Shown here: piece by piece, positions 1-46,794 of the stretch
Layout: every line of letters begins with the position of its first letter
Position numbering within the stretch: position 1 is the stretch's first letter
Source: a virus
Length of the DNA: 46,794 nucleotides
IMG/VR virus record: IMGVR_UViG_3300038441_000992
Span: 1 to 46,794 of that record
Direction: 5' to 3' (one strand)
Notes under the pieces: generated by a model
Told to the model about the DNA's origin: nothing
The model's database searches: none
Seen by the model: only the letters and a program-made list of their open reading frames with translations
Translations under genes and position numbers: made by a program

Positions 1-6
1 GGGTGG

Positions 7-34
7 CATGTTAACAAAACCACAAACTAAACTC
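7..34. repeat. left arm of window-terminal inverted repeat
   Basis: This 28-nt arm matches the reverse complement of 46766-46793 at 25 of 28 positions, starting CATGTTAACAAAAC. If the molecule is circular or concatemeric, the arms form a 28-bp stem around a 7-nt G-rich loop exactly at the window junction. If it is linear, they are short inverted termini. The sequence alone cannot separate a real end from a contig broken at a hairpin. Confidence 0.8.
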
Positions 35-85
35 ATACAAACCAAGCTACAAACTCTCCTCCATCCATCCACCTCACAAACAACA

Positions 86-115
86 GAGAGCCAGTGGATC
101 CCTCCACCAGCTCTC
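86..115 (-). terminator. strong intrinsic terminator after the 139-666 gene
   Basis: On the minus strand a 13-bp stem (two G-U pairs) starting GAGAGCTGGTGGA closes on a GGGA tetraloop and is followed by the T-rich stretch TGTTGTTTGTG. It lies 23 nt beyond the stop codon of the only gene read in this direction here, so that gene is probably a single-gene transcription unit. Confidence 0.75.
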
Positions 116-138
116 CAGTGTTTTGCGAACAACGGACC

Positions 139-666
139 TTACAGCAGATCTGCCGTATAAGCCTCCTTAGCTTGCTGATAGGCGATGCAGTCATCCAGCG
201 TAACTTCATCCCACTCCCCAGTAAGCTTGTGGCCATAAACTCCCGCTTGCTTGATGAACTTCTGCCACAATCCATCCCCACCCTTCTCAATCTGATCCAG
301 CATCGCCGTGGCCCGCTCCACAATCCGCTTGCTAATCTTCACCTCAGTGCAGACATCCGCAAGCCATACCTTCCCCACAATCGGAATCACCGGCTTAGGC
401 TTGCCATCCTTATCCACCGCCGTCTCCGAATCAATCGCACGTCTCACAGCCTCTGACCCGCCGTGATGCAACCATTGATTCCCCGCCAGCTCAATAAGCT
501 TCCCCAGCGCCTGATCATTCCATTCCCTGACATACTCCACGCTGGGCAGTACCACCACGAACGGCGTTTCCCTATCCGCATATTTAATCGTCTTATCAAA
601 CTGCCCGCTCCAGTTCTTATCCACATTCTTCCCGGCGCGGATTGCTGCGTTGTCAATCGTCTTCAT
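139..666 (-). CDS. hypothetical protein, 175 aa, stand-alone early-type unit
   Basis: I do not recognise a family. The protein is soluble and charged, with no signal peptide or membrane segment. It is read divergently from the structural genes, starts at the edge of a 283-bp control region and ends just before a strong terminator, so it is probably expressed alone. Its C-terminal half (ERATAMLDQIEKG, ending in DLL) faintly resembles the end of the 205-aa protein at 36349-36966 (DRAQALLDKIARG, also ending DLL), which is likewise followed by a strong terminator. That likeness is by eye only. The ATG at 666 follows an A/T-rich leader without a Shine-Dalgarno sequence. Confidence 0.75.
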   Translation of the reverse strand: MKTIDNAAIRAGKNVDKNWSGQFDKTIKYADRETPFVVVLPSVEYVREWNDQALGKLIELAGNQWLHHGGSEAVRRAIDSETAVDKDGKPKPVIPIVGKVWLADVCTEVKISKRIVERATAMLDQIEKGGDGLWQKFIKQAGVYGHKLTGEWDEVTLDDCIAYQQAKEAYTADLL

Positions 667-687
667 TTTCTTATTAGTTCGAGTTGT

Positions 688-701
688 TTGCCATATGGCA
701 A
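688..701. promoter_or_regulatory. perfect 14-bp palindrome, operator candidate
   Basis: TTGCCATATGGCAA is a perfect palindrome 22 nt upstream of the minus-strand ATG at 666, inside the divergent control region 667-949. Its first half, TTGCCA, equals the -35 hexamer of the promoter at 37049-37086, so it may act as a -35 box for the 139-666 gene, as an operator, or both. No regulator gene is obvious nearby. Confidence 0.45.
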
Positions 702-800
702 TAACAGTGGTCGAAGGGTTTTGAAAAAGGGTTCCTTACCCACGGCCCATGTCGCGAATTGTATATATCTCACCCTCTCCCACGCATTTCCTACAAAATT

Positions 801-839
801 AAATTTCCTTGCAAGGGATTTAATAAAAATAAATATAGA
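801..839 (+). promoter_or_regulatory. candidate promoter for the structural operon
   Basis: An A/T-rich stretch contains a loose match to the phage promoters at 46563 and 37049: AAATTTCCTT, then AAGGGA at 813-818, a 15-nt A/T spacer and TATAGA at 834-839. An imperfect palindrome centred on CCTTGCAAGG (807-816) overlaps it. It is 110 nt upstream of the first structural gene. The match is weaker than that between the two minus-strand promoters. The rest of 667-949 holds no convincing gene. Confidence 0.4.
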
Positions 840-949
840 CAACCGAGGGTATCTGCGGTAGGTTTGCTATATGAGCCGTATCAAAATGCACCAGCCGAAT
901 GAGGGAACTCAGACGGTAAAGGTGGTTAAGAAGTGAGAGGATCCACAAT

Positions 950-1414
950 ATGAGTGACAAAGCCAACATTCTCCAACTCGCCCCGCCAGTGGCATCCAGT
1001 GTAGATCCTTTAACGGATGGCGCACCGGTGAGTCAGGTGCAGGTCATGAACTGGAAACCCGTCGCGGCGAGGTTGTTCAGTCAGGGGACTAGTATGGTGG
1101 AAATTGCTCAGATGGTGAAGGTGGATCTGGAACAGGTTCAGCAGTTCTTTTCCAGCTATGCAGGGCAAGAGGCGGTGAGGGGCCATGTCAATGCCACACC
1201 GAAAAAGATCGAGGAGATTCTGAAGGGGAATAAGTTTGACAGTGTAATGCTGTTGATCCGATTGCAGAATCAAGGGAAGTCAGAGACAACGAGATTGCAT
1301 GCAACGAGAGAGTTGCTGAACCTCGGACGTGATCTCAAACCCGTCGAACCTGAAACTCCTGAGCAGGCGAAGCAGAGGTTGGAATCTGCAATGAAGCAAC
1401 TCACAAAGGATTGA
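950..1414 (+). CDS. putative terminase small subunit
   Basis: The 154-residue protein has a predicted helix-turn-helix near residues 35-65 (VAARLFSQGTSMVEIAQMV) and a helical second half containing TRLHATRELLNLGRD. This resembles phage small terminases, in which an N-terminal DNA-binding domain is followed by an oligomerising helical region. It would recognise packaging sites and recruit the large subunit. It opens the structural operon, but the large terminase is 4 kb downstream, separated by fibre and lysis genes, which is an unusual split. An AGAGGA lies 8-13 nt before the ATG, one of few SD-like sites here. A transcriptional regulator is the alternative. Confidence 0.5.
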   Translation: MSDKANILQLAPPVASSVDPLTDGAPVSQVQVMNWKPVAARLFSQGTSMVEIAQMVKVDLEQVQQFFSSYAGQEAVRGHVNATPKKIEEILKGNKFDSVMLLIRLQNQGKSETTRLHATRELLNLGRDLKPVEPETPEQAKQRLESAMKQLTKD

Positions 1415-1418
1415 TAAC

Positions 1419-1724
1419 ATGAACATCACACCGAATAATCTACTAGCTGGGTCTGTCCCACTAACCGAAACGAGTACCATCTGCCTGAGTCCGGGTGGGA
1501 GGTATTCGATCTTCAAGTCCGGGACGATTGGATCTGCCACGGAATTCACTCTTCAAGCTGTTGGAGGAACTGGGTTGGACAAGTACTCGGACTTCGTGGA
1601 GGATGGAGGGAGCGTGGATGAGAACTATGAACTGACTGTCCCACCGTCTGGAGTTATCCGTGCCAATCTCCCATCTGCAGCTGGCACTACCGTCCTCCTC
1701 GAATACCAAAAGGTCCAGCCCTAA
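1419..1724 (+). CDS. hypothetical structural-region protein, 101 aa
   Basis: A small protein with alternating hydrophobic and polar residues suggestive of beta strands (for example YSIFKSGTIGSATEFTLQAV) and no membrane segment. It starts 4 nt after the preceding stop, and the next gene begins with GTG 5 nt after its own stop, so it is translationally packed with the SGNH/fibre protein. It could be a virion decoration or fibre-assembly protein. No family is recognised. Confidence 0.7.
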   Translation: MNITPNNLLAGSVPLTETSTICLSPGGRYSIFKSGTIGSATEFTLQAVGGTGLDKYSDFVEDGGSVDENYELTVPPSGVIRANLPSAAGTTVLLEYQKVQP

Positions 1725-1729
1725 TTAGC

Positions 1730-3403
1730 GTGAATTCCTGCGTTAATTCATTCCCAAACAGCTTCCCTAATGCCCGGAGTAATTCGGGTGGTCGTGGTGG
1801 CTCTACCTACCTCACTCCTATCCTGGGATTGATGCTGGGTAACAGTCTCACTCGCGGAGACCAGTCCTTCATGGCACTGGATACGGTAATCAACACCACC
1901 GCAACGGAAGCTGGATTTGGGGATGTAGTCATGGACAAGTATGTAGTCGGAGGTGCTACATTCCAAAACCATTACAACGACGCATCCTTCTGGTTCAAGG
2001 TCAACTCCCAAAACTGGACACACTACGTCCTTCAAGGTTACTCCCAAGAAGCCTATCCCTCCAGCGCGGGGCATGCATCGTTCCTTGAATACGGTCGCAA
2101 GATTGCCCAAGACATCTACGCAATCAACCCCGACGCACGGATCTACCTCTACTCCACCCCGGCGTATAATGAAATCAACAACGTAGCGGGTAACGGAAAC
2201 ATCTACCCCACCTTCGCTCCTGATGAGCCCACCATGGCCACTGGCAACATGGAAGGCTACACCAATCTGCGTGATCTCATTCGTCAGGACAACCCATCCG
2301 CGCCTCCTTGTCAAGTCGCCTATGTCACCGGGATTATCCATGCAGTAGGTGGTGGGCTCAATCCCAACAACCCTTCATGGATCGAGACACAGGAAACCGA
2401 CGGACTCCACTGGGAAGACACTGGCCGCATGCTCGCCGCATGGACCATCTTCGTCGCAATGACTGGACGCGACGTCACCGCCTACGCATCTGACATCATC
2501 ACCGCACTCAGCCAATCCGTTGTCATCTCCCCTCCCGAACTCTTCCAACTCGCCTATCGCTGGACGAAGTTCTCCAAGCGCCCTGTGCTAATCACAGTTC
2601 ATCCGGAGGACACTTCCCTCAACCCGGGTGAATCCACCACGCTCTCCATCGAAGCTGAAGGCTCTGGCACTCTCACCTACCAATGGTACAAAAACGACGT
2701 TTCCATCAACGGAGCGACTTCCACTTCACTCAACATTGGCACAGTCTCCGAATCCAACGACGGTGACGAATACTACTGTCTGGTAACTAACTCCGAAGGA
2801 TTCAAACAATCCGACACTGCCACAATCTCCGTCCAAGTCACCATCGTCCCAGTCTACGTCAACCTCACCCGCAACTCGGGCAACGACATCAACTACCCTG
2901 CCGACGATGACGTTCGCTGGAATAACATCCGCGCAATCTCCGACTCTGACATCGGAACCGTTAACACAACTTGGGCCCTAATCGACGCCAACGGAGACGC
3001 ATCCGGAATCACTCTCCGACTCCTTGGCGAAGGAACAGGTTGCAACGCAGCAGGCGCCACTGGTATACTTGGTCTACCCAACTACGCCACCCAAGTCTCA
3101 TGGATCGGTGATGGTGTAGCTAACAACCAATGGCGTTACGAGGGTCTCACACCGGGCAAGCTCTACCGTTTCGAAACTGGTGGATTCCGTAACTCCGGCA
3201 CAACCCGCACAACTCGTCACTCATGGACCGGAGCAACTAGCGGCACTACCGACTACAACGCAGGAACTAACCTCTCTGCGCTTGCCTACTACGACGTGGC
3301 CGCCGACTCCAATGGATACGTCACCATCACCGCATCCAACGTTGCACCATCAGACCTGGCCTTCCACTACACTTCTCTCTTCATCATCTCCACTCCTCCC
3401 TAA
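1730..3403 (+). CDS. SGNH-hydrolase and Ig-like domain fibre/spike protein
   Basis: The 557-residue protein has an N-terminal SGNH/GDSL-type hydrolase domain (about residues 30-280): GNS at 37-39 with candidate nucleophile Ser39 (block I, Asn replacing the usual Asp), a GG turn near residue 75, LQGYSQEA as block III, and DGLHW with Asp224 and His227 as block V. An Ig-like domain follows (about 290-365, with YQWYKN and DEYYCLV), then a beta-rich C-terminal domain that may bind carbohydrate. SGNH enzymes deacetylate or de-esterify glycans, so this is plausibly a receptor-modifying tail spike. The start is taken as GTG at 1730 because the hydrolase fold needs the residues before GNSLT; the first ATG would cut into block I. 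Codons are strongly C-ending, unlike genes at 13-14 kb. Confidence 0.75.
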   Translation: MNSCVNSFPNSFPNARSNSGGRGGSTYLTPILGLMLGNSLTRGDQSFMALDTVINTTATEAGFGDVVMDKYVVGGATFQNHYNDASFWFKVNSQNWTHYVLQGYSQEAYPSSAGHASFLEYGRKIAQDIYAINPDARIYLYSTPAYNEINNVAGNGNIYPTFAPDEPTMATGNMEGYTNLRDLIRQDNPSAPPCQVAYVTGIIHAVGGGLNPNNPSWIETQETDGLHWEDTGRMLAAWTIFVAMTGRDVTAYASDIITALSQSVVISPPELFQLAYRWTKFSKRPVLITVHPEDTSLNPGESTTLSIEAEGSGTLTYQWYKNDVSINGATSTSLNIGTVSESNDGDEYYCLVTNSEGFKQSDTATISVQVTIVPVYVNLTRNSGNDINYPADDDVRWNNIRAISDSDIGTVNTTWALIDANGDASGITLRLLGEGTGCNAAGATGILGLPNYATQVSWIGDGVANNQWRYEGLTPGKLYRFETGGFRNSGTTRTTRHSWTGATSGTTDYNAGTNLSALAYYDVAADSNGYVTITASNVAPSDLAFHYTSLFIISTPP

Positions 3404-3440
3404 CATCTTCCGCTGTTCCTAACCTCAACTAACTACTACA

Positions 3441-4055
3441 ATGGCTGAACGTCTTGTCGAACTTGTCCGACTCCCCAACTCCGGCGGTGGCCCATCCAAC
3501 GGTCACCTCGTCCCTGTCATCACCGACTGCAACTACTCCGACCTCGACGAGCTCTGGGTCGATGGGCTGAACGTCGGCGGTGTCATCTTCGTCGATCACC
3601 CCGATCTCCAATCCACCTTCCAATACCGCCTGCGCTACTACGCATCCGGCGCACCAGGAAGTGCCGTAGCCATCACTGGCCATACCGGAATGTACTGGCT
3701 CCCACAAGGAGCAGGCACTCTGACCACCATCATCGCCACTGCCGATCGCACTCTCGTCGCAGGTGACTCCGGCTCGCGTATCTCCAACACCGGCGCATCA
3801 GGTGCAGTTACCATCACCCTCCCTGCCGCCATTCCCGGATTGTTCTTCGAGTTCCTCGTCGAAGCCGCCCAACAACTCCGCATCGACCCGGTCTCCACCG
3901 GGGAATCCATCGCCCTACCTTCCACCGGCGCACAATCCACCGGCGGCAAGTACATCTGGGCCGACGCTGCAACCGAATACGTTCGCATCTACTGCAACAC
4001 CGCAGGCCAATGGGACGTAATCGGCTACAGTGGCACATGGACCGCTGAGCCCTAA
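3441..4055 (+). CDS. putative tail-fibre or decoration protein, 204 aa
   Basis: The protein is rich in Gly, Ser, Thr and Ala. It contains a segment common in phage fibre tips (residues about 95-145: RTLVAGDSGSRISNTGAS followed by VTITLPAAIPG), a repeat-like module predicted to form beta structure. It follows the SGNH spike by 37 nt, with an A/C-rich SD-less leader (CTAACTACTACAATG). It shares the C-ending codon bias of the spike gene, so the two may have moved together. Its stop lies 7 nt before the structured element at 4062-4143. The function is inferred from composition and neighbourhood. Confidence 0.6.
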   Translation: MAERLVELVRLPNSGGGPSNGHLVPVITDCNYSDLDELWVDGLNVGGVIFVDHPDLQSTFQYRLRYYASGAPGSAVAITGHTGMYWLPQGAGTLTTIIATADRTLVAGDSGSRISNTGASGAVTITLPAAIPGLFFEFLVEAAQQLRIDPVSTGESIALPSTGAQSTGGKYIWADAATEYVRIYCNTAGQWDVIGYSGTWTAEP

Positions 4056-4061
4056 TCCTTT

Positions 4062-4143
4062 GCCCTACCAGACTCCAAAGTTGTTCATAGGTATAACGCT
4101 TAATCGGGACAGATTCACGTCATACTAAGGTCTCTGGTAGGGC
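4062..4143 (+). promoter_or_regulatory. long-stem intergenic RNA element (plus-strand member)
   Basis: GCCCTACCAGA (4062-4072) pairs perfectly with TCTGGTAGGGC (4133-4143), closing a 60-nt loop. It begins 6 nt after the stop of the 204-aa gene and ends 26 nt before the ATG at 4170. Three minus-strand gaps hold elements of the same layout with unrelated stem sequences. There is no T-tract, so it does not look like a simple terminator. It may be an RNase III-type processing site or a 5' stabilising structure for the lysis cassette. Confidence 0.75.
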
Positions 4144-4169
4144 CTATTCCTCACAATAGACGCTAACCC

Positions 4170-4286
4170 ATGAAACTCATCGCTGCATGCTTCACCCTTC
4201 TCGTAACTACCTGTGCAGTAACCCTGCCTGAAGGTACACAGGTCGGAATCGTAACCTCGCACGGCACGATCACGGTCACCAAGTAA
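4170..4286 (+). CDS. 38-aa exported peptide, possible lipoprotein or lysis accessory
   Basis: This short frame begins MKLIAACFTLLVTTCAVTLP, a plausible signal sequence with a hydrophobic core and a Cys at residue 15 preceded by LVTT. That is close to, but not, a canonical lipobox (Thr instead of Gly/Ala/Ser at -1). The remainder is a short polar tail. It starts 26 nt after the structured RNA element and ends 19 nt before the cell-wall hydrolase candidate, so it probably belongs to a lysis cassette, perhaps as an outer-membrane lipoprotein of the o-spanin type. It is far shorter than most spanins. The leader ACAATAGACGCTAAC resembles that of the capsid gene. Confidence 0.5.
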   Translation: MKLIAACFTLLVTTCAVTLPEGTQVGIVTSHGTITVTK

Positions 4287-4305
4287 TTCCACTATCCAAC
4301 CGGCC

Positions 4306-4947
4306 ATGTCAATCATCCCCGCTAACACACCACAAGCAGCCCTAGCAACCATTACAGCTGAGTTGTCCCACCGCGATTCGCTGTTCAAAGGAGGCTTGAA
4401 AGCATGGCCGGTTGTCATTCTCGGATGGCGAGGTTACTTCCTCGACACCATGGGACGTAAGGGTAAGAACGACCGCGGGATCTACGACGACGCGATCTTC
4501 ATCATCAGCCCTACCTGCTTCCGTGCATTCAACGCCAACGTCGACCCTTCCCTCTTCCGTGACAAAGTTGCCTCACTCATCCCGGAACAAGTCGTCTACT
4601 ACAAAAAAGGCATGCACCGGGCTGGCACTCCTGGTGGTCACATGGCTTGGCGACAATCCTCCCCCGTCATCGTCCAACGTGATGAATTCATCAAACCCAA
4701 AGGTGTCAATGACTCCGCTTGGGGAATCTCACTCGGCAACGGTCAATGGACCGACAAGAACTGGCCGGGTGGCATCTTCGCAATCAACCTTCACAAAGGC
4801 GGAACCAACACCACCTCCTCCCTCGGATGTCAAACCATCCCGCCCAAACAATGGGCAGCTTTCTTCGAAACCCTCACTGAAGAACAGGATCGACACAACT
4901 CTCCAATTGTCCCCTATCTTCTGATCCACGACCCACGCATGGCATGA
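4306..4947 (+). CDS. putative endolysin, L,D-transpeptidase-like cell-wall enzyme
   Basis: The 213-residue protein carries a catalytic-looking motif near its C-terminus: His163 in NLHKGG and Cys175 in SSLGCQTIPPKQW. This is similar in form to the His...Ser-x-Gly-Cys signature of YkuD-type L,D-transpeptidases. Upstream, IYDDAIFIISP and FNANVDPSLF are blocks I associate with phage cell-wall-acting proteins of this type. No signal peptide is visible, so export would need a holin. It lies between a small exported peptide and a one-TM coiled-coil protein, fitting a lysis cassette. The spacing between His and Cys is shorter than in classical YkuD proteins, so peptidase rather than transpeptidase activity is possible. 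Confidence 0.5.
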   Translation: MSIIPANTPQAALATITAELSHRDSLFKGGLKAWPVVILGWRGYFLDTMGRKGKNDRGIYDDAIFIISPTCFRAFNANVDPSLFRDKVASLIPEQVVYYKKGMHRAGTPGGHMAWRQSSPVIVQRDEFIKPKGVNDSAWGISLGNGQWTDKNWPGGIFAINLHKGGTNTTSSLGCQTIPPKQWAAFFETLTEEQDRHNSPIVPYLLIHDPRMA

Positions 4948-5423
4948 TCACCCCTCTTATTGCCCAAGTCATCGAAGCCGTTCCAACCGTCCCAATTCAC
5001 GCATCCCCAAGTGAATCCAACCACCTCCTCTGGGGCGCTGTAATAACCTCCTCCTTTGCCCTACTCACCACCATCGTTTCAGTCATCCGCGACGCTGTCA
5101 AACGCCATCAAGATCGAGCCGACGCAGAACTGAAACGTGTCCAAGATAGAGCAGACAGGGCACTGGAACTCGAGCAGCTCCAACGATCAGGAAGGGAACG
5201 TGAGAGAAATATTCTAACTGAAGTCCGTGAAGTGAAGTCCGAAGCTAAGAAAGCTTTCGACACCGCCAATGGACACAATGAGAAAATCGCCAAGATGGGT
5301 GAGAACATCACCAAAGCGATTGAAACTCCTTCGAAAGTCATCGTAGTCAATCCCCCTGACCAACCTGTCCATACCACAAAATCTTTAGAAGTTCCAAACG
5401 GTTCTCCGGGTGAAGGTGCATAA
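4944..5423 (+). CDS. one-TM coiled-coil protein, putative holin or i-spanin
   Basis: The start overlaps the preceding stop as ATGA, indicating coupled translation with the cell-wall enzyme. A single hydrophobic segment spans about residues 28-48 (WGAVITSSFALLTTIVSVI). A long charged helix follows (about 50-115, for example RHQDRADAELKRVQDRADRA) with coiled-coil spacing, then a flexible Pro-rich tail. One N-terminal TM plus a periplasmic coiled coil is the layout of inner-membrane spanins; a small holin is the alternative. Which applies depends on topology, which cannot be read here. Confidence 0.55.
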   Translation: MITPLIAQVIEAVPTVPIHASPSESNHLLWGAVITSSFALLTTIVSVIRDAVKRHQDRADAELKRVQDRADRALELEQLQRSGRERERNILTEVREVKSEAKKAFDTANGHNEKIAKMGENITKAIETPSKVIVVNPPDQPVHTTKSLEVPNGSPGEGA

Positions 5424-5457
5424 ACGGCGGAGGATGAACTGGAACCCGGAGAACTAA

Positions 5458-7059
5458 ATGAACGAGCTTAACACATTCGAGCTGGCGCGACATGCTGAAG
5501 AGCTGGCTAAGTTGAAAGAAGAGAACGGAATCCTCTTCTACCAACCTCATCCCAAACAAGATCGCTTTCACCGTAAAGGCGCAAAACTCAGACGTTATGT
5601 TCGCACCGGTAATCGGTTTGGGAAGTCAACTATGGGCGCAGCAGAGGATGTGGCCTGGGCACTGGGTTATCGCCCTTGGTATCCTGAAGGTGATCCGGCG
5701 AGGTATGAAGGCATTCCGAAGAGGTCGGTAAAGATTCTCGTCATCGCGCAGGACTGGGATAAGGTGAATGAAATCTTCACCAACATGGAACCCGGTGCGA
5801 ACCAAGGAAAGATTTTCAAACTCCTCCCCAAGGACAAAATCATCGGCACTCCGGCTAAGTCCAAGAACGGAGTTGTCTGTCTCATCAAAGTCAAATCCAT
5901 CTGGGGAGGGACTTCCGCCATCTACTTCGATACTGTCAAGTCCTACATGGCTAACCCCATGGGACAGGAGTCTTCTGACTGGGACGCAATCCACATTGAC
6001 GAACCCTGCCCTCAGGAGATGTGGAATGCTAACTCTCGTGGCCTAGTCGACCGTGAAGGTTCTGCATGGTTCACCTGCACTCCCCTCAGTCAGATGTGGA
6101 TCAACGACATGTTCGTCCCTCGCTCGCGCATGCGTGAAAACCTCGGTGAGAAGGAAATTGACAACGGGGAGTATTGGATGATCACCGGTGAGATGGCAGA
6201 TAACCCTACCCTCACTCCCAAAGCCATTGAGATGTTCCTCGGTCAGCTTAGTCCTAACGAACGTCAATGCCGTGAGAAAGGTCTTCCTCTTTCACTTTCC
6301 GGACTCATCTACAAACAATTCGACTACACAAGTCACGTCTACGACACTACCCCGAGAGGATGGAAACAAATGTGGGTACCCCCACCTAATTACACCATCC
6401 GCATGGCAATTGACCCGCATCCGGAAACTCCTCATGCTGTCCTGTGTGCGGCGACTTCGCCTACTCAAGAAGTCTTCTTCTTTGCTGAAATATTCGAGCA
6501 AGTGATGGCATCCATCCTAGCCGAAAAAATCCAAGACATCCTATATGCCCACGACTCCGAGCAAGACTACTACGAACTCGCCGAAGCGTGGATGGATCCC
6601 GCTGGTTTCATTGAGTCGCCTACCGATGGATCATCCATGGCTACTGAATTTGACAAGCATGGAATCTACTGCAACCGAGCTGTCCGCGATCTCTCTCGGG
6701 GGATTATCGTGGCTCAGCAAGGCCTTGGACGAATGCTCACCCTCCCATCAGGAACCAAAACCCCATGGCTGAAATTCGGTCAACACCTCCAACGCACTCT
6801 CTGGGAATTCGATCACTACGAGTGGGACCCTAAAAAGGAGAACAAACCAATCGACAAAGACGACCACATGATGGAGAATTTCTACCGTCTGTGCGTCCAT
6901 GGTCTCCACTACATCCCTCCCGATAAAACCGGCCAGAACAAACTCGTAGTTGTCAAGAAGGACTACTCCCGCATGAGCATTCCCAGAACCTCTGGCCCTA
7001 TGCCACTCAAAGCTTCCCCACGCCGCTACTTCTCTCCATCCCAATTCCGCCGTAGATAA
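5458..7059 (+). CDS. terL: terminase large subunit
   Basis: This is the packaging motor ATPase and nuclease that translocates DNA into the prohead through the portal. Walker A is GNRFGKST at residues 51-58 and Walker B is DAIHIDEP with Asp181/Glu182. The C-terminal RNase H-like nuclease starts at MAIDPH (Asp319), with further acidic residues in AEAWMDPAGF and DDHMMENF. The length (533 aa) is normal for the family. It has one of the few clear ribosome sites here (GGAG about 8 nt before ATG). The portal gene follows after 2 nt. It is separated from the putative small subunit by the fibre and lysis genes. Confidence 0.95.
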   Translation: MNELNTFELARHAEELAKLKEENGILFYQPHPKQDRFHRKGAKLRRYVRTGNRFGKSTMGAAEDVAWALGYRPWYPEGDPARYEGIPKRSVKILVIAQDWDKVNEIFTNMEPGANQGKIFKLLPKDKIIGTPAKSKNGVVCLIKVKSIWGGTSAIYFDTVKSYMANPMGQESSDWDAIHIDEPCPQEMWNANSRGLVDREGSAWFTCTPLSQMWINDMFVPRSRMRENLGEKEIDNGEYWMITGEMADNPTLTPKAIEMFLGQLSPNERQCREKGLPLSLSGLIYKQFDYTSHVYDTTPRGWKQMWVPPPNYTIRMAIDPHPETPHAVLCAATSPTQEVFFFAEIFEQVMASILAEKIQDILYAHDSEQDYYELAEAWMDPAGFIESPTDGSSMATEFDKHGIYCNRAVRDLSRGIIVAQQGLGRMLTLPSGTKTPWLKFGQHLQRTLWEFDHYEWDPKKENKPIDKDDHMMENFYRLCVHGLHYIPPDKTGQNKLVVVKKDYSRMSIPRTSGPMPLKASPRRYFSPSQFRRR

Positions 7060-7061
7060 TC

Positions 7062-8948
7062 ATGGACCTTCGAATGTACAACGAGCTGGTAAATCCCAGC
7101 ATGACGCAGTTCCACTCTGACCTCCTGCGGTTAGCTCGGAACTACATCGACTTGGGCTGTGCTGCCATCCACGAATACTACAGCCGATGGGATGCATCCC
7201 TCGCCGCGTATGAAGCGGAAGATCCAGTGCGTGTCAAAGACGAAGACGCGATGGAAAACCAGCGTCCTGAGTCCATGGCTATCCCCATGACCTACGCACA
7301 AGTCCAAACCTTCAAGGCCTTCTGCAGTCAAGTCATGGACCAGAAACCTCGTCAATTCGAAGCTGCACCGCGTGGACCAGAAGATGCCGACGGACAGGAA
7401 CTGGGTGAAGTCCTTCTCCAATCCGACCTCACCGCCAACAAATGGAAAGTCAAGCGCGGTCAAGTCCTCCAAAACCTCGGCACACTCGGTCTCGCTGTCG
7501 TCCGATCCGAATTCGAAGAAGACGTTATCGGCGTCCAAATGGAAGTCGAAGACACCTCTGGCACCATCGCATTCGGCCAGAACTTCGGCGCTCGACACAA
7601 GATCCAGCACCAAAAAGTCACACGCCGCCGTGGCAATCGTATCTCCGTAGTCTCCCCCTACAAATACCTCCACGACCCATGCTTCGATATCTGCGAGCAA
7701 GATCGTGCAAGGTTCCAAGGTGACGAGTTCGAAATCACACGCTCCGAACTCGAAGCCATGGAATACCGCCAAGAGGTCGCTGGCGTCCACTTCATTCCAA
7801 AAGACTTCCCCTCCGACCGATGGACCAAGCGGATGCAATACAAAACCCGTTTCGACTACTATCGCTACAACGATAACCGAAACGACGTCCTATGCATCAC
7901 TCGCCTCCAGATGAAAGTCGTTCCACGGAACATCATCCTCTCCGATGGTGCTTCCCTCGGTGACTCCGATGCACCATGCATCCTCGACGTCTGGGTAGCC
8001 AACGACGCACGCATCATCAAATGTGAAATCAACGGCTGCCTCCACGGACGCTACTCCTACGACGTCGCAGCCTTCGACAACGAGATGCACGTCACTCTCG
8101 GCAAGTCCTTAACCGACATGATGTCGCGTTTACAGGAAACAATTGACTGGTTCATGAACACGCGGATGGAATCCGTCACGCGCAACATCGAGCCACAACT
8201 CATCTTCGATCCTTATGCAGTGGATGTGGGAGACTTGCAATCTGGCCAGAGACTCATTCGATTGAAGAAAGGTCTAGGTCGTGTGGGACTGGATGCTTAT
8301 GTAAAACAGTTGCAAGTCTCCGATCCAACTGTGCGTCACATGGATGACATTGCACAACTCACCCGCCTACTGCAGGAGGTGACCGGTGTCAATGCCAACA
8401 TGTCCGGACAATTCCACACAGGTCGTCGTTCTGCCACAGAAGCTAAAGTCGTCACTGGCGGTGCTGCTTCCCGAATCATGACCGTGTTGGGTGAAGTCTG
8501 GGAATCACTATTCTCCCCTCTCGGTTCCAAACTCCTCTCCAATCTCCGTCAAGGCCTCACTGTCGAGGACATCACCGCGCAAGCTGGCGAACGCACGCCT
8601 GAAGCCATCGCATCCTTCTCCGCTGATCCTATCCGCATTGCGACTTCCCAAGACTTCTGGATCCTTGACGGCACCACCCCATCAGAGAAAGGTTTTCAAG
8701 CTCAATGGATCACCGAAGTCTTCGGCGTGGTAATGACAAACCCACTCGCTGCGATTCAACTCGACGTCTCCCCACGTCTCCTCCTCGAAAAGGGTATGGA
8801 ACTCCAAGGGATTAACTTCCGTGACTCCATCCGGATGTCGAAAGATCCTCAAACCCTCCAACAAGTCGTCATGCAAATGGCGCAGCAGCTCGCACAGCAA
8901 ATGGTTGCTTCTCAACCACCTGCCCCCTCTGAACCTCCGCCACAATGA
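7062..8948 (+). CDS. portal protein
   Basis: A 628-residue portal-type protein directly after the large terminase. Features typical of podovirus portals are the helical N-terminus, the block SPYKYLHDPCF in the wing region (about 205-215), a stretch EVTGVNANMSGQFHTGRR (about 440-460) and a Gln-rich C-terminal tail (QQVVMQMAQQLAQQMV). It would form the dodecameric DNA gateway at the capsid vertex and the assembly nucleus for scaffold and capsid. Its stop overlaps the next ATG by 4 nt. Its position between terminase and scaffold supports the call strongly. Confidence 0.85.
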   Translation: MDLRMYNELVNPSMTQFHSDLLRLARNYIDLGCAAIHEYYSRWDASLAAYEAEDPVRVKDEDAMENQRPESMAIPMTYAQVQTFKAFCSQVMDQKPRQFEAAPRGPEDADGQELGEVLLQSDLTANKWKVKRGQVLQNLGTLGLAVVRSEFEEDVIGVQMEVEDTSGTIAFGQNFGARHKIQHQKVTRRRGNRISVVSPYKYLHDPCFDICEQDRARFQGDEFEITRSELEAMEYRQEVAGVHFIPKDFPSDRWTKRMQYKTRFDYYRYNDNRNDVLCITRLQMKVVPRNIILSDGASLGDSDAPCILDVWVANDARIIKCEINGCLHGRYSYDVAAFDNEMHVTLGKSLTDMMSRLQETIDWFMNTRMESVTRNIEPQLIFDPYAVDVGDLQSGQRLIRLKKGLGRVGLDAYVKQLQVSDPTVRHMDDIAQLTRLLQEVTGVNANMSGQFHTGRRSATEAKVVTGGAASRIMTVLGEVWESLFSPLGSKLLSNLRQGLTVEDITAQAGERTPEAIASFSADPIRIATSQDFWILDGTTPSEKGFQAQWITEVFGVVMTNPLAAIQLDVSPRLLLEKGMELQGINFRDSIRMSKDPQTLQQVVMQMAQQLAQQMVASQPPAPSEPPPQ

Positions 8949-9232
8949 ATGATATCGACAAAGAAGAAGAAGCTCGTCAACGGCAACTCCGTTACGACCA
9001 ATGGAAAACCAATCCATTCTCAATCGAACTTTTCGCACAAATCCGCACCCTCCGCAGTGCACTCAAAGCCGCAACCGCCATGGACACTACCACGTTTAAC
9101 GTAGGCGGTATCCTTGCACGAGAAAAAGCCTTTGGAGTCCAGCTCGCCTACGAAGAAATCGAAGATTTCATCCACAACGATCTCCCACTCCTTGAAGAGA
9201 ACAGAAACAAACCAACTACCTCCGCTAAATGA
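8945..9232 (+). CDS. small helical head-region protein, 95 aa
   Basis: A charged, mostly helical protein (EEEARQRQLRYDQWKTNP) with no membrane segment. It overlaps the portal stop by ATGA, and its own stop overlaps the scaffold start, so translation of portal, this protein and scaffold is coupled. Position suggests a head-assembly accessory protein, but no family is recognised. Confidence 0.75.
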   Translation: MNDIDKEEEARQRQLRYDQWKTNPFSIELFAQIRTLRSALKAATAMDTTTFNVGGILAREKAFGVQLAYEEIEDFIHNDLPLLEENRNKPTTSAK

Positions 9233-10197
9233 ACACCGCAGCTGAAGAATACGTAGACGAAAACGAAGCCTTTGACGATGATGTCTTCTCCGGTCCGGGC
9301 CCAGTCGCACAAGGTCAAGACCCACAAGGCATCCTCCCGTTCAATCCGCAACCGAGTCAAACTCCTCCACCTGTCCAACCCGGACAACCCACCCAACAGG
9401 TTCCCGGTCAACCTGCTCCTACTGCCCAACCCGGCATGTTTACCATGGAGCAAGTCATGCAGATCATGGCAGCTCGCCCTGCACCTTCTGCACCCGCTCC
9501 CGAACCAGCTCCCGCCCAAATGACTCCCGAGCAGCTCGCTGCTCACCTCAAGCAATTCAACGCCGACGACGCTTTCGCCTCTGGTTTCGTTGCCGCTCTC
9601 CAACCCGGAGAAGACGGCAAGGTCGACCCTGCCAAAGTCCGCGACACCATCAACGCTCTCGTCACCGGCGTCCGCCAAGAAGTCCTTCGCGCCCTCGAGC
9701 TGAACAACGACACCATCTTCGGTGAAGCTGACCAACGCTACGGTTCCGCTGCCTCCTTCGTCCAACAGCAAAAAGAAGACCGTGCATGGAATGGCTTTGC
9801 CGCCATGTATCCCCAGCTCGGATCCTGCCGCGCTCTTGTCGACGCAAAGGTCAAAACCCTCACCTTCCCTCCAGGCACCACCCGCGACCAAGCTTTCCAC
9901 TTTGTCGCCAACTCCGTCGCCCAAGACCTCGCCAACATGGGCATCGACGTCAATCAACTTCCCGCGGCTAACCAGCCACAACGCCAAACGCGGACGGCAC
10001 CGCAAACACGCACCCAACCCCAACAATTCGCCCCGGCACCATTCGTGCCCGGCTATCCAACACTCGGCAATCCTGCCCCATCGTTGCTCACTCCTGTAAC
10101 CCCCGGGATGCCCTCCCGTGGTGGCCGAGGTGCACCGCAACACCGACCACAACAAAACCACAACCCCTACTTCGACAACGACACCTTTGCTCGCTAA
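9229..10197 (+). CDS. putative scaffolding protein
   Basis: The 322-residue protein sits between portal and major capsid, the usual place of the scaffold. The N-terminal third is acidic then Pro/Gln-rich (TPPPVQPGQPTQQVPGQ). The middle (about 95-240) is helical, including LNNDTIFGEADQRYGSAAS. The C-terminus is again Pro/Gln-rich and disordered. Scaffolds of this type fill the procapsid and leave before packaging. A long open frame on the opposite strand is a by-product of codon bias. The call rests on position and composition. Confidence 0.65.
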   Translation: MNTAAEEYVDENEAFDDDVFSGPGPVAQGQDPQGILPFNPQPSQTPPPVQPGQPTQQVPGQPAPTAQPGMFTMEQVMQIMAARPAPSAPAPEPAPAQMTPEQLAAHLKQFNADDAFASGFVAALQPGEDGKVDPAKVRDTINALVTGVRQEVLRALELNNDTIFGEADQRYGSAASFVQQQKEDRAWNGFAAMYPQLGSCRALVDAKVKTLTFPPGTTRDQAFHFVANSVAQDLANMGIDVNQLPAANQPQRQTRTAPQTRTQPQQFAPAPFVPGYPTLGNPAPSLLTPVTPGMPSRGGRGAPQHRPQQNHNPYFDNDTFAR

Positions 10198-10232
10198 GTC
10201 AGGGATTCGACAAACAATAGACACCAACTAAC

Positions 10233-11630
10233 ATGGAAGTATTCACTGGCCTCATCTCCGGAACTCAGTTCGCGGACGAAAACTGGAACACCCGCTCAAA
10301 TCGTCGGAAGATTTTCCACGACTATCCCGGCGGCGAATTCCCACTCACCGGCTTGCTCTCGTTGCTCGAGCCGGATTGGACCGACTCTCCGGAGTTCGGA
10401 TGGTACGAAAAGCGCTGGTATGATCCGGAAACGGAACTGTCCGCAGGAACGACTGTGCCATTCACTGTGGCCGGTTCGAGCACTTCCCTTGGTGCTGAGG
10501 TTGACTTCACCGCGAACCTACTGGTCCGTGTGTATGTCGATGACAAGACGATCTTCCGTGAACGCCAAGTCATCCGCATCGAAGATCTGCCAATCACTGG
10601 TGGCACGAAGAAGGACCTCGTTCTCGTCATCGAGTCCATCGTCGGTGGTAGTGATCAAGCGATCGAAGGCCGGGTGGTTACCGCAGTGGATAACGTGATC
10701 AACACCACGAACCTCATTGACGGCGGCACTCCGGGACCTGTCAACGCTCCTGTCGCAATCATCGGCACGGCGAATGCGGAAGGTTCGACTTCCGTGGGTG
10801 GTATTCTCATCGCACCATTCAAGGTGGAGAACAACACCCAGATCTTCAAGAATCCCTTCTCCGTCACTGGCACTGCTCTCGTGACTCCCACCGACTGGGA
10901 TGCACGCGGCACCTACCCGGAGCTGGCGCAGGACAACCTGATCCGCCACATGGTGGATATGGAGAACGCATTCCTCTGGGGTCAGAAGTCTGTCACCACG
11001 GTGATGGACGACGGCGAAGAAGTTCCACGTCGCACCATGGGTGGTGTCAAGTGGTTCCTTGAGGAATACGAGAAGGCGAATTCCATCTATCGCGGTGGCA
11101 CTGGTGCTCCGGTGATGGACAGCAACGATGACGAAGACAAGCGGATCATCTACGCTTCGTCTGGTTCTGTCAACGCCTCCGACTTCTTCGGGACGTATAT
11201 GGAACGTCTGTTCCGTTGCACCTCCAACCGCGGGTATGAGAAGCTCTGCTTGTGCGGTTCGGGTGTGCTGGGTGCATTGGAAACCTACCTCAAATCCCAT
11301 GGTGGCATTCAGACCAACAAGGGGATGAAGGCGGAAACCGCTTGGGGATGGAACGTCTACACCGTGGAAACCACCTACGGAACCGTCCACTTCAAGTCCC
11401 ACCCGCTGTTCCAACGCAATCGTCGCCGCCGGTTCGATGCGCTGTTCCTCGACGTCGGCAACCTCAAATACCGTCCGCTCAACAAGCGCGATACGAAGAA
11501 GTTCAAGGGTCGTCAGAACCCCGACGCCGACAAGCGCAAGGACCTCTGGCAGACCGAATGCTCGCTGGAACTCCGCCAGCCGCAATCCCACATGCTCATG
11601 CGGAATATCCGCACGATCGCCAACGCGTAA
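10233..11630 (+). CDS. major capsid protein, SU10-like HK97-fold
   Basis: The 465-residue protein has blocks I associate with the SU10/DUF5309 capsid family: VDMENAFLWGQK, RRTMGGVKWFLEEY, and a late segment VHFKSHPLFQRNRR followed by LFLDVGNLKYRPL. It follows the scaffold by 35 nt and has an SD-less leader (CAATAGACACCAACTAACATG). That leader shares ACAATAGAC with the leader of the 38-aa peptide at 4170. It is expected to be the most abundant virion protein. A large minus-strand frame over it (10518-11675) is a shadow. Confidence 0.8.
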   Translation: MEVFTGLISGTQFADENWNTRSNRRKIFHDYPGGEFPLTGLLSLLEPDWTDSPEFGWYEKRWYDPETELSAGTTVPFTVAGSSTSLGAEVDFTANLLVRVYVDDKTIFRERQVIRIEDLPITGGTKKDLVLVIESIVGGSDQAIEGRVVTAVDNVINTTNLIDGGTPGPVNAPVAIIGTANAEGSTSVGGILIAPFKVENNTQIFKNPFSVTGTALVTPTDWDARGTYPELAQDNLIRHMVDMENAFLWGQKSVTTVMDDGEEVPRRTMGGVKWFLEEYEKANSIYRGGTGAPVMDSNDDEDKRIIYASSGSVNASDFFGTYMERLFRCTSNRGYEKLCLCGSGVLGALETYLKSHGGIQTNKGMKAETAWGWNVYTVETTYGTVHFKSHPLFQRNRRRRFDALFLDVGNLKYRPLNKRDTKKFKGRQNPDADKRKDLWQTECSLELRQPQSHMLMRNIRTIANA

Positions 11631-11666
11631 GCGAGAAATTACGCCAACCTCGAACATCATACTACT

Positions 11667-11882
11667 ATGAGTCAAGACAATGGTCTCGGAGCTGGTCTCC
11701 GTCGTTCAGGTCCGATCGGACGCGGTCAGGAAGAGGGAGTTATCCAAGACTTCCCAACCATGGCCGAGCCCCATCCGGACACCCTTGCACCCACCAACGA
11801 ACTGACCAAGCACATCGCGGGACCAATCCCGAAGGATAACCTTGGCAATCGTGGATTTGGTGGCGCTGCCAAGGGCGGCTAA
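11667..11882 (+). CDS. small Gly/Pro-rich protein after capsid, 71 aa
   Basis: A short hydrophilic protein with many Gly and Pro residues (SQDNGLGAGLRRSGPIGRG and a GGAAKGG tail). It is probably disordered or a small capsid-associated decoration/head-vertex peptide. It starts 36 nt after the capsid stop, with leader CATACTACTATG, and ends 7 nt before a strong terminator, making it the last gene of the head transcription unit. No family is recognised. Confidence 0.7.
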   Translation: MSQDNGLGAGLRRSGPIGRGQEEGVIQDFPTMAEPHPDTLAPTNELTKHIAGPIPKDNLGNRGFGGAAKGG

Positions 11883-11889
11883 ACCAACT

Positions 11890-11927
11890 GGCCGGGATGG
11901 TCTTTATTGCTTTCTTCCATCCCGGCC
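11890..11927 (+). terminator. intrinsic terminator closing the head-gene unit
   Basis: GGCCGGGATGG (11890-11900) pairs perfectly with CCATCCCGGCC (11917-11927) around a 16-nt loop, followed by TTTCCTTTCT. It starts 7 nt after the stop of the 71-aa gene. The next ATG is 31 nt downstream, so this may attenuate rather than fully stop transcription, lowering tail-gene expression relative to capsid. Confidence 0.8.
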
Positions 11928-11957
11928 TTTCCTTTCTACCCTACCACCGTTACATCT

Positions 11958-13022
11958 ATGAATTACCTTCAATTGCATAATGAAGTTCTGGACATGATGG
12001 CCCAGACTATCTCCATTGTAGATCCCTTCCCGGGTCTCGCTGCTTCAGCTGAAGATAAGTCCGCACTCATTGACCGTCTCCTTCTGCGTGCTGCAAATAA
12101 CGCGAGGAAGTTCGCGGAGAAGGCTAATCCTACATGGACCTTGAATGAGGTCTCTGCCGATGTAACGGTGGTTGCGGGTGGGACTGTCTCACTCGCAGGT
12201 CATACTGACCGTGACACCTCCGAAGAATTTGACTTCAACGTCCTGAATTCCGTGACCCATTGTGGATTGCCTATCTTCTTGAACTCTCGTCCGATGAGAA
12301 ACAAGATGGCATTCATGAAGAAGAAAGATTGTCGGAAAATCTATGGTGTTACTGCACGCAACAACTTCAAACTTTCCCCTGCATTGGATAGTGACGTCAG
12401 CCTTGTGTTCTACGGAACGCGATGGATGGCTAACTACACACTCGAAACTACGGTAACTCAAACAATGACCGTGGTCGGCTCTGGCCTTGACCCAGATTCC
12501 GCTGGAATCTACCGTTACGCTGGTGTCCTCAACGGCAAATCCTACTACACCTACGGCAATGTGGAGTTACAGGTCGCTGAAGGCGCTCTCTTCATCCCAA
12601 CCGATGACAATGACAGTGGCGTTCTCGTCTGGGACGGTGAACTCTGGAAGCTCGACTTCTTCCCCAACGGCTCTATCGACGACAAAGGCACATGGTATTC
12701 TGCCGAATCCGTAGCCACTCCCGATCTCGTCTCCTCATGGACAGCAGGTGCTGGCACTTCCGGCACAATTTCTGATGTAGTCAAAGGCCAAGACTCACAC
12801 ACCGAAGACGGTAGCGGCGTCACTGACTGGATCTACGAACATGGTTTCGACTACCTCCAATGGGCTACCATTTGCGAGCTGAACTACCTACTCAAAATCT
12901 ACCTCCCTCGTCAAGAAGGTGGCCTCCCACCTCCCACGGGCGAGCGTGACCGTGCTCTCGACTACCTCATCCGCTGGGACACCGATCTCCGTGATTCTCA
13001 AACCAACGCCTGCGCTCGATGA
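11958..13022 (+). CDS. putative head-tail adaptor/connector protein
   Basis: I choose ATG 11958 (354 aa): the same frame is open from 11907, but that start lies inside the terminator loop. The N-terminus (MNYLQLHNEVLDMMAQ, then LLLRAANNARKFAEK) is helical, as in connector proteins that bind the portal. The middle is beta-rich (about 150-300, LVFYGTRWMANYTLETT), followed by a helical C-terminus ending in ERDRALDYLIRWDTDL. Being first after the head genes suggests an adaptor or tail-tube gatekeeper. Its stop overlaps the next start as ATGA. Confidence 0.5.
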   Translation: MNYLQLHNEVLDMMAQTISIVDPFPGLAASAEDKSALIDRLLLRAANNARKFAEKANPTWTLNEVSADVTVVAGGTVSLAGHTDRDTSEEFDFNVLNSVTHCGLPIFLNSRPMRNKMAFMKKKDCRKIYGVTARNNFKLSPALDSDVSLVFYGTRWMANYTLETTVTQTMTVVGSGLDPDSAGIYRYAGVLNGKSYYTYGNVELQVAEGALFIPTDDNDSGVLVWDGELWKLDFFPNGSIDDKGTWYSAESVATPDLVSSWTAGAGTSGTISDVVKGQDSHTEDGSGVTDWIYEHGFDYLQWATICELNYLLKIYLPRQEGGLPPPTGERDRALDYLIRWDTDLRDSQTNACAR

Positions 13023-14080
13023 CCATCAACGACTGCCTTGGACCACTTCGCCATGTAAGTTGGCTGTCCCAAAAAGGCCCACCTACATGCGGTCAGCGTA
13101 TCCATCACGAACAAGTGATGCTGACCTTCCAATACAAAGTCACCAATGGCTCCTTTATTGGTAACACCGACATCCCTTTCGGTTACTTCATCCAAATCGA
13201 ACCATTCAACTCCTCCGAAAGTCTCCTGACTATCATCGCTGCACCTCGCACTGATGACAGTCCTGTGTTCATCGAACGCGAGACAGGCGGAACGAATATG
13301 AATGAATACATCTGCGGGTATACGATTACCAAGCAGATTGTCGAACCCGGAACTGCACCAGATAGTGGTGCGAATATCTGGGAGTCGACGGTGACTCCGA
13401 TTGATGAAAAGCACTCGGAGAAGGTAACGGTTACGATTACTAGTTACAACCAAGTCATTCAGGATGAGTGGGACGAGACGTTGAGCACTCCTGTGCGGAT
13501 TACCCGGGAGCTGACTCAGACGCTTGGTGATTACTCGATTGCAGTTGTTACAAGTCAGGTCGAGCGGGTTACTTATCAGGAAGTGCGATGTGGATGGTGG
13601 GTGAAGTCTACTGAACGCTTTGCGGTTGTGTCACGCTCTTATGGGACTAGTGTTGAATACTACTGGCCTGGAGTGTTGACTGCAATTGGGACGTATGTAT
13701 ATGAGCTCAAGGATGGTGGAGCTGAAACCTACGTCAGCGCAACGATCAATCCAGAGGCATATCGAGGTCCATGCAAGGCTACCATTACGGAAACGTGGAC
13801 GGTGACTGCACCTACGGTAGATGAACCTACCCAAATGTTCCCATTACCAGTGGATATTGATACACCCTTCGCGGGGAAATCTATTGGCCCAACGTTGCAT
13901 GGTGCGGTGAGTTTCAATATCGTCATGTCATCCCATCCACGGTATGAGAATGTAGTAGCGAACTACTCATGGCCTGCTACATCTCCGACTGCACGTCCTT
14001 CCACCGCAATTGCCTCTGATAATGTAGATCCAGTTCGTGGTGGATATCTCCGTAGAAGAATCGTAGTAGACGCTCCTTGA
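13019..14080 (+). CDS. hypothetical virion/tail protein, 353 aa
   Basis: A beta-rich protein without membrane segments, with many Thr and Val residues (EKVTVTITSYNQVIQDEW, VTITETWTV-like stretches). It is coupled to the adaptor by an ATGA overlap, and the next gene starts 1 nt after its stop. It is probably a tail-nozzle or hub component, but no family is recognised. Codon choice from about 13.26 to 14.0 kb favours G- and T-ending codons, unlike the C-ending spike genes at 1.7-4 kb, hinting at mosaic origins. Confidence 0.6.
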   Translation: MTINDCLGPLRHVSWLSQKGPPTCGQRIHHEQVMLTFQYKVTNGSFIGNTDIPFGYFIQIEPFNSSESLLTIIAAPRTDDSPVFIERETGGTNMNEYICGYTITKQIVEPGTAPDSGANIWESTVTPIDEKHSEKVTVTITSYNQVIQDEWDETLSTPVRITRELTQTLGDYSIAVVTSQVERVTYQEVRCGWWVKSTERFAVVSRSYGTSVEYYWPGVLTAIGTYVYELKDGGAETYVSATINPEAYRGPCKATITETWTVTAPTVDEPTQMFPLPVDIDTPFAGKSIGPTLHGAVSFNIVMSSHPRYENVVANYSWPATSPTARPSTAIASDNVDPVRGGYLRRRIVVDAP

Positions 14081-14081
14081 T

Positions 14082-15095
14082 ATGCTTAACAAAATCGAAG
14101 TGCCGAATTTCTTAGGGATTCGTGGATTGACGTTAGGAGTGCAGCCAACACTTCGGCAACCTCCCCGACTCCTTTCCACCTCCCGCTCTAATGCTGGGAT
14201 TGATTCTGCGGTTTACACCCAGATCACACCACGGGTAAGACCAATCCCTGGGAGTGTAGGTGCATCCATGCCACTGGAAGTGGTTGGAGTGTTGGATGGA
14301 ACTACATGGAAGGTGAGAGTAAACCCTGGGTTTGTCTTCTTCTCTGCTCCGGGAACTGACCATGCACCGATCCGTGAATACTTCGAGATTACCGGCACCG
14401 GTGACACGCTCTATGCAGTTTCCGATGGTGATCGTGTATATGCCCACGTCACTACCAACGCACGAGGTAAGCCACTCACCTATGTAATCGAGATCGCTGA
14501 CAGTGGTGTTGAGAACGTTCACTACGTTCCTGACACTCCAGACGAAGATGGATCTGGTGGAGATTACTTCTACGAACTAGCTCGTATCTCAATCAGCGGA
14601 TCTGTAATGACGATTGTCCCAGTGCATGTTGGTGCAATCGAAATCCAGAACCAACTCTGGGCGAGTGAGAGTGAAGGTGAAGGCGTTGGTATCATTGAGA
14701 AGTTCAACGAAGACACTGGCAAATACGCTCTCCGTGGAATCAAGCCCAAGGAGGAATCTCCGATGAATGTCGAGGTCTCCCCTGACGGTAAATCCATTGA
14801 CGTTTCAGGGAATGGATATGATACCACTGTCACCGACTCCAAGAAATTCAGCATCACCATCAAAGATGGGCTTGTCGAATCAGCTACCGATTCAGGTGCA
14901 CCCGGCGTCTCTGCCATTCTAATTCTCCGCTACACTGCTCAGCATGACAACGAAACTACAATTGACATTGGTTGGAAGCTACACTTCAATGAAGGTGTTC
15001 TAGAAGAAGCCTACTCCACCGCAAACGGTGGTGGCGACTGGTTCGCTATCGAAGGCACCGACACAATCCAGATCTCAGTTTCCACTTTCACGTAA
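14082..15095 (+). CDS. hypothetical beta-rich fibre or tail protein, 337 aa
   Basis: The protein begins with a basic/Pro-rich stretch and continues with beta-type sequence (VRVNPGFVFFSAPG, LARISISGSVMTIVPVHVG). It ends in a Gly-rich segment with GGGDWFAIEGTDTIQISVS. It resembles phage fibre or receptor-binding accessory proteins in composition only. It lies between a putative nozzle protein and two small helical virion proteins, starting 1 nt after the previous stop. Confidence 0.55.
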   Translation: MLNKIEVPNFLGIRGLTLGVQPTLRQPPRLLSTSRSNAGIDSAVYTQITPRVRPIPGSVGASMPLEVVGVLDGTTWKVRVNPGFVFFSAPGTDHAPIREYFEITGTGDTLYAVSDGDRVYAHVTTNARGKPLTYVIEIADSGVENVHYVPDTPDEDGSGGDYFYELARISISGSVMTIVPVHVGAIEIQNQLWASESEGEGVGIIEKFNEDTGKYALRGIKPKEESPMNVEVSPDGKSIDVSGNGYDTTVTDSKKFSITIKDGLVESATDSGAPGVSAILILRYTAQHDNETTIDIGWKLHFNEGVLEEAYSTANGGGDWFAIEGTDTIQISVSTFT

Positions 15096-15097
15096 TA

Positions 15098-15685
15098 ATG
15101 AACACACTTAGCAACCTAGCGGAACTCTCCGCACTCACTCAAGGATCCAATCCACTGGAACAACTCGCAGGGATCATGCAGTTGTTAGGTGGTCTTCAAG
15201 GACTCAACATGGGACAAGCCGAGAACGCTCGTGCCGATCGCAGGTTGAGTATGGACGAATCCAATCAAACCTTCCAACGCGATCTTGCATCACGTGCTGA
15301 TCTGCGTGCAGATCGTGGCGAAGCACGTGCAGATCGTCAACTAACCCTCGCTCAACTGGGTCAGGAAGACGAACGTGCATTCCGTCAAGGCACTCTGCGT
15401 AACCAAGAACGCGGACTCATGGCAGAGGGACGACGTAACGACCTCATGGAAAACAACATCGCGCGCCAAGCGGATCAAGGACAATCCATGACGCTCCTCG
15501 GTATGCTTGAGCAACTCTCACGTATGCCTGGAGCTTCTCCCACCCTCATGCAAGGAATCTTCGACACTACCCTGAACCATCTCGGTATCGAACTTCCCAC
15601 ACCTCCACCCAATCCCCAATCCGATTACATCAATCGTAACATTCCAGGATTCTCCGCCGGTCAACCAACACCACTAGGATACTAA
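15098..15685 (+). CDS. helical virion protein with RADR-type repeats, 195 aa
   Basis: The protein is mostly helical and charged. Residues about 45-90 carry several RAD(R/L) units (RADRRLS, RADLRADRGEARADRQL) encoded by related DNA repeats near 15229-15341, giving coiled-coil-like spacing. The C-terminus is Pro-rich. It sits immediately before the giant ejection protein, where podoviruses keep internal core proteins, so it may be an internal virion protein ejected with DNA. No family is identified. Confidence 0.6.
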   Translation: MNTLSNLAELSALTQGSNPLEQLAGIMQLLGGLQGLNMGQAENARADRRLSMDESNQTFQRDLASRADLRADRGEARADRQLTLAQLGQEDERAFRQGTLRNQERGLMAEGRRNDLMENNIARQADQGQSMTLLGMLEQLSRMPGASPTLMQGIFDTTLNHLGIELPTPPPNPQSDYINRNIPGFSAGQPTPLGY

Positions 15686-15686
15686 C

Positions 15687-16133
15687 ATGGCCTCAGCACT
15701 TGCCCAACCTGCTCGTCCACTCTCAACCGGACAATCTGTACCCACTGCTGGAGGGAGTCCATCTCCCTTCAACTTTGACATCAATCAACTCCTTGCGATG
15801 CTGCTCTCTTCTGAGCAACAGAAGCAAATGAATCTCATCGACGCTGCGAGGACTCCAGTCTCTCCCATCGTCAAGGATCCACGTTCAAGCCGTATCTCAT
15901 CTGGCCTTGCTGGATGGTATGAAATGAACCCTCAAGCACAGCAAGGACAATCCTATCAACAATCTCAACAAGCTCAACAATCTGGAATCCGTCGCAACGC
16001 TGCGATGAATGACGTGAGCAGTCGTATCGGACTAGCTGAGTTGCTCCAACAGCTCGAATCCCTCAACGTCCAATCCCTCGACAACTCCGTCACTCCCCGC
16101 ACTGCTCTTCCATATAATCCGTTCTACTCATGA
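15687..16133 (+). CDS. small Gln-rich virion protein, 148 aa
   Basis: A low-complexity protein: Pro/Ser-rich start, a helical block INQLLAMLLSSEQQKQMNL, then a Gln-rich stretch (AQQGQSYQQSQQAQQS) and a helical end. It begins 1 nt after the preceding stop, and its own stop overlaps the start of the 2,228-aa gene (ATGA). It is probably part of the internal core or ejection apparatus, inferred from position. Confidence 0.6.
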   Translation: MASALAQPARPLSTGQSVPTAGGSPSPFNFDINQLLAMLLSSEQQKQMNLIDAARTPVSPIVKDPRSSRISSGLAGWYEMNPQAQQGQSYQQSQQAQQSGIRRNAAMNDVSSRIGLAELLQQLESLNVQSLDNSVTPRTALPYNPFYS

Positions 16134-19100
16134 ATCAGACCCTCGACCAACGCGCACGCGATCTGAAAATGACTCCCCTCGACTTGGCTTATGCCGAGTG
16201 GAGCCGGATGACTACTCCTACCGATTCACCATTCTACGGTCAAGATCCACAGACCTTCGCACAGAACGTCAAATCCTCCACCGGAAGTGATCGTTACCAA
16301 GTTCTGGATACCGGTAAGTTCGTTCGCGGTGTGCAGTTGGCGGGGAATGTCTTCGATTCAGAATTTGAACGCAGCGGAGTCAATACCAAATTCCGTGATA
16401 CGGCTAGTGGTCTAGCCCAATGGTTCACCGACGATCCTAACACGATCAACGCGGTGGCTGAAATGGGTGGGGAACTTCCGGGTGGTCTTGCAGCCCTCGC
16501 CCCGTTGGCAGTTGGAACAGTGATGTCCGGGGGGGCTCCACTGTACGCTGCCGCGGGGTTGAGTGGCATTGATGCATTCACCGATAGCCGTGAAGGTGGA
16601 CGAACTGTTGGCAGCTCTGCTGGTGCTGGTGCTCTAAGCGCAGCATCGGTGGGTATCATGCCTGCAACCGGACGCTTCTTCGAAAAGTTCGCTGGTGATA
16701 CTGCACTCCGTATCGCAGGAGATAGTGTAAGCAAAGCTGCTCTATCTCTTCGACAGGGTGTATTGAACACCGCAAGTAAGTTTGCTGTAAGGGAAACCGG
16801 ACAGTTAGCAACAGGGGTGGCTTTTGATGTGGCTGACGTTGCAGTGTTCGATCCTAATCGCACATTAGAAGATCTAACCAAAGGTGAGTATCTCGTCCCG
16901 ATGTTGCTCAGCAATGGTGTCACTGTATTCGGCCAAGAGGCGATTACCTATGGCGCTAGCGCATTACGCAATCGGTTGACTAAAACTCCACCTCCGATGG
17001 GTGCGGAAACTCCTGACCAGATGCAGCGCAGGTTGGCTAACGAAAGCCGACAAGCAATGCTGTGGGATCCAACAGTGCAGAAACTCCCTACCCTTGAGGC
17101 TAATCAGGCACAGATGAGAGATGTGAGTTTGCATGGTCAGCTGGAACAGATGTATGACAATTCCTACTGGCAGCATTACGGATCTTCTAGTGACATCGAA
17201 ACAGCTACCGCGCACAAGCGTGCTAGTTATTTCGACATGTCCAAACCCTATCAGGTCGAAGGGCCATTGCAGACCACTGCAGATTTCCTCAATCGCATGG
17301 TAGTTGCGAGTGGACAGAAGAACACTCCCATGTCACAGTTGCTTGGTGTGAACCAACATCTGTTTGAACAAGTGCGATCTATTAGTGGGAGTGATGCTGA
17401 GGCGTATGCACGTGTACTTAAACTCGTCAAGGACGATCAGCGGGTGGAGTATAACCAAATCCCCGAAACCCTCCGCTCCAATCCTGACGCGGCCAAGGTT
17501 TATAACATCTACAAAGACAAAATCAACCGTGGCCAAGCTAGTATGATCTACGCAGATCAAGCATCAGGCGTAGCTGCTATACTGGATGGCCAGGAGTTGA
17601 AGACGTTCAAAGGAGGATTGCAGATCTCCGGAGCGGATTTGGATTTGCAGATGCAGCAACATGGAGAAGGTATTCGTGCAGGGTTGACCGAGCGGGCTAA
17701 TACACTCCAAGGCCTGCGTCAACGTATCCAAATGGATCAAGGATTCACTACCGGACAAGGTGTGGATGTTCGCGCTGCTGCGGTAATCAAAGACACGCTG
17801 AAGGGACTTGGAATTGACCGTCCTATCATGCTGATCTCCGATGCGGATATTGATGATCCGTTGTTGTCCACACTCAAGTCCAGCTTCACTCAACCGGGTA
17901 AGTATGGGACGATGATCGAGATTGACGATGGACAAGGACCAATGTCCATCATCTGGACTAAGGGAGGACAAGGTAACTACAATCTCGTTTCCCAGATGCA
18001 TGAGGTCGGTCACATCGTCGAGCGTCACTACGCCAAACAATTCCCTGAGGCTATTCGGGAGTTGAAGACTCTAGCTGATCGGGAGTTCGGAAAGAAGAAC
18101 ATGGCACTGTTGGAGAATCTCCGTCAGTATGGTCCTGCACATCCTGAATTCCTGCGCAAGGCACACAAGTCCGTGTGGACGATGAAATACGAATTTCCTG
18201 AATATTTCTCCAATCAGTTTAGTAAGTGGGTCTTGGATCCTACTGCTAAACCCGCTGGGGTAATGGACAAATACTTCAAGGGAGTGGTGGATGGGTTGCG
18301 GAATGTCTGGGAAAAGATGAAGGCATTGTTCGTCAAGCCCCAGTTGGATTTCAAAACTTGGATGGATCGCATGGCACGGAACTTCTATTCCAATTTGATG
18401 TGGAACGACGATGCCGTGTTCAGACAGTTGGCTACGAATTATCAGCTTGGAGATAGTGGGACTGATTCCCTCGGCGCTGCGTTGTATCACAATGCTGATC
18501 CACGATTCCATGGACTGCTATCCGATCGCCTTGCCAAGTGGCATGTGAATGGACGTGCAGGGAAGCCTGAGGCTATCATCGCACAAGCACAGAAGGATTT
18601 CGAGAAGATCAAGGATCTACCAGTGGAATTGCCACAGCAAGCTCGTCAGGTAACCGCACCACAGGTTGAGAAGTTGGTATTCAATCCAGCTGAACACTTC
18701 GATCGTGCTGCGATTGATCGCTTCCAGAAAATCTTCAAGCAAGCGAATGATGAGAATTATTCGCTCGACGCTACCGAAGCAGGGAGTATGATGCGCAGCT
18801 TGATGATGCGCTGGACAGTTGGTGAACTCCCAGGCCAGGAAGGTCGACCAAAGTTCGGCGGGACGAAACTCCTCGAGGACAAGATCAAGAAGGAACTTAC
18901 TCTCATGGGTAAGGAGATGCCTGACGTCATGACCTTGAAAGCTAACGGAGAGATCGACACTGGCGGTGAGAAGATTCGATATTTCAGTGACATCTCCGAG
19001 GCTGAGAAGTTGATTGATGGATACTCTACCATGCCTGCGTATGAGATGTACCAAATCGAAGCACAATCGGTGATGAAGGGAAGTGAACGTATGTGGAAAC

Positions 19101-22100
19101 TTGCGTTCAAATATTCCCCTGAAGCACGGAAGGTCAGCTTCGATGAACGCTATCACAACGCGGAGATGGACAACGATGTCGCATCCGTAGTTGATAGTGC
19201 GCAGACTTGGAGCATTGATGAATTGTTAATGGCTTTGCCTGAAGTTCTCGGCAATGGAGTTGATAACATCAATCATGGTTTGCCACGCAACACCGCAATG
19301 GATCTGGCAAATGTGGGAGTGTATACTCCAAAGGACTTCTCTGGTCGCATGGGTCAAGCTATCGCACGCTCGATCGGTGAACGCACTGCACCTGAGCCTT
19401 TACTACGTGCATTGGATAAGGTAGTGGACGAATCCACCAAGAACCCAGAATTCAGAAATGATCTCCGTTCGATTGGTAAGGACATCGGATACACTGGTGA
19501 CAACCTCGATGGTTTCCTCTCAACCTTTGTAGAGAATATCACCAATGGTAAGTCGATGAAGGAAGTGGGAATGCTAGCTCCTGAACCATTGGCTACTGCA
19601 CTACGGGAGATTGGGAGTTTTGTTGATAGCACAGGACGCGTGGTGGAATACGGTGCACGTGTGGGATCACTCCTTGGTTTGCATGAACAATCTCTTGAGC
19701 AACTCAAAGGCGCTCGGGTTCGTGGATTGGAACTGACCACGGATGATGTGGCTACCAGTCAGCTTGCGCAGATTATCAGTGAGTCGTCGAGTGGAGGTGG
19801 CGATCGCATGCAGAAGATGGCACAGGGTGCTAGTTGGATGCGGAAGGCTTATGAGGCAACGATCAACGGCTTCATCCACATGGCTGCGACCAATCCGATG
19901 TTGGCTCCATTCGCTGAGGCTACGTCGATGGAGAAGCGTGACCAATTCCGTATGACGAATGATACAATGATCCCGCTGCATGCTAAGGATCCGAATTCGT
20001 TGAAGCCTGTGTTTGAGAAGGACCGGGCTTATGTTAAGGTCAAGGAAGATCCTAAGACCAATGCACTCTTCGATGAGATGGTGCGCCATGAACAGGCGAT
20101 GGGAATGGGAGTGAGAGAACTCCTCGCTGCTAAGGATCCAGAGTTGCAGAGGATTATCTCTGAAGTGCCGCAGGATAAACTAGGCGCATTCATGGAATTG
20201 CGGGAGAGGATGTATAAGGTGCAGGAGCACAATGTCCAACTCCGCGCGCAGGAAACTCGACAGCTCGATCGGATTAACCTGTCCACATTCCTCGTGAGGC
20301 AGGTGCCTGAGATGAATCCGAAACAAGCAATGGCTTTTGTGGATACTATCTACAACGCCAACCCTGCAAGTGCGGCTAAGATCATCGAACAGTCGGGGAT
20401 GGATCCTGCGATCGGGAAGAGGTTGCTGGACTTCAAACAGCAACTCGATTCCACCACGACTGAGATGATCCAACGGCTTCAGTCTGCCCCATGGTATGTA
20501 TCCGAACAACGCATGGATAAATTCCTTGTGAGGTATTATGACAAGGAAAGCAAGAAGACAGGAGCGGTGAGTTTCAAGTCGCGTGAAGACGCGGATGCAT
20601 GGATGCAGGCGAATAAGGGACAGATTACCAGCCAGCGTGGAATCGAAGACACCTCGTTGAAATACGGAACGAGGGCGACTGGAGATTTCCGTGAGGTGCT
20701 GGATTCTACGATCAAGTCCAAACAAGCTGCAATCATGGGAATGTTTGGAGATGATCCGGAGCTAGTGAAATCATTCAACGGAGTGTTGGATGACCTGTTC
20801 CAAAGTGTGGATGCAGCAAGTGTAGCTGCGACCAAAGGCACGCTTGGGATTAACCGAAAGTTCGGCGCAGGACGTGAGACGTTGGATATGCTTGACCAGC
20901 AACGCGAATCCATCCGTCGTGCTACGGTAGGACTTACCCGCGCTAGAACGGATGCACTGTATAACCTGCATTCCATGGATCAGTTCTTCCAGACTCCGGA
21001 AGGTGCAAGACAGTTGGCCTTGGCACAACAACATAAGAAGAACTTTAGGGAACCGGATACCGAAGCCGGCAATGCTGCGGCTAAGTTCTCGTTCATGTGG
21101 ACCCTGGGAACTAACGCCAGTTCCATGATCCAAGAAGTCGCGAGCTTACCACTTGTCCTTGCACCAATGGCGCGTGAGCATGGTGCTGGATTTACCGAAA
21201 GCTTCTCGTTGCCAAAGAAAATCGCAACTGAACTAGCCAAGACATACTTCGGCGAGAAAGGAACGTTTGACAACCCAGAATGGAATCAGATTGTGCTTCG
21301 AGCCACGAAGGAGAATGCACTGACTGCACGTCACCTTGTAGACATCGACGAGCAACATGTCCTGAATGATGTGGGTGCACGTCGTGTCATTGATGGATCT
21401 AAAACTGCACAAGCTGTAGGATCTGTGGCTGAGTGGATGTACAAGATCGGAACGAAGTTGTACCAACCCGCAGCGACAGTATCTGGAACTGTGTCAATCC
21501 TTACTGGTTTTGAACTCAGCAAAAAGCAACATCCGAACAGAACGTTCGATCAACACTATGCAGCAGCAATCAACTTCCATGAACTCAGCCAAGGTGCGCA
21601 TGGTAAAGCCGGACGTCCGGTGGGGATGTTCTCTACCGCAGGATCTGCTCGCACCCTCTCACAAGTTGCGTTCACTCTGCAAAGTTTCGCAAATGCGCAG
21701 ATCGGTAATCTCGTCCGTTGGGGTAAAAAGGGATTCATTGACGACGGCGCATTTACTCCAACTGAACGTAAGCAAGCTCGGGCTGCGTTTAACCAAGCCA
21801 TGGTACTCACGTTGGGAACTGTGGGACTTACTGGACTGCCACTAGTCGGAGCTATCAGCAAGCTCATGGAGAAATCCTTCGGGGTGAATCCTGAGCATGA
21901 GTTGGAGAAGTTCATGATGGAATATTTGCCGGGTGATGATGCAGAGAATGCATTCATGACCAACATGGCATTGCGCGGTAGCACGTACTCCATGGGCTTA
22001 CCGTTCGATCTTCAATCCCGTCTCACCGTCGGAGGTCTGTTTGCATTGAATACATACGATGGACTGAACTGGGGCAATACCTTTGGTGTTCCAGGCAGTT

Positions 22101-22816
22101 TTGCACAGGAAGCAATGGAAGCATTGGGAGGATTTGTGAAGGGACAAGGAGCGGCTGAGGCTGTTGATATGGTCCCTGCGGGTCTTCGTAGAGCTGTGCA
22201 ACTGTGGGTGGATCAAGGAAAGTTCGTGAAGAATGGACAGGTCCTGCTCGAGCCGAGTGCAATGGAGAAGGCATTCGCTGTCATGGGCTTCACTCCTGCG
22301 AGATTGAAGAGAGGGTATGATATGGAATCTGCTAAGGACTACTTCACCAAGAAAGAGTCTAAGGAACGGAATGTTGCCGCAGATCGTGCTGTGGATTTGA
22401 TGAACGCGGGGAGAATGCAAGAAGCTCAGGCGTATATCAATCAGAAGTCCATGGAACTAATCGGCATGCGGACACCTGAAGATTCGAAAACTCTACTGAC
22501 AAACGAAGCTGCTCGTCGATATGCAAACCTGAAAACACCAACGGCGCGTGACCCGGGTAATACGAGCCAAGCGCCGATGTTAAATGCGGTGTATGGTGGA
22601 GGACAGCAGGTCAGTGAGACCCAGAGGTATTTGACAGAAATGCAGGCTAAGCTACTCCTTGGAGCAAGACCATCCTTCAGTCCTCAACGGATGCAGATGG
22701 CTCGTCGGACAGATCAACTTCAGACAATGGACCCAAATCTATCCCCAATGTTGGCGAAGACTTATGCTCGGATGGAAGCGGCTGGGATTTGGTCAAGTCC
22801 TTATTTGGGAGACTGA
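16130..22816 (+). CDS. giant polyvalent-type ejection protein with HExxH metallopeptidase domain
   Basis: At 2,228 residues this is the largest product. An Ala/Gly-rich hydrophobic region near residues 110-170 may interact with membranes. A zincin-like motif, HEVGH at 624-628, is followed 63 residues later by Glu691 in EYFSNQF, matching the metallopeptidase domain of large polyvalent proteins that phages and plasmids inject with DNA. The rest is helical, with a hydrophobic segment in the C-terminal third (VLTLGTVGLTGLPLVGAI). It probably forms or passes through the ejection channel and acts in the new host, possibly against host defence. The last 140 nt overlap the convergent gene at 22677. 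Confidence 0.75.
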   Translation: MNQTLDQRARDLKMTPLDLAYAEWSRMTTPTDSPFYGQDPQTFAQNVKSSTGSDRYQVLDTGKFVRGVQLAGNVFDSEFERSGVNTKFRDTASGLAQWFTDDPNTINAVAEMGGELPGGLAALAPLAVGTVMSGGAPLYAAAGLSGIDAFTDSREGGRTVGSSAGAGALSAASVGIMPATGRFFEKFAGDTALRIAGDSVSKAALSLRQGVLNTASKFAVRETGQLATGVAFDVADVAVFDPNRTLEDLTKGEYLVPMLLSNGVTVFGQEAITYGASALRNRLTKTPPPMGAETPDQMQRRLANESRQAMLWDPTVQKLPTLEANQAQMRDVSLHGQLEQMYDNSYWQHYGSSSDIETATAHKRASYFDMSKPYQVEGPLQTTADFLNRMVVASGQKNTPMSQLLGVNQHLFEQVRSISGSDAEAYARVLKLVKDDQRVEYNQIPETLRSNPDAAKVYNIYKDKINRGQASMIYADQASGVAAILDGQELKTFKGGLQISGADLDLQMQQHGEGIRAGLTERANTLQGLRQRIQMDQGFTTGQGVDVRAAAVIKDTLKGLGIDRPIMLISDADIDDPLLSTLKSSFTQPGKYGTMIEIDDGQGPMSIIWTKGGQGNYNLVSQMHEVGHIVERHYAKQFPEAIRELKTLADREFGKKNMALLENLRQYGPAHPEFLRKAHKSVWTMKYEFPEYFSNQFSKWVLDPTAKPAGVMDKYFKGVVDGLRNVWEKMKALFVKPQLDFKTWMDRMARNFYSNLMWNDDAVFRQLATNYQLGDSGTDSLGAALYHNADPRFHGLLSDRLAKWHVNGRAGKPEAIIAQAQKDFEKIKDLPVELPQQARQVTAPQVEKLVFNPAEHFDRAAIDRFQKIFKQANDENYSLDATEAGSMMRSLMMRWTVGELPGQEGRPKFGGTKLLEDKIKKELTLMGKEMPDVMTLKANGEIDTGGEKIRYFSDISEAEKLIDGYSTMPAYEMYQIEAQSVMKGSERMWKLAFKYSPEARKVSFDERYHNAEMDNDVASVVDSAQTWSIDELLMALPEVLGNGVDNINHGLPRNTAMDLANVGVYTPKDFSGRMGQAIARSIGERTAPEPLLRALDKVVDESTKNPEFRNDLRSIGKDIGYTGDNLDGFLSTFVENITNGKSMKEVGMLAPEPLATALREIGSFVDSTGRVVEYGARVGSLLGLHEQSLEQLKGARVRGLELTTDDVATSQLAQIISESSSGGGDRMQKMAQGASWMRKAYEATINGFIHMAATNPMLAPFAEATSMEKRDQFRMTNDTMIPLHAKDPNSLKPVFEKDRAYVKVKEDPKTNALFDEMVRHEQAMGMGVRELLAAKDPELQRIISEVPQDKLGAFMELRERMYKVQEHNVQLRAQETRQLDRINLSTFLVRQVPEMNPKQAMAFVDTIYNANPASAAKIIEQSGMDPAIGKRLLDFKQQLDSTTTEMIQRLQSAPWYVSEQRMDKFLVRYYDKESKKTGAVSFKSREDADAWMQANKGQITSQRGIEDTSLKYGTRATGDFREVLDSTIKSKQAAIMGMFGDDPELVKSFNGVLDDLFQSVDAASVAATKGTLGINRKFGAGRETLDMLDQQRESIRRATVGLTRARTDALYNLHSMDQFFQTPEGARQLALAQQHKKNFREPDTEAGNAAAKFSFMWTLGTNASSMIQEVASLPLVLAPMAREHGAGFTESFSLPKKIATELAKTYFGEKGTFDNPEWNQIVLRATKENALTARHLVDIDEQHVLNDVGARRVIDGSKTAQAVGSVAEWMYKIGTKLYQPAATVSGTVSILTGFELSKKQHPNRTFDQHYAAAINFHELSQGAHGKAGRPVGMFSTAGSARTLSQVAFTLQSFANAQIGNLVRWGKKGFIDDGAFTPTERKQARAAFNQAMVLTLGTVGLTGLPLVGAISKLMEKSFGVNPEHELEKFMMEYLPGDDAENAFMTNMALRGSTYSMGLPFDLQSRLTVGGLFALNTYDGLNWGNTFGVPGSFAQEAMEALGGFVKGQGAAEAVDMVPAGLRRAVQLWVDQGKFVKNGQVLLEPSAMEKAFAVMGFTPARLKRGYDMESAKDYFTKKESKERNVAADRAVDLMNAGRMQEAQAYINQKSMELIGMRTPEDSKTLLTNEAARRYANLKTPTARDPGNTSQAPMLNAVYGGGQQVSETQRYLTEMQAKLLLGARPSFSPQRMQMARRTDQLQTMDPNLSPMLAKTYARMEAAGIWSSPYLGD

Positions 22817-23984
22817 AATGTGGAAGTCCACCGATAATAACTTCCACAATCTGCCCTGAGGTTTTCAGGAACTTCATTGCCTCTTCAAATTCCTTCTCGT
22901 TCGCCTCATTCCATAATGCCACGTGGATGATTTTTGCGGGCATGGGTTGCTTGTTGCGGGCGAGTTGCGCAATGATTTTCGAGGTGATCGTTGCGAGATA
23001 GTTCCTTCCTGCTCCAGCGAAGACGGTAGATAGATTGTACTGTAGCGGCTCAAGCCAGTCGATAGCTTTTTGGAGCATGTCGACATGGACTTGAGCCGCT
23101 GTTCTATCTCTCGACAACTCGAAGAGCATTGAGAGCTGCGTGCCGTAACGCGCCAAGGAACCAAAGAAGTTGAGCACCACAGCTGGATGATTCTCATGCT
23201 GACGACGATAGACCGAACCATACCACTTATCCCAGAGTGTTTGAGCTTCATCGGTGAATGTGAATTTGCGTCTGACGGATCGGAGTTCTTTTCCGATACG
23301 CACGCAGTTGGACCATGCGACGTGTTGTTCTTCGGTGAGGGTTGGGCGTGGGACTGGGGGAGGCGTTTCGTCTGGGGTGACGATGATGCATCGGCGGGAG
23401 AAGCCACCGGTGATGATGTCTTGTTTTACGAGTGAGCCGGTTTGATCGGGAGTCATACAGCCCAGGATTGTAATGTAAGGACCGTGGATGACGTTGGATC
23501 CAGCGTTCTTGGTGTCAACATCGAAGAATGGACGATCCCAGATGTCAGTGAGGAATTCGATCATGCCAAGTGCATCGCCACCTGCGGATAGCATTGTGAC
23601 CATCTCGTTGCAGAACATGGGGAATTGTGCAACGGGATAGGTAACACCCTCGTAAGCATAGTCGGATAGATAGCCAGCTTTTTTGTTAGCTGAATCCATT
23701 AGCTCGTAGATCCGTTGTTTGGTCACGGAAGATGGTGCGATTTTAACTCCACACTCTTGGATCAACTTCCGGCAAATCCCCATCGCGGTGGATTTCTTGT
23801 CAGCAGGTTTGCCTACGAGGACGATATACATATTGCAATGGTCCTCGTAGATTCCTGCGTCATACCAAACCCCACGGGAGACGAGAGTGGAGAGTGCGGC
23901 GACACCTGCCCAGCGATGGTAGGAAGGAGGGACCTCGTTACCCTTACAGAAAGTAAGATAGTTTTCTAGAAAGTCGTCAGACAT
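22677..23984 (-). CDS. DUF3987-like replication helicase/ATPase
   Basis: The start is taken at 23984, where ATG overlaps the upstream stop (TAATG), giving 435 aa rather than an extension that runs into the neighbour. A P-loop-like segment, VLVGKPADKKST near residues 57-68, keeps Lys-Ser-Thr but replaces the usual Gly before Lys, a variant typical of DUF3987-type phage proteins. ITGGFSRRCIIV is another family-like block. DUF3987 proteins are often linked to primases, yet no primase domain is visible here. The acidic, Ser-rich C-terminal tail is encoded antisense to the end of the giant ejection gene. Confidence 0.6.
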   Translation of the reverse strand: MSDDFLENYLTFCKGNEVPPSYHRWAGVAALSTLVSRGVWYDAGIYEDHCNMYIVLVGKPADKKSTAMGICRKLIQECGVKIAPSSVTKQRIYELMDSANKKAGYLSDYAYEGVTYPVAQFPMFCNEMVTMLSAGGDALGMIEFLTDIWDRPFFDVDTKNAGSNVIHGPYITILGCMTPDQTGSLVKQDIITGGFSRRCIIVTPDETPPPVPRPTLTEEQHVAWSNCVRIGKELRSVRRKFTFTDEAQTLWDKWYGSVYRRQHENHPAVVLNFFGSLARYGTQLSMLFELSRDRTAAQVHVDMLQKAIDWLEPLQYNLSTVFAGAGRNYLATITSKIIAQLARNKQPMPAKIIHVALWNEANEKEFEEAMKFLKTSGQIVEVIIGGLPHFSLPNKDLTKSQPLPSEHKSSPTLGIDLGPLSEVDLSDEPSASVED

Positions 23985-24250
23985 TAGAGTGGAGTTACGA
24001 AAGGGATTCTTCGTTTCATAGGTTCGAATAGACACATACGTCCGACTAGATATCTAGCATAACGTGGATTACATTCACCTACAAATTCCATATCACCGAG
24101 TCGTGCATATGCACGTCGCTTGTTACGCGAGATACGTATGATGCGGAGACCAATAGCAGTAGGTTCATGTGAAGCTTGCATAGCAAAGAGTCGCTTGAAA
24201 TACTCTTCCATCTTCTCCGGAGTGATGTCAGTATTAGGCGAAGCGTTCAT
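23984..24250 (-). CDS. hypothetical basic protein, 88 aa
   Basis: A small basic protein (LRIIRISRNKRRAYARLGD) lying between ligase and the DUF3987-like gene, overlapping ligase by 17 nt and the next start by one base. The basic patch suggests nucleic-acid binding. No family is recognised. Confidence 0.7.
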   Translation of the reverse strand: MNASPNTDITPEKMEEYFKRLFAMQASHEPTAIGLRIIRISRNKRRAYARLGDMEFVGECNPRYARYLVGRMCLFEPMKRRIPFVTPL

Positions 24251-25118
24251 CGTAAATACATTCGATTCTAGCTCTTAGTGGTAACCCTGTATCCGATAGC
24301 TCGTCGTATAAATATCGAACACGCGTGCGGTTGGCTACGAGTTCGTCGATGATTTCGGTGATGAGTGCACGATGTTGGATTTGAACTCCAGATCCTGCAC
24401 GGAACCGTTTGCCGTTTGGAAGTTCCAGCAGGATTGCTCCCATTACATGTTCGAACTGTTTACCTGCTTTGCCCTTTTCCATCCCGACAATGATGCCTTC
24501 ACCGTCCAACTCGGATTTGCGTTTGAGCAGATACTTCCATCGGTTTTCCTTATTACCGCATAGGGATTCCATTCCATATGGGGAAGAAGGATCGCGATAC
24601 ATTGCACCTTCGAACTTCAGTTGCTTTTGGAGTTTGTAGAATGACTCGGCTTCGTTGGGAGTGTTGAGGTAGGTGGATTCAACGAACTCGATTCCGTCAC
24701 GGATGTTTGGATCAGTTCCGACAGTTGCATCCATGTTGCGGAGCCATTGCATTCGCTTGCTGAATGGTGCATGAGAGATGATGTCGAAGATGTTTAGTTT
24801 GATCTCGAAACAGGAGGAGTGTGGGGATACTCGTTTGACTGCAACGCGGGAGTTGATCTCTTGGAGAGATTTTCCGTGACAGTAAAGTTCTCCATCGAGG
24901 TAGAGGAGTTGACCACTAAGTTCTGTAAGTCGTTTGAGTGCAGTGAAGATATGGGGTAAAACTCCCGGGTGCCACTCGATGCCGGGTTCGTCTGGGCGCC
25001 CACGTGACATGAGATAAGTCCCTAACCACATCGCACGCACACCGTTTAACTTCGGCTGCCCGATGCATGGAAAGACTGCACGCTGGGGTGTGTAATGGTG
25101 AGCTAGCATTGGTTTCAT
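24234..25118 (-). CDS. ATP-dependent DNA ligase
   Basis: This 294-residue minimal ligase seals nicks after replication or recombination. Motif I is PKLNGVR with candidate adenylated Lys23; Asn replaces the usual Asp of KxDG. LDGELY fits motif III, FEGAMYRD motif IV, and WKYLLKRK followed by DGEGIIVG the motif V region with two lysines. A short OB-like C-terminal domain follows. It overlaps the upstream winged-helix gene by 4 nt. Together with polymerase, exonuclease and helicase it forms a phage-encoded replisome. Confidence 0.85.
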   Translation of the reverse strand: MKPMLAHHYTPQRAVFPCIGQPKLNGVRAMWLGTYLMSRGRPDEPGIEWHPGVLPHIFTALKRLTELSGQLLYLDGELYCHGKSLQEINSRVAVKRVSPHSSCFEIKLNIFDIISHAPFSKRMQWLRNMDATVGTDPNIRDGIEFVESTYLNTPNEAESFYKLQKQLKFEGAMYRDPSSPYGMESLCGNKENRWKYLLKRKSELDGEGIIVGMEKGKAGKQFEHVMGAILLELPNGKRFRAGSGVQIQHRALITEIIDELVANRTRVRYLYDELSDTGLPLRARIECIYDERFA

Positions 25119-25408
25119 TTGAGCAGTTTGCGGATATAGGTTTCACCTAGTGTTGAGAGTTTGTAGACGTTCTTGAACTTCTTGGATTCTACTGCGTAGA
25201 GATATCCAAAAGATTTGAGACGACTTAGATCTGCAGCGAGTGATCGGTGAGATGGAAGTCCGATCTTGATGTGATCCATGATCGTAACGCCTTCGTTAGT
25301 TTCAAAGGTGTGGAGTAGGATCAGGGTGTGTTGAGGTGAGAGCTGGGAGGATTTGACTAAATTGTAGTGCTCACGTACAGCTTTAGCTTTTTCCTGTAGG
25401 GTAGTCAT
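25115..25408 (-). CDS. winged-helix DNA-binding protein, 97 aa
   Basis: The sequence fits a winged helix-turn-helix: helices LSPQHTLILLHTFETN and HIKIGLPSHRSLAADLSRL, then a wing-like FGYLYAVESKKFKNVYKLS. It could regulate phage or host genes, or assist replication, since it lies between polymerase and ligase. It is coupled to ligase by ATGA and to the upstream 65-aa gene by an overlap. Confidence 0.6.
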   Translation of the reverse strand: MTTLQEKAKAVREHYNLVKSSQLSPQHTLILLHTFETNEGVTIMDHIKIGLPSHRSLAADLSRLKSFGYLYAVESKKFKNVYKLSTLGETYIRKLLK

Positions 25409-25602
25409 GGAGAGTCAGGAGTTTCGTCACGGTAGGTAGCATGGATTCCATATTTGGTTTTGAATTCACCAAACACTTCTGCCTTTGTAGGTAGCCAACG
25501 TGTTACACGTTCTACATTTTCAATTTTGAACATTGCATATTTGCCATCTGGTGGACGTTGTTGCAATGTAAACTTAGGATCTTGGGCAGCATCGGTGTTC
25601 AT
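25405..25602 (-). CDS. hypothetical protein, 65 aa
   Basis: A small charged protein (NVERVTRWLPTKAEVFGEF) located 18 nt after the polymerase gene in the reading direction and overlapping the winged-helix gene by 4 nt. No recognisable domain; it may be a replication accessory factor by position. Confidence 0.65.
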   Translation of the reverse strand: MNTDAAQDPKFTLQQRPPDGKYAMFKIENVERVTRWLPTKAEVFGEFKTKYGIHATYRDETPDSP

Positions 25603-25620
25603 ACCGGATGATTGCGTTGT

Positions 25621-28047
25621 TCAAATAGTCCCGACGGGCGTTCCGTAGTTTGCATCGCAGTCTCCCCATGATGGTCCGTAGGCTCCTTCGTAGGGGATGG
25701 TGATGGACTGTCCGGCAATGATGAGCGGATTATCCATGTACGACCGCAACTTTTGCACAGCCCACTCAGTCTCCGTGATGGGAAACTGTCCGTTAAGCGC
25801 GTCATGGACTTGGTGAAGAGGCTCAATGATGAGTCGTCCATCTGACCTACGATTTTCTGGATCGTTCCACAATTTTTGCATTCCGAGGTTAGTAGCGTAA
25901 GTAGTATTTGACTGTGGCTCATGTGCGTATGCAGCTTGAATGGTTTTGATATCATTAGGCTTGCCGAAGAATCTACGGAATGCGCCCGAGGCACTGTGCA
26001 ATCCTCCCTTCGACATCAACTGTTGTTTGATCCAACTTTGCCATGCGGCTACACCCGGATACCTCAAGGAGTAAAGTCGCTGGAGGCGTTTACAATCCGC
26101 CTCAGGAACGATGATAGTCTGGCCCAAGTATTTATAACCATCTTGGAGAATCTGCCCAGACATGGTGCGTGCACCAAGGCCGTAGTTAGTTCCGTGTTGA
26201 ACTCTCTTACACGCAAAGTAAAGCCATTCCGTGTCACCATTTCCAATCTCGCGACCCTTGGATTTAATATCCTCTCGTGACCACGTGTTGACCATTTCAC
26301 CATCCTTCGACATAAGGGCGATGATCTTCGCTGGCTTAAGTCCGAAGAGATAATCATCGAGCATTGTTCGATCCCCAAGTCGAGCGCAATGAGCTGCCAC
26401 TGTCCAGCCATCCGCACCTGCAAGGTCGATCTGGAAGTAGTGGTGTCCCTCATCAGCACGATAGAGGCCACGTAGTTTCTTGGTAATGACTTGAATGTTG
26501 GTTCCAGTCCCATGTGAAGCGGTATAGCATGAAACTCGTCCCGTATCCGTACCAACAACATTATACCCACAGCGAACTCTTCCGTCAGGATCGTGGGAAA
26601 TCGAAGAGTATACCCGGACTTTGTCGACCTTCCGGTATGAAAGGATGTCAACGAGGATACGATCTTGATGGGACTTTTGGAGGTTGAGAATTGCAGAGAC
26701 ATTGGTGGTAAGTCCGCCTTTCTTGGACTGGGTATCCTTGGCATATTGTTTTGGGAACTTAAGTTCGTCGTAGAACAGCTTGCATAGTTGTTTGGGTGAA
26801 TTGATGTTGACAGGATGACCGGCAATAGCGTTGATACGATCATTGATCATCTTCAACTGGGTGTGGCATTTACCGGCGATGAGTTTGGCACCATCAGAAT
26901 CATATTTGGTGCCACGCAGTTGCATGTACATCATGACCTTGAGCAGGTCCATGTTCATGCGGAAGTGGGAAAGTGAGGATGGGTTGGCGTTGAGAACTTG
27001 GCGATGCTTCTCAGCAATTTCGTAGGTAACTACGGAGTCACGACAGCAATAGCGTAGGTGAGTCTGCCAATCATCCTTGGTGCGATCGTCCTTGTAGTAT
27101 GGATGACCAGTCCAGATGGAAGTTTGAGTTGCTAGGTTCTTTGGTAGCTCAGGGTAGATTTCCCATCCAGAAAGCATGGTGTCCCATTCGACATTGGCGA
27201 TGAACGCACCGTAGATCCATGATAATGCGTGATTGTCGAAGAGAGAGTTCTGGAGGATTTTTTCTACGTTAGGATCACGGAGAGTGAGATTCAATTCCTG
27301 CATCAGTTGAACTTCGTTTTCCAGTGGAGTTCCTTTGATCTCCATGGAGAAAGCGTAGTCTTTTGATGTAGCGAAGGAGAGACAGGTTATGAAGTTCTTG
27401 GAGATGTCACCTTCGATGTCAAGCGATACGCGCATGCCAGCACGTCGAATCTCACGCAGTCGTTCGATTTGTTCGGACAGAGTGAGGTGAATATCGAGTG
27501 TAGGGTTGGGGAGATTGAGTTCAGGAAACTCACCTTCCTTGCGAGCTTTAGCGAGGTCAAGTCGAATGAGCGGGAGGTAGGAATGTTGTCGAAGTGCGGC
27601 AGCTGGATGGATGGTAGCGATACACTTACGTCCATAAAGAGGTGAGTCGAGTTGCTCACATCTGAATATTGTTCCACGATAAGTGGTAACTTTGTGTCCC
27701 GAAACTCCTGCGAGAGCCAGTGCATGGTCTCCGCAGAGGACAACGATATTAGGGTTGAACTCGTTGATATCGGCGGAAAGGTGTGCAAGAGACTCAGTGC
27801 GTTCAGAGCCTTGAGGCGGGAATGCATTGAAGTTGTTGTTAGGTGGACGGTATTGACATACGTTGGCTAGGAGAGTGGCATCAGGATGAATGTCCGAATT
27901 GGACATGAGATTCCTGAGAACATGACCAGAGGGACCAATGAATGGTTCGAGGTATTGTTCTTCATCACCTCCGGGCGCTTCACCGATGACTGCGATACGA
28001 TAGTTCGCAGAGGTGAGAGTGGGTTTACGATTGGGAACGCGTGGCAT
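25621..28047 (-). CDS. fused uracil-DNA glycosylase-like, 3'-5' exonuclease and family A DNA polymerase
   Basis: ATG 28047 (808 aa) is chosen because it follows the upstream stop by 7 nt with a CTACCATG context; an upstream start would overlap that gene. Residues about 10-185 resemble family 4 UDG: GEAPGGDEE, PFIGPSG, CQYRPPNN and IHPAAALR, without the usual iron-sulphur Cys pattern. A DEDD exonuclease follows (VSLDIEGD, SLFDNHAL, YCCRDSVVTYE). The polymerase has an unusual motif A (DLAGADGWTVA), motif B around KRVQHGTNYG, and motif C QVHDAL. It is the replicative polymerase. The UDG-like domain may sense or remove uracil, or be structural. Confidence 0.9.
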   Translation of the reverse strand: MPRVPNRKPTLTSANYRIAVIGEAPGGDEEQYLEPFIGPSGHVLRNLMSNSDIHPDATLLANVCQYRPPNNNFNAFPPQGSERTESLAHLSADINEFNPNIVVLCGDHALALAGVSGHKVTTYRGTIFRCEQLDSPLYGRKCIATIHPAAALRQHSYLPLIRLDLAKARKEGEFPELNLPNPTLDIHLTLSEQIERLREIRRAGMRVSLDIEGDISKNFITCLSFATSKDYAFSMEIKGTPLENEVQLMQELNLTLRDPNVEKILQNSLFDNHALSWIYGAFIANVEWDTMLSGWEIYPELPKNLATQTSIWTGHPYYKDDRTKDDWQTHLRYCCRDSVVTYEIAEKHRQVLNANPSSLSHFRMNMDLLKVMMYMQLRGTKYDSDGAKLIAGKCHTQLKMINDRINAIAGHPVNINSPKQLCKLFYDELKFPKQYAKDTQSKKGGLTTNVSAILNLQKSHQDRILVDILSYRKVDKVRVYSSISHDPDGRVRCGYNVVGTDTGRVSCYTASHGTGTNIQVITKKLRGLYRADEGHHYFQIDLAGADGWTVAAHCARLGDRTMLDDYLFGLKPAKIIALMSKDGEMVNTWSREDIKSKGREIGNGDTEWLYFACKRVQHGTNYGLGARTMSGQILQDGYKYLGQTIIVPEADCKRLQRLYSLRYPGVAAWQSWIKQQLMSKGGLHSASGAFRRFFGKPNDIKTIQAAYAHEPQSNTTYATNLGMQKLWNDPENRRSDGRLIIEPLHQVHDALNGQFPITETEWAVQKLRSYMDNPLIIAGQSITIPYEGAYGPSWGDCDANYGTPVGTI

Positions 28048-28054
28048 GGTAGTG

Positions 28055-28264
28055 TTAGATCCAACCAAGTTTTTTCATTAACCATTCAGGGATGTTAGCT
28101 GTGCCCTTCTTGGTTTTGATGTTGAATGGTGAGAGGTTGACCTTAGACTTCGGCAACCATTCCGGTCCACCTAGCTCAGCATCGTCGGGTTGGAGTAGGA
28201 ATGCAAGTCCAGTTTCTCCTATGAGCGTAACAGGGATTTTGTAGATTTCGTCGGAGTCGGACAT
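28055..28264 (-). CDS. hypothetical protein, 69 aa
   Basis: The frame is open farther upstream, but ATG 28264 lies one nucleotide after the stop of the exonuclease gene and gives a sensible acidic-to-basic protein (MSDSDEIYKIPVTLIGETG ... WLMKKLGWI). It sits between exonuclease and polymerase, suggesting a replication accessory role. No family is recognised. Confidence 0.65.
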   Translation of the reverse strand: MSDSDEIYKIPVTLIGETGLAFLLQPDDAELGGPEWLPKSKVNLSPFNIKTKKGTANIPEWLMKKLGWI

Positions 28265-28265
28265 G

Positions 28266-28826
28266 TTATTGAATGTTGAGATGTTCGTCAAGCTCGATGG
28301 TCTTCTTGATGTCGTAAAGTGCATCATGAGCTTCTGCTTCATCCCAGCTGATTCCCATGTACTTGCAGACTGTGTGGAGTTTGAAGTCCATGAGATTGTG
28401 ACGAACAGCTCCAAGGCTACGTCCAGCTGCAATCATGACACAGTTAACTGGTGTCCAGAACCAACTGCCGAAGTAGTTATCTCCACGACGTTTCCAGAGG
28501 TCGCGAAGACGTTCCTCGTCGAACTTGGCATTGTATGCACGGAAGTGGAACTTGTCGGATTTGTCAAACTTGTTCACGTAGGTTCCGAGGAAGGCTTGGA
28601 ACTCCTTGAAGAAGATATGTTCAGGCGTGTAGGTTTCAAGGTCAGCACGAGTGATGCCGGATACAGCTAGTGCTTCATCGGAGATTGTGCAAGTGGCGTC
28701 GGGTTTGATATGCCACACTTTACGTGCAACTTCAATACCGTCGATATGCAGAATCGCTGCAAGTTGATGGATGCCGGATTGCCAAGTTACGCCAGTGGTT
28801 TCGGTGTCGATGCTAAGAATTTTCAT
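28266..28826 (-). CDS. DEDDh 3'-5' exonuclease, DnaQ-like
   Basis: With ATG 28826 the protein is 186 aa and starts MKILSIDTETTGV, giving exonuclease motif I (Asp6, Glu8) at the usual position. AYNAKFDEERL supplies the second acidic site and AHDALYDIKKT the His and final Asp of the DEDDh class. It would degrade DNA or RNA 3' ends, for proofreading or host DNA breakdown, separately from the exonuclease inside the polymerase. The start lies within the end of the upstream gene (14-nt overlap). Confidence 0.85.
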   Translation of the reverse strand: MKILSIDTETTGVTWQSGIHQLAAILHIDGIEVARKVWHIKPDATCTISDEALAVSGITRADLETYTPEHIFFKEFQAFLGTYVNKFDKSDKFHFRAYNAKFDEERLRDLWKRRGDNYFGSWFWTPVNCVMIAAGRSLGAVRHNLMDFKLHTVCKYMGISWDEAEAHDALYDIKKTIELDEHLNIQ

Positions 28827-29025
28827 AATCAAATGGATGGACTTCGTTAATGCGTTCAATCACGCGGGATCTTACATGAGGAGGAAGTGGATCCAGAGAG
28901 GTATAATCTCCCAGCGTTGCATTGTGGCAACTCTTCCAGATCGCACGGGTAACATGACCGGCGGTGATGATTATGATAAAATAGTCATCCCCGTCAGCGA
29001 TGTTGAGTTGTTGGGAGCGAGACAT
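28813..29025 (-). CDS. hypothetical protein, 70 aa
   Basis: It starts 2 nt after the ParB-methyltransferase stop (context CTAAACATG) and overlaps the exonuclease start by 14 nt. The sequence includes a beta-like DDYFIIIITAGHVTRAIW and an acidic end. No family is recognised, but packing on both sides supports it. Confidence 0.65.
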   Translation of the reverse strand: MSRSQQLNIADGDDYFIIIITAGHVTRAIWKSCHNATLGDYTSLDPLPPHVRSRVIERINEVHPFDYENS

Positions 29026-29027
29026 GT

Positions 29028-30548
29028 TTAGCTGATCTTTACATCCTTCCCTGCCATTTCTTTGATAAGATCCGACAGGATGTTAATACCTTTGTTATAA
29101 TGGTTCTGGTCGATCTCTACTGCACGAGGAACTCGTCCCAAGTTAATGGCTGCTCTCGGGCACGACATCTGACCCGCGTAGAAATCCCCGATCGTGTCTC
29201 CCACTCGACTAACAGCAGTGATGAGATGCGACCAAACTTCGTAGGGTTTGGAGAAAGGATTACTGTACATCTTTCGATCAATCGACCCGTCTGCGGCGAT
29301 TCCAGATAACGAACCCTTCGTCTCCAGAGTGGCGGTTCCTTTGCGTGCCACAATAGCGAATTCGGTGTTGTTAGTAAAGTTGGTGCCAGGTGAATTGTTC
29401 TTGCATTGGTGAGTCTTGAGCCAAGTAAACGGATGGTTTTGGAGTTTGAATCCATTTTGCTTGGCGAGTTGGCGATGCAGTTCCCAATGTTCCAAATCAA
29501 TCCAGACAATGCAGTAGGAACGCGGTTTGAGTATGCGCGCGAATTGCGCCCACATTCCAGGGAACATGGTAAGGTTCTCGGATTTCACATGGGTGTTCGC
29601 GACCTCAGACATGTTGACAAGATGATCATTGTCAATGTCAATCCCATAAGGAGGATCGGTGATAATGTGATCGATGGATTCTGCATCGATCGTGGCCATG
29701 ACTTCCATGCTGTCACCGCGTGAGCACCAGCTTGAAAGTGGGAAGTCGGTGAGACCATTGAAGAACAAGGAATTGCCGGTAGGCGTTGCAAGGGAAACCG
29801 CACCGTCGGGTGTTGTTGAAACGCTGGACCCAGAACCGAAAACCGCATCCATGTCGTCATCGTTTGTGACGATGGAAATGCCGGATTGTTTGGGAGCAGG
29901 GGTAGAGATGTTAATTGGACGGCTTGTAGCTCCGGCGGTGTTTTGAAGTTGATGACGTGCCAGAATCTCGTCACCTTCCTGTTCTTTACGTCTAAGAAGG
30001 ACGTTATATGCAGAGGTGATGGATTCGCACGCATAGATTTCTTTGTCGTCGTTGATGAGTGCTTCGGCTACGAGGAGAGCGTGAGCTACGTGGGCAGCGG
30101 ATTTTTTGAACAGCTTGCCGGTTTCTTTTGCACCCCAGGTTTCGGAACGTGCGCGGGATTCGGCTTTGTAGATGTTGTGGGATTTGTAGATGAGTTTGCA
30201 GACTTCCTGCCATGTGAAGTCCTCGCGTTCCATGTTCTCCGCGATTTCGAGTTCGATGCGATGGCCTTCGAAGTCGACGTCCTTGCGGATGATGCAGGGG
30301 ATCTTGGCGGCACCGAGAGATTGCATGGCAAGCATGCGGCGTTCGCCTCCGATGAGACGGTGGGTGTAGGTGCCGACTGGTGGGTCGAGGAGTTGGAGGA
30401 CGGGAGGGTTGAGTAGGCCGAGGGTTTTGATGGACTCGGCAAGTTCAGGAATGCCGGGGTAGTTGTCACGTCCACGGTTGCCACGGTCAATGGAGTCGAA
30501 GTCGATGTAGTTGCAACCGGCGGGGTGTTTGAAGGGTAGGCGTGCCAT
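29028..30548 (-). CDS. ParB-domain and DNA methyltransferase fusion
   Basis: The 506-residue protein joins a ParB/sulfiredoxin-like N-terminal domain (about 1-170; GGERR at 67-71 and AENMEREDFTWQEV) through a Ser/Thr/Pro-rich linker to a DNA methyltransferase. The latter has motif IV DPPYG beginning at Asp298 and, near the C-terminus, an AdoMet-like block IGDFYAGQMSCPRAAI. The order DPPY before the AdoMet motif fits a beta/N4-type amino-methyltransferase. ParB domains bind DNA and can hydrolyse CTP, so the fusion may target methylation. There is no partner restriction enzyme, so anti-restriction protection is the likely role. Confidence 0.85.
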   Translation of the reverse strand: MARLPFKHPAGCNYIDFDSIDRGNRGRDNYPGIPELAESIKTLGLLNPPVLQLLDPPVGTYTHRLIGGERRMLAMQSLGAAKIPCIIRKDVDFEGHRIELEIAENMEREDFTWQEVCKLIYKSHNIYKAESRARSETWGAKETGKLFKKSAAHVAHALLVAEALINDDKEIYACESITSAYNVLLRRKEQEGDEILARHQLQNTAGATSRPINISTPAPKQSGISIVTNDDDMDAVFGSGSSVSTTPDGAVSLATPTGNSLFFNGLTDFPLSSWCSRGDSMEVMATIDAESIDHIITDPPYGIDIDNDHLVNMSEVANTHVKSENLTMFPGMWAQFARILKPRSYCIVWIDLEHWELHRQLAKQNGFKLQNHPFTWLKTHQCKNNSPGTNFTNNTEFAIVARKGTATLETKGSLSGIAADGSIDRKMYSNPFSKPYEVWSHLITAVSRVGDTIGDFYAGQMSCPRAAINLGRVPRAVEIDQNHYNKGINILSDLIKEMAGKDVKIS

Positions 30549-30551
30549 GTG

Positions 30552-30764
30552 TTAGGTAGGTTGGAATGAAAGGGATTTGTGTTTGAGTGAAAGGAGCTTG
30601 TGATGTATCTGCAAGCACTGACGTTGAGTCAGGCGACCTAGTTGCTGATGGCAGTAGTTGTAAATGTATGGTGTAAAGGTTTTGTAGATATAGCCAATAC
30701 ACTGTTTGCCTGACCATACGCGCCACCGTCCAATGCGTTCGGAGAATTCGAAGCGGAGTATCAT
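30552..30764 (-). CDS. hypothetical aromatic-rich protein, 70 aa
   Basis: This protein is rich in Arg, Tyr and Trp (IGRWRVWSGKQCIGYIYKTF). It starts by ATGA overlap with the 33-aa membrane peptide and ends 3 nt before the ParB-methyltransferase start, so all three appear co-translated. No family is recognised. Confidence 0.6.
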   Translation of the reverse strand: MILRFEFSERIGRWRVWSGKQCIGYIYKTFTPYIYNYCHQQLGRLTQRQCLQIHHKLLSLKHKSLSFQPT

Positions 30765-30862
30765 GGTGAGAAATGAAAGGCGATGTAGGCAAGGGCGAAG
30801 AGGCAGATGCCGATGCCGAGAAGGAGTAGGAGATCACAGAGGAGTTGGTAGAACTTTCTCAT
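30761..30862 (-). CDS. 33-aa single-pass membrane microprotein
   Basis: The peptide starts MRKFYQLLCD and continues with an uninterrupted hydrophobic run rich in Leu, Ile and Ala, ending HFSP. This gives one TM helix with a positively charged N-terminus. Its stop overlaps the next start as ATGA. It begins about 20 nt after the terminator at 30882-30917, so it is the first gene after a transcription break. Two similar membrane microproteins lie at 43646 and 44000. Too short for default gene callers. Confidence 0.6.
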   Translation of the reverse strand: MRKFYQLLCDLLLLLGIGICLFALAYIAFHFSP

Positions 30863-30881
30863 GTGAGACTGGCGGGAGAAA

Positions 30882-30917
30882 AGACAAAAAGCCAGGGGAG
30901 TGGTTAAACTCCCCCAG
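30882..30917 (-). terminator. intrinsic terminator after the 155-aa gene
   Basis: On the minus strand GCTGGGGGAG pairs with CTCCCCTGGC (two G-U pairs) around an 8-nt loop and is followed by TTTTTGTCTTTT. It lies 14 nt beyond the stop of the 30932-31399 gene. It separates the recombination/SSB genes from the membrane microprotein and ParB-methyltransferase group. Confidence 0.85.
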
Positions 30918-30931
30918 CTTAGGGTCAGAGA

Positions 30932-31399
30932 TTAGGCAGGTTTGATTGCCTTGATCTCGTTGGACTTGCCGGTGTCGTCGTCCTTGACGGTGAGGACGAG
31001 TTTCAGTCGGCGACCATGGAATTCGTTCAACGGCGGAACGGAAGTTGGACGATTGTGTGCGTTCTTCTGTGACGCGTCGATTCCGAATGCGTGACAGGTG
31101 AAGATCACGAGGTCACGACGGAAGTCAGGTGCGTTCTCCTTGTCGGATTGTTGAAGCGGCATGTACTTCCGGAGTTGGTATCCGGGTTTGATGGGCTTGC
31201 CGTCGAGATCCTCGCCGTCGGAGACCAGCTTGAGAACCGCCATGAGGTTCTTTTTGGATGGATCGTCCTTCTTGTCAACGACCGACATTTCGTCGATTTC
31301 GAAAATGTACTCACCAGCGAGGAGCACTGGGCGAGACGTATCGACTTCTTGCAGGTTGATGTTGAGGCCAAGGGGATCAAGTCCGGTATCGTTTGACAT
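30932..31399 (-). CDS. putative ssDNA-binding/DUF669-like protein
   Basis: The 155-residue protein has a compact middle beginning LLAGEYIFEIDEMSVV, then NLMAVLKLVSDGEDLDGKPI and LRKYMPLQQ. This pattern resembles DUF669-type phage proteins, thought to bind single-stranded DNA and found beside Sak-type recombinases. The C-terminal part is basic. The leader is very A-rich (ACAAAAACGATACCATG), with a small 6-bp hairpin (GTGGGT/ACCCAC) near 31434-31450. A strong terminator follows, so it ends its transcription unit. It may serve as the phage SSB alongside the 159-aa protein at 42562. Confidence 0.5.
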   Translation of the reverse strand: MSNDTGLDPLGLNINLQEVDTSRPVLLAGEYIFEIDEMSVVDKKDDPSKKNLMAVLKLVSDGEDLDGKPIKPGYQLRKYMPLQQSDKENAPDFRRDLVIFTCHAFGIDASQKNAHNRPTSVPPLNEFHGRRLKLVLTVKDDDTGKSNEIKAIKPA

Positions 31400-31470
31400 G
31401 GTATCGTTTTTGTTTTTTGTTGTAGAGTGTGGGTAATCGACCCACGGCGATCTTTGGCGTTAGCCGAGAG

Positions 31471-31920
31471 TCAGAAAGGTGCGTCTTGTGCTCCGTGGAA
31501 TAGTTGTGCACGGGTTGCAGTGTAGCAACCTTCGAGTTCTTGTCTGAGCTGTGCTGATGGTTCCTTCAGCTGCTCTTCGATGATTTGAATCTCGAGTCGG
31601 ATGGTGTCGAGTTTCAGTTCGTGCTGGATTCGTTGGGAGTGGATGGCGGTGAGACGCTGACGAAGTTGGAGGACTTTGTCACGCGAGGTGAGGAGAGGGT
31701 GGGTGTTGTGCACATCGGATGCTCCTCGTGCGTAACCACGATCAAAGTCACACAGTCGTTGTCCGGCCTCTTCGACTTCCTGCTTGGAGGGTCCGAATGG
31801 GTCACTCTGTTGTGGCTCGTTCGATGGTGTCTCGGTAGGTGGATTTGACTGACGGGTGCGACGGATGTTCTTCGTGGTCTTCCGTGCAAGTTTCTTCGCT
31901 GGTGTTTTCTTCGTTGCCAT
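31471..31920 (-). CDS. histone-tail-like basic protein with coiled coil, 149 aa
   Basis: The N-terminus is a Lys/Arg/Ala/Thr-rich tail (MATKKTPAKKLARKTTKNIR) resembling bacterial histone H1-like tails. After a Pro/Gln-rich linker comes a long helix with coiled-coil spacing (about 80-135, including LDTIRLEIQIIEEQLKEPS). It may coat or organise phage DNA, or bind RNA. The start has the A/C-rich leader common in this genome (AAACAACGACAATG) even though it lies 119 nt inside the upstream gene, read in another frame. Confidence 0.65.
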   Translation of the reverse strand: MATKKTPAKKLARKTTKNIRRTRQSNPPTETPSNEPQQSDPFGPSKQEVEEAGQRLCDFDRGYARGASDVHNTHPLLTSRDKVLQLRQRLTAIHSQRIQHELKLDTIRLEIQIIEEQLKEPSAQLRQELEGCYTATRAQLFHGAQDAPF

Positions 31921-32215
31921 TGTCGTTGTTTATTTGTTGGATGGAGATACTGTAGGAGTAGGTGAAAGTTGGATTGCGGTCGAGATTGTCTTTGAATAGG
32001 TGGATTAGATGCTTGGAGAGTTCAATCTCAGCTATCCAATATTTCTCGCCGGAGAGTTTGACGTCGAGGAGTTCAACGATACCATCAGATGAGACTTCGA
32101 TGGAGTATGCAGTTCGGAATAGTTCATCGAAGAGTGCCGGGGATAGGGGCGGTGGTGGTGATAGGGGTTTGCTCGTTGTTCCAAGGCTTGACGGTGTTGA
32201 CTGGGATTCCTGCAT
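31802..32215 (-). CDS. hypothetical overlapping-frame protein, 137 aa
   Basis: The central part (DGIVELLDVKLSGEKYW and SKHLIHLFKDNLDR) reads like a folded protein, and the C-terminus is acidic (NEENTSEETCTEDHEE). The only ATG places its start 92 nt inside the upstream 59-aa gene, and its end lies 119 nt inside the downstream histone-like gene, so both ends overlap neighbours out of frame. There is no good start after the upstream stop, so either the overlap is real or the protein is made by a +1 shift from the 59-aa frame. The function is unknown. Confidence 0.5.
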   Translation of the reverse strand: MQESQSTPSSLGTTSKPLSPPPPLSPALFDELFRTAYSIEVSSDGIVELLDVKLSGEKYWIAEIELSKHLIHLFKDNLDRNPTFTYSYSISIQQINNDNGNEENTSEETCTEDHEEHPSHPSVKSTYRDTIERATTE

Positions 32216-32303
32216 CGGTAAGGATTGATTGGACTTCGATGGCGAGTTCGGGTAGGATACCTGGATCTTCGATCTCGATCTCGACTAGGAGTGTTCGTTT
32301 CAT
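32124..32303 (-). CDS. hypothetical acidic protein, 59 aa
   Basis: This small frame starts by ATGA overlap with the Sak4-like gene and encodes MKRTLLVEIEIEDPGILPE followed by a helix-like region and a Thr/Pro-rich end. The regular start and alternating hydrophobic beginning support a real product. It ends at TGA inside the 137-aa frame. The last third is Pro/Thr-rich and runs parallel to the start of that frame, raising the possibility of a shifted fusion. Confidence 0.6.
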   Translation of the reverse strand: MKRTLLVEIEIEDPGILPELAIEVQSILTDAGIPVNTVKPWNNEQTPITTTAPIPGTLR

Positions 32304-33040
32304 TTGACCAACTCAAGGATTTTCTTAATCGCGGTTGCTGCATCGAAGTCTCCTACGAATGCGTCACCGAGACCGGCCTTGAGTCCACGCATGTCATTGA
32401 TGGATGTTGGACCGGTGCGGACTCGGAGTTCGGTAGTGGTGTTGGGAGGAACTCCGTTGACCTTGTAGTAGAATCCAAGGACATTGGAGAACATACCGGA
32501 GACGATGAAGGCGTTCTGTCCGGGGATGAGGAGGAAGGTCTTGAAAGACTTGTCAGCTTCATCCTGCTCCACGCGGTGGTGGCCGATCCAGATGATATGT
32601 TTCCCGCAAGCTTTCATGGTGATGATGATATGCTTGAGGAGATAGGCGAACGTTCCCCAGTCCTGAATCCGCATGAGACCGTCTTCTTTAATTCCAGCCT
32701 GACGCTTGACTTCTGAGATTAGAATGTCACAGAAGGCGGTGAGAGAATCAATGATGATCGTCTTGATCGACGGGTCTGCGGCTGCTGCATTGAGGCGTTC
32801 AACGGCCTTAGCGTAGCGACTGGCAGGTGGAATGAGTTCACCGTCATCGTCCAGAACAGCGATATCGTATTTGAAGTTGGTGATCTTGGTATGAGCGACG
32901 GCTGGAGTGAGGTTATTGTCACAGTCAAGGACATACGGATCAGGAAAGCGTAGGGCTAGTGAAGACTTACCAGTTCCGGGTGAACCGACGAAGAGGAAGT
33001 CTTTGGGTGCATCGGGGTTGATGTTGAATCCAGTTTTCAT
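32300..33040 (-). CDS. Sak4-like RecA-fold ATPase
   Basis: The 246-residue protein has Walker A GSPGTGKSS at 19-27, Walker B TIIIDSLTAF, and a later IIWIGHHRVEQDE resembling the sensor region of AAA_24/Sak4 phage recombination ATPases. These bind single-stranded DNA and promote strand annealing. Located near a PD-(D/E)XK nuclease and an SSB-like protein, it completes a phage recombination module. The start is 19 nt downstream of the structured element 33060-33137, with the SD-less leader CTTTTCCTAACAAATATG. Confidence 0.85.
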   Translation of the reverse strand: MKTGFNINPDAPKDFLFVGSPGTGKSSLALRFPDPYVLDCDNNLTPAVAHTKITNFKYDIAVLDDDGELIPPASRYAKAVERLNAAAADPSIKTIIIDSLTAFCDILISEVKRQAGIKEDGLMRIQDWGTFAYLLKHIIITMKACGKHIIWIGHHRVEQDEADKSFKTFLLIPGQNAFIVSGMFSNVLGFYYKVNGVPPNTTTELRVRTGPTSINDMRGLKAGLGDAFVGDFDAATAIKKILELVK

Positions 33041-33059
33041 ATTTGTTAGGAAAAGGTTA

Positions 33060-33137
33060 TGAATCAGCAGGAGTGCCTAACTTATTGTAGGGTATCAAAG
33101 GCCTCCCTGTCTTACGACTTATCCTCCTGCTGATTCA
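33060..33137 (-). promoter_or_regulatory. long-stem intergenic RNA element before sak4
   Basis: TGAATCAGCAGGAG (33060-33073) pairs perfectly with CTCCTGCTGATTCA (33124-33137), a 14-bp stem around a 50-nt loop, with the inner end 19 nt before the ATG at 33040. Its layout matches the elements at 4062, 36228 and 43058. It lies just beyond the tRNA, so transcript processing here is plausible. There is no T-tract on the minus strand. Confidence 0.75.
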
Positions 33138-33163
33138 AAATTTTTACACGTTTTCGCGGTGAG
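33136..33163. repeat. direct repeat copy B, remnant gene end
   Basis: This 28-nt copy matches 33352-33379 at 25 of 28 bases. Read on the minus strand it spells codons for His-Arg-Glu-Asn-Val-stop, exactly as the end of the 70-aa gene does in copy A. All three differences are third-position, synonymous changes. The repeats enclose 188 nt carrying the tRNA. Confidence 0.85.
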
Positions 33164-33170
33164 AAGAAAG

Positions 33171-33246
33171 TGGTACGCCCGGTTGGATTCGAACCAACGA
33201 CACTGGCTTATTTGGGCCATCACTCTACCACTGAGTTACGGGGCGC
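33171..33246 (-). tRNA. atypical tRNA with encoded CCA, isotype unclear
   Basis: The 76-nt RNA has a normal D arm (ACTC-AGTGGTA-GAGT), a normal T arm (GTTGG-TTCGAAT-CCAAC) and an encoded CCA. The acceptor stem pairs fully only if one extra C is bulged. The anticodon stem pairs as TGGC/GCCA only with an 8-nt loop, CCAAATAA, which has C instead of U at position 33. A 7-nt loop cannot be drawn with a paired stem. It could be a decayed tRNA, a quadruplet-decoding type, or a tRNA-like RNA. Adjacent sequence 33247-33351 holds small hairpins only. Confidence 0.65.
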
Positions 33247-33351
33247 AAGTGGTTCTCTATTTTTACTGTTGGAGAACTGACTTATCAAGAGCAACAGTTT
33301 GCTATGCAGTGGCGTCGTTCGCTTACCTGATTACGGAACTGTGTCCCATAG

Positions 33352-33379
33352 CAAAATTTTTACACGTTCTCTCGATGAG
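33352..33379. repeat. direct repeat copy A, end of the 70-aa gene
   Basis: This copy covers the last five codons and stop of the 70-aa gene and the following AAATTTTG. Copy B lies at 33136-33163. Deleting the material between the copies would place this stop directly against the stem-loop at 33060-33137, as seen at the other long-stem elements. Confidence 0.85.
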
Positions 33380-33572
33380 CTTCGGAGTCAATTCTAGCTG
33401 CGTAGTGTGCAGTAGCTGCACCCTGGCAGTCGATAGGTTCCCATTTGGACTTCGACTTCAACCAGATCAACAGGATCTCGCCTTGTTCAGTGAAGTGTTT
33501 CTTCTTCAATGGACCAGTGCCGAGGTAGGTGAAACCTGCGGGAGGTGGAGCGATGTTGAGAGGAAGTTTCAC
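33360..33572 (-). CDS. hypothetical protein, 70 aa
   Basis: A small protein with a Pro-rich start (MKLPLNIAPPPAGFTYLG) and a basic middle (LLIWLKSKSKWEPIDC). It starts by ATGA overlap with the 112-aa gene upstream. Its 3' end is the source of the direct repeat flanking the tRNA. I recognise no definite family. Confidence 0.65.
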   Translation of the reverse strand: MKLPLNIAPPPAGFTYLGTGPLKKKHFTEQGEILLIWLKSKSKWEPIDCQGAATAHYAARIDSEAHRENV

Positions 33573-33904
33573 AGTTCGAGTGCGGTGTAGAAATGTTCAG
33601 CAAAGCGGGATTCGTCCTCCGCGGCTGCGGCTTGTCGGAGAAGTTCCATTTGGCGGACGGCTTCTGCGGTTTTGAATGAGACGACGATGATGTCTAAGTG
33701 GGGGAATTTGTAGGTATGGATGTGGGAGGAGTCCGGGCGGAGGAGGAAGGGTGAGGAGACTGGGCGAGATAGACAGACTCGAACATCTTCCCATGAGTTG
33801 ACTTCGCCGGAGTAGATGAAGTCGGTCCAGACTTCGCAAGCGAGTTTGACGTAGTAGGTGTATTCCTCAATCGTCTGACAGTGGAGACCACGTAACATCT
33901 TCAT
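33569..33904 (-). CDS. hypothetical protein, 112 aa
   Basis: ATG 33904 (MKMLRGLHCQ) is preferred to a TTG upstream; either overlaps the nuclease gene end by about 40 nt. The protein is mixed alpha/beta with an Ala/Glu-rich helix near the end (QMELLRQAAAAEDESRFAE). It lies between the nuclease and the 70-aa gene, so it may belong to the recombination module. No family is recognised. Confidence 0.6.
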   Translation of the reverse strand: MKMLRGLHCQTIEEYTYYVKLACEVWTDFIYSGEVNSWEDVRVCLSRPVSSPFLLRPDSSHIHTYKFPHLDIIVVSFKTAEAVRQMELLRQAAAAEDESRFAEHFYTALEL

Positions 33905-34913
33905 AAAGGTCGGAGGCAAGCATTACAGATTTACCGGAGCGATCCATTTGGCAGACGTTGAAGTATTGGCAGGCACCGTATTTGGACTGGCACCAGACAG
34001 GAGATTTGGGGAAGTAACCGGTGGTGAGGTAGTTCACGAAGTCCTCGATCTTGGAGGTGACGTCTTGGTGGAACTCGCGTTTGTTGTCTTCCGAGATACG
34101 GTAAGAGCGGCGGATGAATTGGTTGGAGGTGCCGGTGCGGGTGGGTTTACGTATGACGAGGGCATTGAGGAGGAACTGGGAGATCGGTTCTCCGAGGATT
34201 TGCTCGCATGCCCATGCGTAACCGTGGACGGGTTGGGAGAGGTAGAACTGGTCGTAGAAGGAAGGACCGTCGATGGAGGAGGTTTTGTGGTCGACGATTC
34301 GGGCAGCTCCGATGTGGCGATCGGCTAGGTCGATTTTGCCAGACCAGAGGACGTGGAGCTCTGAGATGTAAAGATTAGAATCGTCGTCCTGTCCAGTAAG
34401 CATTCGATTGCTGTAAGCCACGGTGCCGTTAATCGGAAATACACCCAGAGGGAGGGAGAATCCGATTTCGACGAAGGGCTTGTCGTCGTAGGTAAGTGGG
34501 GAGATGTCGGTATGGGCGTAGTTGCGATGATAGAGTGCGAGGGTGTGCGCAAGGAAATCAGTGGTTCGCCACTCGTCGGGACGTAGAACAGTAGGGGCAT
34601 AACGTTCGCAGGCGCGTGTAACGCAATGGTTAATGTCATGTCCTTTGTAGTAGAGTTCGAGACCGAGATGGAGTGCACCACCGAAAGCTAAGGCGGCACC
34701 GGAGATACCTTGGCGACGGTTGACGCAGTAGTATTCAGATGAGCGAGGGCAGGTATCGAGACGCTCGAGGGTGGAGTTGTCCATCCGGAGGATGTAAGCA
34801 TCGGCAATGTCCGGATGGGGTTCGAGGAGGGGACGACGTGCACGGGTAGTGGGGGTGATAACCTGTGCCTCTTGGAGATTGATGGAACTGAGTAGTCCGA
34901 GTGGATCGTTCAT
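33867..34913 (-). CDS. PD-(D/E)XK nuclease, Cas4/RecB-like
   Basis: The 348-residue protein shows the RecB/Cas4-type nuclease layout: an N-terminal Cys (LDTCPRSSEYYC), GGALHLGLELYY with the motif I His, SGKIDLAD supplying the catalytic Asp, and IVDHKTSS supplying Asp-x-Lys. A C-terminal CQSKYGACQYFNVCQ cluster could bind an iron-sulphur cluster with the first Cys. Such nucleases resect DNA ends for recombination. With the Sak4-like annealing ATPase and SSB-like proteins it forms a recombination system. The start context is CTAACCTACCATG. Confidence 0.85.
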   Translation of the reverse strand: MNDPLGLLSSINLQEAQVITPTTRARRPLLEPHPDIADAYILRMDNSTLERLDTCPRSSEYYCVNRRQGISGAALAFGGALHLGLELYYKGHDINHCVTRACERYAPTVLRPDEWRTTDFLAHTLALYHRNYAHTDISPLTYDDKPFVEIGFSLPLGVFPINGTVAYSNRMLTGQDDDSNLYISELHVLWSGKIDLADRHIGAARIVDHKTSSIDGPSFYDQFYLSQPVHGYAWACEQILGEPISQFLLNALVIRKPTRTGTSNQFIRRSYRISEDNKREFHQDVTSKIEDFVNYLTTGYFPKSPVWCQSKYGACQYFNVCQMDRSGKSVMLASDLYEDVTWSPLSDD

Positions 34914-34919
34914 GGTAGG

Positions 34920-35138
34920 TTAGAGTAGAGCTGACATGTCGATACCTGCGGCCTTGTCTTTGACCACGCGAGCTGTTTTCTTGACGGCAGCTTCACGTTG
35001 TGCAGGAACGGAACGGAGTTCGCGGAGCTTGGAGACGTGGGCACGGACTTCCTCAACGGACATCTTGGAGTAGTCGACGTTGAGGAGGTTCACGATGGGA
35101 GCTTCGGATTGGGTGGGGTTGTCGAAGGAGTTGGACAT
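34920..35138 (-). CDS. hypothetical helical protein, 72 aa
   Basis: A short helical, charged protein (SVEEVRAHVSKLRELRSVP then AAVKKTARVVKDKAAG). It starts 1 nt after the preceding stop, with context CTAACATG, and is followed after 6 nt by the nuclease gene, suggesting a nuclease partner or regulator. No family is recognised. Confidence 0.65.
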   Translation of the reverse strand: MSNSFDNPTQSEAPIVNLLNVDYSKMSVEEVRAHVSKLRELRSVPAQREAAVKKTARVVKDKAAGIDMSALL

Positions 35139-35139
35139 G

Positions 35140-35370
35140 TTAGTAAGGTTTGACGTTCAGCTTTGAGGATGCGGCACGTGCTACGCGGGCAGTTTGTCCG
35201 GTGAGAGTGTTTTTACCTTTCCATTGCATTACGCGTGCAGCTTTGGCGAAATGACCAGTGACACAGCGTGCGTAGTTGGAGGCGAGCGTTTTACCATCGC
35301 GTGCTCCTTGACGTGCACCAGTGCGACGGTTTTCAATTCGTTTAGTTTTACGTGGGCGTGGAGTTGACAT
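35140..35370 (-). CDS. small highly basic protein, 76 aa
   Basis: Very rich in Arg, Lys and Ala (PRPRKTKRIENRRTGARQGA), suggesting nucleic-acid binding. It overlaps the upstream 115-aa gene by 23 nt in another frame and is followed after 1 nt by the 72-aa gene. It may be a DNA-binding or architectural protein; function not identified. Confidence 0.65.
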   Translation of the reverse strand: MSTPRPRKTKRIENRRTGARQGARDGKTLASNYARCVTGHFAKAARVMQWKGKNTLTGQTARVARAASSKLNVKPY

Positions 35371-35695
35371 TGAATTGTGCGTTGTTGATTAGTTTGACAA
35401 GAAGTTCGTAAGGGTCTTGTGTTGGGTCGCGGAGTAGTTCACGATCGAATGCGGTTACGAAAGCGAACATGAGACCCGCAATGACCTTGCCCTGCATGCC
35501 GTGGACGCGAAGGTGCTCACCGAAGATACGATTGTAGTGATCTTTCGAGATGAACCCAGTGACGCGTCGACGGTCGGAGGTAGAGATGCCGTCGTAGGCG
35601 GAGGTCAAGTGAGTGGTGCGGATGATGGATTGACTCAACGGCGATGCGGAGTCGACGATATCCACATCGGTAGTAGGTATTTTGGTTTGGCTCAT
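35348..35695 (-). CDS. hypothetical protein, 115 aa
   Basis: An alpha-rich protein with segments SISTSDRRRV-like and GKVIAGLMFAFVTAFDREL; the latter is hydrophobic but contains charged ends, so it is probably a buried helix rather than a TM. It overlaps the genes on both sides. No family is recognised. Confidence 0.65.
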   Translation of the reverse strand: MSQTKIPTTDVDIVDSASPLSQSIIRTTHLTSAYDGISTSDRRRVTGFISKDHYNRIFGEHLRVHGMQGKVIAGLMFAFVTAFDRELLRDPTQDPYELLVKLINNAQFNVNSTPT

Positions 35696-36210
35696 GCGAT
35701 GAGGATATGGTTTGGATGTTGGAAGTAAGCGCAGTTGGGAAAGGATGGAGCGTGCTTGTTGAGGATGTCCATGGTGAAAGGAATGTTGGTGTTGATCTTG
35801 ACCGGAGTTCCGATTAGTTGGGCATCTGCACAGACCATGAGTGCGTAGATTTGTCGTTCGGTTAGGTCGAAGTCAACTTCCTTTGTGCGTGTGCCAGTGG
35901 CATCGACAGCGATGAAGTCGTCAGCGTATTTAGGAATGGAGAGGGCTGCACGAGGACCGAGAAGGATGTGAGTGTCGTTGTGCGAGACTGAGAAGTTGAG
36001 TAGGAAGTCAAGCATCTTGGGATTGCTTGCCCAGTCAGCAGGAATGTCTGCGGGTTTGGAAGCGAAGTGGGACTTGAGGGAGCGCAGACGGGTGAGGTGG
36101 GAACTGCCAGCGTATTTGCCGAAGGGGAAGGTGTAAATTCCGGGATAGACTTTACTCGCTTCTTGGAGAACGTGGCGGTAAAGCATTACATATTTACTGA
36201 AGTTAAACAT
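35692..36210 (-). CDS. hypothetical protein, 172 aa
   Basis: The ATG at 36210 is 17 nt downstream of the structured element 36228-36296. The protein is mixed alpha/beta (FNFSKYVMLYRHVLQEASK, DFDLTERQIYALMVCADAQ) with no signal or TM segment. It follows a terminator plus long-stem element, so its expression probably depends on read-through and RNA processing. No family is recognised. Confidence 0.7.
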   Translation of the reverse strand: MFNFSKYVMLYRHVLQEASKVYPGIYTFPFGKYAGSSHLTRLRSLKSHFASKPADIPADWASNPKMLDFLLNFSVSHNDTHILLGPRAALSIPKYADDFIAVDATGTRTKEVDFDLTERQIYALMVCADAQLIGTPVKINTNIPFTMDILNKHAPSFPNCAYFQHPNHILIA

Positions 36211-36227
36211 GACTTAGTGTTGGTTTG

Positions 36228-36296
36228 TGTCAGGACTGGAGAGCGATACGTGGTTAATTTCCCAAGACTAACTACCCAAGCTTTCCAGTCCTGACA
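36228..36296 (-). promoter_or_regulatory. long-stem intergenic RNA element before the 172-aa gene
   Basis: A 17-bp stem (one mismatch in minus-strand RNA) with GTCAGGACTGG in its 5' arm closes a 35-nt loop, 17 nt before the ATG at 36210. It starts 6 nt beyond the terminator stem at 36303-36336, leaving no room for a promoter between them. Same architecture as the elements at 4062, 33060 and 43058. Confidence 0.75.
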
Positions 36297-36302
36297 GAAA
36301 CC

Positions 36303-36336
36303 CACGGGAGTGGGAAATGAAGGAACCACTCCCGTG
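36303..36336 (-). terminator. intrinsic terminator after the 205-aa gene
   Basis: CACGGGAGTGG (36303-36313) pairs perfectly with CCACTCCCGTG (36326-36336), an 11-bp GC-rich stem with a 12-nt loop, 12 nt beyond the stop at 36349. On the minus strand it is followed by GGTTTCTG, a weak T-tract, so termination may be partial, allowing read-through into the next element. Confidence 0.7.
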
Positions 36337-36348
36337 AGTCAATGAGGA

Positions 36349-36966
36349 TTACAGGAGATCTTCCTGTGCCAAGAAGAATTCCTTCACCTTCGTGGCGAGG
36401 ATCTCCAGATCGTAGGTGCCGTCCTCCTTCGTGACGTAAGCACCGGTGATACCCTTCTCGGCAAACTTCGCAGCGGAAGCTTCGATCGTGGAATCACCGC
36501 GAGCGATCTTGTCGAGGAGTGCCTGTGCACGATCAAGCCATTCCTTCTGGGGTTTGGCTTTGCGTGGGGTCGAAGACAGATCGTAGCCGACGAGATCGAA
36601 GCAGGACTGGACGAATGGTCCGAGTTCTGACGAGCGCTCGGTGGCTGCGAGGTGGGCCTTCAGTGCCGGCAGGTAGTCCTTGATGTCCTGAAGAACTTCG
36701 ACCGGAGCGGCTTCCGGGTTGCGCTTCGATTGCTTCGTGCCGATGACGGGACGAGTGAAACCGAAGTGAGCCGGAGCAAGTTCCATGAACTTCGCCCATG
36801 CCTTTGGCATGACGGAACGGTAAAGGGACTCGTCGATAGCGTGGACGTAGGCTTGGCCTGCACCTGCCGCCTTGTCGAAATCTTCAAGGGTGGCGGGGAC
36901 AGTGATACGGACCTTGAAGCCACGGGTATCTTGAGTGCGAACGGCGGTATTGTAGTCGTTAGACAT
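36349..36966 (-). CDS. hypothetical protein, 205 aa, strongly promoted unit
   Basis: A soluble helical protein with blocks FKVRITVPATLEDFDKA, DRAQALLDKIARGD and an acidic end (AQEDLL). It has its own promoter (37049-37086), an A/C-rich unstructured leader (CAAAACAAGACAATG) and a terminator directly after, so it is probably abundant, single-gene and early. It faintly resembles the 175-aa protein at 139-666, which has a similar stand-alone arrangement. No known family. Confidence 0.75.
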   Translation of the reverse strand: MSNDYNTAVRTQDTRGFKVRITVPATLEDFDKAAGAGQAYVHAIDESLYRSVMPKAWAKFMELAPAHFGFTRPVIGTKQSKRNPEAAPVEVLQDIKDYLPALKAHLAATERSSELGPFVQSCFDLVGYDLSSTPRKAKPQKEWLDRAQALLDKIARGDSTIEASAAKFAEKGITGAYVTKEDGTYDLEILATKVKEFFLAQEDLL

Positions 36967-37048
36967 TGTCTTGTTTTGCTTTGTGTTTTGGTTTAGTAAG
37001 CTAGACTGTCGCGCTGGGTATCAGCCTCAGTGGTCGCTTGCGAGGGAG

Positions 37049-37086
37049 ATAATAAGCGATACTCTTTAATTGGCAAGAAGGTATTT
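37049..37086 (-). promoter_or_regulatory. phage promoter P2 with upstream AAATACCTT box
   Basis: On the minus strand: AAATACCTT, C, TTGCCA (-35), exactly 16 nt, TATTAT (-10). The same order and spacing occur at 46563-46600, including AAG-GTAT matches inside the spacer. It lies 83 nt upstream of the 205-aa start. Both hexamers are five-sixths matches to the bacterial housekeeping sigma consensus, so host RNA polymerase probably uses it. Confidence 0.7.
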
Positions 37087-37106
37087 GATTTATTTTGAAA
37101 TACCTT
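37078..37106. repeat. inverted repeat at promoter P2 upstream box
   Basis: AAGGTATTT (37078-37086) and AAATACCTT (37098-37106) form a perfect 9-bp inverted repeat with an 11-nt gap, located between the RecD-like stop and the -35 of P2. It may be an operator, an activator site, or a weak terminator for the helicase gene; no T-tract follows. Confidence 0.6.
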
Positions 37107-37121
37107 TGTGCGAATTATCTA

Positions 37122-38207
37122 TTACAGAAAGTAGTGGATAGTGTCAGAGGCGCGAGTGATTGCGGTGTAACGCCAGCGATTTGAAGGCTGGCCGATGGGC
37201 TCGTCAATGACGGCGATGGTAGGGAACTCAGAGCCCTGGGATTTGTGGCAGGTGATCGCGTAAGCGTAGTCGAGCGGGGTCATGGTGCGTGGGCATTGCT
37301 TTGGATTGGCCGAAGGGTTTGTGAAGACCTCGGGATTTAGATCGAGGATGTATTGTTGTTCTGTTGTTGGGTCGATTACGGATATTGAACCGTTACATTC
37401 GTCATCGAGTGCAATGAACTGTTGGCCGTTGCAGACACCATTTTCGTAGTCGTTGCGCAGGCAGATTAGACGATCGCCTTCTTGTGGGTATTGGTTGGTG
37501 AAGCCGAGACGTTTGCGGATGACTCGGTTGACGTTTTGGCGAGTGTTGTTGTAGCCGACGATGGCTTGGTCGATGATGGTTGGGTCGAGCTTGACTCCTA
37601 TCTTTTTGTAGTGGATTTTGACTTTGGTTTGGTCACGGTTTGAAGAATACCAGTTGGCGATTGATCCGTATGGGTCAGAGCGTAGGTAGGTGGCGAGGGA
37701 AATGATTGGGTTGTCGAGTGCTTGGCGATGGACTTCGGTGAGGGTGAAGTCACAGGAGACGAGGAGTTCGGGGTCGTCGCCGACGGGAGGGAGTTGGTAG
37801 GGATCTCCGACGAATAGGATGGGGATGCCGAGTGAGTAGAGATCTCGGAGGATCTCCTTGGAGATCATGGATGATTCATCGCAGATGATAACGTCGGCTT
37901 CGATCTCGTGCTTGCGGCGGCGTTCGAAGGTGAGAGGTGAGTCGGATATCTTTTTGTAGATTGTTTGGTGGATGGTAGAGGCAGAGGTGAGGCCTTTGTT
38001 GCGAAGGACCTCGGCGGCTTTGCCGGTGGGTGCCATGACTGCGACGCGTTTGCGTTCGGAGCGTAGGATTTCACGGATGTAGTAGAGGATGGTTGTTTTG
38101 CCGGTGCCTGCGTAGCCTCCGAGGGTGAAGTGTTTGCGGTGTTTGAGTGAGGCGATGGCTTTCGCGCACGCGGTTTCCTGCATTGGGGTTAGGGTAATGG
38201 ATTTCAT
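37122..38207 (-). CDS. RecD/Dda-like superfamily 1 DNA helicase
   Basis: The frame is open far upstream, but the first 153 residues are low-complexity, so the start is ATG 38207 (361 aa), overlapping the upstream stop as ATGA. Walker A is GYAGTGKT (31-38). Further motifs are VIICDESSM (motif II), VGDPYQLPPVG (motif III), YAITCHKSQGSEF (motif V) and RWRYTAITRASD (motif VI). RecD2/Dda helicases unwind DNA 5' to 3' in replication start or recombination. It is the only clear processive helicase in the window besides the DUF3987-like protein. Confidence 0.9.
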   Translation of the reverse strand: MKSITLTPMQETACAKAIASLKHRKHFTLGGYAGTGKTTILYYIREILRSERKRVAVMAPTGKAAEVLRNKGLTSASTIHQTIYKKISDSPLTFERRRKHEIEADVIICDESSMISKEILRDLYSLGIPILFVGDPYQLPPVGDDPELLVSCDFTLTEVHRQALDNPIISLATYLRSDPYGSIANWYSSNRDQTKVKIHYKKIGVKLDPTIIDQAIVGYNNTRQNVNRVIRKRLGFTNQYPQEGDRLICLRNDYENGVCNGQQFIALDDECNGSISVIDPTTEQQYILDLNPEVFTNPSANPKQCPRTMTPLDYAYAITCHKSQGSEFPTIAVIDEPIGQPSNRWRYTAITRASDTIHYFL

Positions 38208-38434
38208 AGTAGGTTGCGGAGTTTGTGGAGTTCGAGGGTGGAGTGGATGACAGAGGCGATGACTTGGCGTGAGCGTAATACGCCGTCTTGACGTTCGACC
38301 ATGGCAGCGACGGATTGTAAGGCGTTGACTGCGTGACAGCAGTCTTCGTGGTAGGGGAGATTGGATTCGTTGATGGTGCCTTCGGTGAGACCAATGCAAC
38401 GTTCGTAGTGAGTGATGGCTTCTTGTAGTGTCAT
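38204..38434 (-). CDS. hypothetical helical protein, 76 aa
   Basis: ATG 38434 overlaps the stop of the upstream gene (TAATG), giving a helical protein starting MTLQEAITHYERCIGL, with Cys and His residues mid-chain (PYHEDCCHAVNA). It ends overlapping the helicase start. No family is recognised; coupling suggests a helicase accessory protein. Confidence 0.65.
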   Translation of the reverse strand: MTLQEAITHYERCIGLTEGTINESNLPYHEDCCHAVNALQSVAAMVERQDGVLRSRQVIASVIHSTLELHKLRNLL

Positions 38435-38757
38435 TAGGTAAGGTCGGATGGAGATTTGAGTTGCCACTTAGCGCCGCAGCATTTGCACCAGCCCCACCAT
38501 GGGTGTTCTCGTTCGGGGAAGCGAGTGAAGAAACGGGGTTGATTGACGGAATTATGGATGCCTTGACATTTGTCAGCGCCTGGGAGTTGTTGGAGTTCGA
38601 GTGTAGTGCCGACAGGCCCGTCGACGATGACGGCGAAGATTTGGGTAGGAACGAAGTGATCGGCAATGAAGACGTGCTTCGTTTCGATCATGCGGTTGAT
38701 GAGTTTGATCAGGCTGACACGTGCTAATGGTGTGCCGCCGGTAAGTTGAATGTTCAT
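38434..38757 (-). CDS. hypothetical protein with C-terminal CxxC motif, 107 aa
   Basis: The N-terminal two thirds are alpha/beta (VSLIKLINRMIETKHVFIA). The end contains WWGWCKCCGAKWQL, a possible zinc-binding knuckle, although only one Cys pair is visible there, so it would need extra ligands (for example Cys and His near KCQGIH). It overlaps genes on both sides. One of several Cys-rich small proteins in this early region. Confidence 0.6.
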   Translation of the reverse strand: MNIQLTGGTPLARVSLIKLINRMIETKHVFIADHFVPTQIFAVIVDGPVGTTLELQQLPGADKCQGIHNSVNQPRFFTRFPEREHPWWGWCKCCGAKWQLKSPSDLT

Positions 38758-38969
38758 TTAGAGCGAGGAGTGTAGATGAAGAGTCCGTTGATGATTAGAT
38801 TGTGAACAACGGATGCGTTCATGTTGTAGATCCATGAGGCAGGGACTGGACGGAAGTTCTGTCCTTGCCATGGGAAGGGACGGTAGTTTGCACAGCGGAG
38901 GGACTTGCGTAAGTCCACAGCATTCTTCAATGCGTGGAGGTCTTTGATTTTAGTTGGTTGAGTTGGCAT
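38754..38969 (-). CDS. hypothetical protein, 71 aa
   Basis: ATG 38969 (MPTQPTKIKDLHALKNAV) is preferred to one 48 nt upstream because it shortens the overlap with the 252-aa gene to 43 nt and gives a clean helical start. The protein contains NYRPFPWQGQNFRPVP and a basic end. No family is recognised. Confidence 0.55.
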   Translation of the reverse strand: MPTQPTKIKDLHALKNAVDLRKSLRCANYRPFPWQGQNFRPVPASWIYNMNASVVHNLIINGLFIYTPRSK

Positions 38970-39685
38970 CGGACTAGTTCGGTTGCGAGGGTAAGGGAAC
39001 CACCGTTGGTCCAACAATCCCAGACGGCAGCGAGTGCGCGGTGTTGGTCAGCAATCAATTGCTTTTGGGAGATGATGTTGGGTAGGATAGAGGATGGAAT
39101 GTTGGAACCGAGGGTGAGGTTGAGTTCTTTGCCAATGGCTTGGAGGTTGAGGGAGTTGAGGACTTGGAGCATTTCGGATTTCCATTGGCGGAGGGAGTCG
39201 AGTTCGGATTGAAGTGACTCGACTTCGGCGGGTGGAGTGGCGACAAGCTCTGCCGCTTCATGGCGGTCCACAACATCGCACTCACAGGGCTTGTTACCAT
39301 GGGTCATGCACCCTTCGCCTGAGCAATAGGGACACTCCTCGCCTTGGCAGTTCTTCGGTAGGACAGCGTCGGGCGCGGGGAGGAGACCGGCCAAGCGTAG
39401 GGCTGTGGTGTGGTATTCAGATCCGACATCGGACTTCGCTCGGACCCACGCAACGGCGTGACTGTTGGAGGCGAAAGGCCCTCCCCGGAGCGCTTCAACT
39501 TCCACGCTGACGTCGTCGTCCAGACACCAGAGGCGCCAGCCTTCAACTTCAGCCAGAGCATTGTCCCAAGCATCATAGATGTCGGGGTCGGCAGGGCATG
39601 TGCAATGATGCTTACCCATGTCACTACGCCAGATGCCTTTGATACCGAAGCAAGTTGGACAGAGAGTAGGTTTGTTAGGAGTCAT
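38927..39685 (-). CDS. Cys-rich zinc-finger protein with coiled coil, 252 aa
   Basis: Two Cys clusters are visible: near the N-terminus LCPTCFGIKG with HHCTCP, and near residues 113-136 CQGEECPYCSGEGCMTHG then CEC, the latter resembling DnaJ-type zinc knuckles. A helical segment follows (ESLQSELDSLRQWKSEMLQ) with coiled-coil character. It may bind nucleic acid or act as a protein adaptor. Located in the early block between other Cys-rich genes; overlaps its neighbours by ATGA and 43 nt. Confidence 0.65.
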   Translation of the reverse strand: MTPNKPTLCPTCFGIKGIWRSDMGKHHCTCPADPDIYDAWDNALAEVEGWRLWCLDDDVSVEVEALRGGPFASNSHAVAWVRAKSDVGSEYHTTALRLAGLLPAPDAVLPKNCQGEECPYCSGEGCMTHGNKPCECDVVDRHEAAELVATPPAEVESLQSELDSLRQWKSEMLQVLNSLNLQAIGKELNLTLGSNIPSSILPNIISQKQLIADQHRALAAVWDCWTNGGSLTLATELVRCQLNQLKSKTSTH

Positions 39686-40143
39686 GATGGTATTGGAGTT
39701 GGATGAAGTAGTTCATGGCGACGACCAGCGATCTCTCGTGGTGGCCCTTGCGGAGAGCGGGACCATGCACAGCAACGGAGAGACCAACGAACGGAGGAGA
39801 ATGGTGCGGCGAGGATGTAGTCGGAATAGAAATCCCAGGTGGGGATTTGCTGGCAGAATGGGCAGGGATCAAGGGTAATACCTTCGATTTGGATGTCGGT
39901 GTATTCATATGTTTTGAGGTTGGGGATTTGATCGCATGGTTGCCATTCGCAGGTGGGAACGAGGACTCGATAGCCGTCCCAGTGATCGAAGGTGGGTGAG
40001 ATTACGTCGGAGTATCCAGCGCCGCGCTTACGCATCCATGCGATGAAGGTGGTGAAGGTTTTGGGGTCGGAGGATAGAGGGATACGCCAGCGAACTTGTT
40101 GTTCGACGAGTGGGATATCGGTTGGGAATGTTTTCCAGGACAT
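39682..40143 (-). CDS. zinc-ribbon protein, Lar-like, 153 aa
   Basis: The middle contains LDPCPFCQQIPTW, and about 25 residues later RWSLRCCAW, a CPxC...CC arrangement like Lar-type restriction-alleviation and related phage zinc-ribbon proteins. The N-terminal part (VRWRIPLSSDPKTFTTFIA) is unassigned. The start context is CCCACCATG. Anti-restriction activity is only a suggestion from motif resemblance. Confidence 0.55.
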   Translation of the reverse strand: MSWKTFPTDIPLVEQQVRWRIPLSSDPKTFTTFIAWMRKRGAGYSDVISPTFDHWDGYRVLVPTCEWQPCDQIPNLKTYEYTDIQIEGITLDPCPFCQQIPTWDFYSDYILAAPFSSVRWSLRCCAWSRSPQGPPREIAGRRHELLHPTPIPS

Positions 40144-40149
40144 GGTGGG

Positions 40150-40476
40150 TTAGGGTTTGAAGGTTTCTCCACAGCAAATGCACTTGCCGTTGTAGTTGTA
40201 GATGGTGTCGCCTCTGTGGAGGATACGACAGACTCCATCGGGTGCAGTGTTGCGACGTTTGAGTTCGTCAAGGACGGATCGGCAGTGGTCAAGCATGCGT
40301 GCTGTTGAACGGATGGAGCCAATGGTGACAGAGCTGGCAGGTGAGTGCACGCCGTCGTTGTCAACTGCCGGTGAGAGGACGGTTAGGGTGGTAGTGTTGT
40401 CGGCTACGGTGGAGCGGACAACTTCGAAACCAAGGTCGGTGACGATGGAGGTGTGGTAGCGTTCGATGGTGATCAT
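40150..40476 (-). CDS. hypothetical protein with terminal zinc-like motif, 108 aa
   Basis: The N-terminus is beta-rich (TTTLTVLSPAVDNDG) and a helix follows (ARMLDHCRSVLDELKRRN). The C-terminus is KCICCGETFKP, a knuckle-like Cys pair with another Cys in GVCRIL. The start context is CTACCATG. It lies 6 nt after the GHKL gene in the reading direction. No family is recognised. Confidence 0.6.
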   Translation of the reverse strand: MITIERYHTSIVTDLGFEVVRSTVADNTTTLTVLSPAVDNDGVHSPASSVTIGSIRSTARMLDHCRSVLDELKRRNTAPDGVCRILHRGDTIYNYNGKCICCGETFKP

Positions 40477-40482
40477 GGTAGT

Positions 40483-41700
40483 TCAAAGTAGAGTTTCAGT
40501 CTTTTCTGCGATGAGGTTGATGATGGTGCGCTGGAGGAAGTTCTGGTATGAACGAGTGCAGTCTTGGTAGTTGCCGTTACGGTGATTGGTTTCCTCGTAG
40601 ATGGTTTGGGCAAGTTCGTGCATGCCTTGAGCGATGCCGAAGTTGGTGATGTAGATAGTGTCGGGAGTTTTGGGGTCGAAGTAACCGTGGAGGGCTTCTT
40701 TGGTAGTGTGGACGAAGGTGATGTGAGGGATTTCGATATCGACCTTGGCGAACATGGTTCGGATGACTTCGAGCTTTTTTAGTTCGATAGCTGAGGGAGT
40801 GTAGTCCTTGTGAGATTCAACGAGATGCCCACGGTCTTTGAGTAGTTGCTTCAGCCCGTATGGAAGTCCGGTGGGTTCGGCACGAATGCGTTCCATTGCA
40901 CAGTCGAGGAACTCTTCGGAGACAGGGCAGGATGCGAAGACGAAAGCGTAGTTGAAGTCGCCTTCGTAGGTTCCTTTGTCCTGCCGATGGGAGAGGATTC
41001 GGGAGAGGAGGCTACGGTTCTTGAGCTGGACGACTGCACGTACAATCTCCGCTTCGTAGGAACTCGGCTCGAGGATGGTCCGGTCTTCGGTGAGTTGTAC
41101 GGAAGAGTGGACGTTGTAGGAGAAGGAGGTGGTGGTGTCCTTACCTACCCGGACGCCTTTGTAGAAGAGTCCGTCGCCGGTGCGTTCGTGGATATCGCAG
41201 AGCGGGGTGGTGGCGATGGGTGGAGTGGAGATGAAGTATTCGTGCTTGGTGCGATGGAGATCGAGGAACGGTTCGCCGATGACTTCGATACAGGTTCCGA
41301 TGGAGGAAGGTGTGAAGCTGAGTGGGACGATACGCTCGACGCCAGATTCGTCCTTGCAGTTGGAGGAGAGTTCACGATAGGCCATCCACAAGTCCCAGTT
41401 GAGTCCGTAGTCGAGAGTGAATGGGAGAGGGATGGTTTGGTTGGAGAGGGAGTCGTGCCATAGGATCATGGTGAAATCCTTCGCACGGAATTTGGATTGT
41501 TCGAGGGTGAAGGTATGGCAGACTCCGTTGGAATGGATGCGGATGGATAGATTGTTGCGGAGGATTACGGCGATGGCGTATTTGAGTCCGGTTCCGAACT
41601 GGCCAATGGCGGAGGAGGAGGATTTGACGGAGAGTCCCATGAGGGTGAAAGCACGGGAGTCAAGTGGCTCAGAGTTTTCGAAGATTAGTTTGGAGTTCAT
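40483..41700 (-). CDS. GHKL-type ATPase with degenerate zincin-like C-terminus
   Basis: The 405-residue protein has a GHKL (Hsp90/histidine-kinase/MutL) glycine box, IGQFGTGLKYAIAV (Gly33, Gly36, Gly38), preceded by an Asn/Asp-containing helix. Near the C-terminus, residues 361-365 read HELAQ followed by YEE and NHRNG with an Asp-x2-Arg; a single base change (CAA to CAC) would make a canonical HELAH zincin motif. The ATPase part could drive conformational change; the C-terminal part looks like an inactivated peptidase. It is the largest protein of the 38.2-46.5 kb early block and a good candidate host-takeover or anti-defence factor; the role is inferred. Confidence 0.65.
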   Translation of the reverse strand: MNSKLIFENSEPLDSRAFTLMGLSVKSSSSAIGQFGTGLKYAIAVILRNNLSIRIHSNGVCHTFTLEQSKFRAKDFTMILWHDSLSNQTIPLPFTLDYGLNWDLWMAYRELSSNCKDESGVERIVPLSFTPSSIGTCIEVIGEPFLDLHRTKHEYFISTPPIATTPLCDIHERTGDGLFYKGVRVGKDTTTSFSYNVHSSVQLTEDRTILEPSSYEAEIVRAVVQLKNRSLLSRILSHRQDKGTYEGDFNYAFVFASCPVSEEFLDCAMERIRAEPTGLPYGLKQLLKDRGHLVESHKDYTPSAIELKKLEVIRTMFAKVDIEIPHITFVHTTKEALHGYFDPKTPDTIYITNFGIAQGMHELAQTIYEETNHRNGNYQDCTRSYQNFLQRTIINLIAEKTETLL

Positions 41701-42035
41701 TGGTCGAAGTAGTTGAGGATGGTGGAGAGGGAAGGAGCGATACGGATATCGTAGCCTGCGTTGGCCGCAGTTTGGTAGGATTTACATGGGCAAGGCCATA
41801 CAAAACTCGGAGGTGCAGATGGTTCGGAGATGGAGATCCAACCATAGCGTTCGTAGCTTACACTTCCAACTCGTTGGAGGATGTAGATATCGTTGGTACG
41901 TGGGCAAACGGAGAAGATGCAACCATTACCAAGTTTCCATGTGGCGATGGCGTCGATGATGTTCATTGGCAATGGAGTGCGGGTATCACCAAGCTCGTCG
42001 ATGATTTCAGTGTGGATTGGAGGTAGTGGGTTCAT
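41697..42035 (-). CDS. hypothetical protein, 112 aa
   Basis: The start is ATG 42035 (context TTCTACCATG), removing a 40-residue low-complexity extension. The product is alpha/beta (MNPLPPIHTEIIDELGD, NGCIFSVCPRTNDIYILQ) with PCPCKSYQ near the end, a possible metal site. It overlaps the GHKL gene by ATGA, so they are co-translated. No family is recognised. Confidence 0.65.
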   Translation of the reverse strand: MNPLPPIHTEIIDELGDTRTPLPMNIIDAIATWKLGNGCIFSVCPRTNDIYILQRVGSVSYERYGWISISEPSAPPSFVWPCPCKSYQTAANAGYDIRIAPSLSTILNYFDQ

Positions 42036-42084
42036 GGTAGAATGAATTTGGTTAGCCGTTCGATTGAGGATGGGTATTGATGGC

Positions 42085-42291
42085 TCATAAGTCTTGATGT
42101 TGTTGGATGAGTTCGTTGATGAGGCTAGCTGCACGTAGTAGCGCATCGAGTTCAATAGTTTCAGTATCGAATTGGATGATTACACCACCTGTGCTAATGC
42201 AGGAGTTGATCGAACGAGTGAGGTCAGCTTTTGATTTGTTATAAATCCGTTGAGCTGTGCCATCATGACGGATACGGAGTGTTTTAATCAT
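42085..42291 (-). CDS. hypothetical protein, 68 aa
   Basis: ATG 42291 overlaps the end of the 90-aa gene by 8 nt. The protein (MIKTLRIRHDGTAQRIYNKS, then DTETIELDALLRAASLIN) has a basic half and an acidic helical half. Function unknown. The 49 nt to the next gene hold no further feature. Confidence 0.6.
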   Translation of the reverse strand: MIKTLRIRHDGTAQRIYNKSKADLTRSINSCISTGGVIIQFDTETIELDALLRAASLINELIQQHQDL

Positions 42292-42556
42292 GTTCAGATC
42301 CAAGGTTGAGGTAGCGAGATGGGATATGGCGACTGCGAGTGCGTCCGAATTGGACGAGATGGAATTGGTGGGTGACACCAAGTAAACGTTTCTCGTAGGA
42401 AATTTTGCCAGTGGATTCAGGATGGATTATGGAGTGGAAGAGTATTTCCCGTTTGTTACCATTCCGCCAGCTGGTGAATAGCATGGCTGGCTGAGGTGAA
42501 TAGTTTGTGATTTGGACAATCAGGAATGCGTTTGTGGTAGAATAACGGACTTTCAT
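42284..42556 (-). CDS. hypothetical protein, 90 aa
   Basis: A basic, beta-rich small protein (TTNAFLIVQITNYSPQP, then SWRNGNKREILFHSI). It starts 5 nt after the stop of the 159-aa gene and overlaps the next gene by 8 nt. No family is recognised. Confidence 0.6.
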   Translation of the reverse strand: MKVRYSTTNAFLIVQITNYSPQPAMLFTSWRNGNKREILFHSIIHPESTGKISYEKRLLGVTHQFHLVQFGRTRSRHIPSRYLNLGSEHD

Positions 42557-42561
42557 AGAGA

Positions 42562-43041
42562 TTAGAAGGGAATGTCGTCGAAGTCGAAATCGGTTCCGTC
42601 GAGGTCTTTGTAGAACCCGCGTGCAGCAGCTTTACGCATAGCTTCGCGGAAGTGCTTCATGATATCTTTGTTGGTATCGCTGTGCATTCCACGCATGGAA
42701 TCGAAAGGGTTTGGGTCAGGGATTTTAGTCTCATCCAATTTGGCTGCCCGTGGAGTGAATACAATATCAGGCACGTAGCGAACGATGGGCAGTTCGTCAG
42801 GGGCGGTGAGGGTGAAAGCGAGGGAGGGGGAGACTTGGGAGAGAGGGATGGTGATGGAGCAGCGAACGTTGGACTTCCCAGTATTTTGGTGGAGTTTGAG
42901 TTCCTTGTGAGGGATGGTGAGGCCGGTGAACATGAGGGTCATGGATTCGTTGGAGGGAGCATTGACCCGTTCACCGTAGGCGGTTAGGTAGAGGATGTTG
43001 TTGAGGAGGGAGACTTTGAAGGAGAGTTGGAGTGGGTGCAT
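42562..43041 (-). CDS. putative SSB-like protein with acidic DDIPF tip, 159 aa
   Basis: ATG 43041 (context CTTTCCTACCATG) is chosen over an upstream start that would run into the stem-loop. The body is beta-rich (MHPLQLSFKVSLLNNILYL, then NVRCSITIPLSQVSP) and the protein ends FDFDDIPF, the acidic tip by which bacterial SSBs recruit replication and repair partners. It could be the phage SSB or a mimic that captures host SSB partners. A structured element ends 16 nt before the start. Confidence 0.6.
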   Translation of the reverse strand: MHPLQLSFKVSLLNNILYLTAYGERVNAPSNESMTLMFTGLTIPHKELKLHQNTGKSNVRCSITIPLSQVSPSLAFTLTAPDELPIVRYVPDIVFTPRAAKLDETKIPDPNPFDSMRGMHSDTNKDIMKHFREAMRKAAARGFYKDLDGTDFDFDDIPF

Positions 43042-43057
43042 GGTAGGAAAGTGGATG

Positions 43058-43142
43058 ACCGGCAGGGAGTGGACGAGTAGCAGCTGTGCAAACCGAAACA
43101 TGTTTGTCCGATTTTTCGTTCACTTAGAAACTCCCTGCCGGT
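43058..43142 (-). promoter_or_regulatory. long-stem intergenic RNA element before the SSB-tipped gene
   Basis: ACCGGCAGGGAGT (43058-43070) pairs perfectly with ACTCCCTGCCGGT (43130-43142), a 13-bp stem around a 59-nt loop. It starts 6 nt after the stop of the 166-aa gene and ends 16 nt before the ATG at 43041. The loop contains the palindrome AAACATGTTT. It fills almost the whole gap and belongs with the elements at 4062, 33060 and 36228. Confidence 0.75.
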
Positions 43143-43148
43143 GTTAGT

Positions 43149-43649
43149 TCAGGCAATTTCGGTGGAGTCAGCAACGCCTGAGATTGATGACTGGAGAATG
43201 GATTGTTCGTGGGTGAGGAGGGAGATTAGTTTGGGAGTGTCGCAGTCGCCGATTTTGGAGTGGAATTGGCGTTCGATCGCTCCTTGGGGATATAGTCCGA
43301 TGCGTAGTTCTTGCCAGAGATGCATTAGTACACGTTTGGCGAAGGCGTGGACGGAGTGGAGGTGGATTGGGCCGAAGAGGTTTTGGTAACAGGAGCCGAA
43401 TTCGCGTATGCCGTAGGTCATCATGATGAAATCGGCGGGTGCGTCGGGATGAGGACGGCCGCGACGGATCATGTCAGCTCCGATAGCGCAGCAGGAGGTT
43501 CCACACCAATAATTCTTCATGTCAAAATGTAGTAGTCCGATGGAAGGATTGGAGTCGAACTTGATACATGAAACTTCGTCGGTGGATACTTCGTTGTGAA
43601 GGAGGTAGAGGGCGAGGTCGATGAGGTTGAGTTTGGATTGAGGGCTCAT
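43149..43649 (-). CDS. hypothetical protein, 166 aa
   Basis: The protein contains several Cys/His residues (NYWCGTSCCAIGADMIRRG, FGSCYQNLFGPIHLHSVHA) and helical stretches. It starts by ATGA overlap with the 25-aa membrane microprotein. Metal binding or a Cys-dependent hydrolase is conceivable but not assigned. Its stop is followed closely by the long-stem element. Confidence 0.65.
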   Translation of the reverse strand: MSPQSKLNLIDLALYLLHNEVSTDEVSCIKFDSNPSIGLLHFDMKNYWCGTSCCAIGADMIRRGRPHPDAPADFIMMTYGIREFGSCYQNLFGPIHLHSVHAFAKRVLMHLWQELRIGLYPQGAIERQFHSKIGDCDTPKLISLLTHEQSILQSSISGVADSTEIA

Positions 43650-43723
43650 GAGAAGACTAGAAAGAGTTCGATGTAGGTGTAGATGGCGATGATTGTGAGC
43701 CAGATTACGGTGGAGAGTTTCAT
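43646..43723 (-). CDS. 25-aa single-pass membrane microprotein
   Basis: The peptide begins MKLSTVIWLTIIAIYTY and ends with a hydrophobic FLVFS, so nearly its whole length is a TM helix. Its start overlaps the previous stop (ATGA) and its stop overlaps the next start (ATGA), strong evidence for a translated gene despite its size. Confidence 0.6.
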   Translation of the reverse strand: MKLSTVIWLTIIAIYTYIELFLVFS

Positions 43724-43998
43724 TTGTCTGAGGTGGGTTGGTTGAGGAGTGAGTCGAGCTGGGATTTGAACGCTGCTATCTTCTCGGAGACGATGAAGTG
43801 TTCTTTGACCAGTTCACAGTAGCGGAGTGCGCAAGGAGCGTGGTTGTTGACGAAGGCTGAGAGTGCACGTTGCTCGACGGAAATGACATCCAACTCTGCT
43901 TGATGGTGTTCGAGCTTACGTTTGAGATAACAGATATGGCTATCAGTAAGCTCAGATTGGGAGAGACGTGCAGGTTTTGAGGATGAGAAGAATTTCAT
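43720..43998 (-). CDS. coiled-coil protein, 92 aa
   Basis: ATG 43998 (context CAACTAACATG) follows the 24-aa membrane peptide by 1 nt. The protein is helical with coiled-coil spacing (ICYLKRKLEHHQAELDVIS and EKIAAFKSQLDSLLNQ). It is flanked on both sides by membrane microproteins, so it may work with them at the membrane. No family is recognised. Confidence 0.65.
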   Translation of the reverse strand: MKFFSSSKPARLSQSELTDSHICYLKRKLEHHQAELDVISVEQRALSAFVNNHAPCALRYCELVKEHFIVSEKIAAFKSQLDSLLNQPTSDK

Positions 43999-43999
43999 G

Positions 44000-44074
44000 T
44001 TAGTTGAAGATTGTATGGAGGATACTAGCAATGATTGGTGCGATGGCGATGGCCAGGCAGAGGTAGGAGGTCAT
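44000..44074 (-). CDS. 24-aa single-pass membrane microprotein
   Basis: The peptide starts MTSYLCLAIAIAPIIAS and continues hydrophobic to ILHTIFN. It starts by ATGA overlap with the zinc-ribbon gene and stops one base before the next ATG. Together with the 25-aa and 33-aa peptides it forms a set of tiny membrane proteins embedded in early operons. Confidence 0.6.
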   Translation of the reverse strand: MTSYLCLAIAIAPIIASILHTIFN

Positions 44075-44409
44075 GATGGAAAGATGGTGGAAGTTTCAAT
44101 GCGTGGGCCGCGGGAATGGCAACGAGGGCAGTCCATATGGTAGAAGTCACGACCTGCCCAACCTACATGATCTTCTGGATCTGGGTGGTAGAGATTGAGG
44201 GTCATGGTGGTTGAGCAATATGGACAAGGACGTTGTTTGTCGGAGAAAGCTTGGAGCTGACGACGCTTGCGTTCTTGACGCATCATGTCTGCTGTTGGAT
44301 ACATCTGCTCACGGACACAGTATTTAATTGCGTTGTCGAGATGCTTGTCAGACATGTCTGTGACCAGGATTCGGAGACCTTCAGCAGTGGTCCAGTATGA
44401 TGCACTCAT
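44071..44409 (-). CDS. zinc-ribbon protein, Lar-like, 112 aa
   Basis: ATG 44409 overlaps the upstream stop (TAATG). The first half is helical (SDKHLDNAIKYCVREQ). The second half holds RPCPYCSTTMTL and, 30 residues later, MDCPRCHSRGPRIE, a CPxC...CPxC ribbon ending in an SRGP block like Lar-family restriction-alleviation proteins. Possible anti-restriction or nucleic-acid binding role. Confidence 0.6.
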   Translation of the reverse strand: MSASYWTTAEGLRILVTDMSDKHLDNAIKYCVREQMYPTADMMRQERKRRQLQAFSDKQRPCPYCSTTMTLNLYHPDPEDHVGWAGRDFYHMDCPRCHSRGPRIETSTIFPS

Positions 44410-44615
44410 TATAGTTCGATGAAGTTCATGAGGATGATACAATCTTCATACACGTTCTTTCGTGCAGCAATCTGTTGCTTGATGCCGAGGAGACATCCGT
44501 GAGTGATTTGGTCGAATGCGTCGAGCTCGACTACGAGTGAGCAGGGAATGTAACGATTGATTCCTGCTGTAGGTTGGAGATCGTGAATGTAGAAACTGAT
44601 GAAGAGGTGTTTCAT
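44409..44615 (-). CDS. hypothetical protein, 68 aa
   Basis: Contains SLVVELDAFDQITHGCLLGI and KQQIAARKN; it resembles the 82-aa neighbour weakly (both have a KQQI helix near the end). It overlaps both neighbours by one to four bases. Function unknown. Confidence 0.6.
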   Translation of the reverse strand: MKHLFISFYIHDLQPTAGINRYIPCSLVVELDAFDQITHGCLLGIKQQIAARKNVYEDCIILMNFIEL

Positions 44616-44860
44616 TTCAATACAATGTGAGTGATTTTAACTTCGGGTTTCAGTGCGGCAGAGAAGCCTAGGATGATTTGCTGCTTGACATGTTCAAGCC
44701 AGTCTGGGTCGATGACGGTGGTGCGCTTTTCTAGCACTCTTGAAGCGCGGCGAACCCTCCGTCCTTTATGGTCACAGGTGGAGAGATTATAATACACCAA
44801 GCAATGGATATGCGGTGTGGCAGAATCCTTATCGAATACTGTAGTGAATTTTGTTGACAT
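44612..44860 (-). CDS. hypothetical protein, 82 aa
   Basis: Mixed sequence with a basic middle (CDHKGRRVRRASRVLEKR) and a helix DWLEHVKQQIILGFSAAL. The start has an SD-less leader (CCACTTTCCATG) after a 165-nt hairpin-rich gap. It is first of a run of overlapping genes down to 43149. No family is recognised. Confidence 0.6.
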   Translation of the reverse strand: MSTKFTTVFDKDSATPHIHCLVYYNLSTCDHKGRRVRRASRVLEKRTTVIDPDWLEHVKQQIILGFSAALKPEVKITHIVLK

Positions 44861-44896
44861 GGAAAGTGGAAGGGTTTAATGGAGTTTTGGGAGCGT

Positions 44897-44910
44897 CGCC
44901 TGCGGCGCAG
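44897..44910. repeat. dispersed mini-palindrome copy 1
   Basis: CGCCTGCGGCGCAG, a variant of the 14-nt hairpin sequence found also at 44946, 45627, 45768 and 46201, all within 1.3 kb. This copy is intergenic. Confidence 0.6.
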
Positions 44911-44945
44911 GATAGAGTGAGAGTTGGTTAGGCTTGATTCTATGG

Positions 44946-44959
44946 CGCCTTCGGCGTAG
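44946..44959. repeat. dispersed mini-palindrome copy 2
   Basis: CGCCTTCGGCGTAG, forming CGCC-TTC-GGCG-type or UUCG-loop hairpins. Identical over 14 nt to the copies at 45768 and 46201. Intergenic. Confidence 0.7.
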
Positions 44960-45025
44960 ATGTGAGGATGGGTCAATGAGACAAATGTCGCACTGACCCT
45001 AGGGAGCGCAGATTGACACTCCCAC

Positions 45026-45655
45026 CTAGAGCAGGTCCTCGATGTTGTAGGTGTATGCTGGAGTGCGGCGAGTGCGTGAGATTGTGCGAGCTACCTTGGC
45101 TTCTGCGTTGATGTCACGTTCTTGCTTTTCCTCAGTGAGATTCGTGCAATGGACAATAGTAGGCGGGGAGGTAGGAGAATCATATGGTGCGATTATGGCA
45201 CGGATTCCGTCAGTAGCTAGAATACGGAAACGGGAGAATGGATAGAGCGGGTGGAGGTAGACAGTGGCTCGGACTAGATCGGTATCTTCCGTTATGAACC
45301 TCACCCATTTGTGACTAGTGGATACGGCTAGGTGGATATTAGAAGCCGTGGATTCCTTTAGCTCTTCGCAGACTGGGATGGATGCTAAGTCTGGTGCAGG
45401 CCGTTCAATGGTGGGAATGGGCTTGCGTGGAGATGGGATCGCCAAGCTAAGTCCAGCAACTTCCCGTTCGAGTAAGGCCAGGCAGTTGTCCACCTTCCCC
45501 GCATCCTGACGATTCACACGAATCCGTTTTAGTAGCGCGGCAATGGCTTCCAACTTATAAGCCCCAGTTTCGAGTGGGACGATTGTGGGATTCTGTCGAG
45601 CAGGGATGCTGAGATGACTGTGAGCGCGCCTGCGACGTAGTAAGTTCGCTTTCAT
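45026..45655 (-). CDS. hypothetical basic protein, 209 aa
   Basis: The protein starts with an Arg-rich segment (LLRRRRAHSHLSIP), has a helix KLEAIAALLKRIRVNRQD, a Pro-rich linker and a beta-rich second half (RATVYLHPLYPFSRFRILA). It overlaps the upstream 83-aa gene by ATGA. A mini-palindrome repeat lies in its first codons. Possibly nucleic-acid binding; no family is recognised. Confidence 0.7.
   Translation of the reverse strand: MKANLLRRRRAHSHLSIPARQNPTIVPLETGAYKLEAIAALLKRIRVNRQDAGKVDNCLALLEREVAGLSLAIPSPRKPIPTIERPAPDLASIPVCEELKESTASNIHLAVSTSHKWVRFITEDTDLVRATVYLHPLYPFSRFRILATDGIRAIIAPYDSPTSPPTIVHCTNLTEEKQERDINAEAKVARTISRTRRTPAYTYNIEDLL
45627..45640. repeat. dispersed mini-palindrome copy 3
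   Basis: CGCCTGCGACGTAG, the most divergent copy, within the LLRRRR codons of the 209-aa gene. Confidence 0.5.
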
Positions 45656-45903
45656 TGGATGATCTTGATATGTCTGAACTGCTTATCCCTAAGCCACACG
45701 ATATTAACCAAATTTGGTTGAACATGTAGCTCTGTTAGTATGGTGAAATGCGCGTGGGATATTTTGGCGCCTTCGGCGTAGAATCCTTTTAGCTGTACTG
45801 TCATTCCGAATGGAATATCCAGTAGATCTAATAGATCCGCCAGCGCGTGGACATCATCCGCTAGCTTGTCCATATTAGGACCGGAGTAGATTAGTTGGCT
45901 CAT
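45652..45903 (-). CDS. hypothetical protein, 83 aa
   Basis: Contains LADDVHALADLLDLLDIP and TVQLKGFYAEGAKISHA; the YAEGA codons are a copy of the mini-palindrome. It is linked to both neighbours by ATGA overlaps. No family is recognised. Confidence 0.65.
   Translation of the reverse strand: MSQLIYSGPNMDKLADDVHALADLLDLLDIPFGMTVQLKGFYAEGAKISHAHFTILTELHVQPNLVNIVWLRDKQFRHIKIIQ
45768..45781. repeat. dispersed mini-palindrome copy 4
   Basis: CGCCTTCGGCGTAG with flanking GG before and A after, identical to copy 2, in frame within the 83-aa gene (encoding Tyr-Ala-Glu-Gly-Ala). Confidence 0.7.
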
Positions 45904-46100
45904 GGCGTATCCGGATTAAGGTGGAAGTAAATATCATTCTCATACACCAACTTCATGCCCGTGCCTTTGGCTTCACTCAAAGCTTGTGCCAAAGTTCCAC
46001 GCTTGTGTGGGATATCCTTATACACAGAAGGTCGCATTTCACGTGGGACGATACGATACAACACACGTCTGTGTAGATCTTTTCTTTCTGGATATTTCAT
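45900..46100 (-). CDS. hypothetical basic protein, 66 aa
   Basis: A short basic protein (KDLHRRVLYRIVPREMRPS) with a helical middle and an ENDIYFHLNP end. ATGA overlaps on both sides show translation coupling with the first gene of the early block. Function unknown. Confidence 0.65.
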   Translation of the reverse strand: MKYPERKDLHRRVLYRIVPREMRPSVYKDIPHKRGTLAQALSEAKGTGMKLVYENDIYFHLNPDTP

Positions 46101-46504
46101 GCCATCGCCAGTTTAAAATCCATCTCCGCGTGGATAGTCGCAACAATCCACTCATGCATCTCGTCTGCGAGTTCAGCTGGCTGACCAAATGCGGAAATCC
46201 CGCCTTCGGCGTAGACTGAACTAACCATCAACTCATCCCCAGCTAGCCAGTAAGCCTTATCTCCCACCATTAGCGTAGTCAACGCCTCACCTTCTGCAAA
46301 CTTATACGGCATTGGAGGCTTGGCTTCCGTCACCATCCATCCAATATGCTGGTCGCGCCAAGTAATCTGACTGACCGTCCTATCCTCAAAATCCTCTGGA
46401 AGCATCCAGTTATGGATGAGACAAAATCTCACCATATCCTCCAACTCCCCACTCCTTATTACCATCTTCCCTACCTGATTCTGATACGTCAATCTAGCTT
46501 TCAT
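46097..46504 (-). CDS. first gene of the early block, hypothetical 135 aa
   Basis: The protein is alpha/beta (LTYQNQVGKMVIRSGELED, then ADEMHEWIVATIHAEMDFK) without TM or signal. It is the first gene downstream of promoter P1 and would be made immediately after infection. A weak AGAAG lies before the ATG. The C-terminal region contains a mini-palindrome encoding YAEGG. Being first in the early operon suggests a host-takeover role, but no family is recognised. Confidence 0.7.
   Translation of the reverse strand: MKARLTYQNQVGKMVIRSGELEDMVRFCLIHNWMLPEDFEDRTVSQITWRDQHIGWMVTEAKPPMPYKFAEGEALTTLMVGDKAYWLAGDELMVSSVYAEGGISAFGQPAELADEMHEWIVATIHAEMDFKLAMA
46201..46214. repeat. dispersed mini-palindrome copy 5
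   Basis: CGCCTTCGGCGTAG, identical to copies 2 and 4 over 14 nt, in frame within the 135-aa gene. Confidence 0.7.
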
Positions 46505-46562
46505 ATCTTCTGATTGTTATTCACTTCGCTAGTCCATCTCACAGCATCCGCTGCTTAGACAT

Positions 46563-46600
46563 ATTTTACCACATACCCTTAATATCCCAACAAGGTATTT
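46563..46600 (-). promoter_or_regulatory. phage early promoter P1 with upstream AAATACCTT box
   Basis: On the minus strand: AAATACCTT, G, TTGGGA (-35), exactly 16 nt, TAAAAT (-10). Its -10 ends about 59 nt before the first early gene (start 46504). Layout and sequence match P2 at 37049-37086, including GTAT at the same spacer position. Probably recognised by host RNA polymerase, since no phage polymerase is visible. Confidence 0.7.
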
Positions 46601-46623
46601 AAATTATTTCTCCTTATTAGAAA

Positions 46624-46692
46624 TCCATCTCATATTAGGTGAATGGCATACACTGGATATAACTTATTCCATCTATATCCGGTGGATGGCAT
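46624..46692. repeat. two imperfect direct repeats upstream of P1
   Basis: TCCATCTCATATTAGGTGAA and following bases (46624-46649) recur imperfectly at 46668-46692, both ending in ATGGCAT, about 44 nt apart. They lie 24-92 nt upstream of the P1 upstream box and may bind an activator or replication initiator. The rest of 46505-46794 contains no gene. Confidence 0.5.
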
Positions 46693-46765
46693 TCTCTAAC
46701 TATCAATCACCTATTCTAGTGGGTAGATTGGTGAAGGCCGGCTCTGTCTGTTTGTTAGTCTGCCC

Positions 46766-46793
46766 GAGTCTTGTTTGTAGTTTTGTTAACATG
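46766..46793. repeat. right arm of window-terminal inverted repeat
   Basis: This arm pairs with 7-34 at 25 of 28 positions. It ends one base before the window end. See the left arm for interpretation. Confidence 0.8.
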
Positions 46794-46794
46794 G

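Follow-up and report, generated by a model that had tools for sequence, protein, structure and literature searches.

Why should a phage place long stem-loops immediately upstream of a few of its start codons, when the arms of those stems are unrelated in sequence from one element to the next? The question is raised by the stretch of DNA studied here, referred to as the window, which comprises the 46.8 kb (46,794 nt) of IMG/VR virus record IMGVR_UViG_3300038441_000992. A preliminary description had reported four such stems on both strands and considered RNase III-type processing sites, 5' stabilisers or a translation device replacing Shine-Dalgarno (SD) initiation. Overall that reading is partly supported by the analysis presented below.

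The window and its genes

The window derives from a tailed virus of a bacterium. Its plus strand carries a head, tail and lysis block (portal, TerL and endolysin-like genes), while replication and early genes occupy the minus strand (DNA polymerase A, ligase, RecD-like helicase, PD-(D/E)XK nuclease and a Sak4-like protein). An annotated phage collection held no near DNA match to the first 24 kb, and the Sak4-like and helicase proteins, used as single queries, retrieved zero relatives. A TerL search of prokaryote genomes returned one distant match, which gave no indication of the host. Inspection of the 30-nt leaders of 56 candidate starts found a clear SD absent in most; the leaders are C/A/T-rich, and CTAAC or CTACC often stands directly before the ATG.

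Several minus-strand products were characterised in passing. Positions 25621-28068 form a predicted single frame combining a uracil-DNA-glycosylase-type domain with a family A DNA polymerase, and at 29028-30548 one 506-aa protein unites a ParB-like domain with a DNA methyltransferase. The 205-aa early protein encoded at 36349-36966 belongs to a fast-evolving family, which iterated profile search matched to 19 sequence pieces; the protein of the window has no match in Pfam or PHROG.

Position and architecture of the elements

Direct reading of the sequence confirmed the four stems, loops and distances of the preliminary description, together with the lack of T-tracts after the stems, and revealed a fifth, unreported element before TerL (Table 1). 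Element 1 starts 6 nt past the stop codon (4055) of a 204-aa gene and ends 26 nt before the ATG (4170) of a 38-aa lipoprotein-like ORF. Element 4 likewise starts 6 nt past a stop (43149), that of a 166-aa gene, and ends 16 nt before the ATG at 43041, in line with the preliminary description, which had two elements starting 6 nt past an upstream stop. Element 2 follows a tRNA-like gene at a distance of 37 nt and ends 19 nt before the ATG (33040) of the Sak4-like gene, while element 3 is found 17 nt before the ATG (36210) of a 172-aa gene. The fifth element leaves 2 nt to the ATG of TerL (5458), its 5' arm overlapping the end of the gene at 4944-5423. The distance to the start is therefore 16-19 nt in elements 2, 3 and 4 despite their different upstream neighbours (tRNA, terminator and stop codon, respectively). 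Element 1 and the pre-TerL element bracket the lysis genes, as do two elements in the relative G001. The stem arms are unrelated in sequence from one element to the next.

A terminator-like hairpin with a weak T-run precedes element 3 by a few nt; the tRNA-like gene ahead of element 2 scores 40 bits and is not called by ARAGORN.

Table 1. Coordinates of the stem-loop elements and neighbouring features in the window, and of R1 loci in other phage records (prefix L).
Feature	Position	Strand	Description
Element 1	4062-4143	+	Arms 4062-4072/4133-4143; 11 bp, 60-nt loop; fold z -4.2
Fifth element (pre-TerL)	5400-5455	+	12 bp (one G-U), 32-nt loop; fold z -5.1
Element 2	33060-33137	-	Arms 33060-33073/33124-33137; 14 bp, 50-nt loop; fold z -5.0
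Element 3	36228-36296	-	Perfect stem of 13 bp (17 positions if one mismatch is allowed), 35-nt loop; fold z -7.4
Element 4	43058-43142	-	Arms 43058-43070/43130-43142; 13 bp, 59-nt loop; fold z -4.3
Terminator-like hairpin	36300-36339	-	Separates element 3 from gene 36349-36966; weak T-run GGGTTTCTGTC
tRNA-like gene	33175-33245	-	Rfam, 40.1 bits; not called by ARAGORN
Weaker stem-loop	33298-33355	-	9 bp, loop 40 nt; upstream of tRNA
Direct repeat, first copy	33352-33379	-	End of 70-aa gene (33360-33572), including TAA
Direct repeat, second copy	33136-33163	-	89% identical; abuts element 2
R1 locus	L118:13688-13799	+	
R1 locus	L155:12492-12595	-	
R1 locus	L117:14317-14421	-	
R1 locus	L142 ~7265-7450	+	
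R1 locus	L145 ~495-660	-	
R1 locus	L152 ~15020-15180	-	
R1 locus	L317:1421-1561	+	
R1 locus	L325:6862-6987	-	
R1 locus	L345:5187-5297	+	
R1 locus	L310:5572-5709	-	
R1 locus	L300:8358-8481	-	

Excess over chance

Intergenic gaps of at least 40 nt were scanned for perfect stems of at least 11 bp enclosing 20-90 nt of loop. The window holds 4 such stems against 0.017 expected from 1000 dinucleotide shuffles, in which the maximum was 2, and RNA folding z-scores of the five elements run from -4.2 to -7.4. At the starts themselves, a stem of at least 11 bp is present at 5 of the 57 checked, the next best stem having 9 bp. On crude gene calls, comparable gap stems occur at 0.118 per kb in 80 other phage fragments, at 0.09 per kb across the relatives taken together, and at approximately 1-1.5 per kb in the window, which is thus some ten times richer than the other phage fragments. 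Since comparable stems occur in other phages, the class is not unique to this one; it is a minor feature found generally in phage spacers, and the present phage has many of them.

No Rfam 15 family accounts for the elements: a scan at gathering thresholds recovered tRNA only, with no covariance-model match at any element, and a search around element 2 at E <= 5 left it unmatched. A loop motif common to all elements was not found, ATGGGTTTCG being seen by eye in both G001 loops only. Comparison of sense and antisense fold stability favoured the sense strand in all five pre-TerL elements (5/5) and was mixed for the others, such that stability overall does not pick the strand. A promoter inside the loop was considered and rejected, the scan count equalling that of shuffles with one chance-level match in the loop of element 2. 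Insulation of the start codon was likewise rejected, computed accessibility having given no consistent effect.

The proposed substitute for SD initiation is not supported by these results: although most genes lack a strong SD, 52 of 57 starts have no stem of at least 11 bp, and no consistent opening of the start region by the elements was seen in silico.

A putative insertion upstream of element 2

The junction preceding element 2 contains two further features that the preliminary description had missed. The weaker stem-loop of Table 1 begins 4 nt past the stop of the gene at 33360-33572, and a 28-nt direct repeat (89% identical, 17 nt exact, 216-nt spacing) flanks both this stem-loop and the tRNA-like gene. 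The repeat carries the last codons and the TAA of the 70-aa gene, and element 2 starts 6 nt past the duplicated TAA. Because the direct repeat surrounds it, the tRNA looks inserted, and it is because the tRNA-like gene now precedes it that element 2 seemingly breaks the 6-nt rule seen at elements 1 and 4. From the sequence we infer that the tRNA and the weaker stem-loop entered the junction and that element 2 formerly obeyed this rule; the final stretch of the 70-aa gene looks to have been duplicated by the insertion.

By eye, the tRNA-like gene (33175-33245) has a short anticodon stem and a loop of seemingly 8 nt, in which U33, normally present, is not obvious. We also considered, and rejected, a noncoding RNA of 620 nt next to the tRNA: the stretch contains a plausible gene (33360-33572) with a GTGA overlap, and its folding is no different from that of shuffles.

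Recurrence in relatives

TerL searches yielded approximately 85 loci and many whole records. The closest relative, G001, has a TerL 71% identical to that of the window and carries hairpins at two orthologous junctions, one ahead of the lysis lipoprotein and the other ahead of TerL. At the former, between the 204-aa gene and the MKLI lipoprotein, a 17-bp perfect stem with a 31-nt loop starts 9 nt past the stop and leaves 8 nt to the ATG, its letters unrelated to those of element 1; the pre-TerL stem measures 13 bp (one G-U). A stem of at least 11 bp is present in 5 of 61 distinct TerL leaders, against 0.15 expected from shuffles, namely in the window, G001, G002, G015 and G045, with stems of 11-15 bp and loops of 30-42 nt. 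The genes upstream of these stem-bearing TerL genes are mostly non-homologous: one is common to the window and G001, while a 74-aa ORF occupies this place in G002, an endolysin in G015 and a tail-lysozyme-like gene in G045. As the pre-TerL stems recur while the upstream genes mostly differ, these particular elements appear to be tied to the downstream start. In G015, a 12-bp stem with a 12-nt loop was also seen by eye 15 nt before the endolysin ATG.

The family of the 205-aa gene, which precedes element 3, provides a second junction for comparison. Long stems lie downstream of it in G011, G021, G033 and G036, and ordinary T-tailed terminators follow it in G012, G020 and G049. The G011 counterpart of element 3 repeats the order of the window, with a terminator first, then the element, and 17 nt between it and the ATG. 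The stems of G033 and G036 stand near the upstream stop and far from a start. Homology of the 172-aa gene that follows element 3 to its G021 counterpart was not supported.

At any single junction the element is absent in most relatives. No relative close enough for base-by-base covariation was found, and IMG/VR yielded none within 80-95% of the window. Hairpins of the same shape, in some of the same places but with different letters, nevertheless occur in relatives, and the shape consequently looks selected. The orthologous junctions thereby support the earlier claim that structure and position are conserved while the stem letters are unrelated.

A separate covarying RNA candidate, R1

Examination of the relatives also uncovered a separate structured RNA candidate, modelled as R1, with an 18-bp outer stem around a strictly kept core composed of GCAGTGAGGGCAC and GTGAGCGACCTGRCC, between which lies a variable middle of ~35 to 110 nt. 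It is present in six relatives, and a pattern scan of IMG/VR added further phage loci among the matches listed. Across 12 sequences, and excluding the variable middle, 15 of 23 pairs are changed on both sides; 98.6% of cells pair in the same 12 sequences, compared with 28.6-47.5% when slid. Rfam scans of seven loci at E <= 1, six of them holding R1, left it unmatched, and a search of the window with the R1 model at E <= 10 found nothing. In G011 and G012, R1 is flanked by the PD-(D/E)XK nuclease and Sak4-like genes, whereas in others it follows the 205-aa early gene. One phage contig also carries a tmRNA gene (L317:2924-3287, plus strand), which lies downstream of R1 at a distance of 1.4 kb.

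Comparison with known systems and rival explanations

The closest likeness in arrangement is to the Extended Start Associated Sequences (ESAS) known from Cluster K mycobacteriophages (PMC3203893) and to inverted repeats that lie 14-22 bp ahead of start codons in Microbacterium phages of Cluster EG (PMC7302621). Both consist of inverted repeats in intergenic gaps, close upstream of the starts of a subset of phage genes. Their arms, however, share a consensus, whereas those described here are unrelated, and ESAS spacers are mostly 4-13 bp compared with loops of 30-60 nt; Cluster K sites additionally have a conserved 13-bp start sequence alongside (PMC3203893). Given that arm sequence is not shared, the elements do not belong with either system, despite the similar place and arrangement.

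In phage T7, RNase III sites of the early message are intercistronic stem-loops between a stop and the next start. If the elements were sites of this type, RNase III, a double-strand-specific nuclease, would cut the stems and separate the cistrons. The shared location speaks for this, as does the finding that in several relatives (G011, G015 and G045) an internal loop divides the outer from the inner stem. An RNA-seq survey of E. coli RNase III sites used a 22-nt double-stranded minimum (PMC5371410), and because the stems here, at 11-17 bp, fall below it, classical sites of this type are doubtful; the loops are moreover large and open, those of elements 1, 2 and 4 being weakly paired. Processing of the T7 type is hence considered unlikely. 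A somewhat better candidate, rather unlikely but a serious rival, is that the stems form the 3' end of the upstream message, as unusual terminators, as Rho-trimmed ends or as blocks to exonucleases, their proximity to starts following only from short spacers. Many stems start 1-12 nt past a stop codon, G033 and G036 have theirs near a stop and far from a start, some relatives have T-tailed terminators at the same junction after the 205-aa gene, and strong hairpins follow a tail-fibre-type gene in other phages. Intrinsic terminators similarly place a G+C-containing stem shortly after a stop codon, but the elements differ from them in their 32-60-nt loops, in having no T-tract and in the distance kept to the next start. 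A 3'-end role is further at odds with the separate terminator that precedes both element 3 and its G011 counterpart, with the tRNA ahead of element 2, and with the recurrence of pre-TerL stems behind differing upstream genes.

Still less probable is a translational bridge, by which the stem would loop out the spacer, allowing a terminating ribosome to reinitiate at the next start in a phage without SD leaders. Reinitiation requires very short spacers (PMC10666635), and the distances suit it, elements 1 and 4 having 6 nt between stop and 5' arm, as element 2 would have had prior to the inferred tRNA insertion, and the 3' arm standing 2-26 nt from the start. A terminator (element 3) and a tRNA (element 2) now intervene, however, and the stem is absent at most SD-less genes here. 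Elements acting at the DNA level, as cruciforms, invertible segments or insertion remnants, are very improbable. Perfect inverted repeats on either strand, with antisense folds as stable as sense for many, are compatible with them, but no promoter excess was found in the scanned regions and the segment orientation is identical in the near-identical contigs G015 and G016. The arms, being unrelated between sites, also offer no common binding site and no shared terminal inverted repeat of the MITE kind, and inspection of element 1 found no target duplication there.

Favoured explanation and implications

The explanation favoured here, at a probability of roughly 0.45, is that the elements are intercistronic hairpins that mark and protect cistron segments of polycistronic phage messages. 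Each occupies the junction of two genes: the 5' arm begins a few nt past the upstream stop, 30-60 nt are looped out, and the 3' arm ends near the next start, with a short leader in between; the folded stem would then be a cistron boundary. Acting as RNA, the stem may shield the 5' side of the downstream cistron against 5'-end-dependent decay, while decay or cleavage of the upstream cistron would halt at it. Segments of one transcript, such as the bracketed lysis genes, could consequently have lifetimes of their own. It is established that 5'-end hairpins slow RNase E and that 3'-end hairpins block exonucleases (discussed in PMC5371410). Like 5'-terminal stabilising stem-loops, the elements place a stem just outside the ribosome-binding region, where it could block 5'-dependent decay (PMC5371410); they differ in lying inside polycistronic regions and not at a mapped 5' end. 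The 5' stabiliser role of the preliminary description is plausible.

A broader and more doubtful proposal is that the elements represent a class of device defined by architecture only (stop, a few nt, stem of 11-17 bp, open loop of 30-60 nt, short leader, start), which would set separate lifetimes or translation of lysis and terminase modules in phages without SD leaders, the stem sequence turning over fully while structure and place persist. Homology searches seek conserved letters, and elements conserved only by place and pairing escape them; the rule of stop, short gap, long open-loop stem, short leader and start can instead be scanned for in any phage genome. If cistrons are indeed separated in this manner, lysis and packaging genes could be expressed differently without many promoters, in hosts whose leaders hold little SD information.
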